Source: Tomocerus qinae
Taxonomy: Eukaryota > Arthropoda > Collembola > Entomobryomorpha > Tomoceridae
Direction of reading: 5' to 3'
Length of the DNA: 64,000 nucleotides
Assembly (NCBI GenBank): GCA_020055645.1
Contig: CM034546.1
Location: 56,048,001 to 56,112,000 of the forward strand
Shown here piece after piece: positions 1 through 64,000 of this stretch. Position 1 is the first letter of the stretch; every line of letters begins with the position of its first letter. The position numbers were made by a program, and so were the translations under genes. The notes below the pieces were generated by a model. That model was not told where the DNA came from, ran no database searches, and saw only the letters and a list, made by a program, of their open reading frames with translations.

Positions 1-3000
1 ATTTCGACTGCAAAGAATCTTCTAACGCTTTATTTTCTGATTCATAGTTTATCTATAGTCATAAAGATCAAATATAGTTGTCACCACAATAATTAATAAT
101 ATTTATAGCATAATTTTAGTATTTCATAATTCATTATAATTGGCTTAATTTTAGTATATTAATATTCAAACTCACCAATTTAAGAAAGGAGTAATTGCTG
201 ATTAAAGACAAATAATGAAGACTGGCACTGCCCGTGTAATTGTCATGAAGCAGACAACCGTTACTATTATAGTCGTAGCTGCTGTAATTGTTTAAGTGAT
301 TGTCATAAAAACTATTTCCACCGTGGAGATCCTTATTAACAACCCCAAACTTCAATCCTTGCATATTACCTCCAACAGCAGTTCCGTTTAAAGAAATTGC
401 CATGGCTGGCAAGAACATGAGAAAAAGTAGATATCTATAAAAAACATTGACGCATGAAATTCCAGGTAATGAAAGTCAAATAACAGCCAAGTCTATACTA
501 AACTTAATAACTGTTTTGAACTCTTTTGTTCAATTCCTTAAAATAAACAGCTTTATGTGTGTGTGTGTGTGTAATTTTCATCTATACAAACATGTTTTAT
601 TAATACATCCCCTTTGGATGTATTAATAAAGGCAGCATTTCTTTTCCCTGTACTATCATATGAGAAATCAAAAATAATACGAATAGTGGGAATCAAATAT
701 GCATAGTGAATGAGAAAAAGGTGAACAAAACTATAAATTACTTATACTCACAACGACCGCTGAGTTTGTCTATTCAATGCAATGTAATGAGTCACTACAT
801 TCACACGAATCTGAGTCTAAATCTGAGTTAAGATTATGAACAATGTGTACTGCTCTAATGAACTTTATATCCAAATCCACAACACATCCTCTTGAATAAA
901 ACTAAATATAAATACATAAAAATGTGATAACGTTGAGGAGGGTCGCTCAATCCCTTAAAAAGTGGGGTTTGATTCGAATAATAAAAAAATCTACACAAGG
1001 TAGAATTTTTAAAAGCAACAACGGGATTCCCACTTTATGTAACTGGTAATGGTGATTGATAATTGGATGGTTAATGTGAAAATTGCTCATGTCATCTATC
1101 CATTATCTAAGCCGCTAAAAACTTATTTTATTCATATAAAATGACTCCCGAACACATTTCCTAAAAATGTCTTGGTCTAGCAGCCTGATTTACCCAATAA
1201 CTAGTATTTATTTATTAACCAAACCACCAGGAAACAAAAAAGTTACTCATTTCTTACAAAAAAATAAAAAGTACTACTTTTTCTAAAAAAGGAGTCATTT
1301 TTACCTTTTTTACCGTATTTACATATTTAAAAGTAAGTGGGGCACGCTGCTACATCAAAAAAGATAAAAAGGCAAAAAAGACTGCTTTTAAAAAATCTTA
1401 CCCCAACCATTTTATAAAAAAGTGTAAAGGGCTGTAAATGTAATGTAAAAGCACTGTAAACTACTACTGTAAACTACTGTCAGTCGAGTCGTTGCATTTG
1501 CCGAGGTGAGTAAGTGTGTCTTGGAGCTCCTACAATTTCGTCATTTTTGGGTGTAAAAGTACAGCTACCGGACTGAAATTAGATTCATCAGGTGCTCCAC
1601 GTCAAGATCTCTCTGGACAGGTGATCGACAAATAAAAAAGGTCAGTCTTTAATTCGAAAACATTGCGATTTCCCAAATTTTGGCATGGATTGTCTTGTGT
1701 GGAAAATGGCTGACCAGAAGAGTGACCACGATGATAAACCAAGAATATGCAAATTATCTACATGCAAAGTCACTTATCAAAGATAGAGCAAATGTAAATC
1801 TCGTCGCCCGCTTCACTTTACTCACATGCATTCATGTAAGCTATCGACATAAACACACGTACCCATAGTCGAAATGATATGCACGACTCGGCTCCCCCAA
1901 CTTCTGTGTTGGGTGTAGGTAAATTAATTATACATAGTTGTTATATTAATGATTTAAGCAAATACCATTTGGCCATAATATTGTAATTGCATTACAAACT
2001 AAATTATATGTATACTTTCATTCCTAAACCACCTTCGAATAGACCGTCTTTCCCTATATGTAATAATACGTACTTATATTCGATATCTATTTTGCATCTG
2101 CAATAATTAATAAATGAAATACCAGTGAATTATATTTATATTGTCTGTAAAGCTATCCTATAATATTTGTACTTAATGGCTATAATTTCAGTTGATATTA
2201 TGATGTGTACTTGTATATGTAATGATACTTGACTGCCTATGGCCTTTCCGAAAATAAAACCATTACCATTACCATTACTATAAATGCAATTTCTGATATA
2301 TTTCAATACCTAATTGTAATTGTAACTGTTTATAGATATTTATAAAAATGGTACAATGATCTGTTAAAATAAATAGTTTTACGTGAGGTTTCTTGTCACA
2401 GACAGCGTATTTTTTGCACACAAGGATTTTAGTCTCTGCAAAGATTCTTTCCAATTCCGAAGAGTACTGGATCCAAGCCGTTTAGATTCTCCTTCACTAA
2501 TCTCATTTCTTTTTTGGTAGTCGTTCCATTTTCTGCATATTTCAATATCCCACAAATCTGGATTTCTCTTTCGATATGTCAATCCCTGAATGTTACTACC
2601 ATCTCCTTTCCCAATTCGTCTGAACAAGCTATTCGGATTAAATGTTGAAGAAGCTGACATGGTATGTTCTCCAGGTGGACCGTTCTTACCATAATCATTT
2701 TGTAGACATAGTTTTAGGACAACTTCTTCAAGTGTATTTGTACAATGTAACTGTAAAAGTGTTTCTGGGGAACTTTCTGTTAAAAGACTTCCATTTCTCA
2801 TGAGACCTACCTTGAAATTCAAAATTTTAGTTTATTTATTTGAGAACCCATTCAAATGAAATTTGGTGTTAAATATAATTTAAAATATTTAGAAGTAGTA
2901 CTGAAAGCAGAAACTAAAAGGCATGAAATTAATTCAGAAAAGTTGAGCATATTTAATAAGTAGTCATATTAAATATTAAATAGACGGTTTTTATAGTAAT

Positions 3001-4358
3001 GCTAATTGTTAACTTAGGCAATCGTTTTCTCGATTTCGGGAAGGGCGGCGACACAACTCTGAGTTGCGCCTTACCCATTTTGTGGCCGCATTTACCTTAT
3101 TTAGTAAAGTTTTCTTACTGTATTAGATTGACGAGCCTCCTCGATGTAGTGCGTAGTAATAATCACAGTAGTCTTCCCAGAGGATGTTAAGCTCACTAAA
3201 TGCTCCCAAATACTTCAAAAACATAAATACATTATTTTAGAGTGACATAATACGATATTAATATTAAAATCAACCCCATAGTTGAGATAAATAGATTGTG
3301 TTCAGATTCTTCAAAATCTTTTAGTTTCACCCATTTCTACAGCACAAATAATAAACAGTTACATTGACTGAGAGCTATGGCCGACCTTGTTATGGATCAT
3401 TATTATCTTTTACCCCTCGGAACCAGAGTACGTCATCACTTCTTTTATATGAATGGTTTTTATTCTAAACTCTATTTAGACTGAAAATGATAACAAAGTT
3501 TCTCACCTTTTTCGCAGCAAAGGATCAACACCAACGGTCGGTTCGTCCAAAATCAAAAGCTCAGGGTTATGAATAAGAGCTACTGCAAATGAAACTCGCC
3601 TCTGTTGTCCCCCACTATGTATACAATAAATAAAAATATGATTATTTTCTGTACCTGCAACATTATTACACTAAATCTGGTATTAAAATAACTTAAATGC
3701 TATGAAATATATTATAGTTTATTTATGTACAATTAAGATTTATAGTCACCTTAATGCGTTGATTCTTCTGCTGCTTGAGGGTAGCTTCAGTAAATCTATC
3801 AGGAACTTACTATTAATTTTAAGAAGAATTTTATTCATTCCGTAAAGGGTCCCAAAATATTCAAGTGTTTCGGCAATTGAAAAATCTCCTATCAATGCGA
3901 TTTCCTGCAATAGCGTTTTATTTAAAATTCTCATTCGTTTAAATGATATAATGGACTAAAAGAGTCAGCGAGATTTAGCGCACTCATCATAAAAAGTATA
4001 ATTTTACCTGGGGCATATACCCAACTTGTTTTCCTGGAAATCCATTGCCTTTTGTTCTTGGTGAACGTCCTCCAACAAGAATTTTGCCAGAATCCACCTT
4101 TTTGACTCCCAAAATACTTGATAATATTGTAGTTTTCCCGCAGCCACTGGATCCTAACAACCCGTAACTGCAAAATGTAATTTTGTAAACTATAATTCCC
4201 CACCTTAATTAAAAAACGCACTTTATATTTTTTTAAACTTACATCGTGCCTTTTTTTACGGTCATGTTGAAATTTCGAAGAATTTGTAGTGAATATTTTC
4301 CATTTCCATAAGTTTTGTTGACATTGACCACAGAAACAGCTTCTTCAGACGAATACAT
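1..4358 (-). CDS. ABC transporter, ABCG20/23-like (arthropod ABCH type), 3' part outside window
   Basis: Half-size ABC transporter with the nucleotide-binding domain first. Eight exons can be joined in phase (plus-strand coordinates): 4243-4358, 4008-4167, 3750-3904, 3507-3614, 3119-3212, 2383-2810, 176-434, and 1-52 running off the edge. Visible motifs in order: Walker [10 protein letters not shown] (exon 2), signature SGGQQRR followed by Walker [14 protein letters not shown] (exon 4), and the H-loop region [11 protein letters not shown] (exon 5). Exon 6 continues with VGLMRNG and ends in a basic stretch just before the first membrane segment, which is in exon 7 ([14 protein letters not shown]). 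Exon 7 also starts the large extracellular loop with several N-glycosylation sequons. The family (ABC-2 type membrane domain) exports lipids or xenobiotics; the substrate here is unknown. The start ATG at 4358 is the first good one. About 365 codons are present, and the rest of the membrane domain lies beyond position 1. Confidence 0.88.
435..2382. other. Long intron 6 of the ABC transporter gene
   Basis: A 1.95-kb intron between the end of the nucleotide-binding half and the first transmembrane exon. It contains a short (TG)n run near 555-572, low-complexity A/T-rich sequence, and towards its low-numbered exon-6 side a stretch that looks like the 3' end of a non-LTR retrotransposon (see separate entry). 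No coding exon was recognised inside it. Confidence 0.7.
1880..2281 (+). mobile_element. Possible non-LTR retrotransposon 3' tail
   Basis: The stretch ends in AAAATAAAACCATTACC followed by further CATTAC repeats (about 2255-2281). A polyadenylation-like AATAAA followed by a short simple repeat is a common 3' end of non-LTR elements. No reverse transcriptase sequence was found, so only a 3' UTR would remain. The left limit is a guess. Confidence 0.35.
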
Positions 4359-7300
4359 TTTAATGTCACGGCTGTGCCGCACCAGGAAGTAACTTTGTAA
4401 ATGTTTTCTCTAATCACCAGCCACTTATTCAGCTAGTATTTGTCGTTAAATATATTTTAACAATTACACAATGATATGACAATATAAACGTTAACTAAAC
4501 TGAAACATTTTTACGACTTGTTTGTATGTGAATACCTTTTCTGTATATTTTGAATGTTTGAATTAGAATGCAGAATGCAGACTAAGCAATTTAATGCATT
4601 TGTTGTTGTCTATAGCTACATTTGCACAATGAGAATAAAAAATTTTAAGCCTCTTACCATGTATACCTATATTTTAGACTTATGCATGTATTATTATTAA
4701 TTTTATGATTTGTAGAAGTTGTCTGTTGTTTCTGTTGAGTTTTAAATGCAGTAGGCATGTATTACAGTGGAGTTCATAATGAAACCCGGTTATTGAGAGA
4801 ATAACCTTGATATATTAGGTAGATACGAGAATGTAGGAAATATACAGGATATATGCCTGGAAGCTTCCATGTGTGTAAACCTGTCCATGGTTAATAAAAG
4901 ATGTTCACCTTGATTTACACGCAACAAAATTTAATAAGCGTGATAATACTTCATAGATTATCGGATGAAATAATAAAAATGTTCTAATATGGCCGTAAAT
5001 ATGTTATTTAGATGTGTTTAAATAGTTTTTATTTCAACATAAAGGTTTTAATGAGTAATTTAGCAACATAAATTTTGACTGTTATTGTAGAGGGTTGTAA
5101 TGCTTCAGCCAAAAGTGTTGACAGAATTTTGTTGTTGATCTTATACTACCTATGTTGTTACAATGTTTCTTGGGAATTGTTGTTGAGTGTAATAATGACC
5201 CTATGAAAATTCGAGATAATAATGGGAACCTTTTATTAATTGCTCCAGATTTAACAAACCTTCGTTTGTTCGGAGTGATCATCTCTCATTTGTATAGGAT
5301 AACTAAAGCATAGAAAGACATTACCTTTTTCAAATCAAGCATATAGCATGAATAGTTGAAGTTGACAGACAATATCAAAAATAGTAAACAATGCATACCT
5401 TCAAGAATGAACTGTGCAAACCGAAGACAATACTTTTATAGCTTGTGTGATTTTTCCATCTATGATGAAACTATAGAATAGGCCGGAGGGCCACTACTAT
5501 TTTGTATAAATAATATATACTGTTATTAATATCATCATGCATGATATCACTCCTACCTATCAATTACGTTGGTGAGGAGAGATATCATTTTCTTACTAAA
5601 ACTTCACGGCTCGGCGAGCAGTACCAGAATATCCCTCCTAGTCTAGTCTGAAAGAGACAAGGTATCCCTCTCAGGTGGATATTACTTCTAGTCTGCCACA
5701 TAGTCACTGCGCTACAGTGATTTTATTTTGCAGTGGTTTCAATTTTCTTTTCTGGTCTTAATCAAAGTTTAGTTCTTAATTCTGAAAGTGTTTGGTTGCA
5801 TTTTGCAGTTAATAGCAGGTCATAATTGGCATAACTTTATTTTAAATAAATTGATATCCATGATATGATAATAGTAAAATTAAATTTCCAAAACCACCCA
5901 GAACATATGGGTTGTAAGAAATGCATAACTTTTGATTGTTATCCTACAAACAAAATTGCACCGATATACAATAAACTACTAGTACCCGACTGCTTCCCTG
6001 ACACACGAGAATAATATTTACATCGATAATTAGAATCCACCCACAAATTACAGGATAAGACGTCTGAAAACTCGGTCGATCGTTTGGTAAACGGAAATTA
6101 TAGTTGGCAAATGTTTTTGTAACGTCAGTCGGAAGAAGCTCATTGGGAAAAATTTCCAATTTTTCCCAATGAACTCTTCTACAGGGAACAAGAAAACTAA
6201 ATCAAGACTTATTCAATGGATTATTTACCATACTTTAGGATTTTGAACTAAAACGAACAAAATGTAATTCCATATACCTGTACCTGTTCACGTAAATAGT
6301 TTCTGAAGATTTTTCTTGATAGAAACATATTATTACCATTATGTTACTATTAATGTTGTTCCACGGGTTAAAGGTACAAAACGTGTTATATCCATTTTAT
6401 AATGCAACGTAGTTGGAAATATTTATCACTTTCTACCTAGATAAGCCATCGTTGTTTTATCTTATATTCACAGAATGCTTGCACTGGATATCATGTGAAT
6501 TAATTGCTATCAAATACACATGCTATGCTTATAGTAGCTTATAAAATAATAAAGCAACACACTTAGGTAACCAAACTTAAGAGCAGAGGATGTTAAAAAT
6601 AAAATCAAGGAGAAATAATGGGTATTTCCTTATAATATATACACATACATAATACCTCATTATAACAAGAATAATTTCTGAGACATTTATCCGTGTTAGA
6701 TGATTGATATTGCACTACTTCCGTGCCGAGGGAATTACTACATCAGTCTTAGGTAGTACAATACGTTTACCTGCCTACATACAATATACAATACAATACA
6801 ATATACATGTATTTATTATTTGATAGAATGTGAGACTCGAAGAGATACAATGAATGACTCTCTCAGACTATAAACAAAGAGGGATAAAGAGTGGCCATTA
6901 TTACAAGATAGTTACTATACAGTAATAATTAGATGGGTAATACTGGAAATACTAGAAACAATCGATTAAAAGTAGTTTAATTAAGCCTAGTTTTGAAATA
7001 TTATTGAGATCGGACATGCTAATCAAAAGATATTGCAATAAAAGCGAAACTTGTAAAATGTGAATATATGTAATTTCTTATGAGAGAGATCTTGCACATT
7101 AGTCCGATCCATGAAATAAAATCGCAAATACATTACATTGACCTTTTGCTTTGAAATTGATTTAGAGACTTCTATGACGGGACTTGACAAAATACATTAC
7201 CATTTCATCGCCACGCACAGGTGGAATGGAGTTGTATTTTGTCGAGTACCCTCTATGATCCCTAAAGATGAAACTGTACCTCTGGAAATTCAAAATGTAA

Positions 7301-7686
7301 CTATTCATGTATTCATTCGATTCTAAACTTTAATTAACTTTTGTATTACATCATTATAACTGATTTTGATTAAAATTTATTTATAAGTACACTACTATAC
7401 TACCAAATAATGAAATTCCACTATGCAGAACGTCACTTACATTCAATTCAGAATAAAAAATGGTTACGTCCAATGTAAAGTAAACGATGTTAGAAATAGC
7501 TTATTTATAACAGATTTAAATGATTAGTATTTGAACTACAACAAAAATAAATTATTATCAAAGCAGACAATATTTTATAAATACAACAAAAAAATTACTG
7601 GAAACGAAGGCGTGTTCAATATAACAATTGCAATTGTAATAATAATTAGTTACGTATTAGAAAATCAATAATGCTCTACTACTAAT
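4359..7686. other. Intergenic region between ABC transporter and mannosidase genes
   Basis: About 3.3 kb between the start of the leftward ABC gene and the 3' end of the leftward mannosidase gene. I see A/T-rich sequence, a strong palindrome near 6131-6179 and a (CAATATA)-like simple repeat around 6780-6805, but no credible coding exon or RNA gene. The short open frames here show no homology or splice context. Confidence 0.6.
6131..6179. repeat. Long near-perfect hairpin
   Basis: Arms TCATTGGGAAAAATT and AATTTTTCCCAATGA (6140-6172) pair perfectly around a 3-base loop, and the pairing extends imperfectly outward through GAAGAAGC / ACTCTTC. It may be a relic of a small inverted-repeat transposon or a palindromic expansion. 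Confidence 0.75.
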
Positions 7687-10600
7687 CTACTGTTGAAATC
7701 CAATTTGAAAGCCATATATTTCCATGGGATCTAGAACCATATTCTGGCTTGACTTTAGCTTCATTAACTGATACAAAAACGAAATACTCATTTGTGTGAC
7801 ATTTGGTTCAAGAAGATTGGGGAAAACATTGTTTAGGTTCAGCTGAAATAAAGTTAAAAAAATTAATTTATAATTCTCTAAATCAAATATTGAATGCAAT
7901 CATTTAAATAGATTTGCCACAAAAGCCCCTTGCAGTGCTTTTATGGCAAGAGTATTTTCAATATTTATTACTTACTCGCCCCAATGTTGATTTGGTAGAC
8001 TGACATGGCATAAATTTTGAATGCTTGCTAAATCTCGCATCAAATCCCATCCGACGGATTAAAACCGCAGCCTTTGGTAAGGGAATGTATTTAGTATCAT
8101 CCAATTCGTTGGGAAATTTAGCCAAAGGAAGTGCATCAATAAATTCAATATCACAAGGAATATTTCTTCGTTCGTTGTAATCAGAAATTTTAGTGGCAAG
8201 GTTTTCACTGAGAGATTTGGAATGGGGGTCAGTGGAAGTTGCCGAGAAGATGTGCAAAGGATGAAGCAGTTCATTTCTTATTAGGTTTGCCATGAGTGAG
8301 AGCATCGGAGCTTTTTCGGATAATTGGTTGTCCTATTTTAAAATTATATTTAACTGTAGTTACAAAATATAAAAACATATTCGTAAAACAATTTTTTAAT
8401 TATTACATTGCAGTTATGTGTTTCCAGAAGTAATTTGAAAACATTGACATTAGGTATGGCCACGCCTGATCCTTGGCCTACCCCAAGTCCATCGTCTCTA
8501 GTCAGAGTTCGATCCATCATCACCTAAATCAGTTTAAGAAGGAATTCGTTTTTATTTCATATAATTTGTCATTAAATTGAGACTTACGTCGATTTGTCCG
8601 GATTTTAAGCTTGCTGTACCGACAGGTTGGCCTCCCAAAACAGTTATTCGTAGGTTGGAATCTTCTATGTATGTTGCAGATGGCATTGGATAGTAATGAC
8701 CTTGTAATGGCAGCGTTTGAAATCTTTTTCTTTCAATCATCTATGTAACATTAATTCGTGATTAGTAAGTATCTCAATTGGAAAAAATATAAATAGTGTC
8801 TAAATTTATTTTTTAATTAATTTATATTATGACATTATTATATATAATTGTATATAGTGCAGGGTCACAATTAGAGCCTCCACCCAAAATCAAAAAAAGT
8901 TAAAGTTTGTGAACGTTTTTTGCACGAAAATGCAAAAGAATCACAATTCGCGATAATATATACTATATAATACTATATAACTATATAATACTATATAATA
9001 CTATATAACTATATAATATATTATAATAATAATACTATATAACTATATAATACTATATAATAATAATACTAATACTATATAACTATATAATACTATATAA
9101 TACTATATAATAATAATACTAATACTATATAACTATATAATACTATATAATACTATATAACTATATAATACTATATAACGCGATAATATAATTCGCGATA
9201 ATATAATACTCAATAGTATATTTTGAAAGGTTTTATATAAAAAAGTTGCTTTTAAACTTTCCCCTAATTATTTTATTCTACTTACTTGAAATGCATTAAG
9301 ATCGGTAAAGGAAATATTTCCTGATCCTACATCACTGTCAATTCGCATCAATAATTCAAAATCTGATTTGTGTTTTAAATCAATAGAATTTGTGATTTCT
9401 ATTGCGTTCCTTAGTATCCCTATAAGGAATAAATATACAAGATAAGATACTTCTTGGATGGCATAAAAAATACACCAACTACCGCTTTTGGAGATCAAAT
9501 TAAATAATACCGGTGTAATTGTAGACTATTATCTTATGCTGAATGTTGGGCAGAGAAACCTCAACATAGCTTTGAAGCCTTCCTTTAACTATTTTAATAA
9601 AAGGTCGATTGGTAATTGGAAATGGAGAGGCTGGTCCATCAGGAAGAAATAAATAAAGACCTGACACAGCACCACCACTATATTTTGTTCCGTATCTATA
9701 AAAATATAAATAGCAGTAAAATAATTGAAGGGTTATTTTAAAGAATTTTATAAAAAGGTGTTACATTTATCCTAAATTTCATGCCAATGCTATGTTAAGC
9801 ATATAACTTCAAAAATTACTTTGCCAAATTGCCTTACGTAAACATCTTAACTTTCAAGTGGTATACATTGTCGTTTAGTCGAACACTATTGATGAATCCG
9901 TTGGAATCAAAATTGACTTCGAATATCCCGTTAGCAATATTGATAGGTGTGTCAGGCCATTCCGCAATATCAAAATTCGAATGTCTTATTGGCATTTTCA
10001 ACTTTTTTTTACCAATCAAAAAGATTTTTGGTTTTTCCACTCTGAAAGATATTTTCTGGTCAGTGAATTTTCATATACTGTAGCAATGCATAAATATATT
10101 TATGAAGAACTTACGTAACTTTATGAGGCTTTAATTTCTCTACCCTTATTACAAAACTATTAATAGCCATCGCATTTTGTTTGGCAATGAAGTTTAACTG
10201 GAAGATATTTTTTGATATCGCATGACTAGAATGAGATTCAAAAACTGGAAATAATTCAGAGTCAACAACATTTTGCTCCAAGTCTGTAACTCGAACGACA
10301 GTTCCTTCCTCTTCAGGAATTTTAATCGTGACTGAGGTCAGCGTGGTTCTACTTTGAGCCAAAGCATTGAAAACAGTGAAAATAGCCCGCGGATTGGAGA
10401 AGGTCAGGGAAATTATTTTAAGACTTGGCAACGAATATATTGGCACGTCATTGAAAATTGACTCGTATTTCATTTCGAAGGTTGTAGTGTCCGAATCATT
10501 TTCAAGATTTTTTGAATTCGCAAAAATGTTTTTACTTTTGATGTGTGTCAAAATTTGAATGGATTTCTGCATTACACAACTGCAATTTTTGATCCCATTA

Positions 10601-13600
10601 TTTAACCTATGATGCAACAGAAATTATTTTAGAATGGAAAATATTACTCCAATGTCTTAAATAGTCGTGATTTGTGTAATAAAGTGTATAGCGGTAATAC
10701 AGTAAACAATTGAGTGTAAAGTATGTTGATGCTGTTGCATAGAATTGGAAAAGTTTGAATTACTTTTGCGCATAATCCTTCATAACAAAGTCTTTTGCCG
10801 TTCCTGTGACACCGTCGTGGTGCTGAAACAAACTTAACGTTCTTCTTGCACTCCTCAAATATTTGAAGAATTTTTTCATAATAGGGAATTGTATTAAATC
10901 GCCAGATCTTCTAGATATCTCAGCATTTAGGAAAGTATAAGCCAAATGTGCCGACCTGAAATCATTTTGGTATTCAAATTGTGTATTAAATGTGGACAGA
11001 ACTAAAATTATTCACAAAATCAATTATAAAATAAAATATTTTAGTTTATGAATTCGTTCTGCATATTTTTGAATCAAACTCAATTTTTCTAAAGGTTTTA
11101 ATTAACTTTAAGTAAGAAATGAGTTTTCTGTCCAGGGCCTTATGAAATGGTCTAGATGTATAATATCCACTCCAGTAGTGTTGATTCTTATCAGCATAAG
11201 TGAAAAAATCGCCGGAGAGCTTTGATAGATTAATTTTTTTTGAGCGTAAATCAGAACGAATTGCTTCAAAATACTCGTCCAAAGTTCCATAATGCATCTA
11301 TATTGTCATTTATTAAACTTGGTAAGTTTTCAATTGCCTATTAAAGCTTTGAAAATCTCATAAAATGATTAATAATAATTCCTCTCATTTTTTGTACAAA
11401 TACTTTATAGTCATACTATAAATCATAATTCCGTGAATGTTTTTCAACATATTCTTAAGGCTGGCTTGTCTGTTTCAAACTTTCAAAATCTCATTTCAAA
11501 CAGACTGTTTCAAATGAGATTTGTTGAGAGTATCCTCGACTGCGTAGAAACAAACGGTTGTTAATTAAATCACTTATCGCACACTGAGATTCTCATATTA
11601 TAAAAGAGGAATGGGTAAAAACTCCCGCATACGATACGATATGACCGGTTTCACATATCGGACAGGTATCTCATTCGAAAGAGGAAACTTTTTTCGAGGG
11701 CACATGTTTGCTTTTTTGTAATATTGACTGAAAGTCGTAAAAAACTTGAGTTGAACATGTTTTGCATGTAAATTCCTACTCAAACCTTCTGTTTTCAAAA
11801 AGATAAACTGGTTCAAATTATTTCAAAAAGATAAACTGGTTCAAATTATTTCAAAAAGATAAACTGGTTCAAATTATTTCAAAAAGATAAACTGGTTCAA
11901 ATTATTTCAAAAAATTATTTTGCCGTCATGTGTGCTAGACGTAGAAGGAAACATGTAGATTATGAATATGAACTCTCACTTGTACTGGTGACTTGTACTA
12001 GTGTCTCTCTGAGCCAACAAGCCAGCCTTAAACATCAGCAAATTCATTAGGTGATGGTAATTTATTCATTAATAATAAATGAGATTGATTTTACTTAAAT
12101 TAAAAATAGTAAATATTACCTTTGTATACTAAAAATCAATGTTCTTCCTATTTACTTCTTAACTTTTATTGAACAGCTGATAAATTACTTTACCTTAGTG
12201 TGGAGATCGGTTCTTTGGTTAACATGCCTTGAAATATTGCCATAATTTCTTGTCATATCTTTCCATTCCTTTGAGGTATTCCAAGCAAAATCTGTACCAA
12301 GAGGGACGAGGATTTTATTTGTCTGGAAGAGCATTGCTTTCTTCTTGTACTGCCCAACCAATTTATATGATCTGCTTTCAATATTTGATGCCGTTATTTC
12401 CTGACCAGTATAGTACGGCTGGTGAGGTTCTCTGAAGTCAAATGTCCTACAGAGAACTTGATCAGGTCCACAAGTGGACACCGTTGTATAGCTCGTAAAG
12501 GGGGCCATGTGAGTCATTATGTCAGTCAACCCAGATTTATCTTTAGAAATCAATTTTATTTATCTATATATTATAAGCATTAAAATAAATTCAATTTAAG
12601 AGAATTTACCCCAATTTTGTCTCCAAAAAAACTCCAATTGTTGCTTGTTTCCCAAATATTGCTTAACTAAATAATGTGTTCTTTGTATCAGCATGTTTTT
12701 GAAGCCGGATCGTTTCAAGATATAGGCCATTGTTGGAGACAGTCCAAAAGGGTCAATTGACCATCCATTTCTGTTAAGTTTTGTCTGCATATTGCATTAT
12801 ATTTCCTAGTCGGTAATTTAGTTTAAAATTCATGACCTGTATGGATATAGTAGAGTCATACCTCGGAATGTACTTTAAGTGTGTCTTCAACCACATATTT
12901 CCTTCCAAAAGTTGTATCAAAATTGAATAGTAATGGGAATTGGCTTCATCTGGCATTACCCATCCACCTGTAACGAATTCCAACTGCTTTCTTTCAACAA
13001 TCCTAAAAAAACATTTTTGTTTATTTATTCCATGTAAATACATCTACTTATGCCTTCCAATTCTATTGAAATGAATAATCATATCGTCTGCTTAACATTA
13101 CTAAGTAACAAGCCATTTTATCATGACTGCTACAAAGTAACAAGCCATGATAAAATGGCTTGTTTCTTTGTAATGTTAAGCATAGAATACATTTGTCATG
13201 TTTATTATTCGATTTCAAATACAAATCACTCTGAATCTGTTTTTTTTAAAGTTTTGACATTTGATAGTTAAAACAAACTAATTTAGACAATAAGTATGGA
13301 AAGCTTGAAGATGAATATGTATATAACATTAAAATTTGATCTTGATCATATTATATAATTTTTATTTCTTCATAAAAGCAGTAATTTCATTTAAGTTTCC
13401 TAATTAATAATACAATACTATTTTTCTAAAGCGACTGTGATTTATCGATTCAGATCGTTATTCAGATTCAGTGTTTTAATCAATGTATTATTATTCAAGC
13501 TGTTTTTGTCATTTAAAATTCAAAGCTAATAATAGTTAAAACTTACTTTTTAAGTTGGAGTTTCTTTTTTTGAGATATTTCATTCCACCACAAACTAAAG

Positions 13601-14420
13601 AATGACATTTCCGCCCAGATGAACTTCAGTTTTGGATTTTTATATAAATTATCCAGCATTAAATTCAAAATTGATCGGACTGCCTCATTATAATATCCCT
13701 CAAACGTCTTCAGCCAGCCTAGAAAAATATAATTTTAGTAAATATGAATTAGCTTTCAAATACAGTTTGTCAGTGCATGATGTAGCTCTGAAGTAGAATA
13801 ACATTGATGATAACTATAACTATACTTGACCTGGATCATTGTGAGCATGAGGAAGGAGAAAAACAGTGAGCTTATCCTTATCAGTAAATCGTGAGTGATT
13901 AACATTTATTTTCCATTTCTGCTGCCAATCGCCGAATTTACTGGCGTCATTGAAATTCAAATGATCATACATTTCTTCCATCTTAAAATGTAAGCACAAG
14001 TTTACAATTATAAATGAGTCAATTTGAAAATTAAGTCGCATAAATTCAGGAAATTATTACGGCATCAAATTTTAAATTTATTTGATATAACATTACTGTT
14101 ATGTTTGAATGAGCTTTTCCTGACATTGCGTACGACGATGAGCAATCTGGAGACATTTCTTCAATGTCCGTAAAATCTGGCGTTTCCATTTTCTCCATTT
14201 CTAAAGCTTCACTATCTTTGTTTCGCCATGATTTCGGATCATTAACTGCAGATTTGACATTTGTTTTCAGTCTTATCCATAGACTATCTTGATGTTTTCC
14301 ATCCTTGTCACCATCATAAATCATTTGGAAAAATGTTCTAACAGCTACAGCTGCAGCGATAATCGTCAACCAATACCAACGATTTTTCTTGAATATTCGA
14401 GAACGACACAAGATTATCAT
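7687..14420 (-). CDS. Golgi alpha-mannosidase II (GH38), complete 16-exon gene
   Basis: Trims two mannoses from GlcNAc-Man5 N-glycans in the Golgi. Exons (plus coordinates): 14061-14420, 13831-13981, 13547-13718, 12862-13002, 12610-12770, 12194-12540, 11107-11297, 10764-10955, 10115-10606, 9838-10041, 9511-9695, 9286-9419, 8588-8740, 8407-8523, 7976-8332, 7687-7842. They join in phase to 1170 aa, close to the 1100-1150 usual for the family. A short basic tail and one membrane span (about residues 15-35) make it a type II membrane protein. Zinc and catalytic residues known from fly GMII are all present: H165-A-H167-N-D169 (PHAHNDPG), nucleophile D281 in IDPFG, acid D474 in LSGDFF, and H554 in FQHHDG. 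The odd residue is Leu285, where family members usually have His (IDPFGHSP). Homology continues to the C terminus. Confidence 0.93.
8962..9190. repeat. ACTATATAACTATATAAT minisatellite in mannosidase intron 12
   Basis: Short units of the type ACTATATAAT and AACTATATAAT alternate for about 220 bp, with AATAAT interruptions. The array lies in the intron between the exons at 9286-9419 and 8588-8740, so it does not affect coding. It is flanked on both sides by short TTCGCGATAATATA-like sequence, suggesting expansion from one seed. Confidence 0.85.
11455..12031. mobile_element. Inverted-repeat transposon (MITE-like) with TTAA ends, in mannosidase intron 6
   Basis: The ends TTAAGGCTGGCTTGT (11455-11469) and ACAAGCCAGCCTTAA (12017-12031) are perfect 15-base inverted repeats, and both terminate in TTAA, the target site used by piggyBac-type transposons. 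The 577-bp body has no transposase and contains the 28-bp tandem array described separately. It sits in the 896-bp intron between exons 6 and 7 of the mannosidase gene. Superfamily assignment rests on TTAA only. Confidence 0.7.
11793..11904. repeat. 28-bp tandem repeat, four identical units
   Basis: Four head-to-tail copies of a 28-bp unit beginning TTTCAAAAAGATAAACTGG are visible with no differences, followed by a partial fifth. The array lies inside the TTAA-ended inverted-repeat element, so it may have expanded recently within that transposon. Confidence 0.9.
13075..13190. repeat. Palindromic repeat element, copy A
   Basis: Left arm GTCTGCTTAACATTACTAAG continuing into CAAGCCATTTTATCATG, and right arm CATGATAAAATGGCTTG continuing into TTTGTAATGTTAAGC, form a long inverted repeat with a short centre. 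One arm recurs at 17396-17445. It lies in the intron between mannosidase exons 3 and 4 and is probably a small non-autonomous transposon. Confidence 0.75.
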
Positions 14421-15791
14421 TTTGTAAACTACACCAAACTATGTGGAAAAAATTGAAAAAGTAATATTGCAATTTTCAATAGCTTAACATCTATCTATAT
14501 ATAATATTCCCCGTTTTTATACCCATGGGCAAGTACAAGAAAATATTGGGAAGGCGAAGGAGGAATGTGATACTTGAACTTTAAGGCTAAAAATTTAATT
14601 TGTTGCGTTCGTCTATTTAAATTAAATGGTTAAAAGGCTATTTGTAGTGAAAACATGTTATAATAATATTTGAAATAAACGAGAATGAGCTTTTTGAACG
14701 TGTTACTTAAGGTTAATGCACCGCGGAAATAGATGTATATAAGTTATTGGTTAGAAAGACATATTACATACTTTATTATGTCATTAAGTTTCATTTGCTT
14801 ATTATGACACCTAAGTATGCAAAAAACCAATTATTTCATGTTTAATAGGGTTAGCTGTATTCTTTTGTATTTGTTGGTTTATAAAAGAATTGTTAAATAT
14901 GAATTACTTATTTATATATATTGGATTAGCACTGGCAGTAGCATGGCAACTTAAGGCATAGGCGAAGGGTATCCTAGAATAAATTTTGTGACTTACACTT
15001 GCCGTTTCTAGGCTTTCTAAACATCTCCATTAAAATAGTATAATGGTATGTTGGTATATTAATATTAGTGTGTAGACTCAAATAGAGCTTAGTATTTACC
15101 GTTCGACATTATACTATGTATGTATTGGTACAAATAAATCAAGAGTCTTTTTGAAGGTAGCTTTTTAGTTCGTTTGATGAGGTTTAGAAAGGCACTATAA
15201 GTACTACTTTGACAGTTCAAAAAACTTGCCATTAAATACAGAAGCAGCCGCTGCTTCATATCAATGCCTGCTTCACCTGACTGCTTATCCTTCCGTGTCA
15301 CGATAACTCATGGAACGTTTTGAGAAAATCAGTTGAAACTTTTGGTCATAATCTAGGAATGAAAAGTAAGGTTGAGTTTGGAAACAGACAAACCCAACGC
15401 ACCCCCTGCCTGTGGGCGTGGTTGAAAATGGTTTAAATTTAGTCCTCCACACGTCATAAATGAGATAAGTCGTTCAAAAGGTTATTCGTTAGGTCTGGTA
15501 AAGAATCAAGAAGGATAACAATATTATAATTCTGTTTACATAGACTATGCACACAATGGCTGTGGCAAAGCCTCCATTGTATCTCCTTGACCCATTTTAC
15601 ATATTGTCGACCCAGTGCAATGGGTCATATTAGTTTAGCGTAACAAATCATCTAGTATTTTGGCCAGGAGAGGTCACTAATTTACACCATCTCTATATTA
15701 TAATCGTAGGCTTGATAAAGCTATAAATAAACCTGTCTATGTATACTTACAAAATATATGTGTGTGTACGTGTGGTGGGGAGAACCTAGGA

Positions 15792-15909
15792 AACCTGCAT
15801 ATATTACGTAACGCAAAACTCCCTCCCCCATGTGTAGCGCAAGTGCTGACTGCAACACTTTTGAGTAGCTCCTCCTCCCATCAACTGCACGCGTAATATA
15901 TGCAGGCTC
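15792..15909. mobile_element. Small inverted-repeat element
   Basis: CCTGCATATATTACG (15794-15808) and CGTAATATATGCAGG (15892-15906) are perfect inverted repeats enclosing about 83 bp of more GC-rich sequence than the surroundings. This is typical of a MITE or solo hairpin element. No clear target duplication could be assigned. Confidence 0.55.
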
Positions 15910-17267
15910 CTTAAAAGCAAAATGCGCAAACCCAATTCCTCTAAACCAACGAAATGAGTCGCTTCATATTGTTATTATAACATCAAAATAATAATAGAAA
16001 TTTACATAAGCAGGTTGAATGGTGAGTGGTGATCGAATGGAAATTATTAGCGAAAGGGAACATTTCGTAATGATCGTAATAGGTATGCGTATTAAATAGC
16101 ATTTCAAAACTTCTACTCCAAATTGGTTCTGCTATATGGAAAAACTTATTCAACAATTCTTAAGTAGAGCTGGGTTTACTTTTTTACTACCCTCTTGCTT
16201 CCTTTGTGCCAGTTGGCACACCTTTTTGTAGAATTAAATAACTGTACTGGGGACCATTATTTATTCTTTAAAAATATTTATTCGTAGTTGTACTCCTGGG
16301 ATTTGTACGCTTTTCCAAAATCCCAGGGGGAATCTTATTTTTCTGATTTTAAAAGGGGGCGTTTTGGTGTCTTTGGAGTCTTTCATTGTTTCCTACATTT
16401 GATGCTACAATCTACAGGTATTTATTTGGTTTAGGAAATATCTTTTTATCAGGAGGTTGGGGCTGTAGGTAATTTTAGCAACCACTGTAGAAAATAAAAG
16501 TATATACTTTGTATACTTTGTACATAAATACATAAATATATACTTTGTATTTACAAAGATAACATAATAACCTATAAGGGATCTTTTCGAAACTGTTTTT
16601 ATTGTGATGTGTGGCCTGCTGAATTTCTCTTGAGTGCTAGGTTTGCCCCTTAGCTGGGTTCAATAGTAACATTATAAACACAGATTAGGTTATATGTTAG
16701 CTTTAATGACCTGTCGAACAAGCTACTGCTTTTTGTTTGGGTCAAAACTATATGTGAGCTAAATGGGGTACTTAGCAGCAGTTAGCAGTCTTTTCTCTGG
16801 ATACAAAATCCCATGAATTTCTGATTCTTCTAGAAAAATTTCCGCCGTCTGAATAATGATCAATATCATCGTTGAATGTTGAATATGAATATAATTATAA
16901 TGAGTTGCAATTGCAAGTATTGTTAACTACCTCCTTCATTCTACAGCATCCATACAAAAACAGATTAGGGAACTCCCATTTTATATTACTCCATTTTTAC
17001 TTTGATTCTGTAAAATTGGATGACTTAATTTGGCTTACCTAACCATTTTTGATATGATAATTGATAGGAATTTGGAACAAAGGATAAAGAAGCTTAGTAA
17101 CAAACAGTGTCCTATGTTGGTCTCCTTTATCCGATAATCCTCAATAAACTTTGTTTATTTGCAATAATTTTTATACCTATAACAAGCAGAGTATATTAGA
17201 TTACGTCTGACATTTTTAAAGCAAAACCATGCATTCCGATTTCCGACTTGCCAACCAACATATTATT

Positions 17268-17330
17268 ATCATGAAAAAGGCAACCTTTTTGCCTAGCAAA
17301 ATTAGCAAAAAGGTTGCCTTTTTGCTGTTA
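17268..17330. mobile_element. Fragment related to the hAT MITE at 59648-59932
   Basis: A hairpin with 19-bp arms (AAAAAGGCAACCTTTTTGC and its complement) around CTAGCAAAATTA. The same arms and loop (TTTTTGCCTAGCAAAAT-AGCAAAAAGG) occur in the intact hAT-type MITE in the third arrestin gene. The terminal CAGGGC sequence is missing, so this is a degraded or partial copy. Confidence 0.65.
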
Positions 17331-17395
17331 AATGGGGTAATTAGCAATTTCGACATGTTGACAACCATTTATCAAGAGTTAGGTCTCATTGTCGC

Positions 17396-17445
17396 AGTCA
17401 TGATAAAATGGTTCGTTACTTTGTAATGTTAAGCAGACGATATAT
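17396..17445. repeat. Palindromic repeat element, single arm (copy B)
   Basis: CATGATAAAATGG followed by TTACTTTGTAATGTTAAGCAGACGATAT-type sequence matches, in inverse orientation, the left arm of the palindromic element at 13075-13130. Only one arm is present here. Confidence 0.65.
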
Positions 17446-18805
17446 TGATATTTTAATAAATTATAATTATTATAAATTATGTAGTAATAGTATTATAATT
17501 TATAATCTTTACTCTACATAAAGATAAACTGGGGCATGCGCATGGGATTCTTTCACTATTCTTGAATAAATGTTTGTATCTATGTCCGTAATATTTTGTA
17601 ACTAATGAGCAAGGGTAATATTTTGTAATTAATGAGCAAAGCCTAGACTACTGAGTCCAATCAACGGTCTATGAAATTCGGGCCAATGCGCAGTCGCTAG
17701 AAATTTACTGATTGCAACATTTTCTAGCACACTTTGTGTGCTAGGATTCAACTAGTATAGTATAACGATCAAAAAAACAATTAAAATCTGCAATTTATTT
17801 GAACATAACTTTTCCATGCCTTGCAAACCAACAAAGCTGAATGAGTTAGTCAATAAACACCGTCCAAATGATGCAATAGTGTCGGATTAATGTTTTACGA
17901 CGTTGTTCTACAACGATACAAAACGTTCTGCAAAGTATCATAAATCATAACGTAGCATAACGTTGCATTACATTATAATATTATTGCATGATATGATGAA
18001 CATTTGAATCAGCTACCTTCTAACATCCCACGTCAAACAAAATGAAAGTTATGTCCATTTTTACCCACTTCACCTAACAGGGGGTGACTAGCATATTTAG
18101 TTATGTTTCCAATTCCTAACGATTTACCGGTGATTACACGTATTAGTTCAATGAATTGAGTCAAATTTTGGTCAATTTTATTTGTTTTTACATTTTGAAC
18201 CTCTTCCCGATCAGGAGTGTACCCGAATGTGTGCATTTGCAAACTTGACTTTAATTTTCACATCTAGACTTGTACGTACAAAGTGCTATCATTGAATCCA
18301 TTTTGATGGATACTCGAATTGAATATAATGTGGCGTTCGAAAGTAATTGTGCTATCGGACGGACAGACAGAGTTATTCGTATGAAGTAGCTCCGAAAAGT
18401 AATTTGATATCATAATCCTAAACTTTGATTTTGGCTTACAGTGGATAAATGGATTTATTATGTGGAGAGCATAGAAAAGCAGGGTTTTGGTAGTAAAAAC
18501 GCACACTCTTTATGGGTTTTTTGAAATGGTGTTCGCAAACCGGTTATGCCAACTGCAAACGCCATATGAAAATTAAAGACCATTGAACGACATGACAAAA
18601 TAACATGTTATTTTCAATCATTTTTAAATCATGGAAAGTATAATTAATTTTCATAAATTTTTAATACTTACTCTTGGGAGTACAATATTTCCCAAAACCA
18701 GGGTTTTTGCAAAACCAGTCCATTTCTGGCCTTGAGTTACGTATACCTAAATAATATTCATTGAACGATTCTTGTAAATAAATCCACTCTGCACTCCACT
18801 CTTCT

Positions 18806-18836
18806 TATATAAAAGGCTGCATGAAATCCTGTCAGA
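18806..18836 (+). promoter_or_regulatory. TATA box and initiator of the cadherin-like gene
   Basis: TATATAAAAG at 18806-18815 is followed 26-28 bp downstream by TCAG (18832-18835), matching the usual TATA-to-initiator distance in arthropod promoters. The translation start is 50 bp further on. A second TCAGTT at 18848 is an alternative start. Confidence 0.6.
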
Positions 18837-18885
18837 AGGAAAAACGGTCAGTTACTCTGCAGTCTAAGTTTCTAAATATTGAAAC

Positions 18886-20886
18886 ATGAGAGTTTTATTA
18901 TTGTATATGGTAATCAGTTCTGCATTTGTTTCTTCCTATGGACGTAAGTATTGTCACTTTTTTAATACATAAAAGTCCAAATTACTTATACTAACAATAC
19001 ATAAATTGGGCTGGAATAAAATAAAATTCGATCTGATGTTTTAAAGAAACATGCGGGATAGAAGGATGGAACAATAATTACTACACAGTGCCAGATAATT
19101 CAGAAAACGACTTTATTTTTGCGTAAGATGGTTTTCAAAATAATAAGACATTGAAACATGCATCTTTGTTTACATTTCAACTCATCAACAGTCTACTATT
19201 TGGTAACGATGGTAACAAAACTGTAATAATATTAGCACGGAGTGAGAGACAATTACTACCACCAACGATGACGTAGTGTGATAGTGTGCATTTATTATAG
19301 TAACTAGCCGGTCACAGGACACAGGTCATGTTATAAATAAAGCTAGCGTGTATTGCCGGGCAATATTGTACGATGGGTAGAATGTATTTCAGATAAGTAA
19401 AATAAAATATTTCAAAACTTCGCCTTTCTCAACCTTTTGTTTAGAAATAGAATTGTGGCTATCAGCAAATTACTCCGGTCACTCACCATGATCACATTTT
19501 TGGCTCGGGTACTTTGAATCACCACTATACATGCTGCCATTGCTTATCCAGTGGGGGAGGGGGCGCATTGACTCCTCAAAGTAACGTTACCTTATACCCC
19601 AAGTTAAAAATGTGAACCTAGTGGGTGGCCAGAGTAAGTTGCCGATAACCAAATTACTATTTTAATACAAAAATATTGACTCTAGGTAGTGCTGAAGTTT
19701 TAGAATATTTTGTAATTTTCTCAATTGATTTTCTAATCTTCTCTTCGATTTACTCCACCCCCCCTCCCTCCGTTGAACACGGTCAATAGAGTTGTGAGCT
19801 TGTAAAAAAAATTTGTAATTGCTTGTAATTTTCATTTCTAATGCGTCTTGATGTAATATAATATTTGTAATAGCTAGAGTTAAATGTTTGATCACGAATG
19901 TCCTTTTTTGTTTCAGAGAAGAAGAATCGTTCAATGTGGCATTTGTTACGATTTCGCCACACCCGAATTACGGCTATAATGGGGTCATAAAATCCCAAGT
20001 GAGAACAAATTCCAGCGGACAATGGGTTGCATTTTATGTGCCAAGTTCTACATTGGAAATGAACGATCTTCTCAGACACGGCTCTGTTACTTTTTATCCA
20101 ATTTTAAGATGCGTCGACGGAACATCCGTATCTCTACAATCGCTATATGGCCAAGTTGATTTTAATGATACAAACAATCGTCCTCCGGTATTTTCTGCTA
20201 ACAGCTACACCTTCCGTGTTTCTCTTCCATGGCCCTCTCAAATTCCTATCACTCAAGGCAATAACATTCTGGTTCAAGATTTGGATTATAAGAGGGAAAA
20301 TGCTCAAGTAAACGTTACAGTCGGCCGGCCAGACATGCTGAGAGTGGAAGTTTCTTCATTGTTACCTGATGCTAAATCTTATGACTTTAAAGTGGATCTG
20401 TATAATTTAAATCTTTTCCCTGGAAATTATACATTTTCTTTAGAGGCCACCGACGGCGTTCACAATTCGGTCGTCCCCATCAATTTAATTGTTACAGAAC
20501 CTACTTGTCGAGCTCATTTGAGAGACCCTGTCTTTGGAAAGAAAGACAAAGACGATCAAACTGTTACTGTTTACCAGACGACGCTCAATGAACATTCATT
20601 GGTTGGTGATATTCTAACGCTCCAAAACGATGTAATTAAAATCGAAGCATATGACCCAGACGAATTATGCATCGTCGATCTCACACTCGATGTCGACTAC
20701 TTGACAATCAACAAAGAAGGTCAGTTAGTAGTTTCAAGGGAACTGACAGAAAAAGAAATTGATGCCTTGAGACCATTCACGTTGGCTGAAATTACGGCCA
20801 CTGAAAGGGAAGCGGGCGACTTCAGAGAGTTCCTCTTATTATTGCTATATCCCCCAAAATATTTTAAACTACATAATTTAGCGTGA
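18886..20886 (+). CDS. Secreted cadherin-like protein, short form
   Basis: Three exons, 18886-18943, 19047-19122 and 19917-20886, join in phase to 367 aa. Exon 1 is a signal peptide (MRVLLLYMVISSAFVSS). The body has hallmarks of cadherin repeats: DFNDTNNRPPVFS (the DxNDNxPxF linker) about one third in, a DLDY-type acidic motif, LEATDG, and near the end ITATERE. There are several N-glycosylation sequons. After ITATERE, where a cadherin strand should continue into the next linker, the protein switches to a hydrophobic LLLLLYPP and stops, with no membrane span or cytoplasmic tail. It may be a soluble adhesion-like protein or a truncated relic of a longer cadherin. A polyadenylation signal AATAAA follows at 21026. 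Confidence 0.75.
19302..19400. repeat. Dispersed repeat (TAGCCGGTCAC family), copy 1
   Basis: Begins ACTAGCCGGTCACAGG and runs through GCAATATTGTACGATG to GAATGTATTTCAGA. The same order of blocks occurs at 55437-55535, and the first block at 29443. It lies in intron 2 of the cadherin-like gene. This looks like a short interspersed element or the tail of a longer one. Confidence 0.6.
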
Positions 20887-22626
20887 TGGTATTTAAAATT
20901 ACAGTGTATTATTAATTGTATTAAGGATTGTACTTGTACATCAGTAATTACTTGATATATTGAAATTATATTCACAATTAAAATTTGGTATCAATTATGT
21001 GCATGTACATCAAACATATTTCTTTAATAAAATTATCCTATGAGTAAGCAAAATTATACAACCACACAGTCCGTCCATCCGTTCGCAAACACTGTAACCT
21101 TTGAACGCATTGACAGAAGTTCATTAAGCCTGGTACAAACATTGCATAATGGGCATTTAATATTAAATTTGAAATTAATTGACGAAATAATAAAAGGACG
21201 AAATCAGGCCACATCATTGTCATAACGATAATCTTATAGTAGTGCATATTTGCCATACCTGGCCAGGGTCTAATCGAATCCTATCACCAAAGTTACCGTC
21301 ATCACAGTTCAATGAGTTATGTCACTTTTTAATGGCGTCTTGCATTAAATCAGCTTCAAAAGTTATTTCGTGGTGCACGATTTTCATTGACCTGCATAAC
21401 TATGTACGCATTGCATCTGTTGAAGAGGATTCTTTCTGCGTTATCTTCAACAAAATTTAATTAATTCAAATGTAATAATAATCTTATCTACAATGCTAAT
21501 GCTCCTCCACAATTTAATACTTTGCCAATTATATGAACAATCTGCTGATGCTTATGTGAGTGTCAATGGAAATTTTCTTTACCATAAAAGCCAGAAAAAA
21601 TATACCGAACAAACAAAACAAAAAAAATTTGGCAGTTCGTACAAAGAAATAAAGGATTTGCATTAAAATTTAAAAAATTGTATTATAACAACGGATGTTG
21701 GCTATTGCGATGTAGAAGAATTTATTGATGTTTTTAATAAAATATTGTAGCACAGTATAATCAAGAAAGGAAAGTATACATTAAAATGTAGTCATTTAGT
21801 CGAGTAATTTAAAACTATTAGTAACTTAAATAGGTATACGTAACTAAATATTGACTTAATCCCGTACTTTTTCAAACGTTATATTCTGGGTCATGATGGG
21901 TCGAAGAATTTATTTTAACCTTTTCATTTTAATGATAATACACTTTGGGCATTGTACTGGAGTTGGTTAATGGTTAATTTTGCATTTCATCTACATTATT
22001 GAAGGTAAATAATAATTGAGTCCCAGATCACACTTATTAATATATTTACCTCCACATTTAACTGCTTAAACCAACTACATTTGACGAATAACGTAACGTA
22101 TACGAACAGTTATAGGCTGCACACATCGCATCGTTGAGAAATTGAAACAGATATGGTTATTCCGACTAATATTTAGCCAACCCACATATTGTGGATCACA
22201 ATATATTTATTATTTATATAAGCATTAATTATATATGTCAAGGGTAAACAGGTGTTCCATTGCCATTATCCAATCCATTTGTATTAGGTATATATTATAA
22301 TTCAAAAGGTACATGGAACATCGAAGTGGAAGTGTCAGCGTAGTAAATAATAATTACCTGCGTTTTTTCTAATCAAGTATTTTGTGATTTGGTTATTGAT
22401 GATCAACTCCAATGATTTACTGGTACTTGAGGGTCAATTATTTTATCAATTAATGGAAAAGATTAAAAGGACAAACTTTGACTTTGATTTTTAAAGCATC
22501 CTGTCAGATAATAAATTCTCTGCTAAACAATATCGCAAAGCTCAAACCATAGATTATGCTTATAATTTATTTAATTGCACGTATGCATTGAGAACAGTAT
22601 TTAGTGTATTTATTCCAAAATCTAAA
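20887..22626. other. Intergenic region with no recognised gene
   Basis: About 1.7 kb between two rightward genes. It starts with the 3' UTR of the cadherin-like gene (AATAAA at 21026-21031). The remainder is A/T-rich, and I see no homology-supported exon. Confidence 0.6.
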
Positions 22627-24089
22627 ATGTCGTTAAAAACTTTGTTTTTTGTGGGGGTTTTGTTAATACATAATTCAGCCGTTGAAGCAAAGCCAAGATC
22701 AATTGCTGAAAAACCAAAAATTCGTTTCAATGATGAAGGGAAGCTCAAAATTGTCAACCTTGCCGATTTGTAAGCCAATTTTTTTTGTACAAAATGTTGA
22801 ATCTTATACGCAAAGGTTTAACATTGATTGTATTTCGGTTTATCTCATAGGCATTACGGAGAATACCCCGGAACAGACAGAGGTCGTGCTCAAGACTTAA
22901 ATTCAACCCGAGTCATAATTGATATTCTTAACTGCGAAAGGCCCGACTTCGTAGTATTCACTGGGGATCTTATAACCGGAGATGCCATCCTTAGAAATTC
23001 AACGGGGTTTGTTGAGACAATTCTTCAGCCTCTTAGGGAAGGAAGCTATCGGTAAAGTTCTCATAAATCTATACAAAATGTTACTAGTACAGTCTGCCTA
23101 AATATAATCATCACTAACGGCTCTATTTTAATTTGATTATCTGAAGGTGGGCAACTACCTACGGAAATCATGATAATGGAATCCAAACCACCCGGGAACA
23201 AATTTTTGCGACAGAAACGCAATATGATTTGTGCTATACCCAACACGGCCCAGAGGGACTACCTGGTGTGACTAATTACTACCTCCCAATATACCCAACC
23301 GTTGATGGTGGTGAAAATGAAAACCCAATATTCATCCTATGGTTCTTCGATAGCCAAGGAGGTTTTGATCCAAGTGGTATAAAACCCTCGATTGTACACG
23401 AATCCGTTGTGGCTTGGTTTGAAGAGGAAAACCGAAAAATTGCCGAACGTTGGGGTACATTGCCAGCATTGGCATTTTTCCACATTCCTACGTAAGTTTA
23501 AAAACTAAGGAAAATTATAGCAATGCACCTTACTTTTTTATCATTTGTGTACTTACTTTTATAATTGTGCAGCTTGGACTACCGAGCTGTCCAGGCTGAT
23601 ATGCCAAACCGCCCTGACTGTGTTGGACTAGTTGGTAAACTATATAATAATGTATTGTAAGACAGAGCGTCAAGGTTTATTTCGGAATTTCAAATAATGT
23701 AATAATGATATTGATATTTAAAATTAGCTGAAGCAGTAGTACCCCAGGACAGGAACTCTGGGTTTATGGATGCTTTAGTTAACTCTGGGACCGTTTTGAC
23801 GACCTTTGTAGGCCATGACCACGGTAACTGACATCTAATATAGATAAGCGATGACACTGAGACAGTGTTATTAATTTTTGAATGCATCTAATATGCAGGT
23901 AATGCCTGGTGTTGCATGTACCAAACTTTGGAGATCTGTTACAATCGGCATACTGGATACGGTGGATATGGAACTTGGACTAGGGGTGCCAGAGTAATTG
24001 AATTGGACAGTACAAATTTAATAAACAACCGAAGGAACTATATTCGGTTGGAAAATGGAACCATCATCGATGAATACCCAGCTGCATAA
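22627..24089 (+). CDS. Secreted calcineurin-like metallophosphoesterase (inactive purple acid phosphatase type)
   Basis: Six exons, 22627-22769, 22851-23051, 23147-23491, 23573-23634, 23728-23823 and 23899-24089, join in phase to 345 aa. The N terminus is a signal peptide ending near VEA (residues 19-21). All metal-binding motifs of the calcineurin-like fold are present in order: D47-x-H49 (LADLHYG), G86-D87 (FTGDLITG), GNHD 121-124, H227 (FFHIPT) and GHDH 279-282. The family resembles the short plant and arthropod proteins named 'probable inactive purple acid phosphatase', which are phosphoesterases of unknown substrate. Given the full metal-ligand set, this copy is likely active despite the name. 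The closing exon carries CC and C residues that could form disulphides. Confidence 0.9.
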
Positions 24090-26957
24090 GTTATTATTAC
24101 CATTCCAACTATAACGTATGTAATGCAATGTACTTATTATTTCCTGTCACATAAAAAATAATGTTTGCTACTATATTATTTTTTTTTCTTTTTATTTAAA
24201 ACATCATAACCGTAGTACAAAATTGGCCACCGAGTGTAAATCAAAACCGCATGCTTCAAATAGTCGGTAAAAGGTAATTTAATTCCATTCTCGCAAATCA
24301 CAAAATGTGCATCTTAACGCTGTAACCAACAATAATGTTGCAATAATGAGATTTGTATATCTTTTCCTTTTTTCCAAATCGGAAGGCAAAATTAAAATAT
24401 TTAGAAAAAGACAATTTACGCTTAATTATAAAATTAGCACAGGATAATCGTCACGATGTAATCTTACCCAAACTGACGATAGGTATAACATTTTTAATTC
24501 AGTACAGAGTACAGACTTACCACAAAGACATGTTAGACTTTGAATGTAAGGCTTTTAAGAATGCTATCTACTGCTAAACGTTGATGAATCTAAATGCGAA
24601 ATTGACGTTCAATTTCTATGTATTCAGTTATTATATTATTAGCTGGTACGCTAATGTAAACCAATTCAGCGGTAAATAAATAATGGTATGATATGGCTTG
24701 TAGAATTTACTCAGCGTTATTTTCGGACGAGGAGATTATAGAACATTGTAACATGAATAATATTATGTTATACATCACACTTTCAACTTTGCATAAACCA
24801 AATAATTATGTTAATGCCTATTATTATGTCCGACCAAAGGTATAAAAAATGTAGAAAACTGCCCAGAATGAGGCTTCTTCGGAAGTGGTTTTTATTTTAA
24901 ATTATGTGGTAAAGGCAGACTTGTCATAAGTTATTATATTGATATAGTTTATTATAATTGTTATGAGTCATAATTATAATAAAAAACTGTCAATGCTATT
25001 TTAACTGTGACTCTACTTTGTAAGAATAATATTTGGCCCGATCTTACAAGATAGAGACAGCAAAAAGAGAATTGCTAAATGCAATTCTTTTCCAAGCTCT
25101 TTGTAGTATTTTTCTAATAAGGTGGCAATTGTACTATTTATGCTACAGATGCAAACCTACAGTGTAATAAATTGTATGAGAAATACACAACGGATAATTT
25201 AGTGTTTAAAGTTAAGTCAAGATAACAGTAAGAGAGTTAGCTCAATGTGTGGTATGGCTCAATACCCTAAGATGCTGGCTCGTGTTACCTTGATTTCTCG
25301 TATAATATATTATTATGTAGTAATTCCAATAGAAGAGTAAATATGATTTTAATGTGGATATGAAAATGCCGAATTGATTAGTAAATTGACCTACGATATT
25401 CTCACTAGGAGGCCTTTAATAAAAGGTAACTCGTGTTTGAATTCGATGTAAGTTAGTTTACGAAGTAGAAAATGAGTGAAAAATAGTAATAGGAAAGTGT
25501 AGAATATTTGTATTACCCAAAGGCTATTATGGGAATGATTGCATAGGTATCCAATGCTAAATGCCTTTATTGGGGTATGGCTTAGCCGTAGCAAAGCTAA
25601 TTTCTCGACAAATGTAGAGATTTTATGCTTAACTTAAGGCTAAGCGACAAAAGGGGCAAACTAAGATATTTACTAAACCTGGTAGCAAGTAGTGTAGCAA
25701 GTAGAGCGAGTCTTCAGTCCTTTCGTCCTTCTTGGTGACTGGATGGAATGTCACTTTTGTAGATGTTAAGTTTATTGAAAGTAAATATACTTTCGTTTTG
25801 TGGGAACCTTTGCCGGAAGGCCGTTGAAAGGGCTTCACAATTAAATTAATAAACTGGTCTGTTGTGCAAACTAACAGAGCAGTTTTAAGTTTAAAAATTG
25901 TTAAAATAAAATAATATTTATGAAAAAAAAATAATGAAAAAGGTAAACTGTTGAGTTTAGGTTTAATGGTTTGAGTTTTTAGAAATTGAATGTGTGTAAT
26001 GTGCGGTGTGCAGAGGTATTTAATACCTCGGTCTGTCTTTGTCTTCGGGTAGCTAGCCGGAGAGTTGAAAGACTAATTTTACTATATGCAGTAATAATAT
26101 GCACACAATTCAAGCAGAATTATAATATTATGCACATGTGAAGTAAGCTAGCATTGCATGTAATTAGATATGTACCTACTACACTATTGAGCCTTATGCT
26201 GCAGAGCCGTATGTGTGAGCTAAGTGAAGTCAATCTGCATATCATTCAGATTGTGACTTCACATAACATACTTAAAAATGTTAAAAAGTACTCTAATTAT
26301 TAGCATAATAGTACGATTTGAAAAGAAAAAGGTCAGTTACATAGATATATACAAATAGTAATATTAAAACATTTTGTCACTAGGTATATTAATTTAGTAT
26401 TTAAATAGGCATAATTTAAATGTAGTACCAAATGTAAATGTATACTCCTAGAGGCAAATCAACCCAGTTTCAAACCTAAACTAAAACAAAATAATCCTAC
26501 CCATGTAAATGTATACTTCTAGCGGTAAATCCATCCAGTGTCAATCATAATAACAACGCACATCTACGTCATTCACTTTTACAAATAAAATTTAAAAATT
26601 TGTATTGGGAGAAAAATATTTATCGAGGCCATTCTATAGTTACCTGAGAATAAGTGTGAGGAGGTAGTTCAAGGTTTCAGAAATTAACTGTATTATAGCA
26701 AAGTGGATTTTTTAAAAAATTCAGTGGAAGGGATCATGTCTTAAGAATTAATGCAATAATTTAGAAATGTATCTGATGATAGAAGTCTTCCCTTAAAGTA
26801 ACTGTAGAACAATTTACCTTTGTCTAGAAAACTCCAATACTGAATACTGCCATTTAATTTACTTCTCTTACAGACAAAGCTTACAGACATTCTTACAGAC
26901 ATTTTATCTTTTTTCGTAATATCTACTCAAATTGAGGTAAGGAATAACGATTGTTTT
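24090..26957. other. Intergenic region with no recognised gene
   Basis: About 2.9 kb between the convergent phosphoesterase (+) and four-transmembrane (-) genes. It is A/T-rich with no homology-supported exons. A near-duplicate of AAATGTATACTCCTAGAGGC / AAATGTATACTTCTAGCGG occurs at about 26436 and 26506. Confidence 0.55.
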
Positions 26958-27839
26958 TTATTTTATCTTTGCCAAAACGCATCCTAAAACAATCAAACAA
27001 ATTATAAATACTACACCACAAGGTGTAGAGAATGCAAAAACAGATATTGCTGATTTGGTAAGTTCAGGTAAATGCAGGCGAAGATTGGCCGTAAATGTTG
27101 ATGTAAGTACCAAAGAAATAAAGCAAATTCCTGAAGTCAAAACAAATATGCCAATCGTACCAAGACCTATGTCATCATTTTCCCCGCAAAATGCTATCAT
27201 ACTGGCTATTATTGTTAATACGCTACCGACAATGGCAATGACTCCAATCGATACCCATAATGTCCAGGCTTCTACTACATTACAAAGCGCCTTGAAAAAA
27301 TTAATCACATCTTCAGGAGAAGAGCTTACAGTGACGTGGTTGGATGAATTTAATGCCCTCGTAGCGCTTCCATTCACAAGAATTGCCCAAGACAGTAATT
27401 TTTTATTAAAGGTAATGTGCCTGTATTTACTGTCTTCAGTGCCATTCTTATTGAATGAAACCATTTCTCCCCCATCACTCGTTACAGTTTTAAAACAAGA
27501 GTCCTTAATGTCATCGCAACTGCAGCCTTTGATCTCCTTTGCGGTGCGGACATCCATTAAGAAAGACATGTAGATACTTCCCGATATCATCATTCCAAGT
27601 GCAAACACCTAAAATTTAAAACATTCTTTAGATTTTTTTGTATTACAATTAAATATTTTTGACGGATTCCTTGTATTTTTTGTGATTAGGAGCATAAATA
27701 TGATTGTTCAATTCGAAAAACAAATAAATTGGGGATCAATGGGTTAATAACAATAAAATTGTTTCAAACAAATTTATTTTCATACCCCACAACAAAAGGT
27801 TCCAAGATAAATCATCGACGTATCGTCGTCATCGCACAT
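26958..27839 (-). CDS. Four-transmembrane protein (claudin/tetraspan-like), unknown function
   Basis: Two exons, 27786-27839 (start MCDDDDTSM) and 26958-27608, join in phase 0 to 234 aa. An in-frame stop lies just upstream of the first ATG. Predicted membrane spans lie at about 9-36, 133-157, 166-190 and 205-231. The first extracellular loop of about 95 residues carries CSCDDIKDSC (C47, C49, C56), W92 and several N-glycosylation sequons. Four spans with one large cysteine-bearing first loop resemble claudin/PMP22 or tetraspan proteins, but the classical claudin W-GLW-C-C signature is not obvious, so family membership is open. A truncated paralogue lies at 62017-62430 on the same strand. Confidence 0.75.
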
Positions 27840-29560
27840 TGCTCTTCAAATTGGTTTTTATTTCGTTTCGATTCTTTTTTAGTTTGCGCTATTGCTAGAA
27901 TGGTCTCAGTTATACTTGTCGATTTAGGCTGATATATAGCTTTCCGAATTCCGATCCTATAATTTTATTACCGTCTTTGACAATGGCTTAACTATCTCTA
28001 TACAACGGTATAAATGATTAATTCGGTAAACTATTTGTTCATTACAAATTTAGCTTTAAGATATCTAGAAGATACCAAGTGGTATTTTAATTTATAGTTT
28101 AATTTTAACAGTTATATAATCGAGTGTGTTGTTTGGACTGTTATGTGTGCATTGGCAAACAACAATATTGATTTAGAATGAAGAAGATTATTAAATATAG
28201 AATAGAATAGCATGGAAATGATACTGATTTATTTTACTGTAGATACTGTAGAATGTTAAGTTGGACATTACCTAGTTATTTATAAATATGATATTTCTTG
28301 GAACTCAACGTTGAAAACTAAGCTCTGAGTTGAGTATGGCGAATAATAAGGACGTGACGCTTACGGATGTACACGAAAATCCACCAACCATTCTATTATC
28401 GATCAAGCATACTAAAATTGAGTATAATTTATACAGTTTCATACAAAATTGTATTATTACTTAAAGTCGGCATGTAGTATGGTATGTCGTGAATTAACCA
28501 TTGTTTGAGCTAGTATCTACATTTTTATTATTAAGCATGCTTCATTCGTTGGTATGTATATTATCTTATTATTTTTGCATCATATACGTTAATTATAAAA
28601 GTTATAATTAAATGCTGACAATATTATCCTTTTTTATCCACATCAAAGCGGATTTATATTTTTGTTACTGGGGGACAGCAGTGTAGAATTATATGAATCA
28701 CTTAGCTAACCACATCCCTACTTCATATTCCTTAGAAACAAAATATCTGTATGACTCCATATGAGTGTTGTATGTAAATGTATTACAAATACCATTATAA
28801 ATATTATACCAGATATAAGCAGACTACATTAGCATTATATATTTATCGAGCTTCGATAAACTTGAGGACTTGAGGTTGTACTACTTATAACATTACATTT
28901 AACGATGATATCATTTCTAATAACTTCGAGTCAGAAGACCGACAAACACTAGACTCAACAAAAAGCTGCAAAATAGTATGTGACATTTAACATTTTTTAG
29001 AAAATGAACTTAGCTTTGTTTTGGTGTGAATTCGTGCAATGTACAAATAAATAGCTTTGGGTTTAAGGTTTACCACGATGTTGCTACGTACGTGTATGTA
29101 ATATTAAATTGTGAAAACAAGCCGTTTTTACTTATTCTGTGATTTTATTGTTTTAGATTTAGTAAATTGTATGGCACGCCAAATAATCTCAGTTATACAT
29201 ACAAAAACTTAAATTCTATACAAAATAAAACTTTTCCTCAGTGTGAGAGATTTTGTTCATTCTAATTTAAAGAGTTACATTCATACAACGGCTTACATTC
29301 TCAGAAAAGCAAATTTTATTAACTTGATGTCTTAATGTACATGTCCTAATGCATAAATTATGCAAATATCTTCATCAATTTTAAAATGTCTCACTGTATT
29401 AACATTTTAAAATGTTTATGATGGAATCAAAAATATAAAAAACTAGCCGGTCACGTCACAGGGATCAAGCCCTGCCATGAACAAAGCTGTAGTGAGTTAA
29501 CAAAAAATAATATTATTTATTTACTATACTAGTACTTTCTAGCACAACATTTATGTCAAC
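27840..29560. other. Intergenic region left of the hAT-bounded block
   Basis: About 1.7 kb of A/T-rich sequence upstream of the four-transmembrane gene. A fragment of the TAGCCGGTCAC dispersed repeat starts at 29443. No coding exon was recognised. Confidence 0.6.
29443..29500. repeat. Dispersed repeat (TAGCCGGTCAC family), copy 2 (partial)
   Basis: ACTAGCCGGTCAC, then a GCCCTG-containing stretch and GAACAAAGCT, parallel the starts of the copies at 19302 and 55437. The later blocks are not recognisable. Confidence 0.5.
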
Positions 29561-29568
29561 GTCAAGGT
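29561..29568 (+). repeat. 8-bp target duplication GTCAAGGT, left outer end
   Basis: GTCAAGGT abuts the terminal TAGGGAATCC of the left hAT copy. The identical octamer abuts the outer end of the right hAT copy at 61798-61805, 32 kb away, in the same orientation. Confidence 0.8.
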
Positions 29569-30624
29569 TAGGGAATCCAAAGCCGGTTTTACACCGGTTT
29601 TAAAACCGGTGAAAAACCGACTTTTTCAAAACCGGAAACCGGTTTTCATTTTCTGAAAACCGGTGTTGATAGAAGATATTTAACTATATCTGATATGCAG
29701 TTAAAATAGCAATAAAGCCTGAAAATTCGAAAAACCGAAATTGAGATACAATTATAAAGTCACATAAATTATATAAAATAGTAAAACGTTTATTAATAAT
29801 AACATGAAAATCCTTAATGTTTGGATACGTGCATTTATGTAGACTCCAGTAAAGCAAAACACAATAAACTAGTAATTACAATAACAGTAAAGTAATAGAA
29901 GGGCCACCACCAGTTCCGTTTAGAGTTTTTTACTTTAGAGTAACGCAATACAAAAATGTCAGTAAAGATTTTCTATCCTCGAAATATTTTTTGAAATAAA
30001 ATAAAATTTTTTAATTGGATTGAATCATTTTAAATCAATTTTCTCTAATTTTTAAAAATTTAGAAAGCATAAAAATATGAGAAAAATTTATTTGCTTTAA
30101 TGACGCTGTATTCTATGATGAGATATTCTATGATTGCATTAATTACCTTTGAGAATTATCGAAAACTGGATATGAGTTAGAAAAAACTACACAGATTTAA
30201 GTTAATACTCACAGAGCGTTTGTGGAGTGGCCAATAATTTTAGTACATAAATCTACATTTTGATTATTTGTCATGAGAATGACTCGATAGAATTGGTTTT
30301 GTAGAAGGGTCCCCTCTAATTGCAATACATTTAGTACTATCAGGACCCTTTAAACGATAAAACCAAAAACTACTTTTGAGATTTATATCTCATTTAAAAA
30401 TTAAAATAAAGTTAAAATGTTAAGTAAAAGTTAAAATTACACTTGATGAAATTGTGTTCTGTCCGTCTTTATCTGTAAACACATTAATTTGGTAGTATTA
30501 GCAATGAATTTTTAAAAACTAATTTTCGGTTTTTAAAACCGGTGAAAAACCGGTTTTAAAATTTGCAGAGAATGAAAAATCGATCAAAAATCCAAAGTCC
30601 ATTTAGTTATTCTTTATTATCTCT

Positions 30625-30671
30625 TTATAGAACGACATGTTTCAGAATATATTTATCGTCAGGTTCTGTAA
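30625..30671 (-). ncRNA. Hammerhead-ribozyme-like motif of the Penelope-like element
   Basis: On the minus strand the core boxes CTGACGA and GAAA are in order and are followed by CATGTC, giving a G-U-C cleavage site. Flanks TTACAGAAC and GTTCTATAA pair as stem I with one mismatch. Stem III is the minimal ACATGT palindrome, as described for Penelope-element ribozymes, which are thought to act as dimers. Stem II is A/T-only and weak. Only one copy was seen; full elements often carry two. Confidence 0.55.
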
Positions 30672-31144
30672 TATATAATAAAGTAAGATAGATTATATAA
30701 ACCAATACGAAATAACTCATATTTATAGTACAATCATATATATACTAAATAAATGTAATAGTTTTAAATGCAGCCATTGGAGTTTAATTACCTTTAAATT
30801 ATGAAATTTAAGAATAAATGTTATATATAGACCGGTACATTCTATTGCAATTGACATCGACCGGATTGCTATAACAATAGTTTATACAAATTAATTCAAT
30901 AATATTATAATTGCATAGTAAGTTTTTTATATCTAAATGTTAAAATGGTTAAAGTAGATCATATAAGTAATTACCTTTAATTAAAAATTGACAAATTATT
31001 TACATTGTGACAGAATTTTTGGTTGTGTCTGTTTATCGAGCGGAAATATTTGTATTTTCCCTACAGTAATGTTGTTTACAGGATTTTACTAAATAAGTAT
31101 TTGATCGAGTTTGAGACTTTTACATTAGTTTCAGATGACCCCAG

Positions 31145-33082
31145 TTATGTTTTAGGTAGTAACATTTTTAGATCGTTAATTTTCTGGTATGCTATATTTA
31201 TGATAAGATTATTTTTCCAATCATCATATCTTTCATCACTACAATTGTTTAGTGCGTTGTAAAATACTTCCTTTATAATATTCCCTAAATTACGTATATT
31301 ATCATAGAACGGAACTACTAAGTAAATTTTGTTGCTGACAATATCATTACATTCATTGATAGCTACATTATATTTAGATAGGATATTAGGGGTATGAATT
31401 CTTAGATTTTGTATCAGTAAATCTTTTTTGGGCTTCAGAATATCATCTCTAGAGACACCTTTTAATTTAATAATGTTATCATTAATAATATTTGAAGGAT
31501 ATCCTCTACATTTAAACTTATCTAACTCTTTAATTATTTCTAATTCAGCTTGTTCATTATTAGAGAAGCATTTCTTGATTCTAATTCCGGCTGAATATAG
31601 CAATGATTTTTTAACGTGAATAGGGTGATTAGACAGATAATGTAGATAAAGATGTTTACTCATTGGCTTTCTGTAAATGGTAGTTTCTATTTGGTTATTA
31701 TTTAAAGAGATAGCTAAATCTAGAAAATTGACAGTTTCATAGGACCATTCGTACGTAAATTTTAAAAATGAGTGTTGGAACAGTGTTTGAAGATATGTGT
31801 CTGGAGATGGTATATCAGTAACATCAACAATAAGCAGAATGTCGTCAATAAATCTGTTCATGCTAACAATTTCTTTCTTGTTTATAAATAAAGATTTGAT
31901 TTCTCTAGATACTGTAATATTACTTACAGATACACTAGAGTTTGACCCCATGGGAATTCCCTTATGTTGTACAAAGTAGTTGTTATTATACTCTATAAAG
32001 TTATAGTCCATACTCCAATCTAACATTTTCTTAAGCTGTAACATCGAAATATCAAATGGTAAGTTAATTAAATGCTTGTGTTCTGAAAAAGCTGCAAGAC
32101 ATTGTTGCTTACAAACGTTTATAGGTAAGTTCGGATAAAGTGATTCAATATCAGCAGTTACCAGCATATATTTCTTATCGACTTGTAATTTAATTTCGTT
32201 TAATCTAAGAATTAAGTGCGTTGTATCTATAATTACATCGGGCATTAAATTCATAACAGGTTGAAGTATCTTATCTAAAACTTTACTTAAATTTCTATTA
32301 CAACAGTTAACAGTGCTACTTATAGGTCTGCACATTGGAAAACTTTCATATTTCTTATGTATTTTAGGCAGACCGTAAAAGCTAGCTGGTTTGTATTTTA
32401 ATTCTAGAATACTTTTAATTTTTAATTCTGTAGGCATTGCATAGCTTTTCACCTCGTCAATGAGCGTTTCTGTTTTTGCAATGAAATGTGATTCTGTAGA
32501 TGGGAAATATGTATTAACATTTTCAAGCTGGGAAAATATTTCCTTATCGTAATCACATTTATACATAACAACGAGCCCTGCATTTTTATCTGCAGGTTTA
32601 ATAATCAACTTATTATTAATTACATAATTCTTAAAACAGTCAATAAATTCTTTGGATATTATATAGTTGTAATTACAATTGTGTATAACTTTTGTCACTA
32701 ATTCAGTATTTAATTTTACTGAGTCGCCTAGAACTATTTGTTCTACAGGTGAGTGGACTTTCACTTTCTTATCTTTCGTACATTGATACAATAGATTTTC
32801 AAAAACATTCAAGGTTTCATTTTTCTTATCGTGAAAATAAGCATTCCACCCTATTTTTCTTATCATTTCGGAGAAACACTGTTTTAGTTTTAAAAGATTA
32901 GGTGGGCTTGAAAAACAAAATTTTAGTCCTAGCCATAACATAGTTTTTACTTCAAATGGTAGTGACAAGTCTGTTAAATTGTGAATAAAATTAGGAGCCA
33001 TTTTAATTTCACAGAACAACTTATAGAGTTTGCGTTCTTTTTTACAGTTAGGTTTTTCTGGCAACTTAAAAATAGTTTGCAT
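31145..33082 (-). CDS. Penelope-type reverse transcriptase
   Basis: A 645-residue frame from an ATG. Family motifs in order: FYGLPKIHK and CRPISS upstream of the palm, motif A TADIESLYPNLP (catalytic Asp codon at 32150-32152), motif B KGIPMGSNSS, motif C FIDDI (Asp codons 31841-31846), then NFLDLAI and the YRKP...YLHYLSNHP block typical of Penelope elements. All catalytic residues are intact and no frameshift is present, so the copy is young or was recently active. The C terminus ends without a GIY-YIG endonuclease domain, unlike canonical Penelope; endonuclease-lacking groups (Athena, Coprina) are known. The frame is continuous with the upstream 33194-33955 frame except for one TAG. Confidence 0.85.
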   Translation of the reverse strand: MQTIFKLPEKPNCKKERKLYKLFCEIKMAPNFIHNLTDLSLPFEVKTMLWLGLKFCFSSPPNLLKLKQCFSEMIRKIGWNAYFHDKKNETLNVFENLLYQCTKDKKVKVHSPVEQIVLGDSVKLNTELVTKVIHNCNYNYIISKEFIDCFKNYVINNKLIIKPADKNAGLVVMYKCDYDKEIFSQLENVNTYFPSTESHFIAKTETLIDEVKSYAMPTELKIKSILELKYKPASFYGLPKIHKKYESFPMCRPISSTVNCCNRNLSKVLDKILQPVMNLMPDVIIDTTHLILRLNEIKLQVDKKYMLVTADIESLYPNLPINVCKQQCLAAFSEHKHLINLPFDISMLQLKKMLDWSMDYNFIEYNNNYFVQHKGIPMGSNSSVSVSNITVSREIKSLFINKKEIVSMNRFIDDILLIVDVTDIPSPDTYLQTLFQHSFLKFTYEWSYETVNFLDLAISLNNNQIETTIYRKPMSKHLYLHYLSNHPIHVKKSLLYSAGIRIKKCFSNNEQAELEIIKELDKFKCRGYPSNIINDNIIKLKGVSRDDILKPKKDLLIQNLRIHTPNILSKYNVAINECNDIVSNKIYLVVPFYDNIRNLGNIIKEVFYNALNNCSDERYDDWKNNLIINIAYQKINDLKMLLPKT

Positions 33083-33193
33083 ATTATAAAATTTACGGTT
33101 ACGATTAACTTTAACATTTTCAAGCTTAATGCTTTCGTCTAGATTATTTAAATTATACTTATAATGTAAATTTACTCCAATGGCTACATTATC

Positions 33194-33955
33194 CTATGAA
33201 AATGTGTTTAACACATCTTGGTTTTGAACATTTTGATTGTTAACATTGTTCAACCCTTTAGCTTTGACATTATTGAATGTACGTCTACCCCTATTGTTAT
33301 GGCCTCTCCAATTACTTTGGTCTCTACCAGTATTGCTATTTACTATATTATTGTGGTAATTATTTTTTCTATACTGTCCTCTCCTGTTATATGCACCTGT
33401 CCTTCTAGTGTATGTTTGCTTTTGATCGGATTTACTTTCCGGTTGTAGTTTTTTATCGGTTTTACTTTCTGTGTTAGAATTAAAGTTTTTATTATGAGAT
33501 GTAATTCCTTTTGAGCTCCCTTGTTGTATTTTGTGGCTATCTATCGTATTAGGGAAATTTCCGTTGGCAATTCTTCCATTCGTTTTTGAATTTTGTTCTG
33601 CATGCTGTGAAGCTACTTTTCCTTTATGTATAAAATCTAAAAAATCCTGTTTGACTATAGATCCGTCTAAAACAACCAGTCCCTTTTCTATTTTCTCGCA
33701 AATGGTATTCGCATATTTATTATAAGTTGCAGGTATGGAATCTGGTCTATCCTTTCGCCAAAACGGTAAACTTCGTGTTATTTTAGTTGTGCGATCGTTC
33801 CAATCTATTATTTTAACATTAAAGACTTTGGGGAATTCTAATCTAGCTTTGTAGTAGCTGACAGAAAATATATGGCAATATAAATCCTGAAAATCTACTG
33901 CATTAGATTTGTTTTCCTTTATAAATTCGCAAATGATATTATTAATTTTAATCAA
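33194..33955 (-). CDS. Basic, Asn/Gly/Arg-rich N-terminal domain of the Penelope-like element
   Basis: At least 253 residues ending in ...DVLNTFS and TAG (33194-33196). The first 100 residues look globular; the remainder is low-complexity and basic (RRTGAYNRRGQYRKNN, NWRGHNNRGRR), suggesting nucleic-acid binding. The frame has no ATG at its start and stays open into the neighbouring hAT sequence, so the 5' end of the element is missing. It lies in the same frame as the reverse transcriptase, separated by TAG plus 37 open codons. I do not recognise a named domain. Confidence 0.6.
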   Translation of the reverse strand: MIKINNIICEFIKENKSNAVDFQDLYCHIFSVSYYKARLEFPKVFNVKIIDWNDRTTKITRSLPFWRKDRPDSIPATYNKYANTICEKIEKGLVVLDGSIVKQDFLDFIHKGKVASQHAEQNSKTNGRIANGNFPNTIDSHKIQQGSSKGITSHNKNFNSNTESKTDKKLQPESKSDQKQTYTRRTGAYNRRGQYRKNNYHNNIVNSNTGRDQSNWRGHNNRGRRTFNNVKAKGLNNVNNQNVQNQDVLNTFS

Positions 33956-34607
33956 TAAATACTGTTTTTGAACCGAAACAACCGAAAACCGGTTTCAAAA
34001 TTTGGGTCCGGTTTTGGATTCCCTATGTTCCACGGATGCATCTTTTAGGCACATCTGAATCCTCGGTGATATTAACCTTCTTTTTTGTATGCAACTGCAT
34101 TCTCCCCCACCACCACCACAAGTAACAGCAACCCCTAAACGCAGCTGTAAGCCTTATATAAATGTACATGTATATAACTAAGCCATTGTTTGTGGTGAGA
34201 TTCTCCGAATTTTATATACCTAAGCTAAGCGGTAAGAAGCTTTCAGCTGTTTTTTCCTCCCATTATGCATTCCACTCTCAACTGTGTGTCTATACGTTGA
34301 GATTGAATAGGCAGTTCTTTTGGAACTTATGACTGAATGCACTCCTTCGTTCTTAAATTATAAATACTTTGACATTAAATCGTGGTACACAATTATTTTA
34401 TAAAAAATAACGATTCTTTTATTTGGTAATTATTATTCAGCATAATTTTCTTCTTTTTCAGACTAAGTTTTGGTGCCGACATTCCTAGAATTTTATAGAC
34501 CAAAATAAAGGGGAGTGACGAAGTAACAACATTGACGTTCGTGAAAACAGTAGCAAAAAGGGAGTTTTTTCTATTCTCAAAAAATAGTCCGTAATTTGGC
34601 CGTAAAG

Positions 34608-37130
34608 ATGACTATAAACCAATTTTACATTGAGCTGAAAAATCCAATTCGTTCATTTTTCCCCGGGCAATCTATCACTGGACGAATAATTGTCGAATCA
34701 TTTGGAGATACAAACATTCAAGGTAGTTCATAGTGAAATATTTTTAACAACACATTTTCAAATAAACTTTGATACATTTATTTTTTATGTTACAATGTAC
34801 AAGGAATTAGGATTGACTTTATCGGCAAAGCTTCTGTTCACTGGACAGAGAGCCACACTAGAACCACTGGCACAGGTGACGATCAACGTTCAGAAACCGT
34901 CACAGACACCTACTCATCTTCAGAGCAGTATTTCCATTGCAAAGTTAATGTTGCAGGTTATCACAATATTCATGAAATAATTTAAATAAGGTAAATTGTC
35001 GCTAAATAATCTTCATGTAGTATGTAACGGTATGACTGTCAATGCTGGGAAACTAAACTAAGTAATTATTAAGTACATTATATCAGTCGTGATCGTGACT
35101 CAGTTTTTATTTATTTCCTAGTTTGATATATTTTAATGCAAATTAAATTTTTGTAGGTTTTTACAAGAACTCTTTACAAACTGGATCATAATTAGATATT
35201 ATGATTTTTATTGGATCTAACTAAAATTGAAGACTAAAATAATACAATGTTATAAAATAAAAATCTTGATTTGCACTTTAAAATTAAAAATATTTGGAAG
35301 ATATTTACGCGTCCAAATATCCTATAGTAATATTTAATAATAATAAAACGTTTTACATTATAATGAATGATTTTTGTATTACAAGATACTATGCCACTGG
35401 TAAATTTTTAAGTATTACGCGATTTAAACACTAATATCTATTTCAAATTTTCAGGCGGTCACGAGCCGGTTACGAATGGCCACCATGCCTATCCATTTGC
35501 GTTTACATTGCCTTCACCATTGCCCACTTCATTTAATGGACCCCATGGAAAGATTTACTATTACATGGAAGCAAAACTAAAACAATCGTGGAAACTGGAC
35601 CGAAAAGCAATGGTACCATTTACTGTCAATTCGGTTGTAGATCTGAATAGGTATGAACATACACAATTGCCAGCGGAACTTAGGAAACAGAAAAACATTT
35701 GCTGTTTGTGCTGCCGAAGTGGCCCGGTTGGGTTTGTGCTCAAAATGGGAAGAAAGGGCTACGTCCCTGGGGAATATATTGACATTGAGTCAGAGATTTA
35801 TAATCAGAGCACAAGAAAAGTTCAAAAAATTGACCTCAAACTTTATCAGGTGAGTACAAATCATAAATATAACCTGATTGTTTCAATTATTTGCTGACCC
35901 AAAAATACGACAATTAAGTAAATGAAAACTTTATGTATTTAATTAAATCCAATTAATGTTATAGACAACTCACTACCGTGCGACAACAAAAACCAGGTCT
36001 GAGACTAACATTTTATGCGTGGCTACAGGACCCTGTGTTGAGAGAGGCGATAGTGAAGCATGGGTTGGACGGGTATTACGGATTCCACCTGTACCACCTT
36101 CAACGATGGGGGAATGCCAGATCATAGATGTAGAGTATTCGTTAAAGGTTAATTAAAATACTTTTAAAAACAATTTACGATTATTAATGCCAATTAAGTA
36201 ATTATCTAAAAGAATACTTAATTCCTGTTGAAAACATTTGCGACATAATTAACTCTGTTAAATCTAAGGAAGACACAAACAAATTCCAATATTTAAATTA
36301 ATGTTTTAACTCCACTATTCGCATTCCCTATAGCTATCGTCTAATTAAACTGGTAGCTACTTAGTAATTACTAGCCGTTGTAGCAGTTACTGTACTCAAA
36401 ATATAGAAAAGGCTTAAAATACGATAACTCATTACTTTGAGGCTAAACTTTATATTGGACATCATGATCCTCGGCTATATGAAATTCTCTAATTAATAAT
36501 ACTGCAGGTGGAAATGCATCTATCTGGTCCTTCTGTAAATTTAAAAGGGGACATATCATTGATCATTGGGACGATTCCTCTGCGAACAACTTTCTCAGGG
36601 ATTCAATCTCAAGCAAATGAAAACCAAATGCAGGGAAACCAATCCAATTACACCGGTCAATATTCTTCTAGCGATGGCCAGCCACCTACTTATAAAAATG
36701 CTGCAGTAGGTTATCCACTTCCGTCTGCGCCTGGTTTTGAAGACTATCCAGATTTACGTAAGCCAATATTAAATCACTATTATTACTAGAATCTTGTCTC
36801 AGAAAGCAAAACCAAAAATTATCCTTCCATTTTCAACTGATACAATTAATGAAGGTAATTAACCTTCTGAACACAATTCACAAGGGTTTTAGTTATGCAT
36901 CTTAAATTAACATCCTAGTAGACTAACCTCTACCATAAATTAGTCCAAGTCACTATTATAATTATTTTTAAAAATATTTAGCTCCACCGACCTACGCCGA
37001 AGCAATGTCAGTTCAGCCTGCGGGAGCTGCAGAAGGAAATATTGCAAGACCAGGAAATGCGACTGCAAACGACGAAAATTCTACTGCCATGAATTACGAA
37101 CCAAAATATATCATGTATGGGTGGACATAG
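34608..37130 (+). CDS. Alpha-arrestin (ARRDC2/3/4-like), copy 1
   Basis: Membrane-trafficking adaptor that links receptors to NEDD4-family ubiquitin ligases. Exons 34608-34722, 34804-34956, 35455-35849, 35965-36147, 36508-36757 and 36982-37130 join in phase to 414 aa. The start is conserved in all three copies (MTINQFYIEL). Features match ARRDC proteins: N-terminal arrestin fold ending in the NICCLCCRSGP segment, then the C-terminal arrestin domain beginning KMGRKGYVPGEYIDI, the PPVPPSTM stretch and LIIGTIPLRT. Two PPxY motifs bind WW domains: PPTY at 341-344 and PPTY at 367-370. The conserved tail YEPKY...YGWT is intact. A Pao/BEL element begins 128 bp after the stop and probably interrupts the 3' UTR. 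Confidence 0.92.
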
Positions 37131-37253
37131 ATTACTACCTATGACACAGTGGAGTAAAACCAACGTGGCAACGATTGTTATTGTAACTATTGTGTAACGC
37201 TGGAGGTATAAGAGTAAATGATACTAAAGTAGGTATATGGCATAGGTGGAAAT

Positions 37254-37258
37254 GTAAA
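37254..37258 (+). repeat. 5-bp target duplication GTAAA, left of Pao/BEL element
   Basis: GTAAA directly precedes the left LTR and recurs directly after the right LTR at 45979-45983. Five base pairs is the usual target duplication for Pao/BEL elements. Confidence 0.85.
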
Positions 37259-38673
37259 TGTGATGGCAAATTGATAGTGAATCTGCACCCAGCACCAATA
37301 TGCATTTGGAGTCCTATTTGCATCTGGAGTCCTATTTGCATCTGGAGTCCTATTTGCATCTGGAGTCCAATTTGCATCTAGATATCAATTCTCGTCTTTA
37401 CCCTCATCAACATGTTGTAATGGCAAATTAAGTGCAAGCCCTTTTAATTACCAACGGCCAAGGGTATTTAGTCAATTGTATTATGTAGTATTATGCTATG
37501 TAGAATGTCAATGTATTTGTATGTGAAATAATATGTAATACGTAGTATTTATCTGTATCTGGAAAATTGTCTCCAATGGAATTGGAAGGGATCTCTGAAA
37601 GTTATTTTTAGACAAGAATAAGTTCCAAATTGAATTATATTGATTTTAGGGGAAACTAATGGACACACGTGTAAATGGCCTACACGTGTGTGTAGACATT
37701 GGTCGGAGAAAATCTCACCTCATCTTTGATTGTCCAATGACCGGAAAATTCTGTTTCTGCGTATTACGCAAGTTGATATTGATCAAATTTTCTCTATGTA
37801 AAAAGAGTAGGGAGAAAGTGTGTGGAAATACATACTATGTTTTAGCTTACACTAAAGCCGTGCGCTAACGACTTGTTTCTATGTTTTTGCCTAAACAGTG
37901 TAGACTTAGGAAGATCTTTTGAAGACTTTGTTGTGGGCGGGGTTTATTTAGGAAAACCAGACAGCAGCCACTATTTCGGGACTGATTTGCTACTTTGTAT
38001 TTGTCTTCCGTAATAGACGGGTAGGTTCTGGTATTTGCCTCATATTATATAAGGGGACCAGGTCGGGCAAATACTGGTAGTAAACAGTCAGTTTGAAAGT
38101 ATTAATTTAGAAAATAAGAAGTTTAATTTGAAACCCACTCCTAAGAAAATTGTCGAATTGTGTTCGCAATTATTGAGAGGGTTTCCAATCATGGAGTAGG
38201 GATGCAAACTACGTATAGGTAGTAGTGAATTGAGTTACAATTAATTATCGACATTATATTGTGTTGATATTGGAGATATTGTTGTATATGTAGAATAATT
38301 TGGGAGAATTGTAACGTAACGCAACGTAAGAACTGCAACGGAGATAGAGTTTGTGCGTGTGTGTATTGTATTGTAACAGGGCGTGAAAAGTACCTATTTA
38401 CTACTTTTCACCACCGCTACGCATAACACTCTTACGGAGATACACATGTTACACATTTTGAATATCCCATTAAATGTTATTGAAAACGACTTATGTGCAA
38501 TAAAAAATATTCTCCTTCTGTTCGATATTAAACTGTTGTGAATTCGAGACTAATTTGATTTAACTGGGGAACGTGAGACGTTCTGTTTAAAATTCCCTTG
38601 TTTTCATTGGAGGACAAGGGTGGTCCTTCGAAGTTATTTGAAGCAACCCGGGGACTAGCTAAAACCGAAAACA
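37259..38673 (+). repeat. Left LTR of Pao/BEL element
   Basis: Contains a four-unit 18-bp minisatellite (GGAGTCCTATTTGCATCT, 37308-37380) near its start, a TATATAA box at 38046-38052 with a TCAGTT initiator-like sequence at 38088-38093, and an AATAAA polyadenylation signal at 38499-38504. These define probable U3, R and U5 parts. Confidence 0.9.
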
Positions 38674-38675
38674 GC

Positions 38676-38693
38676 TGGTCCTTCGAGCCGGAT
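38676..38693 (+). other. Primer-binding site, tRNA-Tyr
   Basis: TGGTCCTTCGAGCCGGAT begins two bases after the left LTR and is complementary to the 3' end of an arthropod tRNA-Tyr (…GGCTCGAAGGA plus CCA). The match covers 18 bases. Confidence 0.85.
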
Positions 38694-38754
38694 CTATAAG
38701 TCCTTGGAAGAAAGTACACTTTGAATTTGCCAATTGTGTGACTTAAGGCCTGAG

Positions 38755-41700
38755 ATGAATATTCTAGAGAATTTGATGGCCGCGAAGAAAAGCCGCCGAT
38801 TGAGGGGACAAGGGCCTGAATTTGGCCTATTACCCCCACCAACTAGAAGGAGAGCTCCATCAGTTCCACATTCAACTCCATTTGTCCCGGCTAGACCAAG
38901 AATCCCAAGTCCGGCTGAGACTAGTATTGATTTGGCAGAGATTTTTAATACTAGGAGGGATGATCGAGACGATTCATCAGGGTGGGATGATGGAGATGAG
39001 AGAGAAGAAGGGGAAATAACGTTAAGCTCCGAGAAAGAAGAAGGAGAAATTACGTCTGTCTCCGCTAGAGAATCTCCACGACGGAGAACTGAAAGAGAAG
39101 CAGTTGTAGACAGAGACGGAGATTCATCCCACTTTTCATCTCAACTTGGGAGAATACAACAACGCATAGAATTTATGCATGAAAGCAGGACTGTGGATGC
39201 TACACTCACGGAAGTGCGAGCTGCATTGCTTAAGGACATAGAGAGAGAAAGATTATCTCGTGAGAAAATGAATGCAGATCTAGCTAAAATTGAAGAATTA
39301 ATAGCAAGAAATAATTTACTGGCGACAAATCTGAGTGGTGCAGGTGTGTCAAATGGAGACCCTGTGACCAATAATGCGGAAAATCCAGATGGAGGAACCC
39401 CAATAGAGACTGAGGACAACTCCAAGGGAGCCCCCGCAAAAGAAACTACGGATTGTTCGAATCAAGAGCCCGCCCAGCCTGATAATGAGACGAATGATGA
39501 GTCTCGACAAGATAACCTGGGAGGCCCAAGTAGAGACAAAGGAGACGAAACTTGCGAAGGCGATGGCGACAAGGATCATATAGGAACTTTGGGCGCCCGA
39601 GCTATTATGCCGAGTTATTTTCCGTACAGTTTGTCAGCAGAAGAGCCAACTAAGAGGCAGTTGCAAGCCAGGAAAACAATTGGAAAAGATCTTCCTTTCT
39701 TTGCAGGAGAGCCAGAAGAGTGGTTAGCATTCATTAGTCAATTTAGAATGTCTACAGCAATGTGTGGATATAGCAACGCAGAAAACTTGTACAGGCTACA
39801 GAAGTGCTTGAAAGGAATAGCCAGGGAGTCTGTGCATGCGTTGTTAGTAACTCCTGAAAATGTGTCTAAAATTGTTAGCATGTTAGAAAGGAGATTCGGA
39901 CGACCGGAAGTGATTATTGAGAGAATCACAAATAACGTTCGACAGATAACAGGAGTAAGAGAAGACAAGCCCTCTACTCTTGTGCAGTTTGGTACTAAAG
40001 TGGAAAATCTTGTAGTCACTATTGAGAATTTAGAAAGAAGAGAATATTTGTCAAATCCCATGCTTCTCAAGGAACTGTTGAATAAGTTGCCAGCGTCCAT
40101 GAAGATTAACTGGGCTGAGAGGATGGAGAGGGACTACAAGAAAGTACCAAACTTAAGAGACTTCTCAGATTGGATGCAGGAAAAGGCCACGGCAGCTCTG
40201 CTGATTGGAGAGACTGAGTTCGCCCTACCTGATAAGAAAAATAATGAGAAGAAATTTGCATTTGGTGGCAGAAATGCTAAAAAGGAAACTACATTTACTA
40301 CTACTGAAAAGAATGTAGTGAGTGAAAGTCGCAAATGTTACTACTGTGAAGATGGTTCACATATTGTTAGCAAATGCAAAGATTACACCAAGCTTTCAGT
40401 CGATGATAGATGGAAGTGGGCTAAACAAAAGAGAAGATGTTTTCTTTGTTTGGGAAAAGATCATTCCGCATTGACTTGTAATACGCAAAGGAAATGTGGA
40501 AAGAATGATTGTGATAGGAACCATCACTCGTCTCTTCACTGGATAAGAAGAGATGGAAATGTAAACCGAGAAGAAACCTGTAATGCTGTAGGGTCTATAG
40601 TGAGAAATGGCACTAATGAGGTGTTATTGAGAGTGATTCCTGTTACGTTAATTGGGCCAACAGGAAAGATAGACACTTATGCATTACTAGACGACTGCTC
40701 TACTACAACGCTTATAGAGCAAGACCTGATTGATAGATTGGGAATTGAGGGGAAAAGAGAACCTCTCAAACTGAGAATTGTGAAATCTGTCAAGAATATT
40801 CCAGATTCGCGAGTTGTTACAGTTAGTATCAAGAGTCGCCAAGGTGGTGAAATTTATGTGATGAAGAGAGTAAGAACAGTTCGCGGCTTAGACTTGCCAA
40901 CACAAAGTGTAGATGTTAGTGAGTTGAAGAGAAAATCGCCTCACCTTCGGCGGAGAGGGGTGTTTGCGTTTCACAATGCAACTCCGCAAATACTAATTGG
41001 ACAGGATAATATTCATCTGATAATACCAAGAGAAATTCGCGAGGGGAAAGAGAATGAGCCCATTTTATCGAGGACTAAATTAGGGTGGGTCATTCATGGC
41101 AATACTAGAGCAAGGAATGGAAAATCAAGAGAGGTGTGTTTACACTCTACTGTGTTTGCCGCTGATGAAGAACTACACAAGTTAGTGAAGGAGTCTTTCA
41201 AGACAGAGACCTTTGGAGTGCAAGTACCAAAGGTGAAATTGAAAGGCAAAGAGGAAATGCAAGCCGAAGAGACAATGAAAGCCACAACAAAGAAAGTTGA
41301 AGACAGATGGGAAACAGGCTTGCTTTGGAGAGACAAAAATATTGAGTTACCAGACAGTAGGTCGATGGCTTACAGTCGATTGAGAAATATCGAAAGAAAA
41401 ATCGATAGGGACTCTGAATTCGGACAATTATATGAGAGCAAAATTCAGGAATACGTGCAGAAGGGATATGCACGCAAATTAGATACAGAAGAGGCAAATG
41501 TTCGCGATGGAAGAACTTGGTATTTACCTCATTTTGGAGTAACTAACCCACATAAACCGGGAAAAATACGTTTGGTATTTGATGCAGCCGCTAAAGTGGA
41601 AAATGTAAGTCTTAATGACATGCTGTTAGTTGGTCCGGATCTATACAATTCTTTGGGAGGCATGTTGCTGCGTTTTAGACAAGGAAGAATAGCCTTTAGT

Positions 41701-44568
41701 GCAGATATTGCCGAAATGTTTCACCAGATCAAGATAATAGAGAAAGACCAACAAGCTTTAAGATTTCTATGGAGGGGAGCAGATAGACAAAGATATCCTG
41801 ACATTTATCAGATGTCAGTTATGATTTTTGGAGCGAGTTCAAGCCCCGCCTCTGCACAGTATGTGCGAAATCTTAATGCCGAAGAATTTATGCAAACACA
41901 TCCGAAGGCCGTGGATGCAATCAAAAGAAAGCACTACATGGATGACTACTTAGATAGTGTGGATACTGGAGAAGAAGCAATTCAGTTAATACAACAAGTT
42001 ATTAAGATTCATGCCAGCGGAGGCTTCAAGATAACTAAGTGGATATGTACTTCACCAGAAGTACTGAACTTTATTCCGGAGGAATTAAGGGCTGAAGATC
42101 CAAAGAACCTGAACAGAGAATCTCCTCAAGTGGAAAAGATTCTTGGGCTGTATTGGGATGCTTATACAGATGTATTTACCTTTAAGAGTCATTTTCCTCG
42201 TGTGGACAAGAAAATCGTGTCAGGGGAGAAAATACCTACTAAACGCGAAGTGCTTAAATTGATTATGTCAATTTTTGACCCACTTGGCATGCTTTCAAAT
42301 TATACCGTGAAAGTGAAGGTATTACTTCAGGAAATTTGGAGATCTGGAATAGACTGGGATGATGAGTTACCACTCGAATTGAGTAGTGTTTGGCATAAAT
42401 GGATTGACGAACTACCTAATGTGACAAAGCTACAGATTCCGAGAAGTTTTACTCAGATACAAATGAAAGATGTTGCAAGAGAGCTACATATATTTGTAGA
42501 TGCAAGTATGCAAGCATTTTGTGCAGTGGCTTACTTGAGAATGACTTCTAAGAATGATGTGGAATTAGCGTTTGTCATGGCAAAAACAAGAGTCGCGCCG
42601 TTGAAACCTATGACTGTACCGAGATTAGAATTACAAGCTGCAGTTATGGGAGTGAGACTAAGTAATACCATCAAAGAAGAGTTGGACATTTCAGTTTCAA
42701 GAGTGCAATTTTGGTCTGACTCGAGAAACGTATTATGTTGGATAAGATCTGATGCCAGAAAATACAAGCAATTTGTGGCATTCAGAATTGGCGAAATTTT
42801 AGAGACGTCAGAAGTAAATAACTGGCGATGGGTACCCTCGGAGGAAAATGTGGCTGACGAGGCTACCAGGAGTGAATCTATATCTGTCAGCAAGAATGAT
42901 AGTCGGTGGTTCAAAGGGCCACAGTTTCTGATGAAAGATCCAGAGTATTGGCCAGTTGAGAAGAAAACTTGTAGCTCTGTGAATGGGGAAGAGTTAGAGA
43001 TAAAAACAGAGTTCACAGCGACTGCTAGAGAAGTGAAAGATTTCCCTCATCTGCCTGAAGTACATAAGTTCTCTAAGTGGGTCAGGTTAGTGCGTTGTAC
43101 TGCGTGGATATATCGATTCGCAGATAGATGCAGAAAGACATTCAGCATTATATCTGGGTCAAAGGAACTGACAACTAAGGAACTAGAGCGAGCAGAACAA
43201 CAGCTACTTTTAAGAGCACAGTGGGAGGACTATGCAGAAGAATTAGAACATCTCTTGAAGGGGAAGACCATTTCAAAGCGCAGTTTTATTTATGCATTGG
43301 ATCCAATTGTAAATAATGTCGGATTGATGCAAGTGAATAGCAGATTGACTAGAGCTTCGTTTTTGGGGAACAGTACTAAAAGACCAGTAATTTTGAATCC
43401 CAAAAATGAAACTGTGAAACTATTGATGGAACACTATCATGTTAAAGCAGGACATGCAGGTGTTGAGTATGTACTCAATGAGTTGAGACAGCAGTACTGG
43501 ATTATTAAAGCCAGGACTAGTTTGAAGAAAATTTGGCGAGACTGTTTGTTTTGTCAAAACAGGAAAGTCGTTCCTGCAGTACCACGAATGGGAGACTTGC
43601 CAGAGTGTCGTTTGGAGAATTTCGTGCGTCCGTTTACTAATACAGGACTGGATTACTTTGGGCCTATAACAGTAACCATAGGACGGAGGCATGAAAAGAG
43701 ATATGGTGTTTTGTTTACTTGTTTATCTACCAGGGCAATTCACCTAGAGATTGCAGCTTCATTGTCTACCGACTCGGCAATCCAGGCGATTAGAAGGATG
43801 ATTGGGAGAAGAGGATACCCAAGGAGAATCTTCTCAGACAATGGAACGAATTTAAGGGGAGCTGATAAGGAGTTGCAGCAGGCTTTGGAGGAACTCGACC
43901 AGGAGGAGCTAACTCGTGAGATGGCCATAAGGAAAATCGAGTGGCACTTCATACCCCCATCAGCACCCCATATGGGGGGGAGCTGGGAAAGAATGGTGAA
44001 AGCAGTTAAGACAGCCTTGCGGGCGACCTTGAACGAGAGATGTCCGAGGGAGGAGGTCTTGCAGACATTGATGGTGGAAGCTGAGAACATCGTAAACAGC
44101 CGACCACTGACGGATGTGTCTATGGATGTCAAGGATGGTGAAAGTTTGACACCCAACCATTTCTTGATTGGAACATCGAGTGCGATGCAACAGCCGGGGA
44201 TATTCTCCAGTGATGACCTGCATTTAAGGAAGCAGTGGAGAATTACTCAACAGCTGGCTGACACATTCTGGAGGAGATGGATCAGAGAGTATCTGCCTAC
44301 ATTAGTGGGGAGATCTAAGTGGCACGAAAAAAGAGATCCAGTGAAAGTGGGTGACGTGGTAATCATCGTGGATGATGCTATGCCAAGGAACAATTGGCCT
44401 AAAGGGATTGTTACTAATACTTACCCAGGGAAGGATGGTCAAGTTCGTGTAGCGGAAGTGAGGACTGCAACGGGGCATTACAAGCGGCCAGTGGCAAAGT
44501 TGTGTGTTCTCAATGTTACAGCGAAGAGGGATGAAACCCTAAAGGGTCCATCAGAGGGGAGTATGTGA
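38755..44568 (+). CDS. Pao/BEL Gag-Pol polyprotein
   Basis: A single 1937-residue frame from ATG 38755, whose stop codon TGA lies inside the first bases of the right LTR. Order of domains: acidic, charged Gag N terminus; DUF1759-type Gag region (FFAGEPEEWLAFISQF); CCHC-type zinc knuckles starting near C528; aspartic protease with LLDDCSTTT (D646); reverse transcriptase with SADIAEMFHQI and YMDD at 1061-1064; RNase H with FVDAS (D1249); integrase with the zinc-binding HH-CC region from H1560 (YHVKAGH...CLFCQ), and catalytic D1633 (GLDYFGP), D1695 (SDNGTN) and E1745 (SWERM); and the DUF5641 C terminus. No stop or frameshift interrupts it, in line with the identical LTRs. Confidence 0.95.
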   Translation: MNILENLMAAKKSRRLRGQGPEFGLLPPPTRRRAPSVPHSTPFVPARPRIPSPAETSIDLAEIFNTRRDDRDDSSGWDDGDEREEGEITLSSEKEEGEITSVSARESPRRRTEREAVVDRDGDSSHFSSQLGRIQQRIEFMHESRTVDATLTEVRAALLKDIERERLSREKMNADLAKIEELIARNNLLATNLSGAGVSNGDPVTNNAENPDGGTPIETEDNSKGAPAKETTDCSNQEPAQPDNETNDESRQDNLGGPSRDKGDETCEGDGDKDHIGTLGARAIMPSYFPYSLSAEEPTKRQLQARKTIGKDLPFFAGEPEEWLAFISQFRMSTAMCGYSNAENLYRLQKCLKGIARESVHALLVTPENVSKIVSMLERRFGRPEVIIERITNNVRQITGVREDKPSTLVQFGTKVENLVVTIENLERREYLSNPMLLKELLNKLPASMKINWAERMERDYKKVPNLRDFSDWMQEKATAALLIGETEFALPDKKNNEKKFAFGGRNAKKETTFTTTEKNVVSESRKCYYCEDGSHIVSKCKDYTKLSVDDRWKWAKQKRRCFLCLGKDHSALTCNTQRKCGKNDCDRNHHSSLHWIRRDGNVNREETCNAVGSIVRNGTNEVLLRVIPVTLIGPTGKIDTYALLDDCSTTTLIEQDLIDRLGIEGKREPLKLRIVKSVKNIPDSRVVTVSIKSRQGGEIYVMKRVRTVRGLDLPTQSVDVSELKRKSPHLRRRGVFAFHNATPQILIGQDNIHLIIPREIREGKENEPILSRTKLGWVIHGNTRARNGKSREVCLHSTVFAADEELHKLVKESFKTETFGVQVPKVKLKGKEEMQAEETMKATTKKVEDRWETGLLWRDKNIELPDSRSMAYSRLRNIERKIDRDSEFGQLYESKIQEYVQKGYARKLDTEEANVRDGRTWYLPHFGVTNPHKPGKIRLVFDAAAKVENVSLNDMLLVGPDLYNSLGGMLLRFRQGRIAFSADIAEMFHQIKIIEKDQQALRFLWRGADRQRYPDIYQMSVMIFGASSSPASAQYVRNLNAEEFMQTHPKAVDAIKRKHYMDDYLDSVDTGEEAIQLIQQVIKIHASGGFKITKWICTSPEVLNFIPEELRAEDPKNLNRESPQVEKILGLYWDAYTDVFTFKSHFPRVDKKIVSGEKIPTKREVLKLIMSIFDPLGMLSNYTVKVKVLLQEIWRSGIDWDDELPLELSSVWHKWIDELPNVTKLQIPRSFTQIQMKDVARELHIFVDASMQAFCAVAYLRMTSKNDVELAFVMAKTRVAPLKPMTVPRLELQAAVMGVRLSNTIKEELDISVSRVQFWSDSRNVLCWIRSDARKYKQFVAFRIGEILETSEVNNWRWVPSEENVADEATRSESISVSKNDSRWFKGPQFLMKDPEYWPVEKKTCSSVNGEELEIKTEFTATAREVKDFPHLPEVHKFSKWVRLVRCTAWIYRFADRCRKTFSIISGSKELTTKELERAEQQLLLRAQWEDYAEELEHLLKGKTISKRSFIYALDPIVNNVGLMQVNSRLTRASFLGNSTKRPVILNPKNETVKLLMEHYHVKAGHAGVEYVLNELRQQYWIIKARTSLKKIWRDCLFCQNRKVVPAVPRMGDLPECRLENFVRPFTNTGLDYFGPITVTIGRRHEKRYGVLFTCLSTRAIHLEIAASLSTDSAIQAIRRMIGRRGYPRRIFSDNGTNLRGADKELQQALEELDQEELTREMAIRKIEWHFIPPSAPHMGGSWERMVKAVKTALRATLNERCPREEVLQTLMVEAENIVNSRPLTDVSMDVKDGESLTPNHFLIGTSSAMQQPGIFSSDDLHLRKQWRITQQLADTFWRRWIREYLPTLVGRSKWHEKRDPVKVGDVVIIVDDAMPRNNWPKGIVTNTYPGKDGQVRVAEVRTATGHYKRPVAKLCVLNVTAKRDETLKGPSEGSM

Positions 44569-45978
44569 TGGCAAATTGATAGTGAATCTGCACCCAGCAC
44601 CAATATGCATTTGGAGTCCTATTTGCATCTGGAGTCCTATTTGCATCTGGAGTCCTATTTGCATCTGGAGTCCAATTTGCATCTAGATATCAATTCTCGT
44701 CTTTACCCTCATCAACATGTTGTAATGGCAAATTAAGTGCAAGCCCTTTTAATTACCAACGGCCAAGGGTATTTAGTCAATTGTATTATGTAGTATTATG
44801 CTATGTAGAATGTCAATGTATTTGTATGTGAAATAATATGTAATACGTAGTATTTATCTGTATCTGGAAAATTGTCTCCAATGGAATTGGAAGGGATCTC
44901 TGAAAGTTATTTTTAGACAAGAATAAGTTCCAAATTGAATTATATTGATTTTAGGGGAAACTAATGGACACACGTGTAAATGGCCTACACGTGTGTGTAG
45001 ACATTGGTCGGAGAAAATCTCACCTCATCTTTGATTGTCCAATGACCGGAAAATTCTGTTTCTGCGTATTACGCAAGTTGATATTGATCAAATTTTCTCT
45101 ATGTAAAAAGAGTAGGGAGAAAGTGTGTGGAAATACATACTATGTTTTAGCTTACACTAAAGCCGTGCGCTAACGACTTGTTTCTATGTTTTTGCCTAAA
45201 CAGTGTAGACTTAGGAAGATCTTTTGAAGACTTTGTTGTGGGCGGGGTTTATTTAGGAAAACCAGACAGCAGCCACTATTTCGGGACTGATTTGCTACTT
45301 TGTATTTGTCTTCCGTAATAGACGGGTAGGTTCTGGTATTTGCCTCATATTATATAAGGGGACCAGGTCGGGCAAATACTGGTAGTAAACAGTCAGTTTG
45401 AAAGTATTAATTTAGAAAATAAGAAGTTTAATTTGAAACCCACTCCTAAGAAAATTGTCGAATTGTGTTCGCAATTATTGAGAGGGTTTCCAATCATGGA
45501 GTAGGGATGCAAACTACGTATAGGTAGTAGTGAATTGAGTTACAATTAATTATCGACATTATATTGTGTTGATATTGGAGATATTGTTGTATATGTAGAA
45601 TAATTTGGGAGAATTGTAACGTAACGCAACGTAAGAACTGCAACGGAGATAGAGTTTGTGCGTGTGTGTATTGTATTGTAACAGGGCGTGAAAAGTACCT
45701 ATTTACTACTTTTCACCACCGCTACGCATAACACTCTTACGGAGATACACATGTTACACATTTTGAATATCCCATTAAATGTTATTGAAAACGACTTATG
45801 TGCAATAAAAAATATTCTCCTTCTGTTCGATATTAAACTGTTGTGAATTCGAGACTAATTTGATTTAACTGGGGAACGTGAGACGTTCTGTTTAAAATTC
45901 CCTTGTTTTCATTGGAGGACAAGGGTGGTCCTTCGAAGTTATTTGAAGCAACCCGGGGACTAGCTAAAACCGAAAACA
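44564..45978 (+). repeat. Right LTR of Pao/BEL element
   Basis: Same 1415-bp length and, by inspection, the same sequence as the left LTR, including the 18-bp minisatellite copy number. It is followed by the target duplication GTAAA at 45979-45983. Confidence 0.92.
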
Positions 45979-45983
45979 GTAAA

Positions 45984-47488
45984 TATTACTTAATACCATG
46001 TATTTGACGTTCTTGACAAATAGACTGACAAACTGTAATATTATTAAAGTAAATGAGGCAAGGACTGTGTATTCTATCCCCTTCCCTGAATTAGAAAATC
46101 AAAGTATTTTAATTTACTGACGTTAACACTTTTGATAAACTGAGGCTTTCATCAAATAAAACTGAGAATTAAGATAGGCGTATTGTCATGGCAACCGCCA
46201 ACTAGAATTTTAATACAAAAGTTCAGAATCGTGCATGGAAGTTATTTCAGCTACTATATAGGAGAGGAAAGACAATTTAACACAGTTCGTTCACTGTAAT
46301 AGACACCAGACCAAAAATATAAATTTTTCCCTCTATGAATTAAATACCATTTCTACGTGTATGTATCCCGAAAACCCGCCAACCATATCTATAAAAATGT
46401 AATTATCTGACCATGTTATGTTAATTAACATCTCAGTGTGTTTTTGTACTTAAGGATAACCATTTACGAATAGACTGTTTAATATAATATACCGAGAAGT
46501 ATCATAAATATTATTGTAATTATGCGGTATTGTAATAACACAGAATATTTTAGAAAATAGTTTATACGAGGCTGTAGTATACGATCTTACAAGTTACAAC
46601 CCATTGAGTATATTATATCTCATTGAACATTTAAGTATTTCATACGTTTTACAAGTTGCTGTAAAATGCAGGGATATGTAGGTCACAAGGCCGTATAATA
46701 AAAAACTATATCCTAAAATGAATATATTTAAGAATCGTTGTATTCAATGATCCTTACTAAACTAAAGTCATAGTTGAATAAACATTACGTATGAAATCTA
46801 TTGACTGTATCCAGTCTGCCATAGTGAAACATTATTATTGGAATCGTTAAATATTGATACTGGTTCCAATCATATTTGATTAAGGTGCAGACGCTGTTTA
46901 CAAGCATGTCATCCATAGCAGTATAAAGATTAAAACATCAGATGTAAAAATACTTTTATTATAAGAGATGCTACTTACTGTTACTTTTTAGCGTTCGGGT
47001 TTCACTCTGTTAATATTTCTGCAAAAGCTAACGCGACATGGATTGTACCATTTATACCACTGTATGAGTAAATGGAGTCTTATGAAATTGTTGTGAAGAA
47101 GATAAGACTGAATGTAAATATCAGATAAACTGATAAATAGACATAGATAATTCCGTTGTTAACAAAAGCAAATGCAATGCTTTATCTCATACATGATTCA
47201 TGATGTATTTGTATTATAATATGATATATTATGTCATTCGAGATAAATTATCTAGGCACAGATATATGTTTTACCTATATGCAGTATAAATCAGCCATTA
47301 CAAAAGTACATAATATTCTACGAGACAATAATATTTTGTCCTACTGGCAAAGCAACATTCTTTGTCATCGTTCAATGGTTGAGATTTTCGTTCTCTAGTA
47401 ATTCAGCAGAAACTGGGTGATCCGAATCGGCAGTGTCACTAAACAGTATTATAGTCAAGATTATTTTCGTTTCCAAAAATAGCGAAAA
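45984..47488. other. Region between the Pao/BEL element and arrestin copy 2
   Basis: About 1.5 kb that includes the displaced downstream flank of arrestin copy 1 and the upstream region of copy 2. From about 46560 onwards it resembles the region upstream of copy 3 (55740 onwards), e.g. TTTTACAAGTTGCTGTAAA versus TTTTGCAAGTTGCTTTAAA. Just before the ATG both copies share CGGCAGT-TCACTAAACA. No other gene was recognised. Confidence 0.6.
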
Positions 47489-49649
47489 ATGACCATAAAT
47501 CAATTTTACATTGAACTGGATAATCCTATTCGCTCCTTCTTTCCAGGTCAATCTGTGTCTGGAAGACTGATTGTTGAATCAGTATTAGATTCAAGGATTG
47601 AAGGTTAGAGAATATTATAATCTTTCGGTAAATTTTAAAAGGAAATCTAAAGCTAATTTTTATTTTCGTGTCAATTAGGTATCACAGTAGTCTTTGCCGG
47701 AAAAGCAGATGTTCGCTGGACAGAAAGACGCAGCGTTTCTACTGGCAGAGGTAAAAATACAACAACCGTGACACAAGTCTACACATCCAATGAAGAATAT
47801 TTTAACTGCCAAATCAATATTGCAGGTATGCCTATAAATATATTTCATTTTAATATAATTTTTTTAAAATTCAATATAATAAATAATAATAAACAATTTT
47901 AACATCAGATAGCCTATTTACATTTTATGCATCAATTATTGATCTTGACTGGTTGCAGACCATAAAATTTAAAAATAAACAATAATTTTGTAGGTGGCCA
48001 CGAAGCCATTCCGAATGGTCGCCATGCATTTCCATTCCAGTTTACACTTCCATCTGAATTACCTACCTCCTTCAATGGAATACATGGAAAGATTTATTAC
48101 TATGTTGAAGCTATACTAAAACGATCGTGGAAACTTGATCGTAAAGCAATGGTACCATTTACTGTGAACACAATTGTAGATTTGAATAGACATGAACAAG
48201 TGCCAGTAGAACTCAGAAAGCAAAAAAGTATCTGCTGCTTTTGTTGCCGAAGTGGTCCAGTTGGATATGTCCTCAAAATGGGAAGACAGGGCTACGTCCC
48301 TGGCGAATATATTGACATTGAATCTGAGATATTTAATCAAAGCACAAGAAAAGTTAATCATATTGAACTCACACTTTGTCAGGTAGGTACCAATAGATAA
48401 ATTTACTTATATTTTCACAAAAATATGTTTTAAAACGAGAGGCATTAAAAATGCCTATCAGCCGATATCAATTCACAAGCCTTATGTTCGAAGAAATTAG
48501 ACTATCTCCTTTTCTATTTTAAGGAAAGCATTTGAGCATAAATTTTTCCAATCAATAAAGACTGATAAATGCCAATTCTTTCAGGAACCTTCTCAAATTT
48601 AAATCAAACTAAAATTAAGGTTGTTATCACCACTTAGTCTGGAATAGTCTCCAATTCTTAACTAAATGACATTCTAATATATGAAGAACTATTGCTGTTT
48701 GAGTATATAGACAACTACCTATCGAGCCACAACAAAATCCAGGTCAGATACTAAATTGTTATGCATAGCAAGAGGACCGTGTGTTGAAAGAGGACAGAGT
48801 GAAGCATGGGTTGGGAAAGTATTACAGATACCGCCCGTGCCACCTTCAACTATGGGGAAATGCCAAATAATTGATATCCAATATTCGTTAATGGTAAATT
48901 AAAACTGGGTCAAAAAACAGTCAAAACATATTATATTACCTGTACAATTGTTGAAATAATATTTTCTGATTCATAAAGGTTGAGGTTGACCTATCTGGCC
49001 CTGCTTTAAATTTAAAAGGGGACACAAGATTGATCATTGGGACGATTCCTCTGAGGACAACTTTCTCCGGATTTCAATCTCAAGCATATGAAAATCAAAT
49101 GCAAGGAAAATCTAATTTCAATGGCCAATATCCTAGTAGCAATTCCCAGCCACCAACTATGAATAAAACAGCAACTGTTGGTTATCCACTTCCCTTTGCC
49201 CCTGGTTTTGAAGACTATCCTGATTTACGTAAGCCAATATTAAATCACTATTATTACTGGAATATTGTTTAAGAATGTCCCGTTTACAAGCATCCCGCAT
49301 TTAGTCAAATTTTGTGAGACTTCAACATCCACAGTGCATGACAAGTTGTTTATTGGGGGCACAAGACATTTCATAGTTTCTGTCTATGTAGCTGATCACA
49401 TAAAAAAGTGTCTCCAGCACTTTCCGCTACAATCTCACAAACTTTGTGCGGTGCTTTAATATGAAGCATTTTGTTTCTATTTAATATGTAAGCTGAAATC
49501 ACCTCGTATCTTGTAATTTGTAAAACATTTCAGCACCGCCGACCTATGCTGAGGCTATAGCTGGTCAGACTACAGGGGCTTCTGATGTAAACATTGAAGG
49601 TCAGGAAAATGTGGCCTTTAGTGAAGAAAATTCCACGGCAATGGCTTAA
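47489..49649 (+). CDS. Alpha-arrestin (ARRDC-like), copy 2, with shortened tail
   Basis: Exons 47489-47603, 47679-47825, 47994-48382, 48711-48893, 48979-49228 and 49534-49649 join in phase to 399 aa. Intron positions and phases match copies 1 and 3 exactly. The arrestin C-domain start GYVPGEYIDI and LIIGTIPLRT are conserved. The first PPxY of copy 1 is here PPTM, leaving one motif, PPTY at 363-366. A TAA replaces the conserved Tyr codon (TAC in both other copies) at 49647-49649, so the tail YEPKY...YGWTNP is lost even though it is still readable in the DNA after the stop. The gene otherwise looks functional. AATAAA follows at 49738. Confidence 0.9.
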
Positions 49650-51403
49650 GAGCCAAAATACATCACTTATGGATGGACGAATCCATAAACGACATCCGAA
49701 TCAACAGTATTTGTTATGAATTAAAATTGCAATTTTTAATAAATTAAATACCAATTATATTATACTCATACAACACTAAAACAGTTATTGTCGTTATTAA
49801 GCAGAGCCAACTTGAATTTTAAAGAAGTATAATATCCGGTTTGACTGGACTTCCCGACCCGGTAGACTATTGCTTACATTTAAAATGCTGTGTCCGGCTC
49901 GGTCCCATGGAAATGTTAAGTGACAGTGACGTCATAGTTAAAACATAATTTTCAGCCATGGAAACAACTTTTGACATGGGGAACAAATAACACGAGTGGT
50001 GATTGAATATTTTTGCCCTGAAATATTGAAATAGTGTGTTAAAAGGCCTTAACTAATGTCATTTTAATGATATAATATAATTATAATCTAATAACGGGAC
50101 CTGTAAGTAATGATACAGATGAGTTTCCTTTTGGCTAAAAATATAAGCTATTTCAAGTTACAGTTGCAGATTACACACCAAAAATGTTCCATGTTGTCTC
50201 ATTGTTATCCAAACTGACCGTCCTCTCAGAGCCTGCCATGCCGTCCTCTCAAAACCTAGGCTATGAGAGAACCCTCTCGTAGCCTAGGCTGTCACGGTGA
50301 AACCCCATGTCCTCTCATGGCCTACGACATATATACACTACCATATCAGGACGGAATCAGAAATACTTTGTACACTTGTACATACATGAAGTCATAATGC
50401 GGTATTTGTTGTCGGTATTGTTCCGCATTATGGTTAGAAGGTAGTATTAGGTAGCTACCTAATACCTATCGGTAGGTCTAGCGAAGATAAATTATGTTTA
50501 TACGTGCTGTGTCAAGGAGTGTGGTAGTTCTTGGAAAATGCATTAATTTAAATGTATGTAAGCATGCATGTGTTTTAAATCTTAGGTTGAATTGTATTAG
50601 TGATTAGTGATACATGCACCATAGAGAATTCCAATACCTATTTTATTTATCTGTGCACAGCACAGATAAAATATTATTTATGTATGACTGTATGACAACA
50701 AAAACTTTAAAACTGTTAGTAAGCTTGATATGGTCAGTAGTCAGTGGCCATTAGTCAAAGATTCAATCCTATAAAATGCTAGAAAAGTGTGATGTTCGCT
50801 ATAGATGGGCCTCGCTCCACCTCCAGGCTATACATACCAGCAAGCTGGGCTCAGCAATAGTAAACACTTCCACATGTCAGTGGTTCAGCCCATCTTTGGT
50901 CCTGTTTAGGTGTAAGCCGGCAGAAGTGTTCATGCTATCATATGCTACTGTTGCGCTCGCATTTTAAAAATAGCATTTCATTCGTTTCTACTTCCAACAT
51001 GTCAATACCTACTACTTCGTCAAATACTCTAAAATATTGGTAACTCAAGTGTCTGCCCATACAAAATATTTTGCCTAATTTGCAGTTTCCTCAAAATCAG
51101 CAAGGTAAGGCTATTTTATTGTCTATTCAGTTATAAAACTGTACAAGTTAGTAGTTTTATGAAAATACGTCATACACCATGCGAAGAAAATGTATTTGCA
51201 ATTTCTGACTTTCAGTTTCAGACGAAAAAGAAAAGTTGCGTGTTAAGCGTATTACAACCTTGCCGGAATCTAATACAGAAAAGGAGCCCCTGTGATTGCC
51301 ATTGCATAGAGTAGCTAACATCCAGTTGACAACCTGGCAGAAAATGGACAGCTCGGTAAGTTTTTATATACATAATAATTTTACCCCGATTACCAATAAA
51401 ATT
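49650..51403. other. Intergenic region after arrestin copy 2
   Basis: About 1.75 kb starting with the 3' UTR of arrestin copy 2. It contains a strong hairpin at 50255-50288 and a GC-richer stretch around 50200-50330 with repeated CGTCCTCTCA motifs. No coding exon was recognised. Confidence 0.55.
50255..50288. repeat. Hairpin with CCTAGGCTA-GAGAG arms
   Basis: CCTAGGCTATGAGAG pairs with CTCTCGTAGCCTAGG (14 of 15 positions) around a 4-base loop. It lies among several CCTCTCA/TGAGAGG repeats between 50221 and 50330. Confidence 0.7.
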
Positions 51404-51411
51404 GTACCAAT

Positions 51412-51574
51412 CAGGAACGTATCCAGATATTTGGTCAAGGGGGGGTGCAACCACAAAAAACAGAAGACATTCATTTTTTGCACTTTTTGGCATTTTTTGG
51501 AAAAAATCCTCTTTTTCTCAGATTTCTCAGAATCCTCAGGTCCCCCCCCCCCACCCCTACTGGATACGTGCTTG
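51412..51574. mobile_element. 163-bp hAT-type MITE
   Basis: Ends CAGGAACGTATCCAG and CTGGATACGTGCTTG are inverted repeats (13 of 15). Perfect 8-bp target duplications GTACCAAT flank it at 51404-51411 and 51575-51582. Inner subterminal G-runs and C-runs (near 51440 and 51542-51557) extend the pairing. Eight-base duplications and CAGG ends point to the hAT superfamily. Confidence 0.88.
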
Positions 51575-52301
51575 GTACCAATAACATTGCTACGTGTGAC
51601 ATTTGTCACACATAGCAGTTATTGCTCCCTTACATAACAGTCGTTCCAAAAACTTTTAAAATCTATCGGCCAGTTTGACAGGGAACCGGATGTCATAGAC
51701 CCTTGGGATTTTTTGTAATTGTCACAAATGCGTTTTTTGCTTATATTTTTAAATTGAAGTTATTTGACATTCATTTAAGACAGGAAAACAATTTTACAAA
51801 CAAAAATTGTCGTACTTTTCCACGTCTATACATGACTTAGTCTGCCTAACAACTATACTGCATAATACACTATGCAGACCTATATTAGCAATCTTTCTGT
51901 CCAGCACATATACTAATGTCATGCTCACCAAATGACTGACATGTGACCGTAAGCTGGCCAATGTCAATGTCTAAATCGGCAGTCGTTTGGCAGACTATGT
52001 TATGTTGTACTGTTGATTTTACATGTTATGTAAGGAAGGGTTAACTGTGTCTGGATTTGTGATTGTATTTAAAAATTTAATATTCATTACAATAAATATA
52101 TGTATAACCAAATGCAATAATTAAGCACTATTGACTATTAGGAGGAGATTCTTTCTTGGCTACATACAACAACAATTGGGAACAGGATGGATTTTATCAG
52201 AAAGATTTTCCATTGCGTTCCTCTGAATGAAATGAAAAAGATGAAGAATTTGAGACTCGGCCTTAAAAAGGAAGAAAGGCACTGCAGGTTATCCTAAGGA
52301 G

Positions 52302-53089
52302 TTGAAGGTGCAGGCTACAGTGCCTGAGGAGTCTGGAGCCTCAGAAAAACCCGCGCCCTTGCATGAGGAGCCAGCGTTTTCTGAGAACCTGGACAACTCA
52401 GGTACTGAAACTACGGCTGAAGGATGGTGGACTGCTTACAATACTGAAAATATAATTTCTATCGATTGTGAAATGGTAACTCCTGTCGAAGATTCATCGA
52501 AGATGAAAATTGCTACTGTAGCCATTGCCAACATTAAGAAAGAAATAATTTTTGTATTTAGATTAGTTATTTGCTCTATTATACATATACATTGATAAAT
52601 TAATAATAACTAAAACTGTTAATTTTATTGATTTCATTTCAGGCAACAGTAAATAGCTTTGTAGTAAATCCATTCACAAAAGCCGTGAAAGGTTTTACCC
52701 CGACATCTTTATTGCATGGAGAAAATTTTGAGACTGTTATTAAAAAAGTGAGGGAAACATTGGAAGACAAACTCATCACAGGTTTTCTGTGCATGGATTT
52801 GGACATTTGTGAGTATGATGTTTTTGAATTGTCGAACCATTTTAAAACGTTTTATGGACAATATACCAAATAAGGTGAAAAGGTTTTACAATCTATAAAT
52901 CTGCGTTCTGTGTACTATCATTATACTGGCATCAACATACAAGACGGCATTCATTCTGCAAATAAAGATGCTATGGCTACAATGGATCTATTCATTATGT
53001 ATATGAATAACATTAAACGTACAAATAAAATGATCCCTGGAAGTGCAAGAGTCTTTACTCGAAATGTGGTATTTAAAGAGGTGTTGTAA
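52302..53089 (+). pseudogene. REXO4-like DEDDh exonuclease, probable pseudogene
   Basis: Two exon-like blocks, 52302-52553 and 52643-53089, are joined by a 89-bp intron with GT/AG borders in phase. The first carries IISIDCEMV, the exonuclease motif I (DxE) of the REXO4/ISG20 group of 3'-5' exonucleases. The second has NPFTKAVKGFTPTSLLHG and, near its end, GIHSANKDAMATMDLF, which matches the motif III region (HS..DA.ATM.L). A TAA at 52871-52873 interrupts the frame between motif II and III and the frame reopens beyond it up to 53087. The region of motif II (usually GH..x.D) reads GFLCMDLD and lacks the usual His. The gene start is unclear. Most likely a decayed copy. Confidence 0.65.
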
Positions 53090-53099
53090 TATCTATTAT

Positions 53100-53420
53100 T
53101 GGTGTGGTCCAAGTGATTGGGTGAGTGGAGGGTAAGCCTTTAAAGGCTTTATGTCATAAAACAACAAGTAGTCAATCTGTGTCGCAAATAATTAATGTGG
53201 TCTAATTGATCATTGGACGAGTGGACGCTGGCTTTTAATGACGTGCAATCACAACTAATGTGTATTCAATTGGAGTGGTCTAAGTTATCGGGTGAGTGGA
53301 GGATAAGCCTTTAAAGGCTTTCGATCATAAACATGTAATCAAACTACAGCCTTAATCATTGTTGTGGTCCAAGTGATTGGATAAGTGGAGGGTATAAGCC
53401 TGTAAGGCTTTCGGTCACTA
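53100..53420. repeat. Degenerate tandem repeat, about 80-100 bp units, with internal palindrome
   Basis: Four units begin at about 53103, 53198, 53275 and 53363 with GTGGTC(C/T)AA, then GTGAGTGGAGG and TAAGCCTTTAAAGGCTT. The last is a 16-bp palindrome (AAGCCTTTAAAGGCTT) that is perfect in units 1 and 3. The array follows the exonuclease pseudogene directly. Confidence 0.75.
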
Positions 53421-54038
53421 TTCCCAGTCAAGTAAATAACATTAAGGGAGAATGCACCTAAAAAATACATTTTTACCGATTTTACTGATTACTAGCCCCC
53501 GCTGGGGGCTTAACCATCTGGTAAAAATAATAAATGTCCACGGGTGATTTGGGGGACTTATTATTGTTAATATATATTCCTTCAACAATTTTTCTACAGA
53601 GTTATCTGATGTAGTAAAACTTGAATTTCGCATACAACCAAACAATATATCAGAATCTTGTGTGGCATTTAAGCCCATTAGAAATTCTAGTCATTCTATT
53701 CTACTATTTTGTAATTAATGCATCTAGTTGGCATTATTGGTTCTCTTTTTAATTCAGTGGAACATCACAAATCATTTTACACACTATTTCACAATATAAT
53801 ACAAGTTTTTATTTAGTAATTGTAATATACGGTACATATAAAAGTGATACAGATTCTATAACATTAAAACTCGGTGCAAAAATAAATACGGATTGCAAAA
53901 GGTCAATTAATGAATTGGGGATGGGAGTTCTTCCTCTACAATTGATACTTGTATGACAATTACATTTAGGTATTCATCTCACTTTTATTCCCACCGTTCC
54001 TCTCAACTTAAACTTCAAAATGAAACATTAATAGATTA
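53421..54038. other. Region between tandem repeat and lectin gene
   Basis: About 600 bp with the lectin 3' UTR at its right end (AATAAA on the minus strand at 53984-53989). Nothing else was recognised. Confidence 0.55.
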
Positions 54039-54972
54039 TCAAGCTAAATGTCTGGGCTCTAGATCTGGTAGGAGGGCAGGCAATGAACTACTATCACAGT
54101 CAACAACAAGTTTTTTGCACAAATGAAAGGCAACACTCGTACAAGAAGTATCTCTAAGGTTATATTTTGTGTAAAGGTTGGGCCAGAAACACAGTACCAG
54201 GCAATTTTGTTTCCCGTCCTCATCATCGGGCTCCCCTGGTTCAAAATATAAATTAGAAATTGGTTTTCCATTTGCCATCCAAGTATATATTCCGTCTTCG
54301 AAGGAATCCGACCCTGACGTCCAAACACAATCTGGTTCTCCTGTTCCTGATATTCCTGTGGACAGAAGTTATAAAAACATTGTCAATACGATACTTTATC
54401 TAAAATATCCACCGTACTTAAATACAGTAATTAAAATTTTCCACCTGAACGTTTAAGAAATCCATTTACAAAGCGGAATTCTCGTTGCGAGTCAATGGAA
54501 ATCAATTCAGCATTGTCCTCTTTACAAAGTTTGTATGCTTCGATCCATGTCACCTAATAATACAATTTTAATTCTTTAGAATATTTAAATTACGAAATTT
54601 TATTTATATTAGCAAATGTTACAAACTTACGATGTTTTCAAAGTAAACTGTGTAGATATGTTGATTAAAGGTAAAATTTTCTCCAGGTGTGCGAAATGTC
54701 TCCTCATATCTAAAGACAAATAAAGTTAAAATATTTACGCCACATTTCTACAACAACAAAATTTTCAATTTTTTAATTATAGTTAAATAAATTATAATAT
54801 GAAGTTATTTTACATATGAAAACCGTTTTTCTTTCAATAAATTAATTTACAATTCATATAATCTTACTTACACGTTTGCATTGACATCCGTATCGTTAAT
54901 TTCGCCGGAAATAAATTTGGAAAATGATAATATTATTGTAATAATGAAAGCCAATTTGTCAAAACTCCCCAT
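54039..54972 (-). CDS. Secreted C-type lectin-domain protein
   Basis: Four exons, 54872-54972, 54631-54709, 54445-54553 and 54039-54355, join in phase to 201 aa. Exon 1 is a signal peptide (MGSFDKLAFIITIILSF...). The C-type lectin fold follows: TWIEAYKLCKEDNAELISI (first conserved Cys and helix), TWMANGKPIS, the calcium-site loop FEPGEPDDED, then QNCLVL and TSCTSVAFHLCKK with the closing cysteines. The usual EPN/QPD triplet is not clear (GEPDDED instead), and the WND motif is replaced by YNLRD, so calcium-dependent sugar binding is doubtful. A short tail of about 25 residues follows the domain. Such lectins act in immunity or coagulation in arthropods; the role here is unknown. Confidence 0.85.
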
Positions 54973-56123
54973 TTCGAAAAATTAAAATTCTAACCCACTC
55001 TTATTTGCAAAGCAAGTACAAAAACCTGTCACTCCGTACAGTACAAGCAATCAATAATAATTCTGAAAATCACCTGAGTAATTTAAAAGCGCTGTGAAGC
55101 TTTAAACCATTTGTACAATGCACAGTAGGGACTATAAGTCGATAGTATAAAATAAGCCCTATACACTGCCTTATCTTAATTTACATGCCCTTCTTAGAAG
55201 CGTAGGGCGCCTGGTGGTATCTTCTTATAGTACAATCACCTAATACCCAAAGATGCCAAGGAATATATAATCTCCTTACTAAATATTTTATTTTTAAAAT
55301 TTGTAGAAATCGTTATATTTGGTTTTGCTAAGCCTTAAAGGATTAATCTAAAAATATTTTCTACCCTTCGATCGCAAATAACCGCATTTCTCTCTACCTT
55401 TAAGTACCATTTTAAGTAGCCTGAGCCTATTGGTAATACTAGCCGGTCACATGATCTAGGCCCTGTTATAATTCATATAGTTTGTGTATTCCGGTGCAAT
55501 ATTGCACGATGTGAAGAATGTATTTCAGACGCATAGATTTTTCTAATTGGTCTTTTCATGGTTTTTCATTTGGTGTGTTGGAAGTAAATAGAGGTTTTAC
55601 ATTTATAAATATAGGGACTTTTGTTTTAGAAAACTGTCCCTATCTCCAGACAGAGAAGAGGTACACTTGGCTTGTGTATTGTCTTGGCAATGTGGTGGCC
55701 AGGAGTATGTAAAGGATGGAGTACATTTTACATACATATACAATCTACGACTGGATCAGTCTAAAATTATATCTCATTAAGTATTTTAGTATTTTGTACG
55801 TTTTGCAAGTTGCTTTAAATATGCAGGAAGGAATATGAGGTACAGCCGTAAATTAAATAATAATATTTCAACAAAAGAATATACTTATCGTTTTATGCTG
55901 CAGATCCTAACCTAACTAGATTAATTTTTGAATAAAAATCGTTTGTAAACCTGGTGACTGTAACTAGTTTCATCTTCCAGTTCAATATTATGGGACTCGT
56001 TCGTTGTTAAATATTGGTAATCAAAGTTATCATTGTAATTCTGTTGTTATTACCTTAAGTTGAGGCGTGTGAGCGCTAATTATATACGGCATGGTATGCA
56101 TGTTAGTTTTATATGTGTGGAAG
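54973..56123. other. Intergenic region between lectin and arrestin copy 3
   Basis: About 1.15 kb upstream of the leftward lectin gene. It contains a copy of the TAGCCGGTCAC dispersed repeat (55437-55535) and, from about 55740, sequence homologous to the region upstream of arrestin copy 2. No gene was recognised. Confidence 0.55.
55437..55535. repeat. Dispersed repeat (TAGCCGGTCAC family), copy 3
   Basis: ACTAGCCGGTCACATGATC, GCAATATTGCACGATG and GAATGTATTTCAGACG occur in the same order and spacing as in the copy at 19302-19400. Confidence 0.65.
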
Positions 56124-56131
56124 GTTCTGTC

Positions 56132-57399
56132 CAGGGCCGGGGAATTGGGGGGGCAACCGGGGCGACGGCACCGGGCATCAAGTTGAGGGGGGCAGCAAAA
56201 TAAAAGAAAAATAATATTTTTTTGTTATGTGACCGACCTGTTAGCATTCCAAACAAACTATAATCTCAAAAGACCTGTTGTGTTTTTTAATATGCATTTT
56301 TATATTATTGTACCAAACAATAACCTCTTCTACAAATCCTAAAATTGATTTACTAGTAATAATCACATCAGAATATTTCTTCAAAATGAGTTTGAAACAT
56401 TAGATATTTTTGCGCATTAGTAATCTGCCAATCTTTACGCCTTTTAGTTAAATTCAAAATTTTCTTTTTTAGGTTTCTTGTTAAGTTTTTTGAATCAATT
56501 ATTGTTTTTTTCAAAATTTTCTTAAGCTCTGAGCATATATATATTTTAAAATTCCATTAATTAAAAAATGAAACAAAAACAAAGTAATTAGCATTGTACG
56601 ATTCCTAGTTCGAAAATAATAATCCTCAAAAGTGAGCACTGAGCACTTGGCTTGTAGTCCTCCCATTCATAACAAAATTAGTGATTTCATCTTCCTTCCA
56701 AGCCGTCTCCACCCAAATAGAGTCAATTCAAACTATCATCATCCACACTGTTCCAACCCCAGCTTCCCCAACACTAATCGTGTCAATCCAAATCGTCTCA
56801 AACTAAACAGTCTTGAACCAAACCGTCTTGACCCAAACCGTCTCAACCTAAACCGTCTCAACCCAAACCGTTTCAACCCAAACCGTCTCAACCCAAACTG
56901 TTTTAAGCCAAACCTTCTCAATCCGAACTGTTTCAAAGCAAACCGTCTCAATACAACCAGCATCTATTCCAGGGACGCATTGAGGTGTGCAAGTAACAAT
57001 AAATTCGAGTTCCGCGCGATTGTTTTCAATTTTTAGGCTATTTTAGATTCATTTTCGTCAAACAAATGCCAAAAATTTTCGCGCTACGCGCGAATATATA
57101 CATTTAAGGTATCTATATCAAATGTTAGCTCCCCTCCGAAACCCAATCCTATCCTGTAAACATTCTTGACGTACCCAAACCGTGTCAACACGAAAAGTCT
57201 CACCTAAATCTTATCAGTCTTATAGTATGAGCTTTAAATTTGGCTTTCTTTTACTTACCCTATAGCCTATTTTAGCATAATTATGTGGCACAATAAAAAT
57301 ATTTCCCCGTAATTAAATTCTGGAATGACTTTAAAGTTAGTATAAAGGGGGCATCAAAATAGCTTTTGCCCGGGCAGCATGAAAACTTCACCGGCCCTG
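56132..57399. mobile_element. 1268-bp non-autonomous hAT element with internal minisatellite
   Basis: Starts CAGGGCCGG and ends CCGGCCCTG (inverted). Flanked by the perfect 8-bp duplication GTTCTGTC (56124-56131 and 57400-57407). Subterminal GGCATCAA and CCCGGGC motifs recur at both ends. The CAGGGCCGG end is typical of hAT elements. No transposase frame was found; the middle carries a 15-bp tandem repeat. The related region upstream of arrestin copy 2 lacks it, so it inserted after that duplication. Confidence 0.88.
56755..56955. repeat. 15-bp minisatellite (AACCGTCTCAACCCA)
   Basis: About 13 degenerate units of AACCGTCTCAACCCA. The period of 15 keeps both strands open, producing repetitive Asn-Arg-Leu-Asn-Pro and Arg-Arg-Phe-Gly-Leu frames that are not real genes. 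Confidence 0.88.
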
Positions 57400-57407
57400 G
57401 TTCTGTC

Positions 57408-58015
57408 TGTCTGGCAACAGAATAAAAACCTTATTATATTGTAATAGACAGAGGAGATATAACTGTCACTTGTATAATATAGTTTCTATTTTGCTGTACA
57501 AGTTAAAGAGATATTGCATTGAAATTACATCACTATAATATCGAGACCATTGTTAGGGACACGACAATAATATAATCATTTTGTATAAGCAGAACATCTG
57601 GCTGAATGTAAATACAGGTAAACTGATATAAAGGGCATTGATAACCAAACTCCCTTAACCAGATGACAGAAATAGAAAAGTCAGTTTTATTATTCGCTTA
57701 TGACTTGGTATATTCCATTATTATCAAAAGCAAACGCAATGATTTATCTCATGCACGCAGTATGATGTATGGTATTCGTGATGAAATAGGTACATATCTA
57801 TGTACCTTTTAACAAAACCGTTTAAATGGGACATCAGCAATGTATTAATTTATGAGATAATATTTTATAACACTGAGAATGCAAATATTTCTCATCGTTT
57901 CATGGTTGTGATTTTCATTCTTTACTGACGAAAGCTGCACAACAGAGTGATTTAAATCGGCAGTATCACTAAACACTGTGAAGATCACTTTTAATTCCAA
58001 AAAAATTTTAAAAAA
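57408..58015. promoter_or_regulatory. Proximal upstream region of arrestin copy 3
   Basis: Shares blocks with the region upstream of copy 2, including GGCTGAATGTAAATA-type sequence, CGCAATGATTTATCTCAT, and CGGCAGTATCACTAAACA directly before the coding start. The shared TCACTAAA may hold the transcription start. No TATA box is evident. Confidence 0.4.
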
Positions 58016-60455
58016 ATGACCATAAATCAATTTTACATTGAGCTGGACAATCCAATCCGTTCATTCTTTCCAGGCCAATCTGTGTCTGGAAGAGTGATTG
58101 TTGAATCAGTACAAGATACAAGAATTGAAGGTTAGAAAATGAACAAAATCTTTTAGTAAACTTTAATAGCAAAACTAATTTTTCCTCTTCTGTTAATGAC
58201 AGGTATCGTCATAGTTTTTGCCGGTAAGGCAGCTGTGCGTTGGACAGAAAGTCACACTGTGGCTACTGGTGTAGGTAAACAAAACCAAACAAGAACAGAG
58301 ATACGAGTCTACACAGCTAATGAAGAATATTTTAACTGCCAAATCAACGTTGCAGGTAAAACAATAAATTTTATTTAAGTATAAAATAATCTTAATATCA
58401 AATAACATAATATTTGTATTTTATGAAAAAATTATTGATCTCGACTGGTTGTCAGAACTGAAACAGAAAAATGGAATTTGAGCTGTAAGAACTGTAAACA
58501 TCAAATATATACTAAGAGATCCTAAGCTATTCATAAATGAGACAAAATAATTTGCAGGTGGCCACGAAGCCATACCAAACGGTCGCCATGCATTTCCATT
58601 CCAATTTACACTTCCACCTGAATTACCTACGTCATTCAATGGGATTCATGGAAAGATTTACTACTATATTGAAGCTATATTAAAACGATCGTGGAAACTG
58701 GATCGTAAGGCAATGGTGCCTTTTACTGTGAACACAATTATAGATTTGAATAGACAAGATCTAGCACCAGTAGAACTCAGAAAGCAAAAAAGCATCTGCT
58801 GCTTGTGTTGCCGAAGTGGTCCAGTTGGATTTGTCCTCAAAATGGGAAGACAGGGTTACGTCCCTGGCGAATATATTGACATTGAATCAGAGATATTTAA
58901 TCAAAGCACAAGAAAGGTTAACAAAGTTGAACTCACACTTTGTCAGGTCAGTACAAATGGAAAACTTTTTTATTTCATTTATTTGTAGTGCATAACTTTT
59001 ATCGTGCGAATTTAATTAGTCCATGTACCTAAAGTATTTTTCAGTTTGCATGAGAATCTTTTCAAACCTATACAAACTATACCTATATTCTCATAAAAAA
59101 TATTTTTTTTAAACGAGATGCATTAAAAATGTCTATGAGTCTATATCAATCCATGCTCGAAGAAATAAAGACTACTTTCTTTTCTATTAAGTATTTGAGC
59201 ATAAATTTTTCCAGGACGTGTCAATAAAGACTGATAAATACAAATTCTTTCATGAGTCTTCTCAAATTAAAACTAAATTAAAATTAAGCTTGTTATCACC
59301 ACTTAGTTTGAAATAATCTTCAATTCTAAACTAAATGACAATCTAATATACGAAGAACTATTTATTGCTGTTTGAATATAGACAACTACCTATCGAGCCA
59401 CAACAAAATCCAGGTCGGATACTAAATTATTATGCGTAGCAAGAGGACCTTGTGTTGAAAGAGGACAGAGTGAAGCATGGGTTGGGAAAGTGTTACAGAT
59501 ACCGCCCGTGCCACCTTCAACTATGGGAAAATGTCAGATAATTGATATCCAATATTCGTTAATGGTAAATTAAAACTGAGTCAACAGCGATAAAATAACC
59601 AAAACATAAATTGCCTGCACAATTGTTGATATAATATTTTTCCGTTTCAGGGCATGAAAAAGGCAAAAAGCTACCTTTTTGCCTTTTTGGTTGCCTTTTT
59701 GCCTAGCAAAATCAGCAAAAAGGTAGCTTTTTGCCTTTTTCCTTTTTGGTTATTTTTAATTAAATGAAATAAATTGCAATTTCTATGTTAAATGGTATAA
59801 AAGTCATAGAAAATGGAAATATTATTGTGTAATGTGAAAAGGAGATTTGTAGCTACTTCAAATTCATTTATAAATCAGCTCGATGATATGTAGAGAATGT
59901 CATAGGAAAAAGGCAACCTTTTTCATGCCCTGTTCCGTTTCATTAAGGTTGAGGTAGATCTATCTGGCCCTGCTGTAAATTTAAAAGGGGACACACGATT
60001 GATCATTGGGACGATTCCTCTGAGAACAACTTTCTCCGGATTTCAATCTCAAGCATATGAAAACCAAATGCGGGTACACCAATCCAATTTCCCTGATCAA
60101 TGTTCTAGTAACAATGAACAGCCACCTAATATGAATAAAAACGCTGCAGCTGGTAATCCACTTCCCTCTGCGCCTGGTTTTGAAGGCTATCCTGATTTAC
60201 GTAAGCCGTGCATGGATTACTCAAAATGTAGCATTTACTATTTATATGTAAGTTAAACCCAGTCCTTAGTCCTTATCATGTTAATTTCTAAACATTTTAG
60301 CACCTCCGACCTATGCTGAGGCCATAGGGGGCCAGACTACAAAATCTTTGGAAGAAAACATAGAAGGACAGGAAAACATGGCTTTTGATGAAGAAAATTC
60401 CACGGCGATGACTTACGAACCAAAATACATCACTTATGGGTGGACAAATCCATAA
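58016..60455 (+). CDS. Alpha-arrestin (ARRDC-like), copy 3
   Basis: Exons 58016-58130, 58203-58355, 58558-58946, 59382-59564, 59948-60200 and 60301-60455 join in phase to 415 aa, with the same architecture as copies 1 and 2. It is closest to copy 2 in sequence, including in introns. The arrestin domains are complete (KQKSICCLCCRSGP, GYVPGEYIDI, LIIGTIPLRT). The first PPxY position reads PPNM, so a single motif remains, PPTY at 366-369. The tail ends YEPKY...YGWTNP, which is the full-length form. Intron 4 carries a 285-bp hAT MITE whose right end lies 15 bp from the splice acceptor. AATAAA follows at 60508. Confidence 0.92.
59648..59932. mobile_element. 285-bp hAT-type MITE in intron 4 of arrestin copy 3
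   Basis: Ends CAGGGCATGAAAAAGG and CCTTTTTCATGCCCTG are perfect 16-base inverted repeats. Perfect 8-bp duplications TTCCGTTT flank it (59640-59647, 59933-59940). Near its left end it carries a strong hairpin built from AAAAAGGTAGC/GCTACCTTTTT arms, which also appears at 17268-17330. The corresponding intron of copy 2 is an empty site. Confidence 0.92.
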
Positions 60456-60785
60456 GCAACAGCCAAATTGACAGCATTTGATATAGATTAACATTACAAT
60501 TTAGTCTAATAAATTATTATTGATATGCAATATTTAAATTAGTTATACAACATCCGATAGTTATAATGAAATCTATATAAGGCTTAAAAATTGTGTTTGA
60601 ATAAACTTGAAGCACAACAGCTGCTACGAAGCTTTGAGGTTGTACATTCATACCTTTGATTTGTTTAATTGTTAACTTTAATTGTAGTAGAGGCACCGAG
60701 TTGTTACTTTTATAGAACCCCACCCACTTGTTATGATCTATATAGATTTTTAGTATTTAACTACTCATACAAATAATACTCATTT
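60456..60785. other. 3' flank of arrestin copy 3
   Basis: 330 bp holding the 3' UTR and polyadenylation signal (60508-60513). It ends where the right boundary hAT copy begins. Nothing else was recognised. Confidence 0.6.
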
Positions 60786-61797
60786 CACCGGTTTTAAAAC
60801 CGGTGAAAAACCGAATTTTTCAAAACCGGAAACCGGTTTTCATTTTCTGAAAACCGGTGTTGATAGAAGATTTTTAACTATATCTGATATGCAGTTAAAA
60901 TGGCAATAAAGCCTGAAAATTAAAAAACCGAAATAGAGATACAATTATAAATTCACATAAATTATATAAAATAGTAAAACGTTTATTAATAATAACATGA
61001 AAATCCTAATGTTTGGATACGTGCAATTATGTAGACTCCAGTAAAGTAAAACACAATAAACTAGTATTTACAATAACAGTAATGTAATAGAAGGGCAATC
61101 ACCAGCAGTTCCGTTTAGAGTTTTTTTACTTTTGAGTAACGCAATACAAAAATGTCAGTAAAGATTTTCTATCCTCGATATATTTTTTGAAATAAAATAA
61201 AATTTGTTAATTAGATTGAATCATTTTAAATCAATTTTCTCTAATTTTCAAAAATTTAGAAAGCATAAAAATATGAGAAAAATTTATTTGCTTCAATGAC
61301 GCTGCATTCTATGATGGGATATTCTATGATTGCATTGATTACCTTTGAGAATTATCGAAAACTGGATATGAGTTGGAAAAAACTTACTACACGGATTTAA
61401 GTAAAAACTCTCAGCGTTTTTGGAGTGGCCAATAATTTTAGTACATAAATTTACAACATTTTGATTATTTCTCATGAGAATGACTCGATAGAATTGGTTT
61501 TGTAGAAGGGTCCCCTCCAATTGCAATACATTTAGTAACATAACTACTTTTGAGATTTATATCTCATTTAAAAATTAAAATTAAATTAAAATGTTAAGTA
61601 AAAGTTAAAATTCCACTTGGTGAAATTGTGTTCTGTCTGTCTTTGTCTGCAAACACATTAATTTGGTAGTATTAGCATGGAATTTTTAAAAATAAATTTT
61701 CGGTTTTTAAAACCGGTGAAAACCCGGTTTTAAAAGTTCAAAAATCGAAAAACCCGAAAACCGGTTTTAAAATTTGGGTCCGGTTTTGGATTCCCTA
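60786..61797 (+). mobile_element. Non-autonomous hAT-type element, right copy, left end truncated
   Basis: Colinear with the left boundary copy (29569-34025) in the same orientation, but begins at CACCGGTTTTAAAACCGG and so lacks the first 23 or so bases, including TAGGGAATCC. The right end GGATTCCCTA is intact and is followed by GTCAAGGT, the octamer that also precedes the left copy. It carries no Penelope insertion and no transposase frame. Confidence 0.8.
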
Positions 61798-61805
61798 GTC
61801 AAGGT
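61798..61805 (+). repeat. 8-bp target duplication GTCAAGGT, right outer end
   Basis: Directly follows GGATTCCCTA of the right hAT copy and is identical to the octamer at 29561-29568. Confidence 0.8.
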
Positions 61806-62016
61806 ATTGAAAATCCCGGGTTTTTTAGGAAAAAACCCTCGAACCTGGGTTTTTAGTGTTTTTGGGGTTTAAGGGTTTTTTTTATGATTATAGGCATAAA
61901 TACAAGCCTTAGTTTATATAGGAAAACTACAGCTTACAATAACAACAACCATGTAATCCTAAAACTGCCATTATTTATGTCTATAAAATCAAAAATTAAG
62001 TATAAAAATTTAATTT

Positions 62017-62430
62017 TTAGCATGCAGGATGTAATTCCCCAGCAACGCTTCCGTTGGGAACAACCGACCAAGAATTTGAATTTTTATTTATGGTAATGTA
62101 TCTGTAATTCAGATCTTTAATGTTATTGATTGAAAATACGTGTCCCAAAGGTTTTTCTATAGTTTTCTTAGTAAAACAAGAGTCTTTAATGTCCTCGCAA
62201 GTGCAACCGTTAATCATTTTTACGGTGGCAACATCCGTTAAGAATGACATACACACACACATAATATATATCACCATTCCAAGTGCCATTACCTAATTAT
62301 AATTGCATTTTTTACTATTAGGTACAGCCATTAGTTTACAATTTAAATAAAATCCCAAGAACTATAGATTAAAAATTTTCATACCCCGCCAAGATTTACA
62401 ACGAAGTTTGCTACCAGAGTTTTATTAGCC
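62017..62430 (-). pseudogene. Truncated paralogue of the four-transmembrane gene
   Basis: The main block, 62017-62289, matches the gene at 26958-27839: ALGM, CMSFLTDV, NGCTCEDIKDSC and YRYITINK parallel ALGM, YMSFLMDV, KGCSCDDIKDSC and YRHITFNK. Homology stops at NGSVAG, a stop codon follows, and the last three membrane spans are missing. A first-exon-like block at about 62382-62415 shares the GGGGTATGAAAAT donor with the intact gene, but I see no start codon in frame with it. It lies just right of the hAT-bounded block. Confidence 0.7.
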
Positions 62431-63474
62431 ACTAGCTAGTGGGCGGGTAGCTAGGGGGTAAAGGTGGTTATATAGTTGGCCGGCAAAATGTCAAGTGGCT
62501 AGTGGACAAAATAAGTTCAAAAGAGGCAAAAGTAAATTTAAGTTTTTTAAATTAGAACAAAACATTTTCAAACATAACTCACAGGTAAACTAACTGTTTT
62601 GTCATTGAAAATCGAAATGAATTATATCATAACAAGCCTGTTTTTAGGCACGTATAAACGAAGAGGCAGATAGAGAAAATCGTAGAGATCGTAAGTATAA
62701 ATCGTAGAGATCGTAAGTATAAATCATAGAGAACTACGATTTAGACTTTTTGTCCCTTTTGCCCTGGTGAGTGGCCAAAATGTAAAAAAGCCGGCTTTAG
62801 TATTTCCGTGTGTTTGCGGCGAATATTATTAGTGCACACTATATGCGGTTTCGCAGCATAGAGTTTAATAGCTTGTATTATATATTATTATTGTCTTCCT
62901 TGGATGACTAATTCTTGTGAATGAATTCCAAGCAACCCGTGTTTGTTTGTCAAATTGTCATTAACAACACTAGACTTACCATTACCTATTTTATTCCATA
63001 TTTCCTTCTTGGAGGCTGTCATAATACAAATTATTACACAAAATTCACTAGAATTTTGACGACAGAACATTTAACGACAGAACATTTGGTATCTAGAAAT
63101 AGAAACATCATAGAGTTTTTTCGTGCTATTACTCTTGACCACTTATACCTCACTTCTTTTTGTACATACTAAAGTAATGTCTCTAATTAATCTCTGATAT
63201 CTGACTGTTTGTATTCTTGGTTCTTTTGGAGCAAGATGTCAGTTTCAAGTAATCTGCTTCATCTGAAATTGCTTCTTACGCCCGCTGACGTTTTATGATT
63301 TTATAAAATATCATGTACACGATTAAATTATAAATAATTTGAAATTCAAATGCGAGATTTTGTTGAGCATAATATTCCTATGTATTACATATTCCTATAA
63401 ACGATCTCCTATGTTTTTAATTGGTAATCCCGGATAGGGGATTAAAAAAGTTCGTAAATGGGTTATATTTACAG
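62431..63474. other. Intergenic region with short tandem duplications
   Basis: About 1 kb, A/T-rich. It contains two copies of ATCGTAGAGATCGTAAGTAT (62681-62722) and a two-unit ACGACAGAACATTT duplication (63058-63087). No gene was recognised. Confidence 0.5.
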
Positions 63475-64000
63475 ATGATACATCTTCATTCCGTTTTCGG
63501 TGGAACAAATTACAACAGAAATTATGTCGGTGTTGTCTTTTCTCCCAACGTGAAAAACAAGGAAGGGTCGATTTATCCAGCATGGAATACGTACAGTCGG
63601 ACGGAAGTGAGAACAATGCTTCAGTTAGTGTCTTCCAAGTTTAGGAATATTTCAACATTCGGAGTAGGGGTAAAGTCAGGTAAATCCAGCCGAAATAAAT
63701 TGTTCATACTTTTTGGCAATTGATTTTTAGCAAATATGTAATATTTTTTTTCCATTTGTATCCCAAAATGTGTATTTCTTTTGTGGCGGTGTTCAAAGTT
63801 AATTCAACATGGAAAACGGGAGATGCAGTTGTATATACTGGAGTAGAGGCTGCCCTGCTAAACAAGGAATCCGGATCCACGATGATCAGTGCATCAATTG
63901 GGGTGTGGCAACATGATGCCCAACCTTTGTTGATCCACGCCATGAAAACAGCTTTCAATGTAGCAGAAGACGCGAACAAAATTCACGCAGGGACTGTCTG
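63475..64000 (+). CDS. Putative glycoside-hydrolase-like protein (TIM-barrel, GH17-like?), partial
   Basis: Two exons join in phase: 63475-63679 and 63799 to the window end. The first reads GGTNYNRNYVGVVFSPN, YPAWNTYSRTEVRTML and FRNISTFGVGV; the second TYTGVEAALLNKESGS-type sequence, then ISASIGVWQHDAQ and NKIHAGTV. The succession of a beta-strand/Trp motif, a helix, 'STFGVGV', 'ASIGVWQ' and a closing '..AGTV' resembles the repeating barrel strands of endo-beta-1,3-glucanase-like (GH17) proteins, but no catalytic Glu is visible in this part. The family assignment is tentative. The 5' exon (signal peptide) should lie upstream of 63475 but was not identified; the 3' part is outside the window. 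Confidence 0.5.

Follow-up and report, generated by a model that had tools for sequence, protein, structure and literature searches.

A 32-kb block carrying three alpha-arrestin genes (positions 29561 to 61805 of a 64,000-nucleotide stretch of Tomocerus qinae DNA, contig CM034546.1, positions 56,048,001 to 56,112,000, hereafter the window) is bounded by two copies of one inverted-end element in direct orientation. The sequence shows the end structure of the copies, the duplication of a single octamer at their outer ends, and inner flanks that do not match. The arrangement is tentatively read, with something just short of an even chance of being right, as a composite insertion made by alternative transposition (the macrotransposon or the composite-insertion route). 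A transposase, a donor locus and movement of the block in one step may be supposed behind it.

The outer octamer and the element ends

Both boundaries were checked letter by letter. The left octamer GTCAAGGT (29561-29568, plus strand, read directly in the sequence) lies directly 5' of TAGGGAATCC, and at the other boundary GGATTCCCTA lies directly 5' of the right octamer GTCAAGGT (61798-61805, plus strand, likewise read directly); these would be the two halves of a common target duplication. An earlier note had claimed an exact octamer adjoining both outer termini in the same orientation, and this held in 8 of 8 letters and at the coordinates given there. The sequence ahead of the left octamer ends ...TTTATGTCAAC, and the right flank after the octamer at 61798-61805 reads ATTGAAAATCCC. 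The copies are in direct orientation, with the left end of one and the complementary right end of the other outermost, and all three intact ends start with TAGGG, which is of the YARNG form. The inner flank of the left copy (34026-34033, plus strand) is TGTTCCAC and differs from the outer octamer; the octamer comparison bore out the earlier claim that the inner flanks are unmatched. The target duplication joins the outer ends of the two copies only, and neither copy has a duplication of its own. Candidate donor-junction sequences beside the arrestin cluster are TGTTCCAC or ...AATACTCATTT.

Five flanking octamers were compared, two of them alternatives for the truncated end. The outer pair was the only match (0 mismatches); the other nine forward comparisons gave 5-8 mismatches and the ten reverse-complement comparisons 5-7. 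Identity of two random octamers, calculated from the window's own octamers, has a probability of 4.5e-5, or a chance of about 9e-4 if all 20 comparisons are counted. The odds proposed earlier were about 1 in 65,000. GTCAAGGT was found three times on one strand of the window (the third at 23669) and 0 times on the other, with 0.66 expected per strand. For a control, 8-bp repeats around 10-bp inverted ends were scanned for in the window and in 60 dinucleotide shuffles. Four pairs were found in the window, against a mean of 0.25 in the shuffles (14 of the 60 had one or more), and the same scan limited to YARNG ends gave two in the window (the outer pair and a 285-bp MITE) against none in the 60 shuffles. 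Two of the four window pairs have a common A+T-rich left end at 19400 and right ends at corresponding sites in both copies. Given the octamer chance of 4.5e-5 and the 0/60 shuffles with YARNG ends, the outer duplication is taken as real, and a single insertion event is very likely the source of both outer ends.

Two independent insertions meeting the same octamer, by chance or by target preference, would have the extra GTCAAGGT at 23669 in their favour. They are set back by the probability per comparison given above, and no target preference is visible in these few sites, where a neighbouring MITE of another family used TTCCGTTT and TGTTCCAC adjoins the left copy on its inner side; this origin is considered the most improbable of those weighed. 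Whether the right octamer belongs to some other repeat was also examined: CAAGGTATTGAAAATC is unique in the window as an exact string, and three other matches with 2-3 mismatches were found, against a mean of 1.69 expected in all.

Two observations were made beyond the right boundary. The right flank at 61806-61890 opens CCCGGGTTTTT-rich and resembles a fragment of a different inverted-repeat element. The gene at 62017-62292 (minus strand) is a truncated paralogue of the gene at 26958-27608 and matches only the first 87 of its 216 residues; its missing half was sought to the left of 29561 by tblastn, as a test for a gene split by the block, and no match was found in the window, which is evidence neither way.

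The two copies and the reverse transcriptase

The left copy (29569-34025; sequence and self-comparison) is a putative hAT/P-type element with both 10-bp ends intact (TAGGGAATCC ... GGATTCCCTA). The right copy (60783-61797; self-comparison and alignment) is truncated at its inner end, keeps its outer end GGATTCCCTA intact and is without the reverse-transcriptase segment. YARNG ends are a hAT motif, and an 8-bp duplication goes with hAT-type ends. YARNG is also the P-superfamily consensus (PMC2820524). The hAT label is suggested solely by the end motif and the length of the duplication. A non-autonomous hAT element had been proposed earlier; the YARNG ends agree with it, are shared with the P superfamily (PMC2820524), and neither of the two open frames scanned in the left copy matched a Pfam transposase family.

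Of the 1003 columns in an alignment of the copies, 45 are gapped, and the 958 ungapped ones include 44 substitutions (4.6%; 19 transitions and 25 transversions). The left copy is longer by 3.39 kb (30580-33970), with a reverse-transcriptase frame within; in the right copy both end regions of the element are present and the middle is absent. That these are two copies of the same element, as claimed before, was upheld, the reverse transcriptase in the left copy having gone unreported. An assembly or phasing error that joined two haplotypes or two repeat copies could have arisen at the repeats that form both boundaries. It is held to be unlikely: the window is without N, and a duplicated or collapsed single copy is argued against because the copies differ by 4.6% and 3.39 kb.

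The left end of the element carries a near-perfect 46-bp palindrome of CCGGTTTT repeats (29579-29624; minus-strand self-match of 91%, and fold). In the right copy homology starts at 60783, about 20 bp including the end motif are missing, and the copy breaks off at a 20-bp palindrome (60786-60805); in the left copy this palindrome forms the core of the 46-bp near-palindrome. This break point fits a second account of the block, which is a real possibility, if a less than probable one. One element of about 1 kb would have inserted alone with GTCAAGGT on both sides and been split later by repair or recombination that brought the arrestins inside; a break in the left terminal palindrome would have been repaired via a second, longer copy beside the arrestin cluster, by template copying or by integration of a circle that carried both the element and the cluster. 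This would account for the octamer common to the two outer boundaries and for the foreign sequence on the inner side of the left copy, and the truncation of the right copy would need no extra event. The price is that another copy must stand next to an arrestin cluster at a distant site, and that a long tract must be copied or a circle formed. In the circle form, TGTTCCAC could remain beside the right copy; its nearest further occurrences, at 53757 and 63500, lie on the opposite strand, and the truncation may have removed it. Recombination or circle integration had been named earlier as giving a similar arrangement, and it does fit the same ends and the missing inner end.

Within the longer left copy, ORF2 (31145-33193, minus strand, 682 aa) is a predicted Penelope/telomerase-type reverse transcriptase without a GIY-YIG endonuclease (RVT_1, 2.1e-7; relatives, tree, predicted model and fold match). 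ORF1 (33194-33994, minus strand, called as an open frame) has 266 codons, no methionine and a basic N/R-rich end, and stops at a TAG directly before ORF2, in the same frame. A search for ORF1 relatives gave 0 matches at E<=1 among 137 candidates and no Pfam match. With ORF2 as protein query, 7996 candidates were scored and 63 relatives obtained, the best at 51% identity. GIY-YIG is absent from the window's ORF2 and from 28/28 of its closest relatives (precomputed Pfam annotation; some of these proteins are partial), and is present in 6 of the other 35; 23 of the 28 closest relatives, aligned with ORF2, have C-termini within about 20 residues of each other. In a quick tree of the 63 relatives and the window (SH-aLRT only, no bootstrap, many remote rows long-branched), ORF2 and its 28 closest relatives formed one clade (SH-aLRT 100), whose sister is a GIY-YIG-bearing Penelope-type protein (SH-aLRT 96). 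An AlphaFold model of ORF2 had a mean pLDDT of 87.4, and its first 14 fold matches were telomerase reverse transcriptases at low TM scores (0.31-0.41, by query length). A profile search of PDB sequences with ORF2 gave no reverse transcriptase and three weak unrelated matches. On the strength of RVT_1, the absence of GIY-YIG in the relatives, the tree and the telomerase fold matches, the left copy is assigned a Penelope/telomerase-type reverse transcriptase without its own endonuclease, which raises the question of how a lineage without GIY-YIG inserts.

Athena and Coprina are endonuclease-deficient Penelope-like elements, and ORF2 resembles elements of this kind in being a reverse transcriptase of Penelope/telomerase type that has no GIY-YIG. 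The bdelloid rotifer members are described as telomere-associated (PMC3846280), whereas ORF2 sits in an inverted-end element between genes.

Two contig collections, of viruses and prokaryotes, were also scanned. The reverse-transcriptase alignment scan gave pattern matches and no relative in viral_contigs (0/42 stretches) or genome_contigs (0/69), and neither the left outer end with its octamer nor an 18-bp element end had an exact match in viral_contigs; given the make-up of the collections, these results say little on animals.

The segment present in the left copy only (30580-33970, minus strand, seen as an alignment gap against the right copy) may be a nested retroelement or the original coding part of the element. 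A ten-base stretch of the right copy (61743-61752) has counterparts on either side of the segment, at 30570-30579 and 33971-33980; the overlap resembles a target duplication, yet it is A-rich and imperfect. A 5'-truncated nested retroelement is mildly favoured on account of this junction overlap and the lack of a methionine in ORF1. The coding-part alternative is kept alive because the ORF1 frame begins 31 bases inside the end of the element, and it is faintly helped by the finding that 5/6 of the first relatives sit on contigs of 3.7-4.3 kb, with many further ones on contigs of 2-3 kb.

A hammerhead ribozyme is a mark of Penelope-like elements. Between 29300 and 34300 at E<=5, six matches were obtained, all below gathering scores and all to other families, and at gathering scores the whole window gave 0. 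Self-comparison revealed no direct repeat (pseudo-LTR) framing ORF2; the ends are inverted. Mobilisation of the block by a reverse transcriptase, like the Penelope of Adineta vaga moving an intron-bearing gene, would make use of both the Penelope-type reverse transcriptase and the terminal palindrome of the left copy. It is nevertheless rated as quite improbable, since the ends are inverted and of the YARNG form and not pLTRs, no direct repeat frames ORF2, the right copy has both end regions and no middle, no hammerhead was matched, and GIY-YIG is found neither in ORF2 nor in the 28 closest relatives.

The proposed composite insertion and known systems

In the proposed composite insertion, another element somewhere in the genome would provide a transposase of hAT (or P) type, and this enzyme would bring together the left end of the full-length copy and the right end of the truncated one, both of them intact. 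All that lay between the paired ends would be inserted at one site, with GTCAAGGT as its only 8-bp duplication. The copies would have been linked and have moved as a macrotransposon, or else reversed ends would have transposed during replication and copied their flanks, as in the maize Composite Insertion route; a BEL/Pao-like element would enter afterwards. In favour of composite insertion are an exact duplication of the length known for hAT at both outer termini and none at the inner ends, the shuffle control for YARNG ends, and a MITE in the cargo that is built along broadly the same lines and has an 8-bp duplication too, TTCCGTTT. Against it, macrotransposition by itself leaves the loss of the right copy's inner end unexplained, and the frames scanned gave no transposase match. 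Movement of the block as a macrotransposon or composite insertion is slightly preferred to the splitting of a small element, and it has the advantage that no long copied tract is needed. Of the macrotransposon claimed in the earlier note, the derivation of the outer ends from one insertion was sustained, and movement of the whole block is one of two readings that fit the same ends.

Large transposons of Drosophila bounded by Foldback elements carry several host genes; they share with the present block an animal host and several host genes enclosed by two copies of a repeat element, and differ from it in the type of element. In maize, Composite Insertions carry one Ac that is intact and another that is fractured, and the Ac termini have 8-bp duplications (PMC4270019); a 28-kb Ac macrotransposon was excised (PMC9910405), and a Ds/Ac macrotransposon mobilised up to 100 kb (PMC3260210). 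Maize Ac/Ds and the present block both have two linked elements, one of them fractured, on either side of a multi-kb block, and at the outer ends there are 8-bp duplications (PMC4270019, PMC9910405, PMC3260210); the inner end missing from the right copy has its parallel in the fractured Ac (PMC4270019). Maize differs in having known progenitor alleles and excision products; here the host is an animal, the cargo bears genes, and no transposase was seen.

The Penelope element Pen3a of the rotifer Adineta vaga is a precedent closer in host than maize Ac/Ds: an NRPS gene, with its introns kept, was moved between pLTRs and is flanked by an 8-bp duplication, and an empty allele supports the move (PMC3846280). 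Likenesses to the present block are an animal host gene with introns between two direct copies, the 8-bp duplication and a terminal palindrome; the differences are the pLTRs and the empty allele there and the YARNG inverted ends here (PMC3846280).

No multi-gene macrotransposon of an animal was found in the titles and abstract openings of the literature searched, among which subscription journals were few; by title, the literature under 'macrotransposon' is on plants, apart from a review of fish elements that names the word only in its reference list. If an empty site exists, the block would be a case of a cut-and-paste type transposon pair moving a host gene cluster, introns included, in an animal, and it would give animals a way of relocating gene clusters that the papers cited here describe for maize. 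The wider proposal that an endonuclease-less Penelope-type lineage rides inside hAT/P-type inverted-end elements, and that such a pair carried a multi-gene animal locus as a 32-kb mobile unit, is offered as a long shot.

Cargo genes and nested insertions

The three alpha-arrestin genes claimed earlier for the cargo were confirmed by domains and paralogue comparison. They are located on the plus strand at 34604-36804 (gene 1; Arrestin_N and Arrestin_C, exons by paralogue comparison), 47328-49275 (gene 2; paralogue comparison and domain match) and 57857-60207 (gene 3; domain match and paralogue comparison). The arrestin protein search gave four matches at 31-34% identity, and over one compared segment arrestins 2 and 3 are 8.9% different, against 4.6% for the element copies. 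The C-type lectin in the same claim is backed by one exon (54039-54368, minus strand) that matched mosGCTL-1 among PDB sequences (E 8.6e-9) and no Pfam family. The exonuclease pseudogene found no such backing: one exonuclease-like frame was tested (52254-52595) and gave no Pfam or PDB match.

A BEL/Pao-like LTR element (37259-45978, plus strand; self-comparison and inspection) is flanked by a 5-bp repeat, GTAAA (37254-45983 overall), and was classed as BEL/Pao-like by inspection of its ORF. Its LTRs are identical over 1417 matched bases, and it is therefore regarded as a recent, later insertion into the cargo. It makes up 8.7 kb of the cargo, which without it measures 18.0 kb.

The 285-bp hAT-type MITE recovered by the inverted-end scan (59640-59940) lies in an intron of arrestin 3, with ends CAGGGCATGAAAAAGG and duplication TTCCGTTT. 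It has palindromic subterminal repeats, its family differs from that of the large element, and it serves as a positive control for the scan. The paralogous intron of arrestin 2 represents its empty site, with one related octamer, TTCTGATT; from this intron without the MITE it follows that 8-bp-duplicating insertions did occur in this genome, at other target letters.
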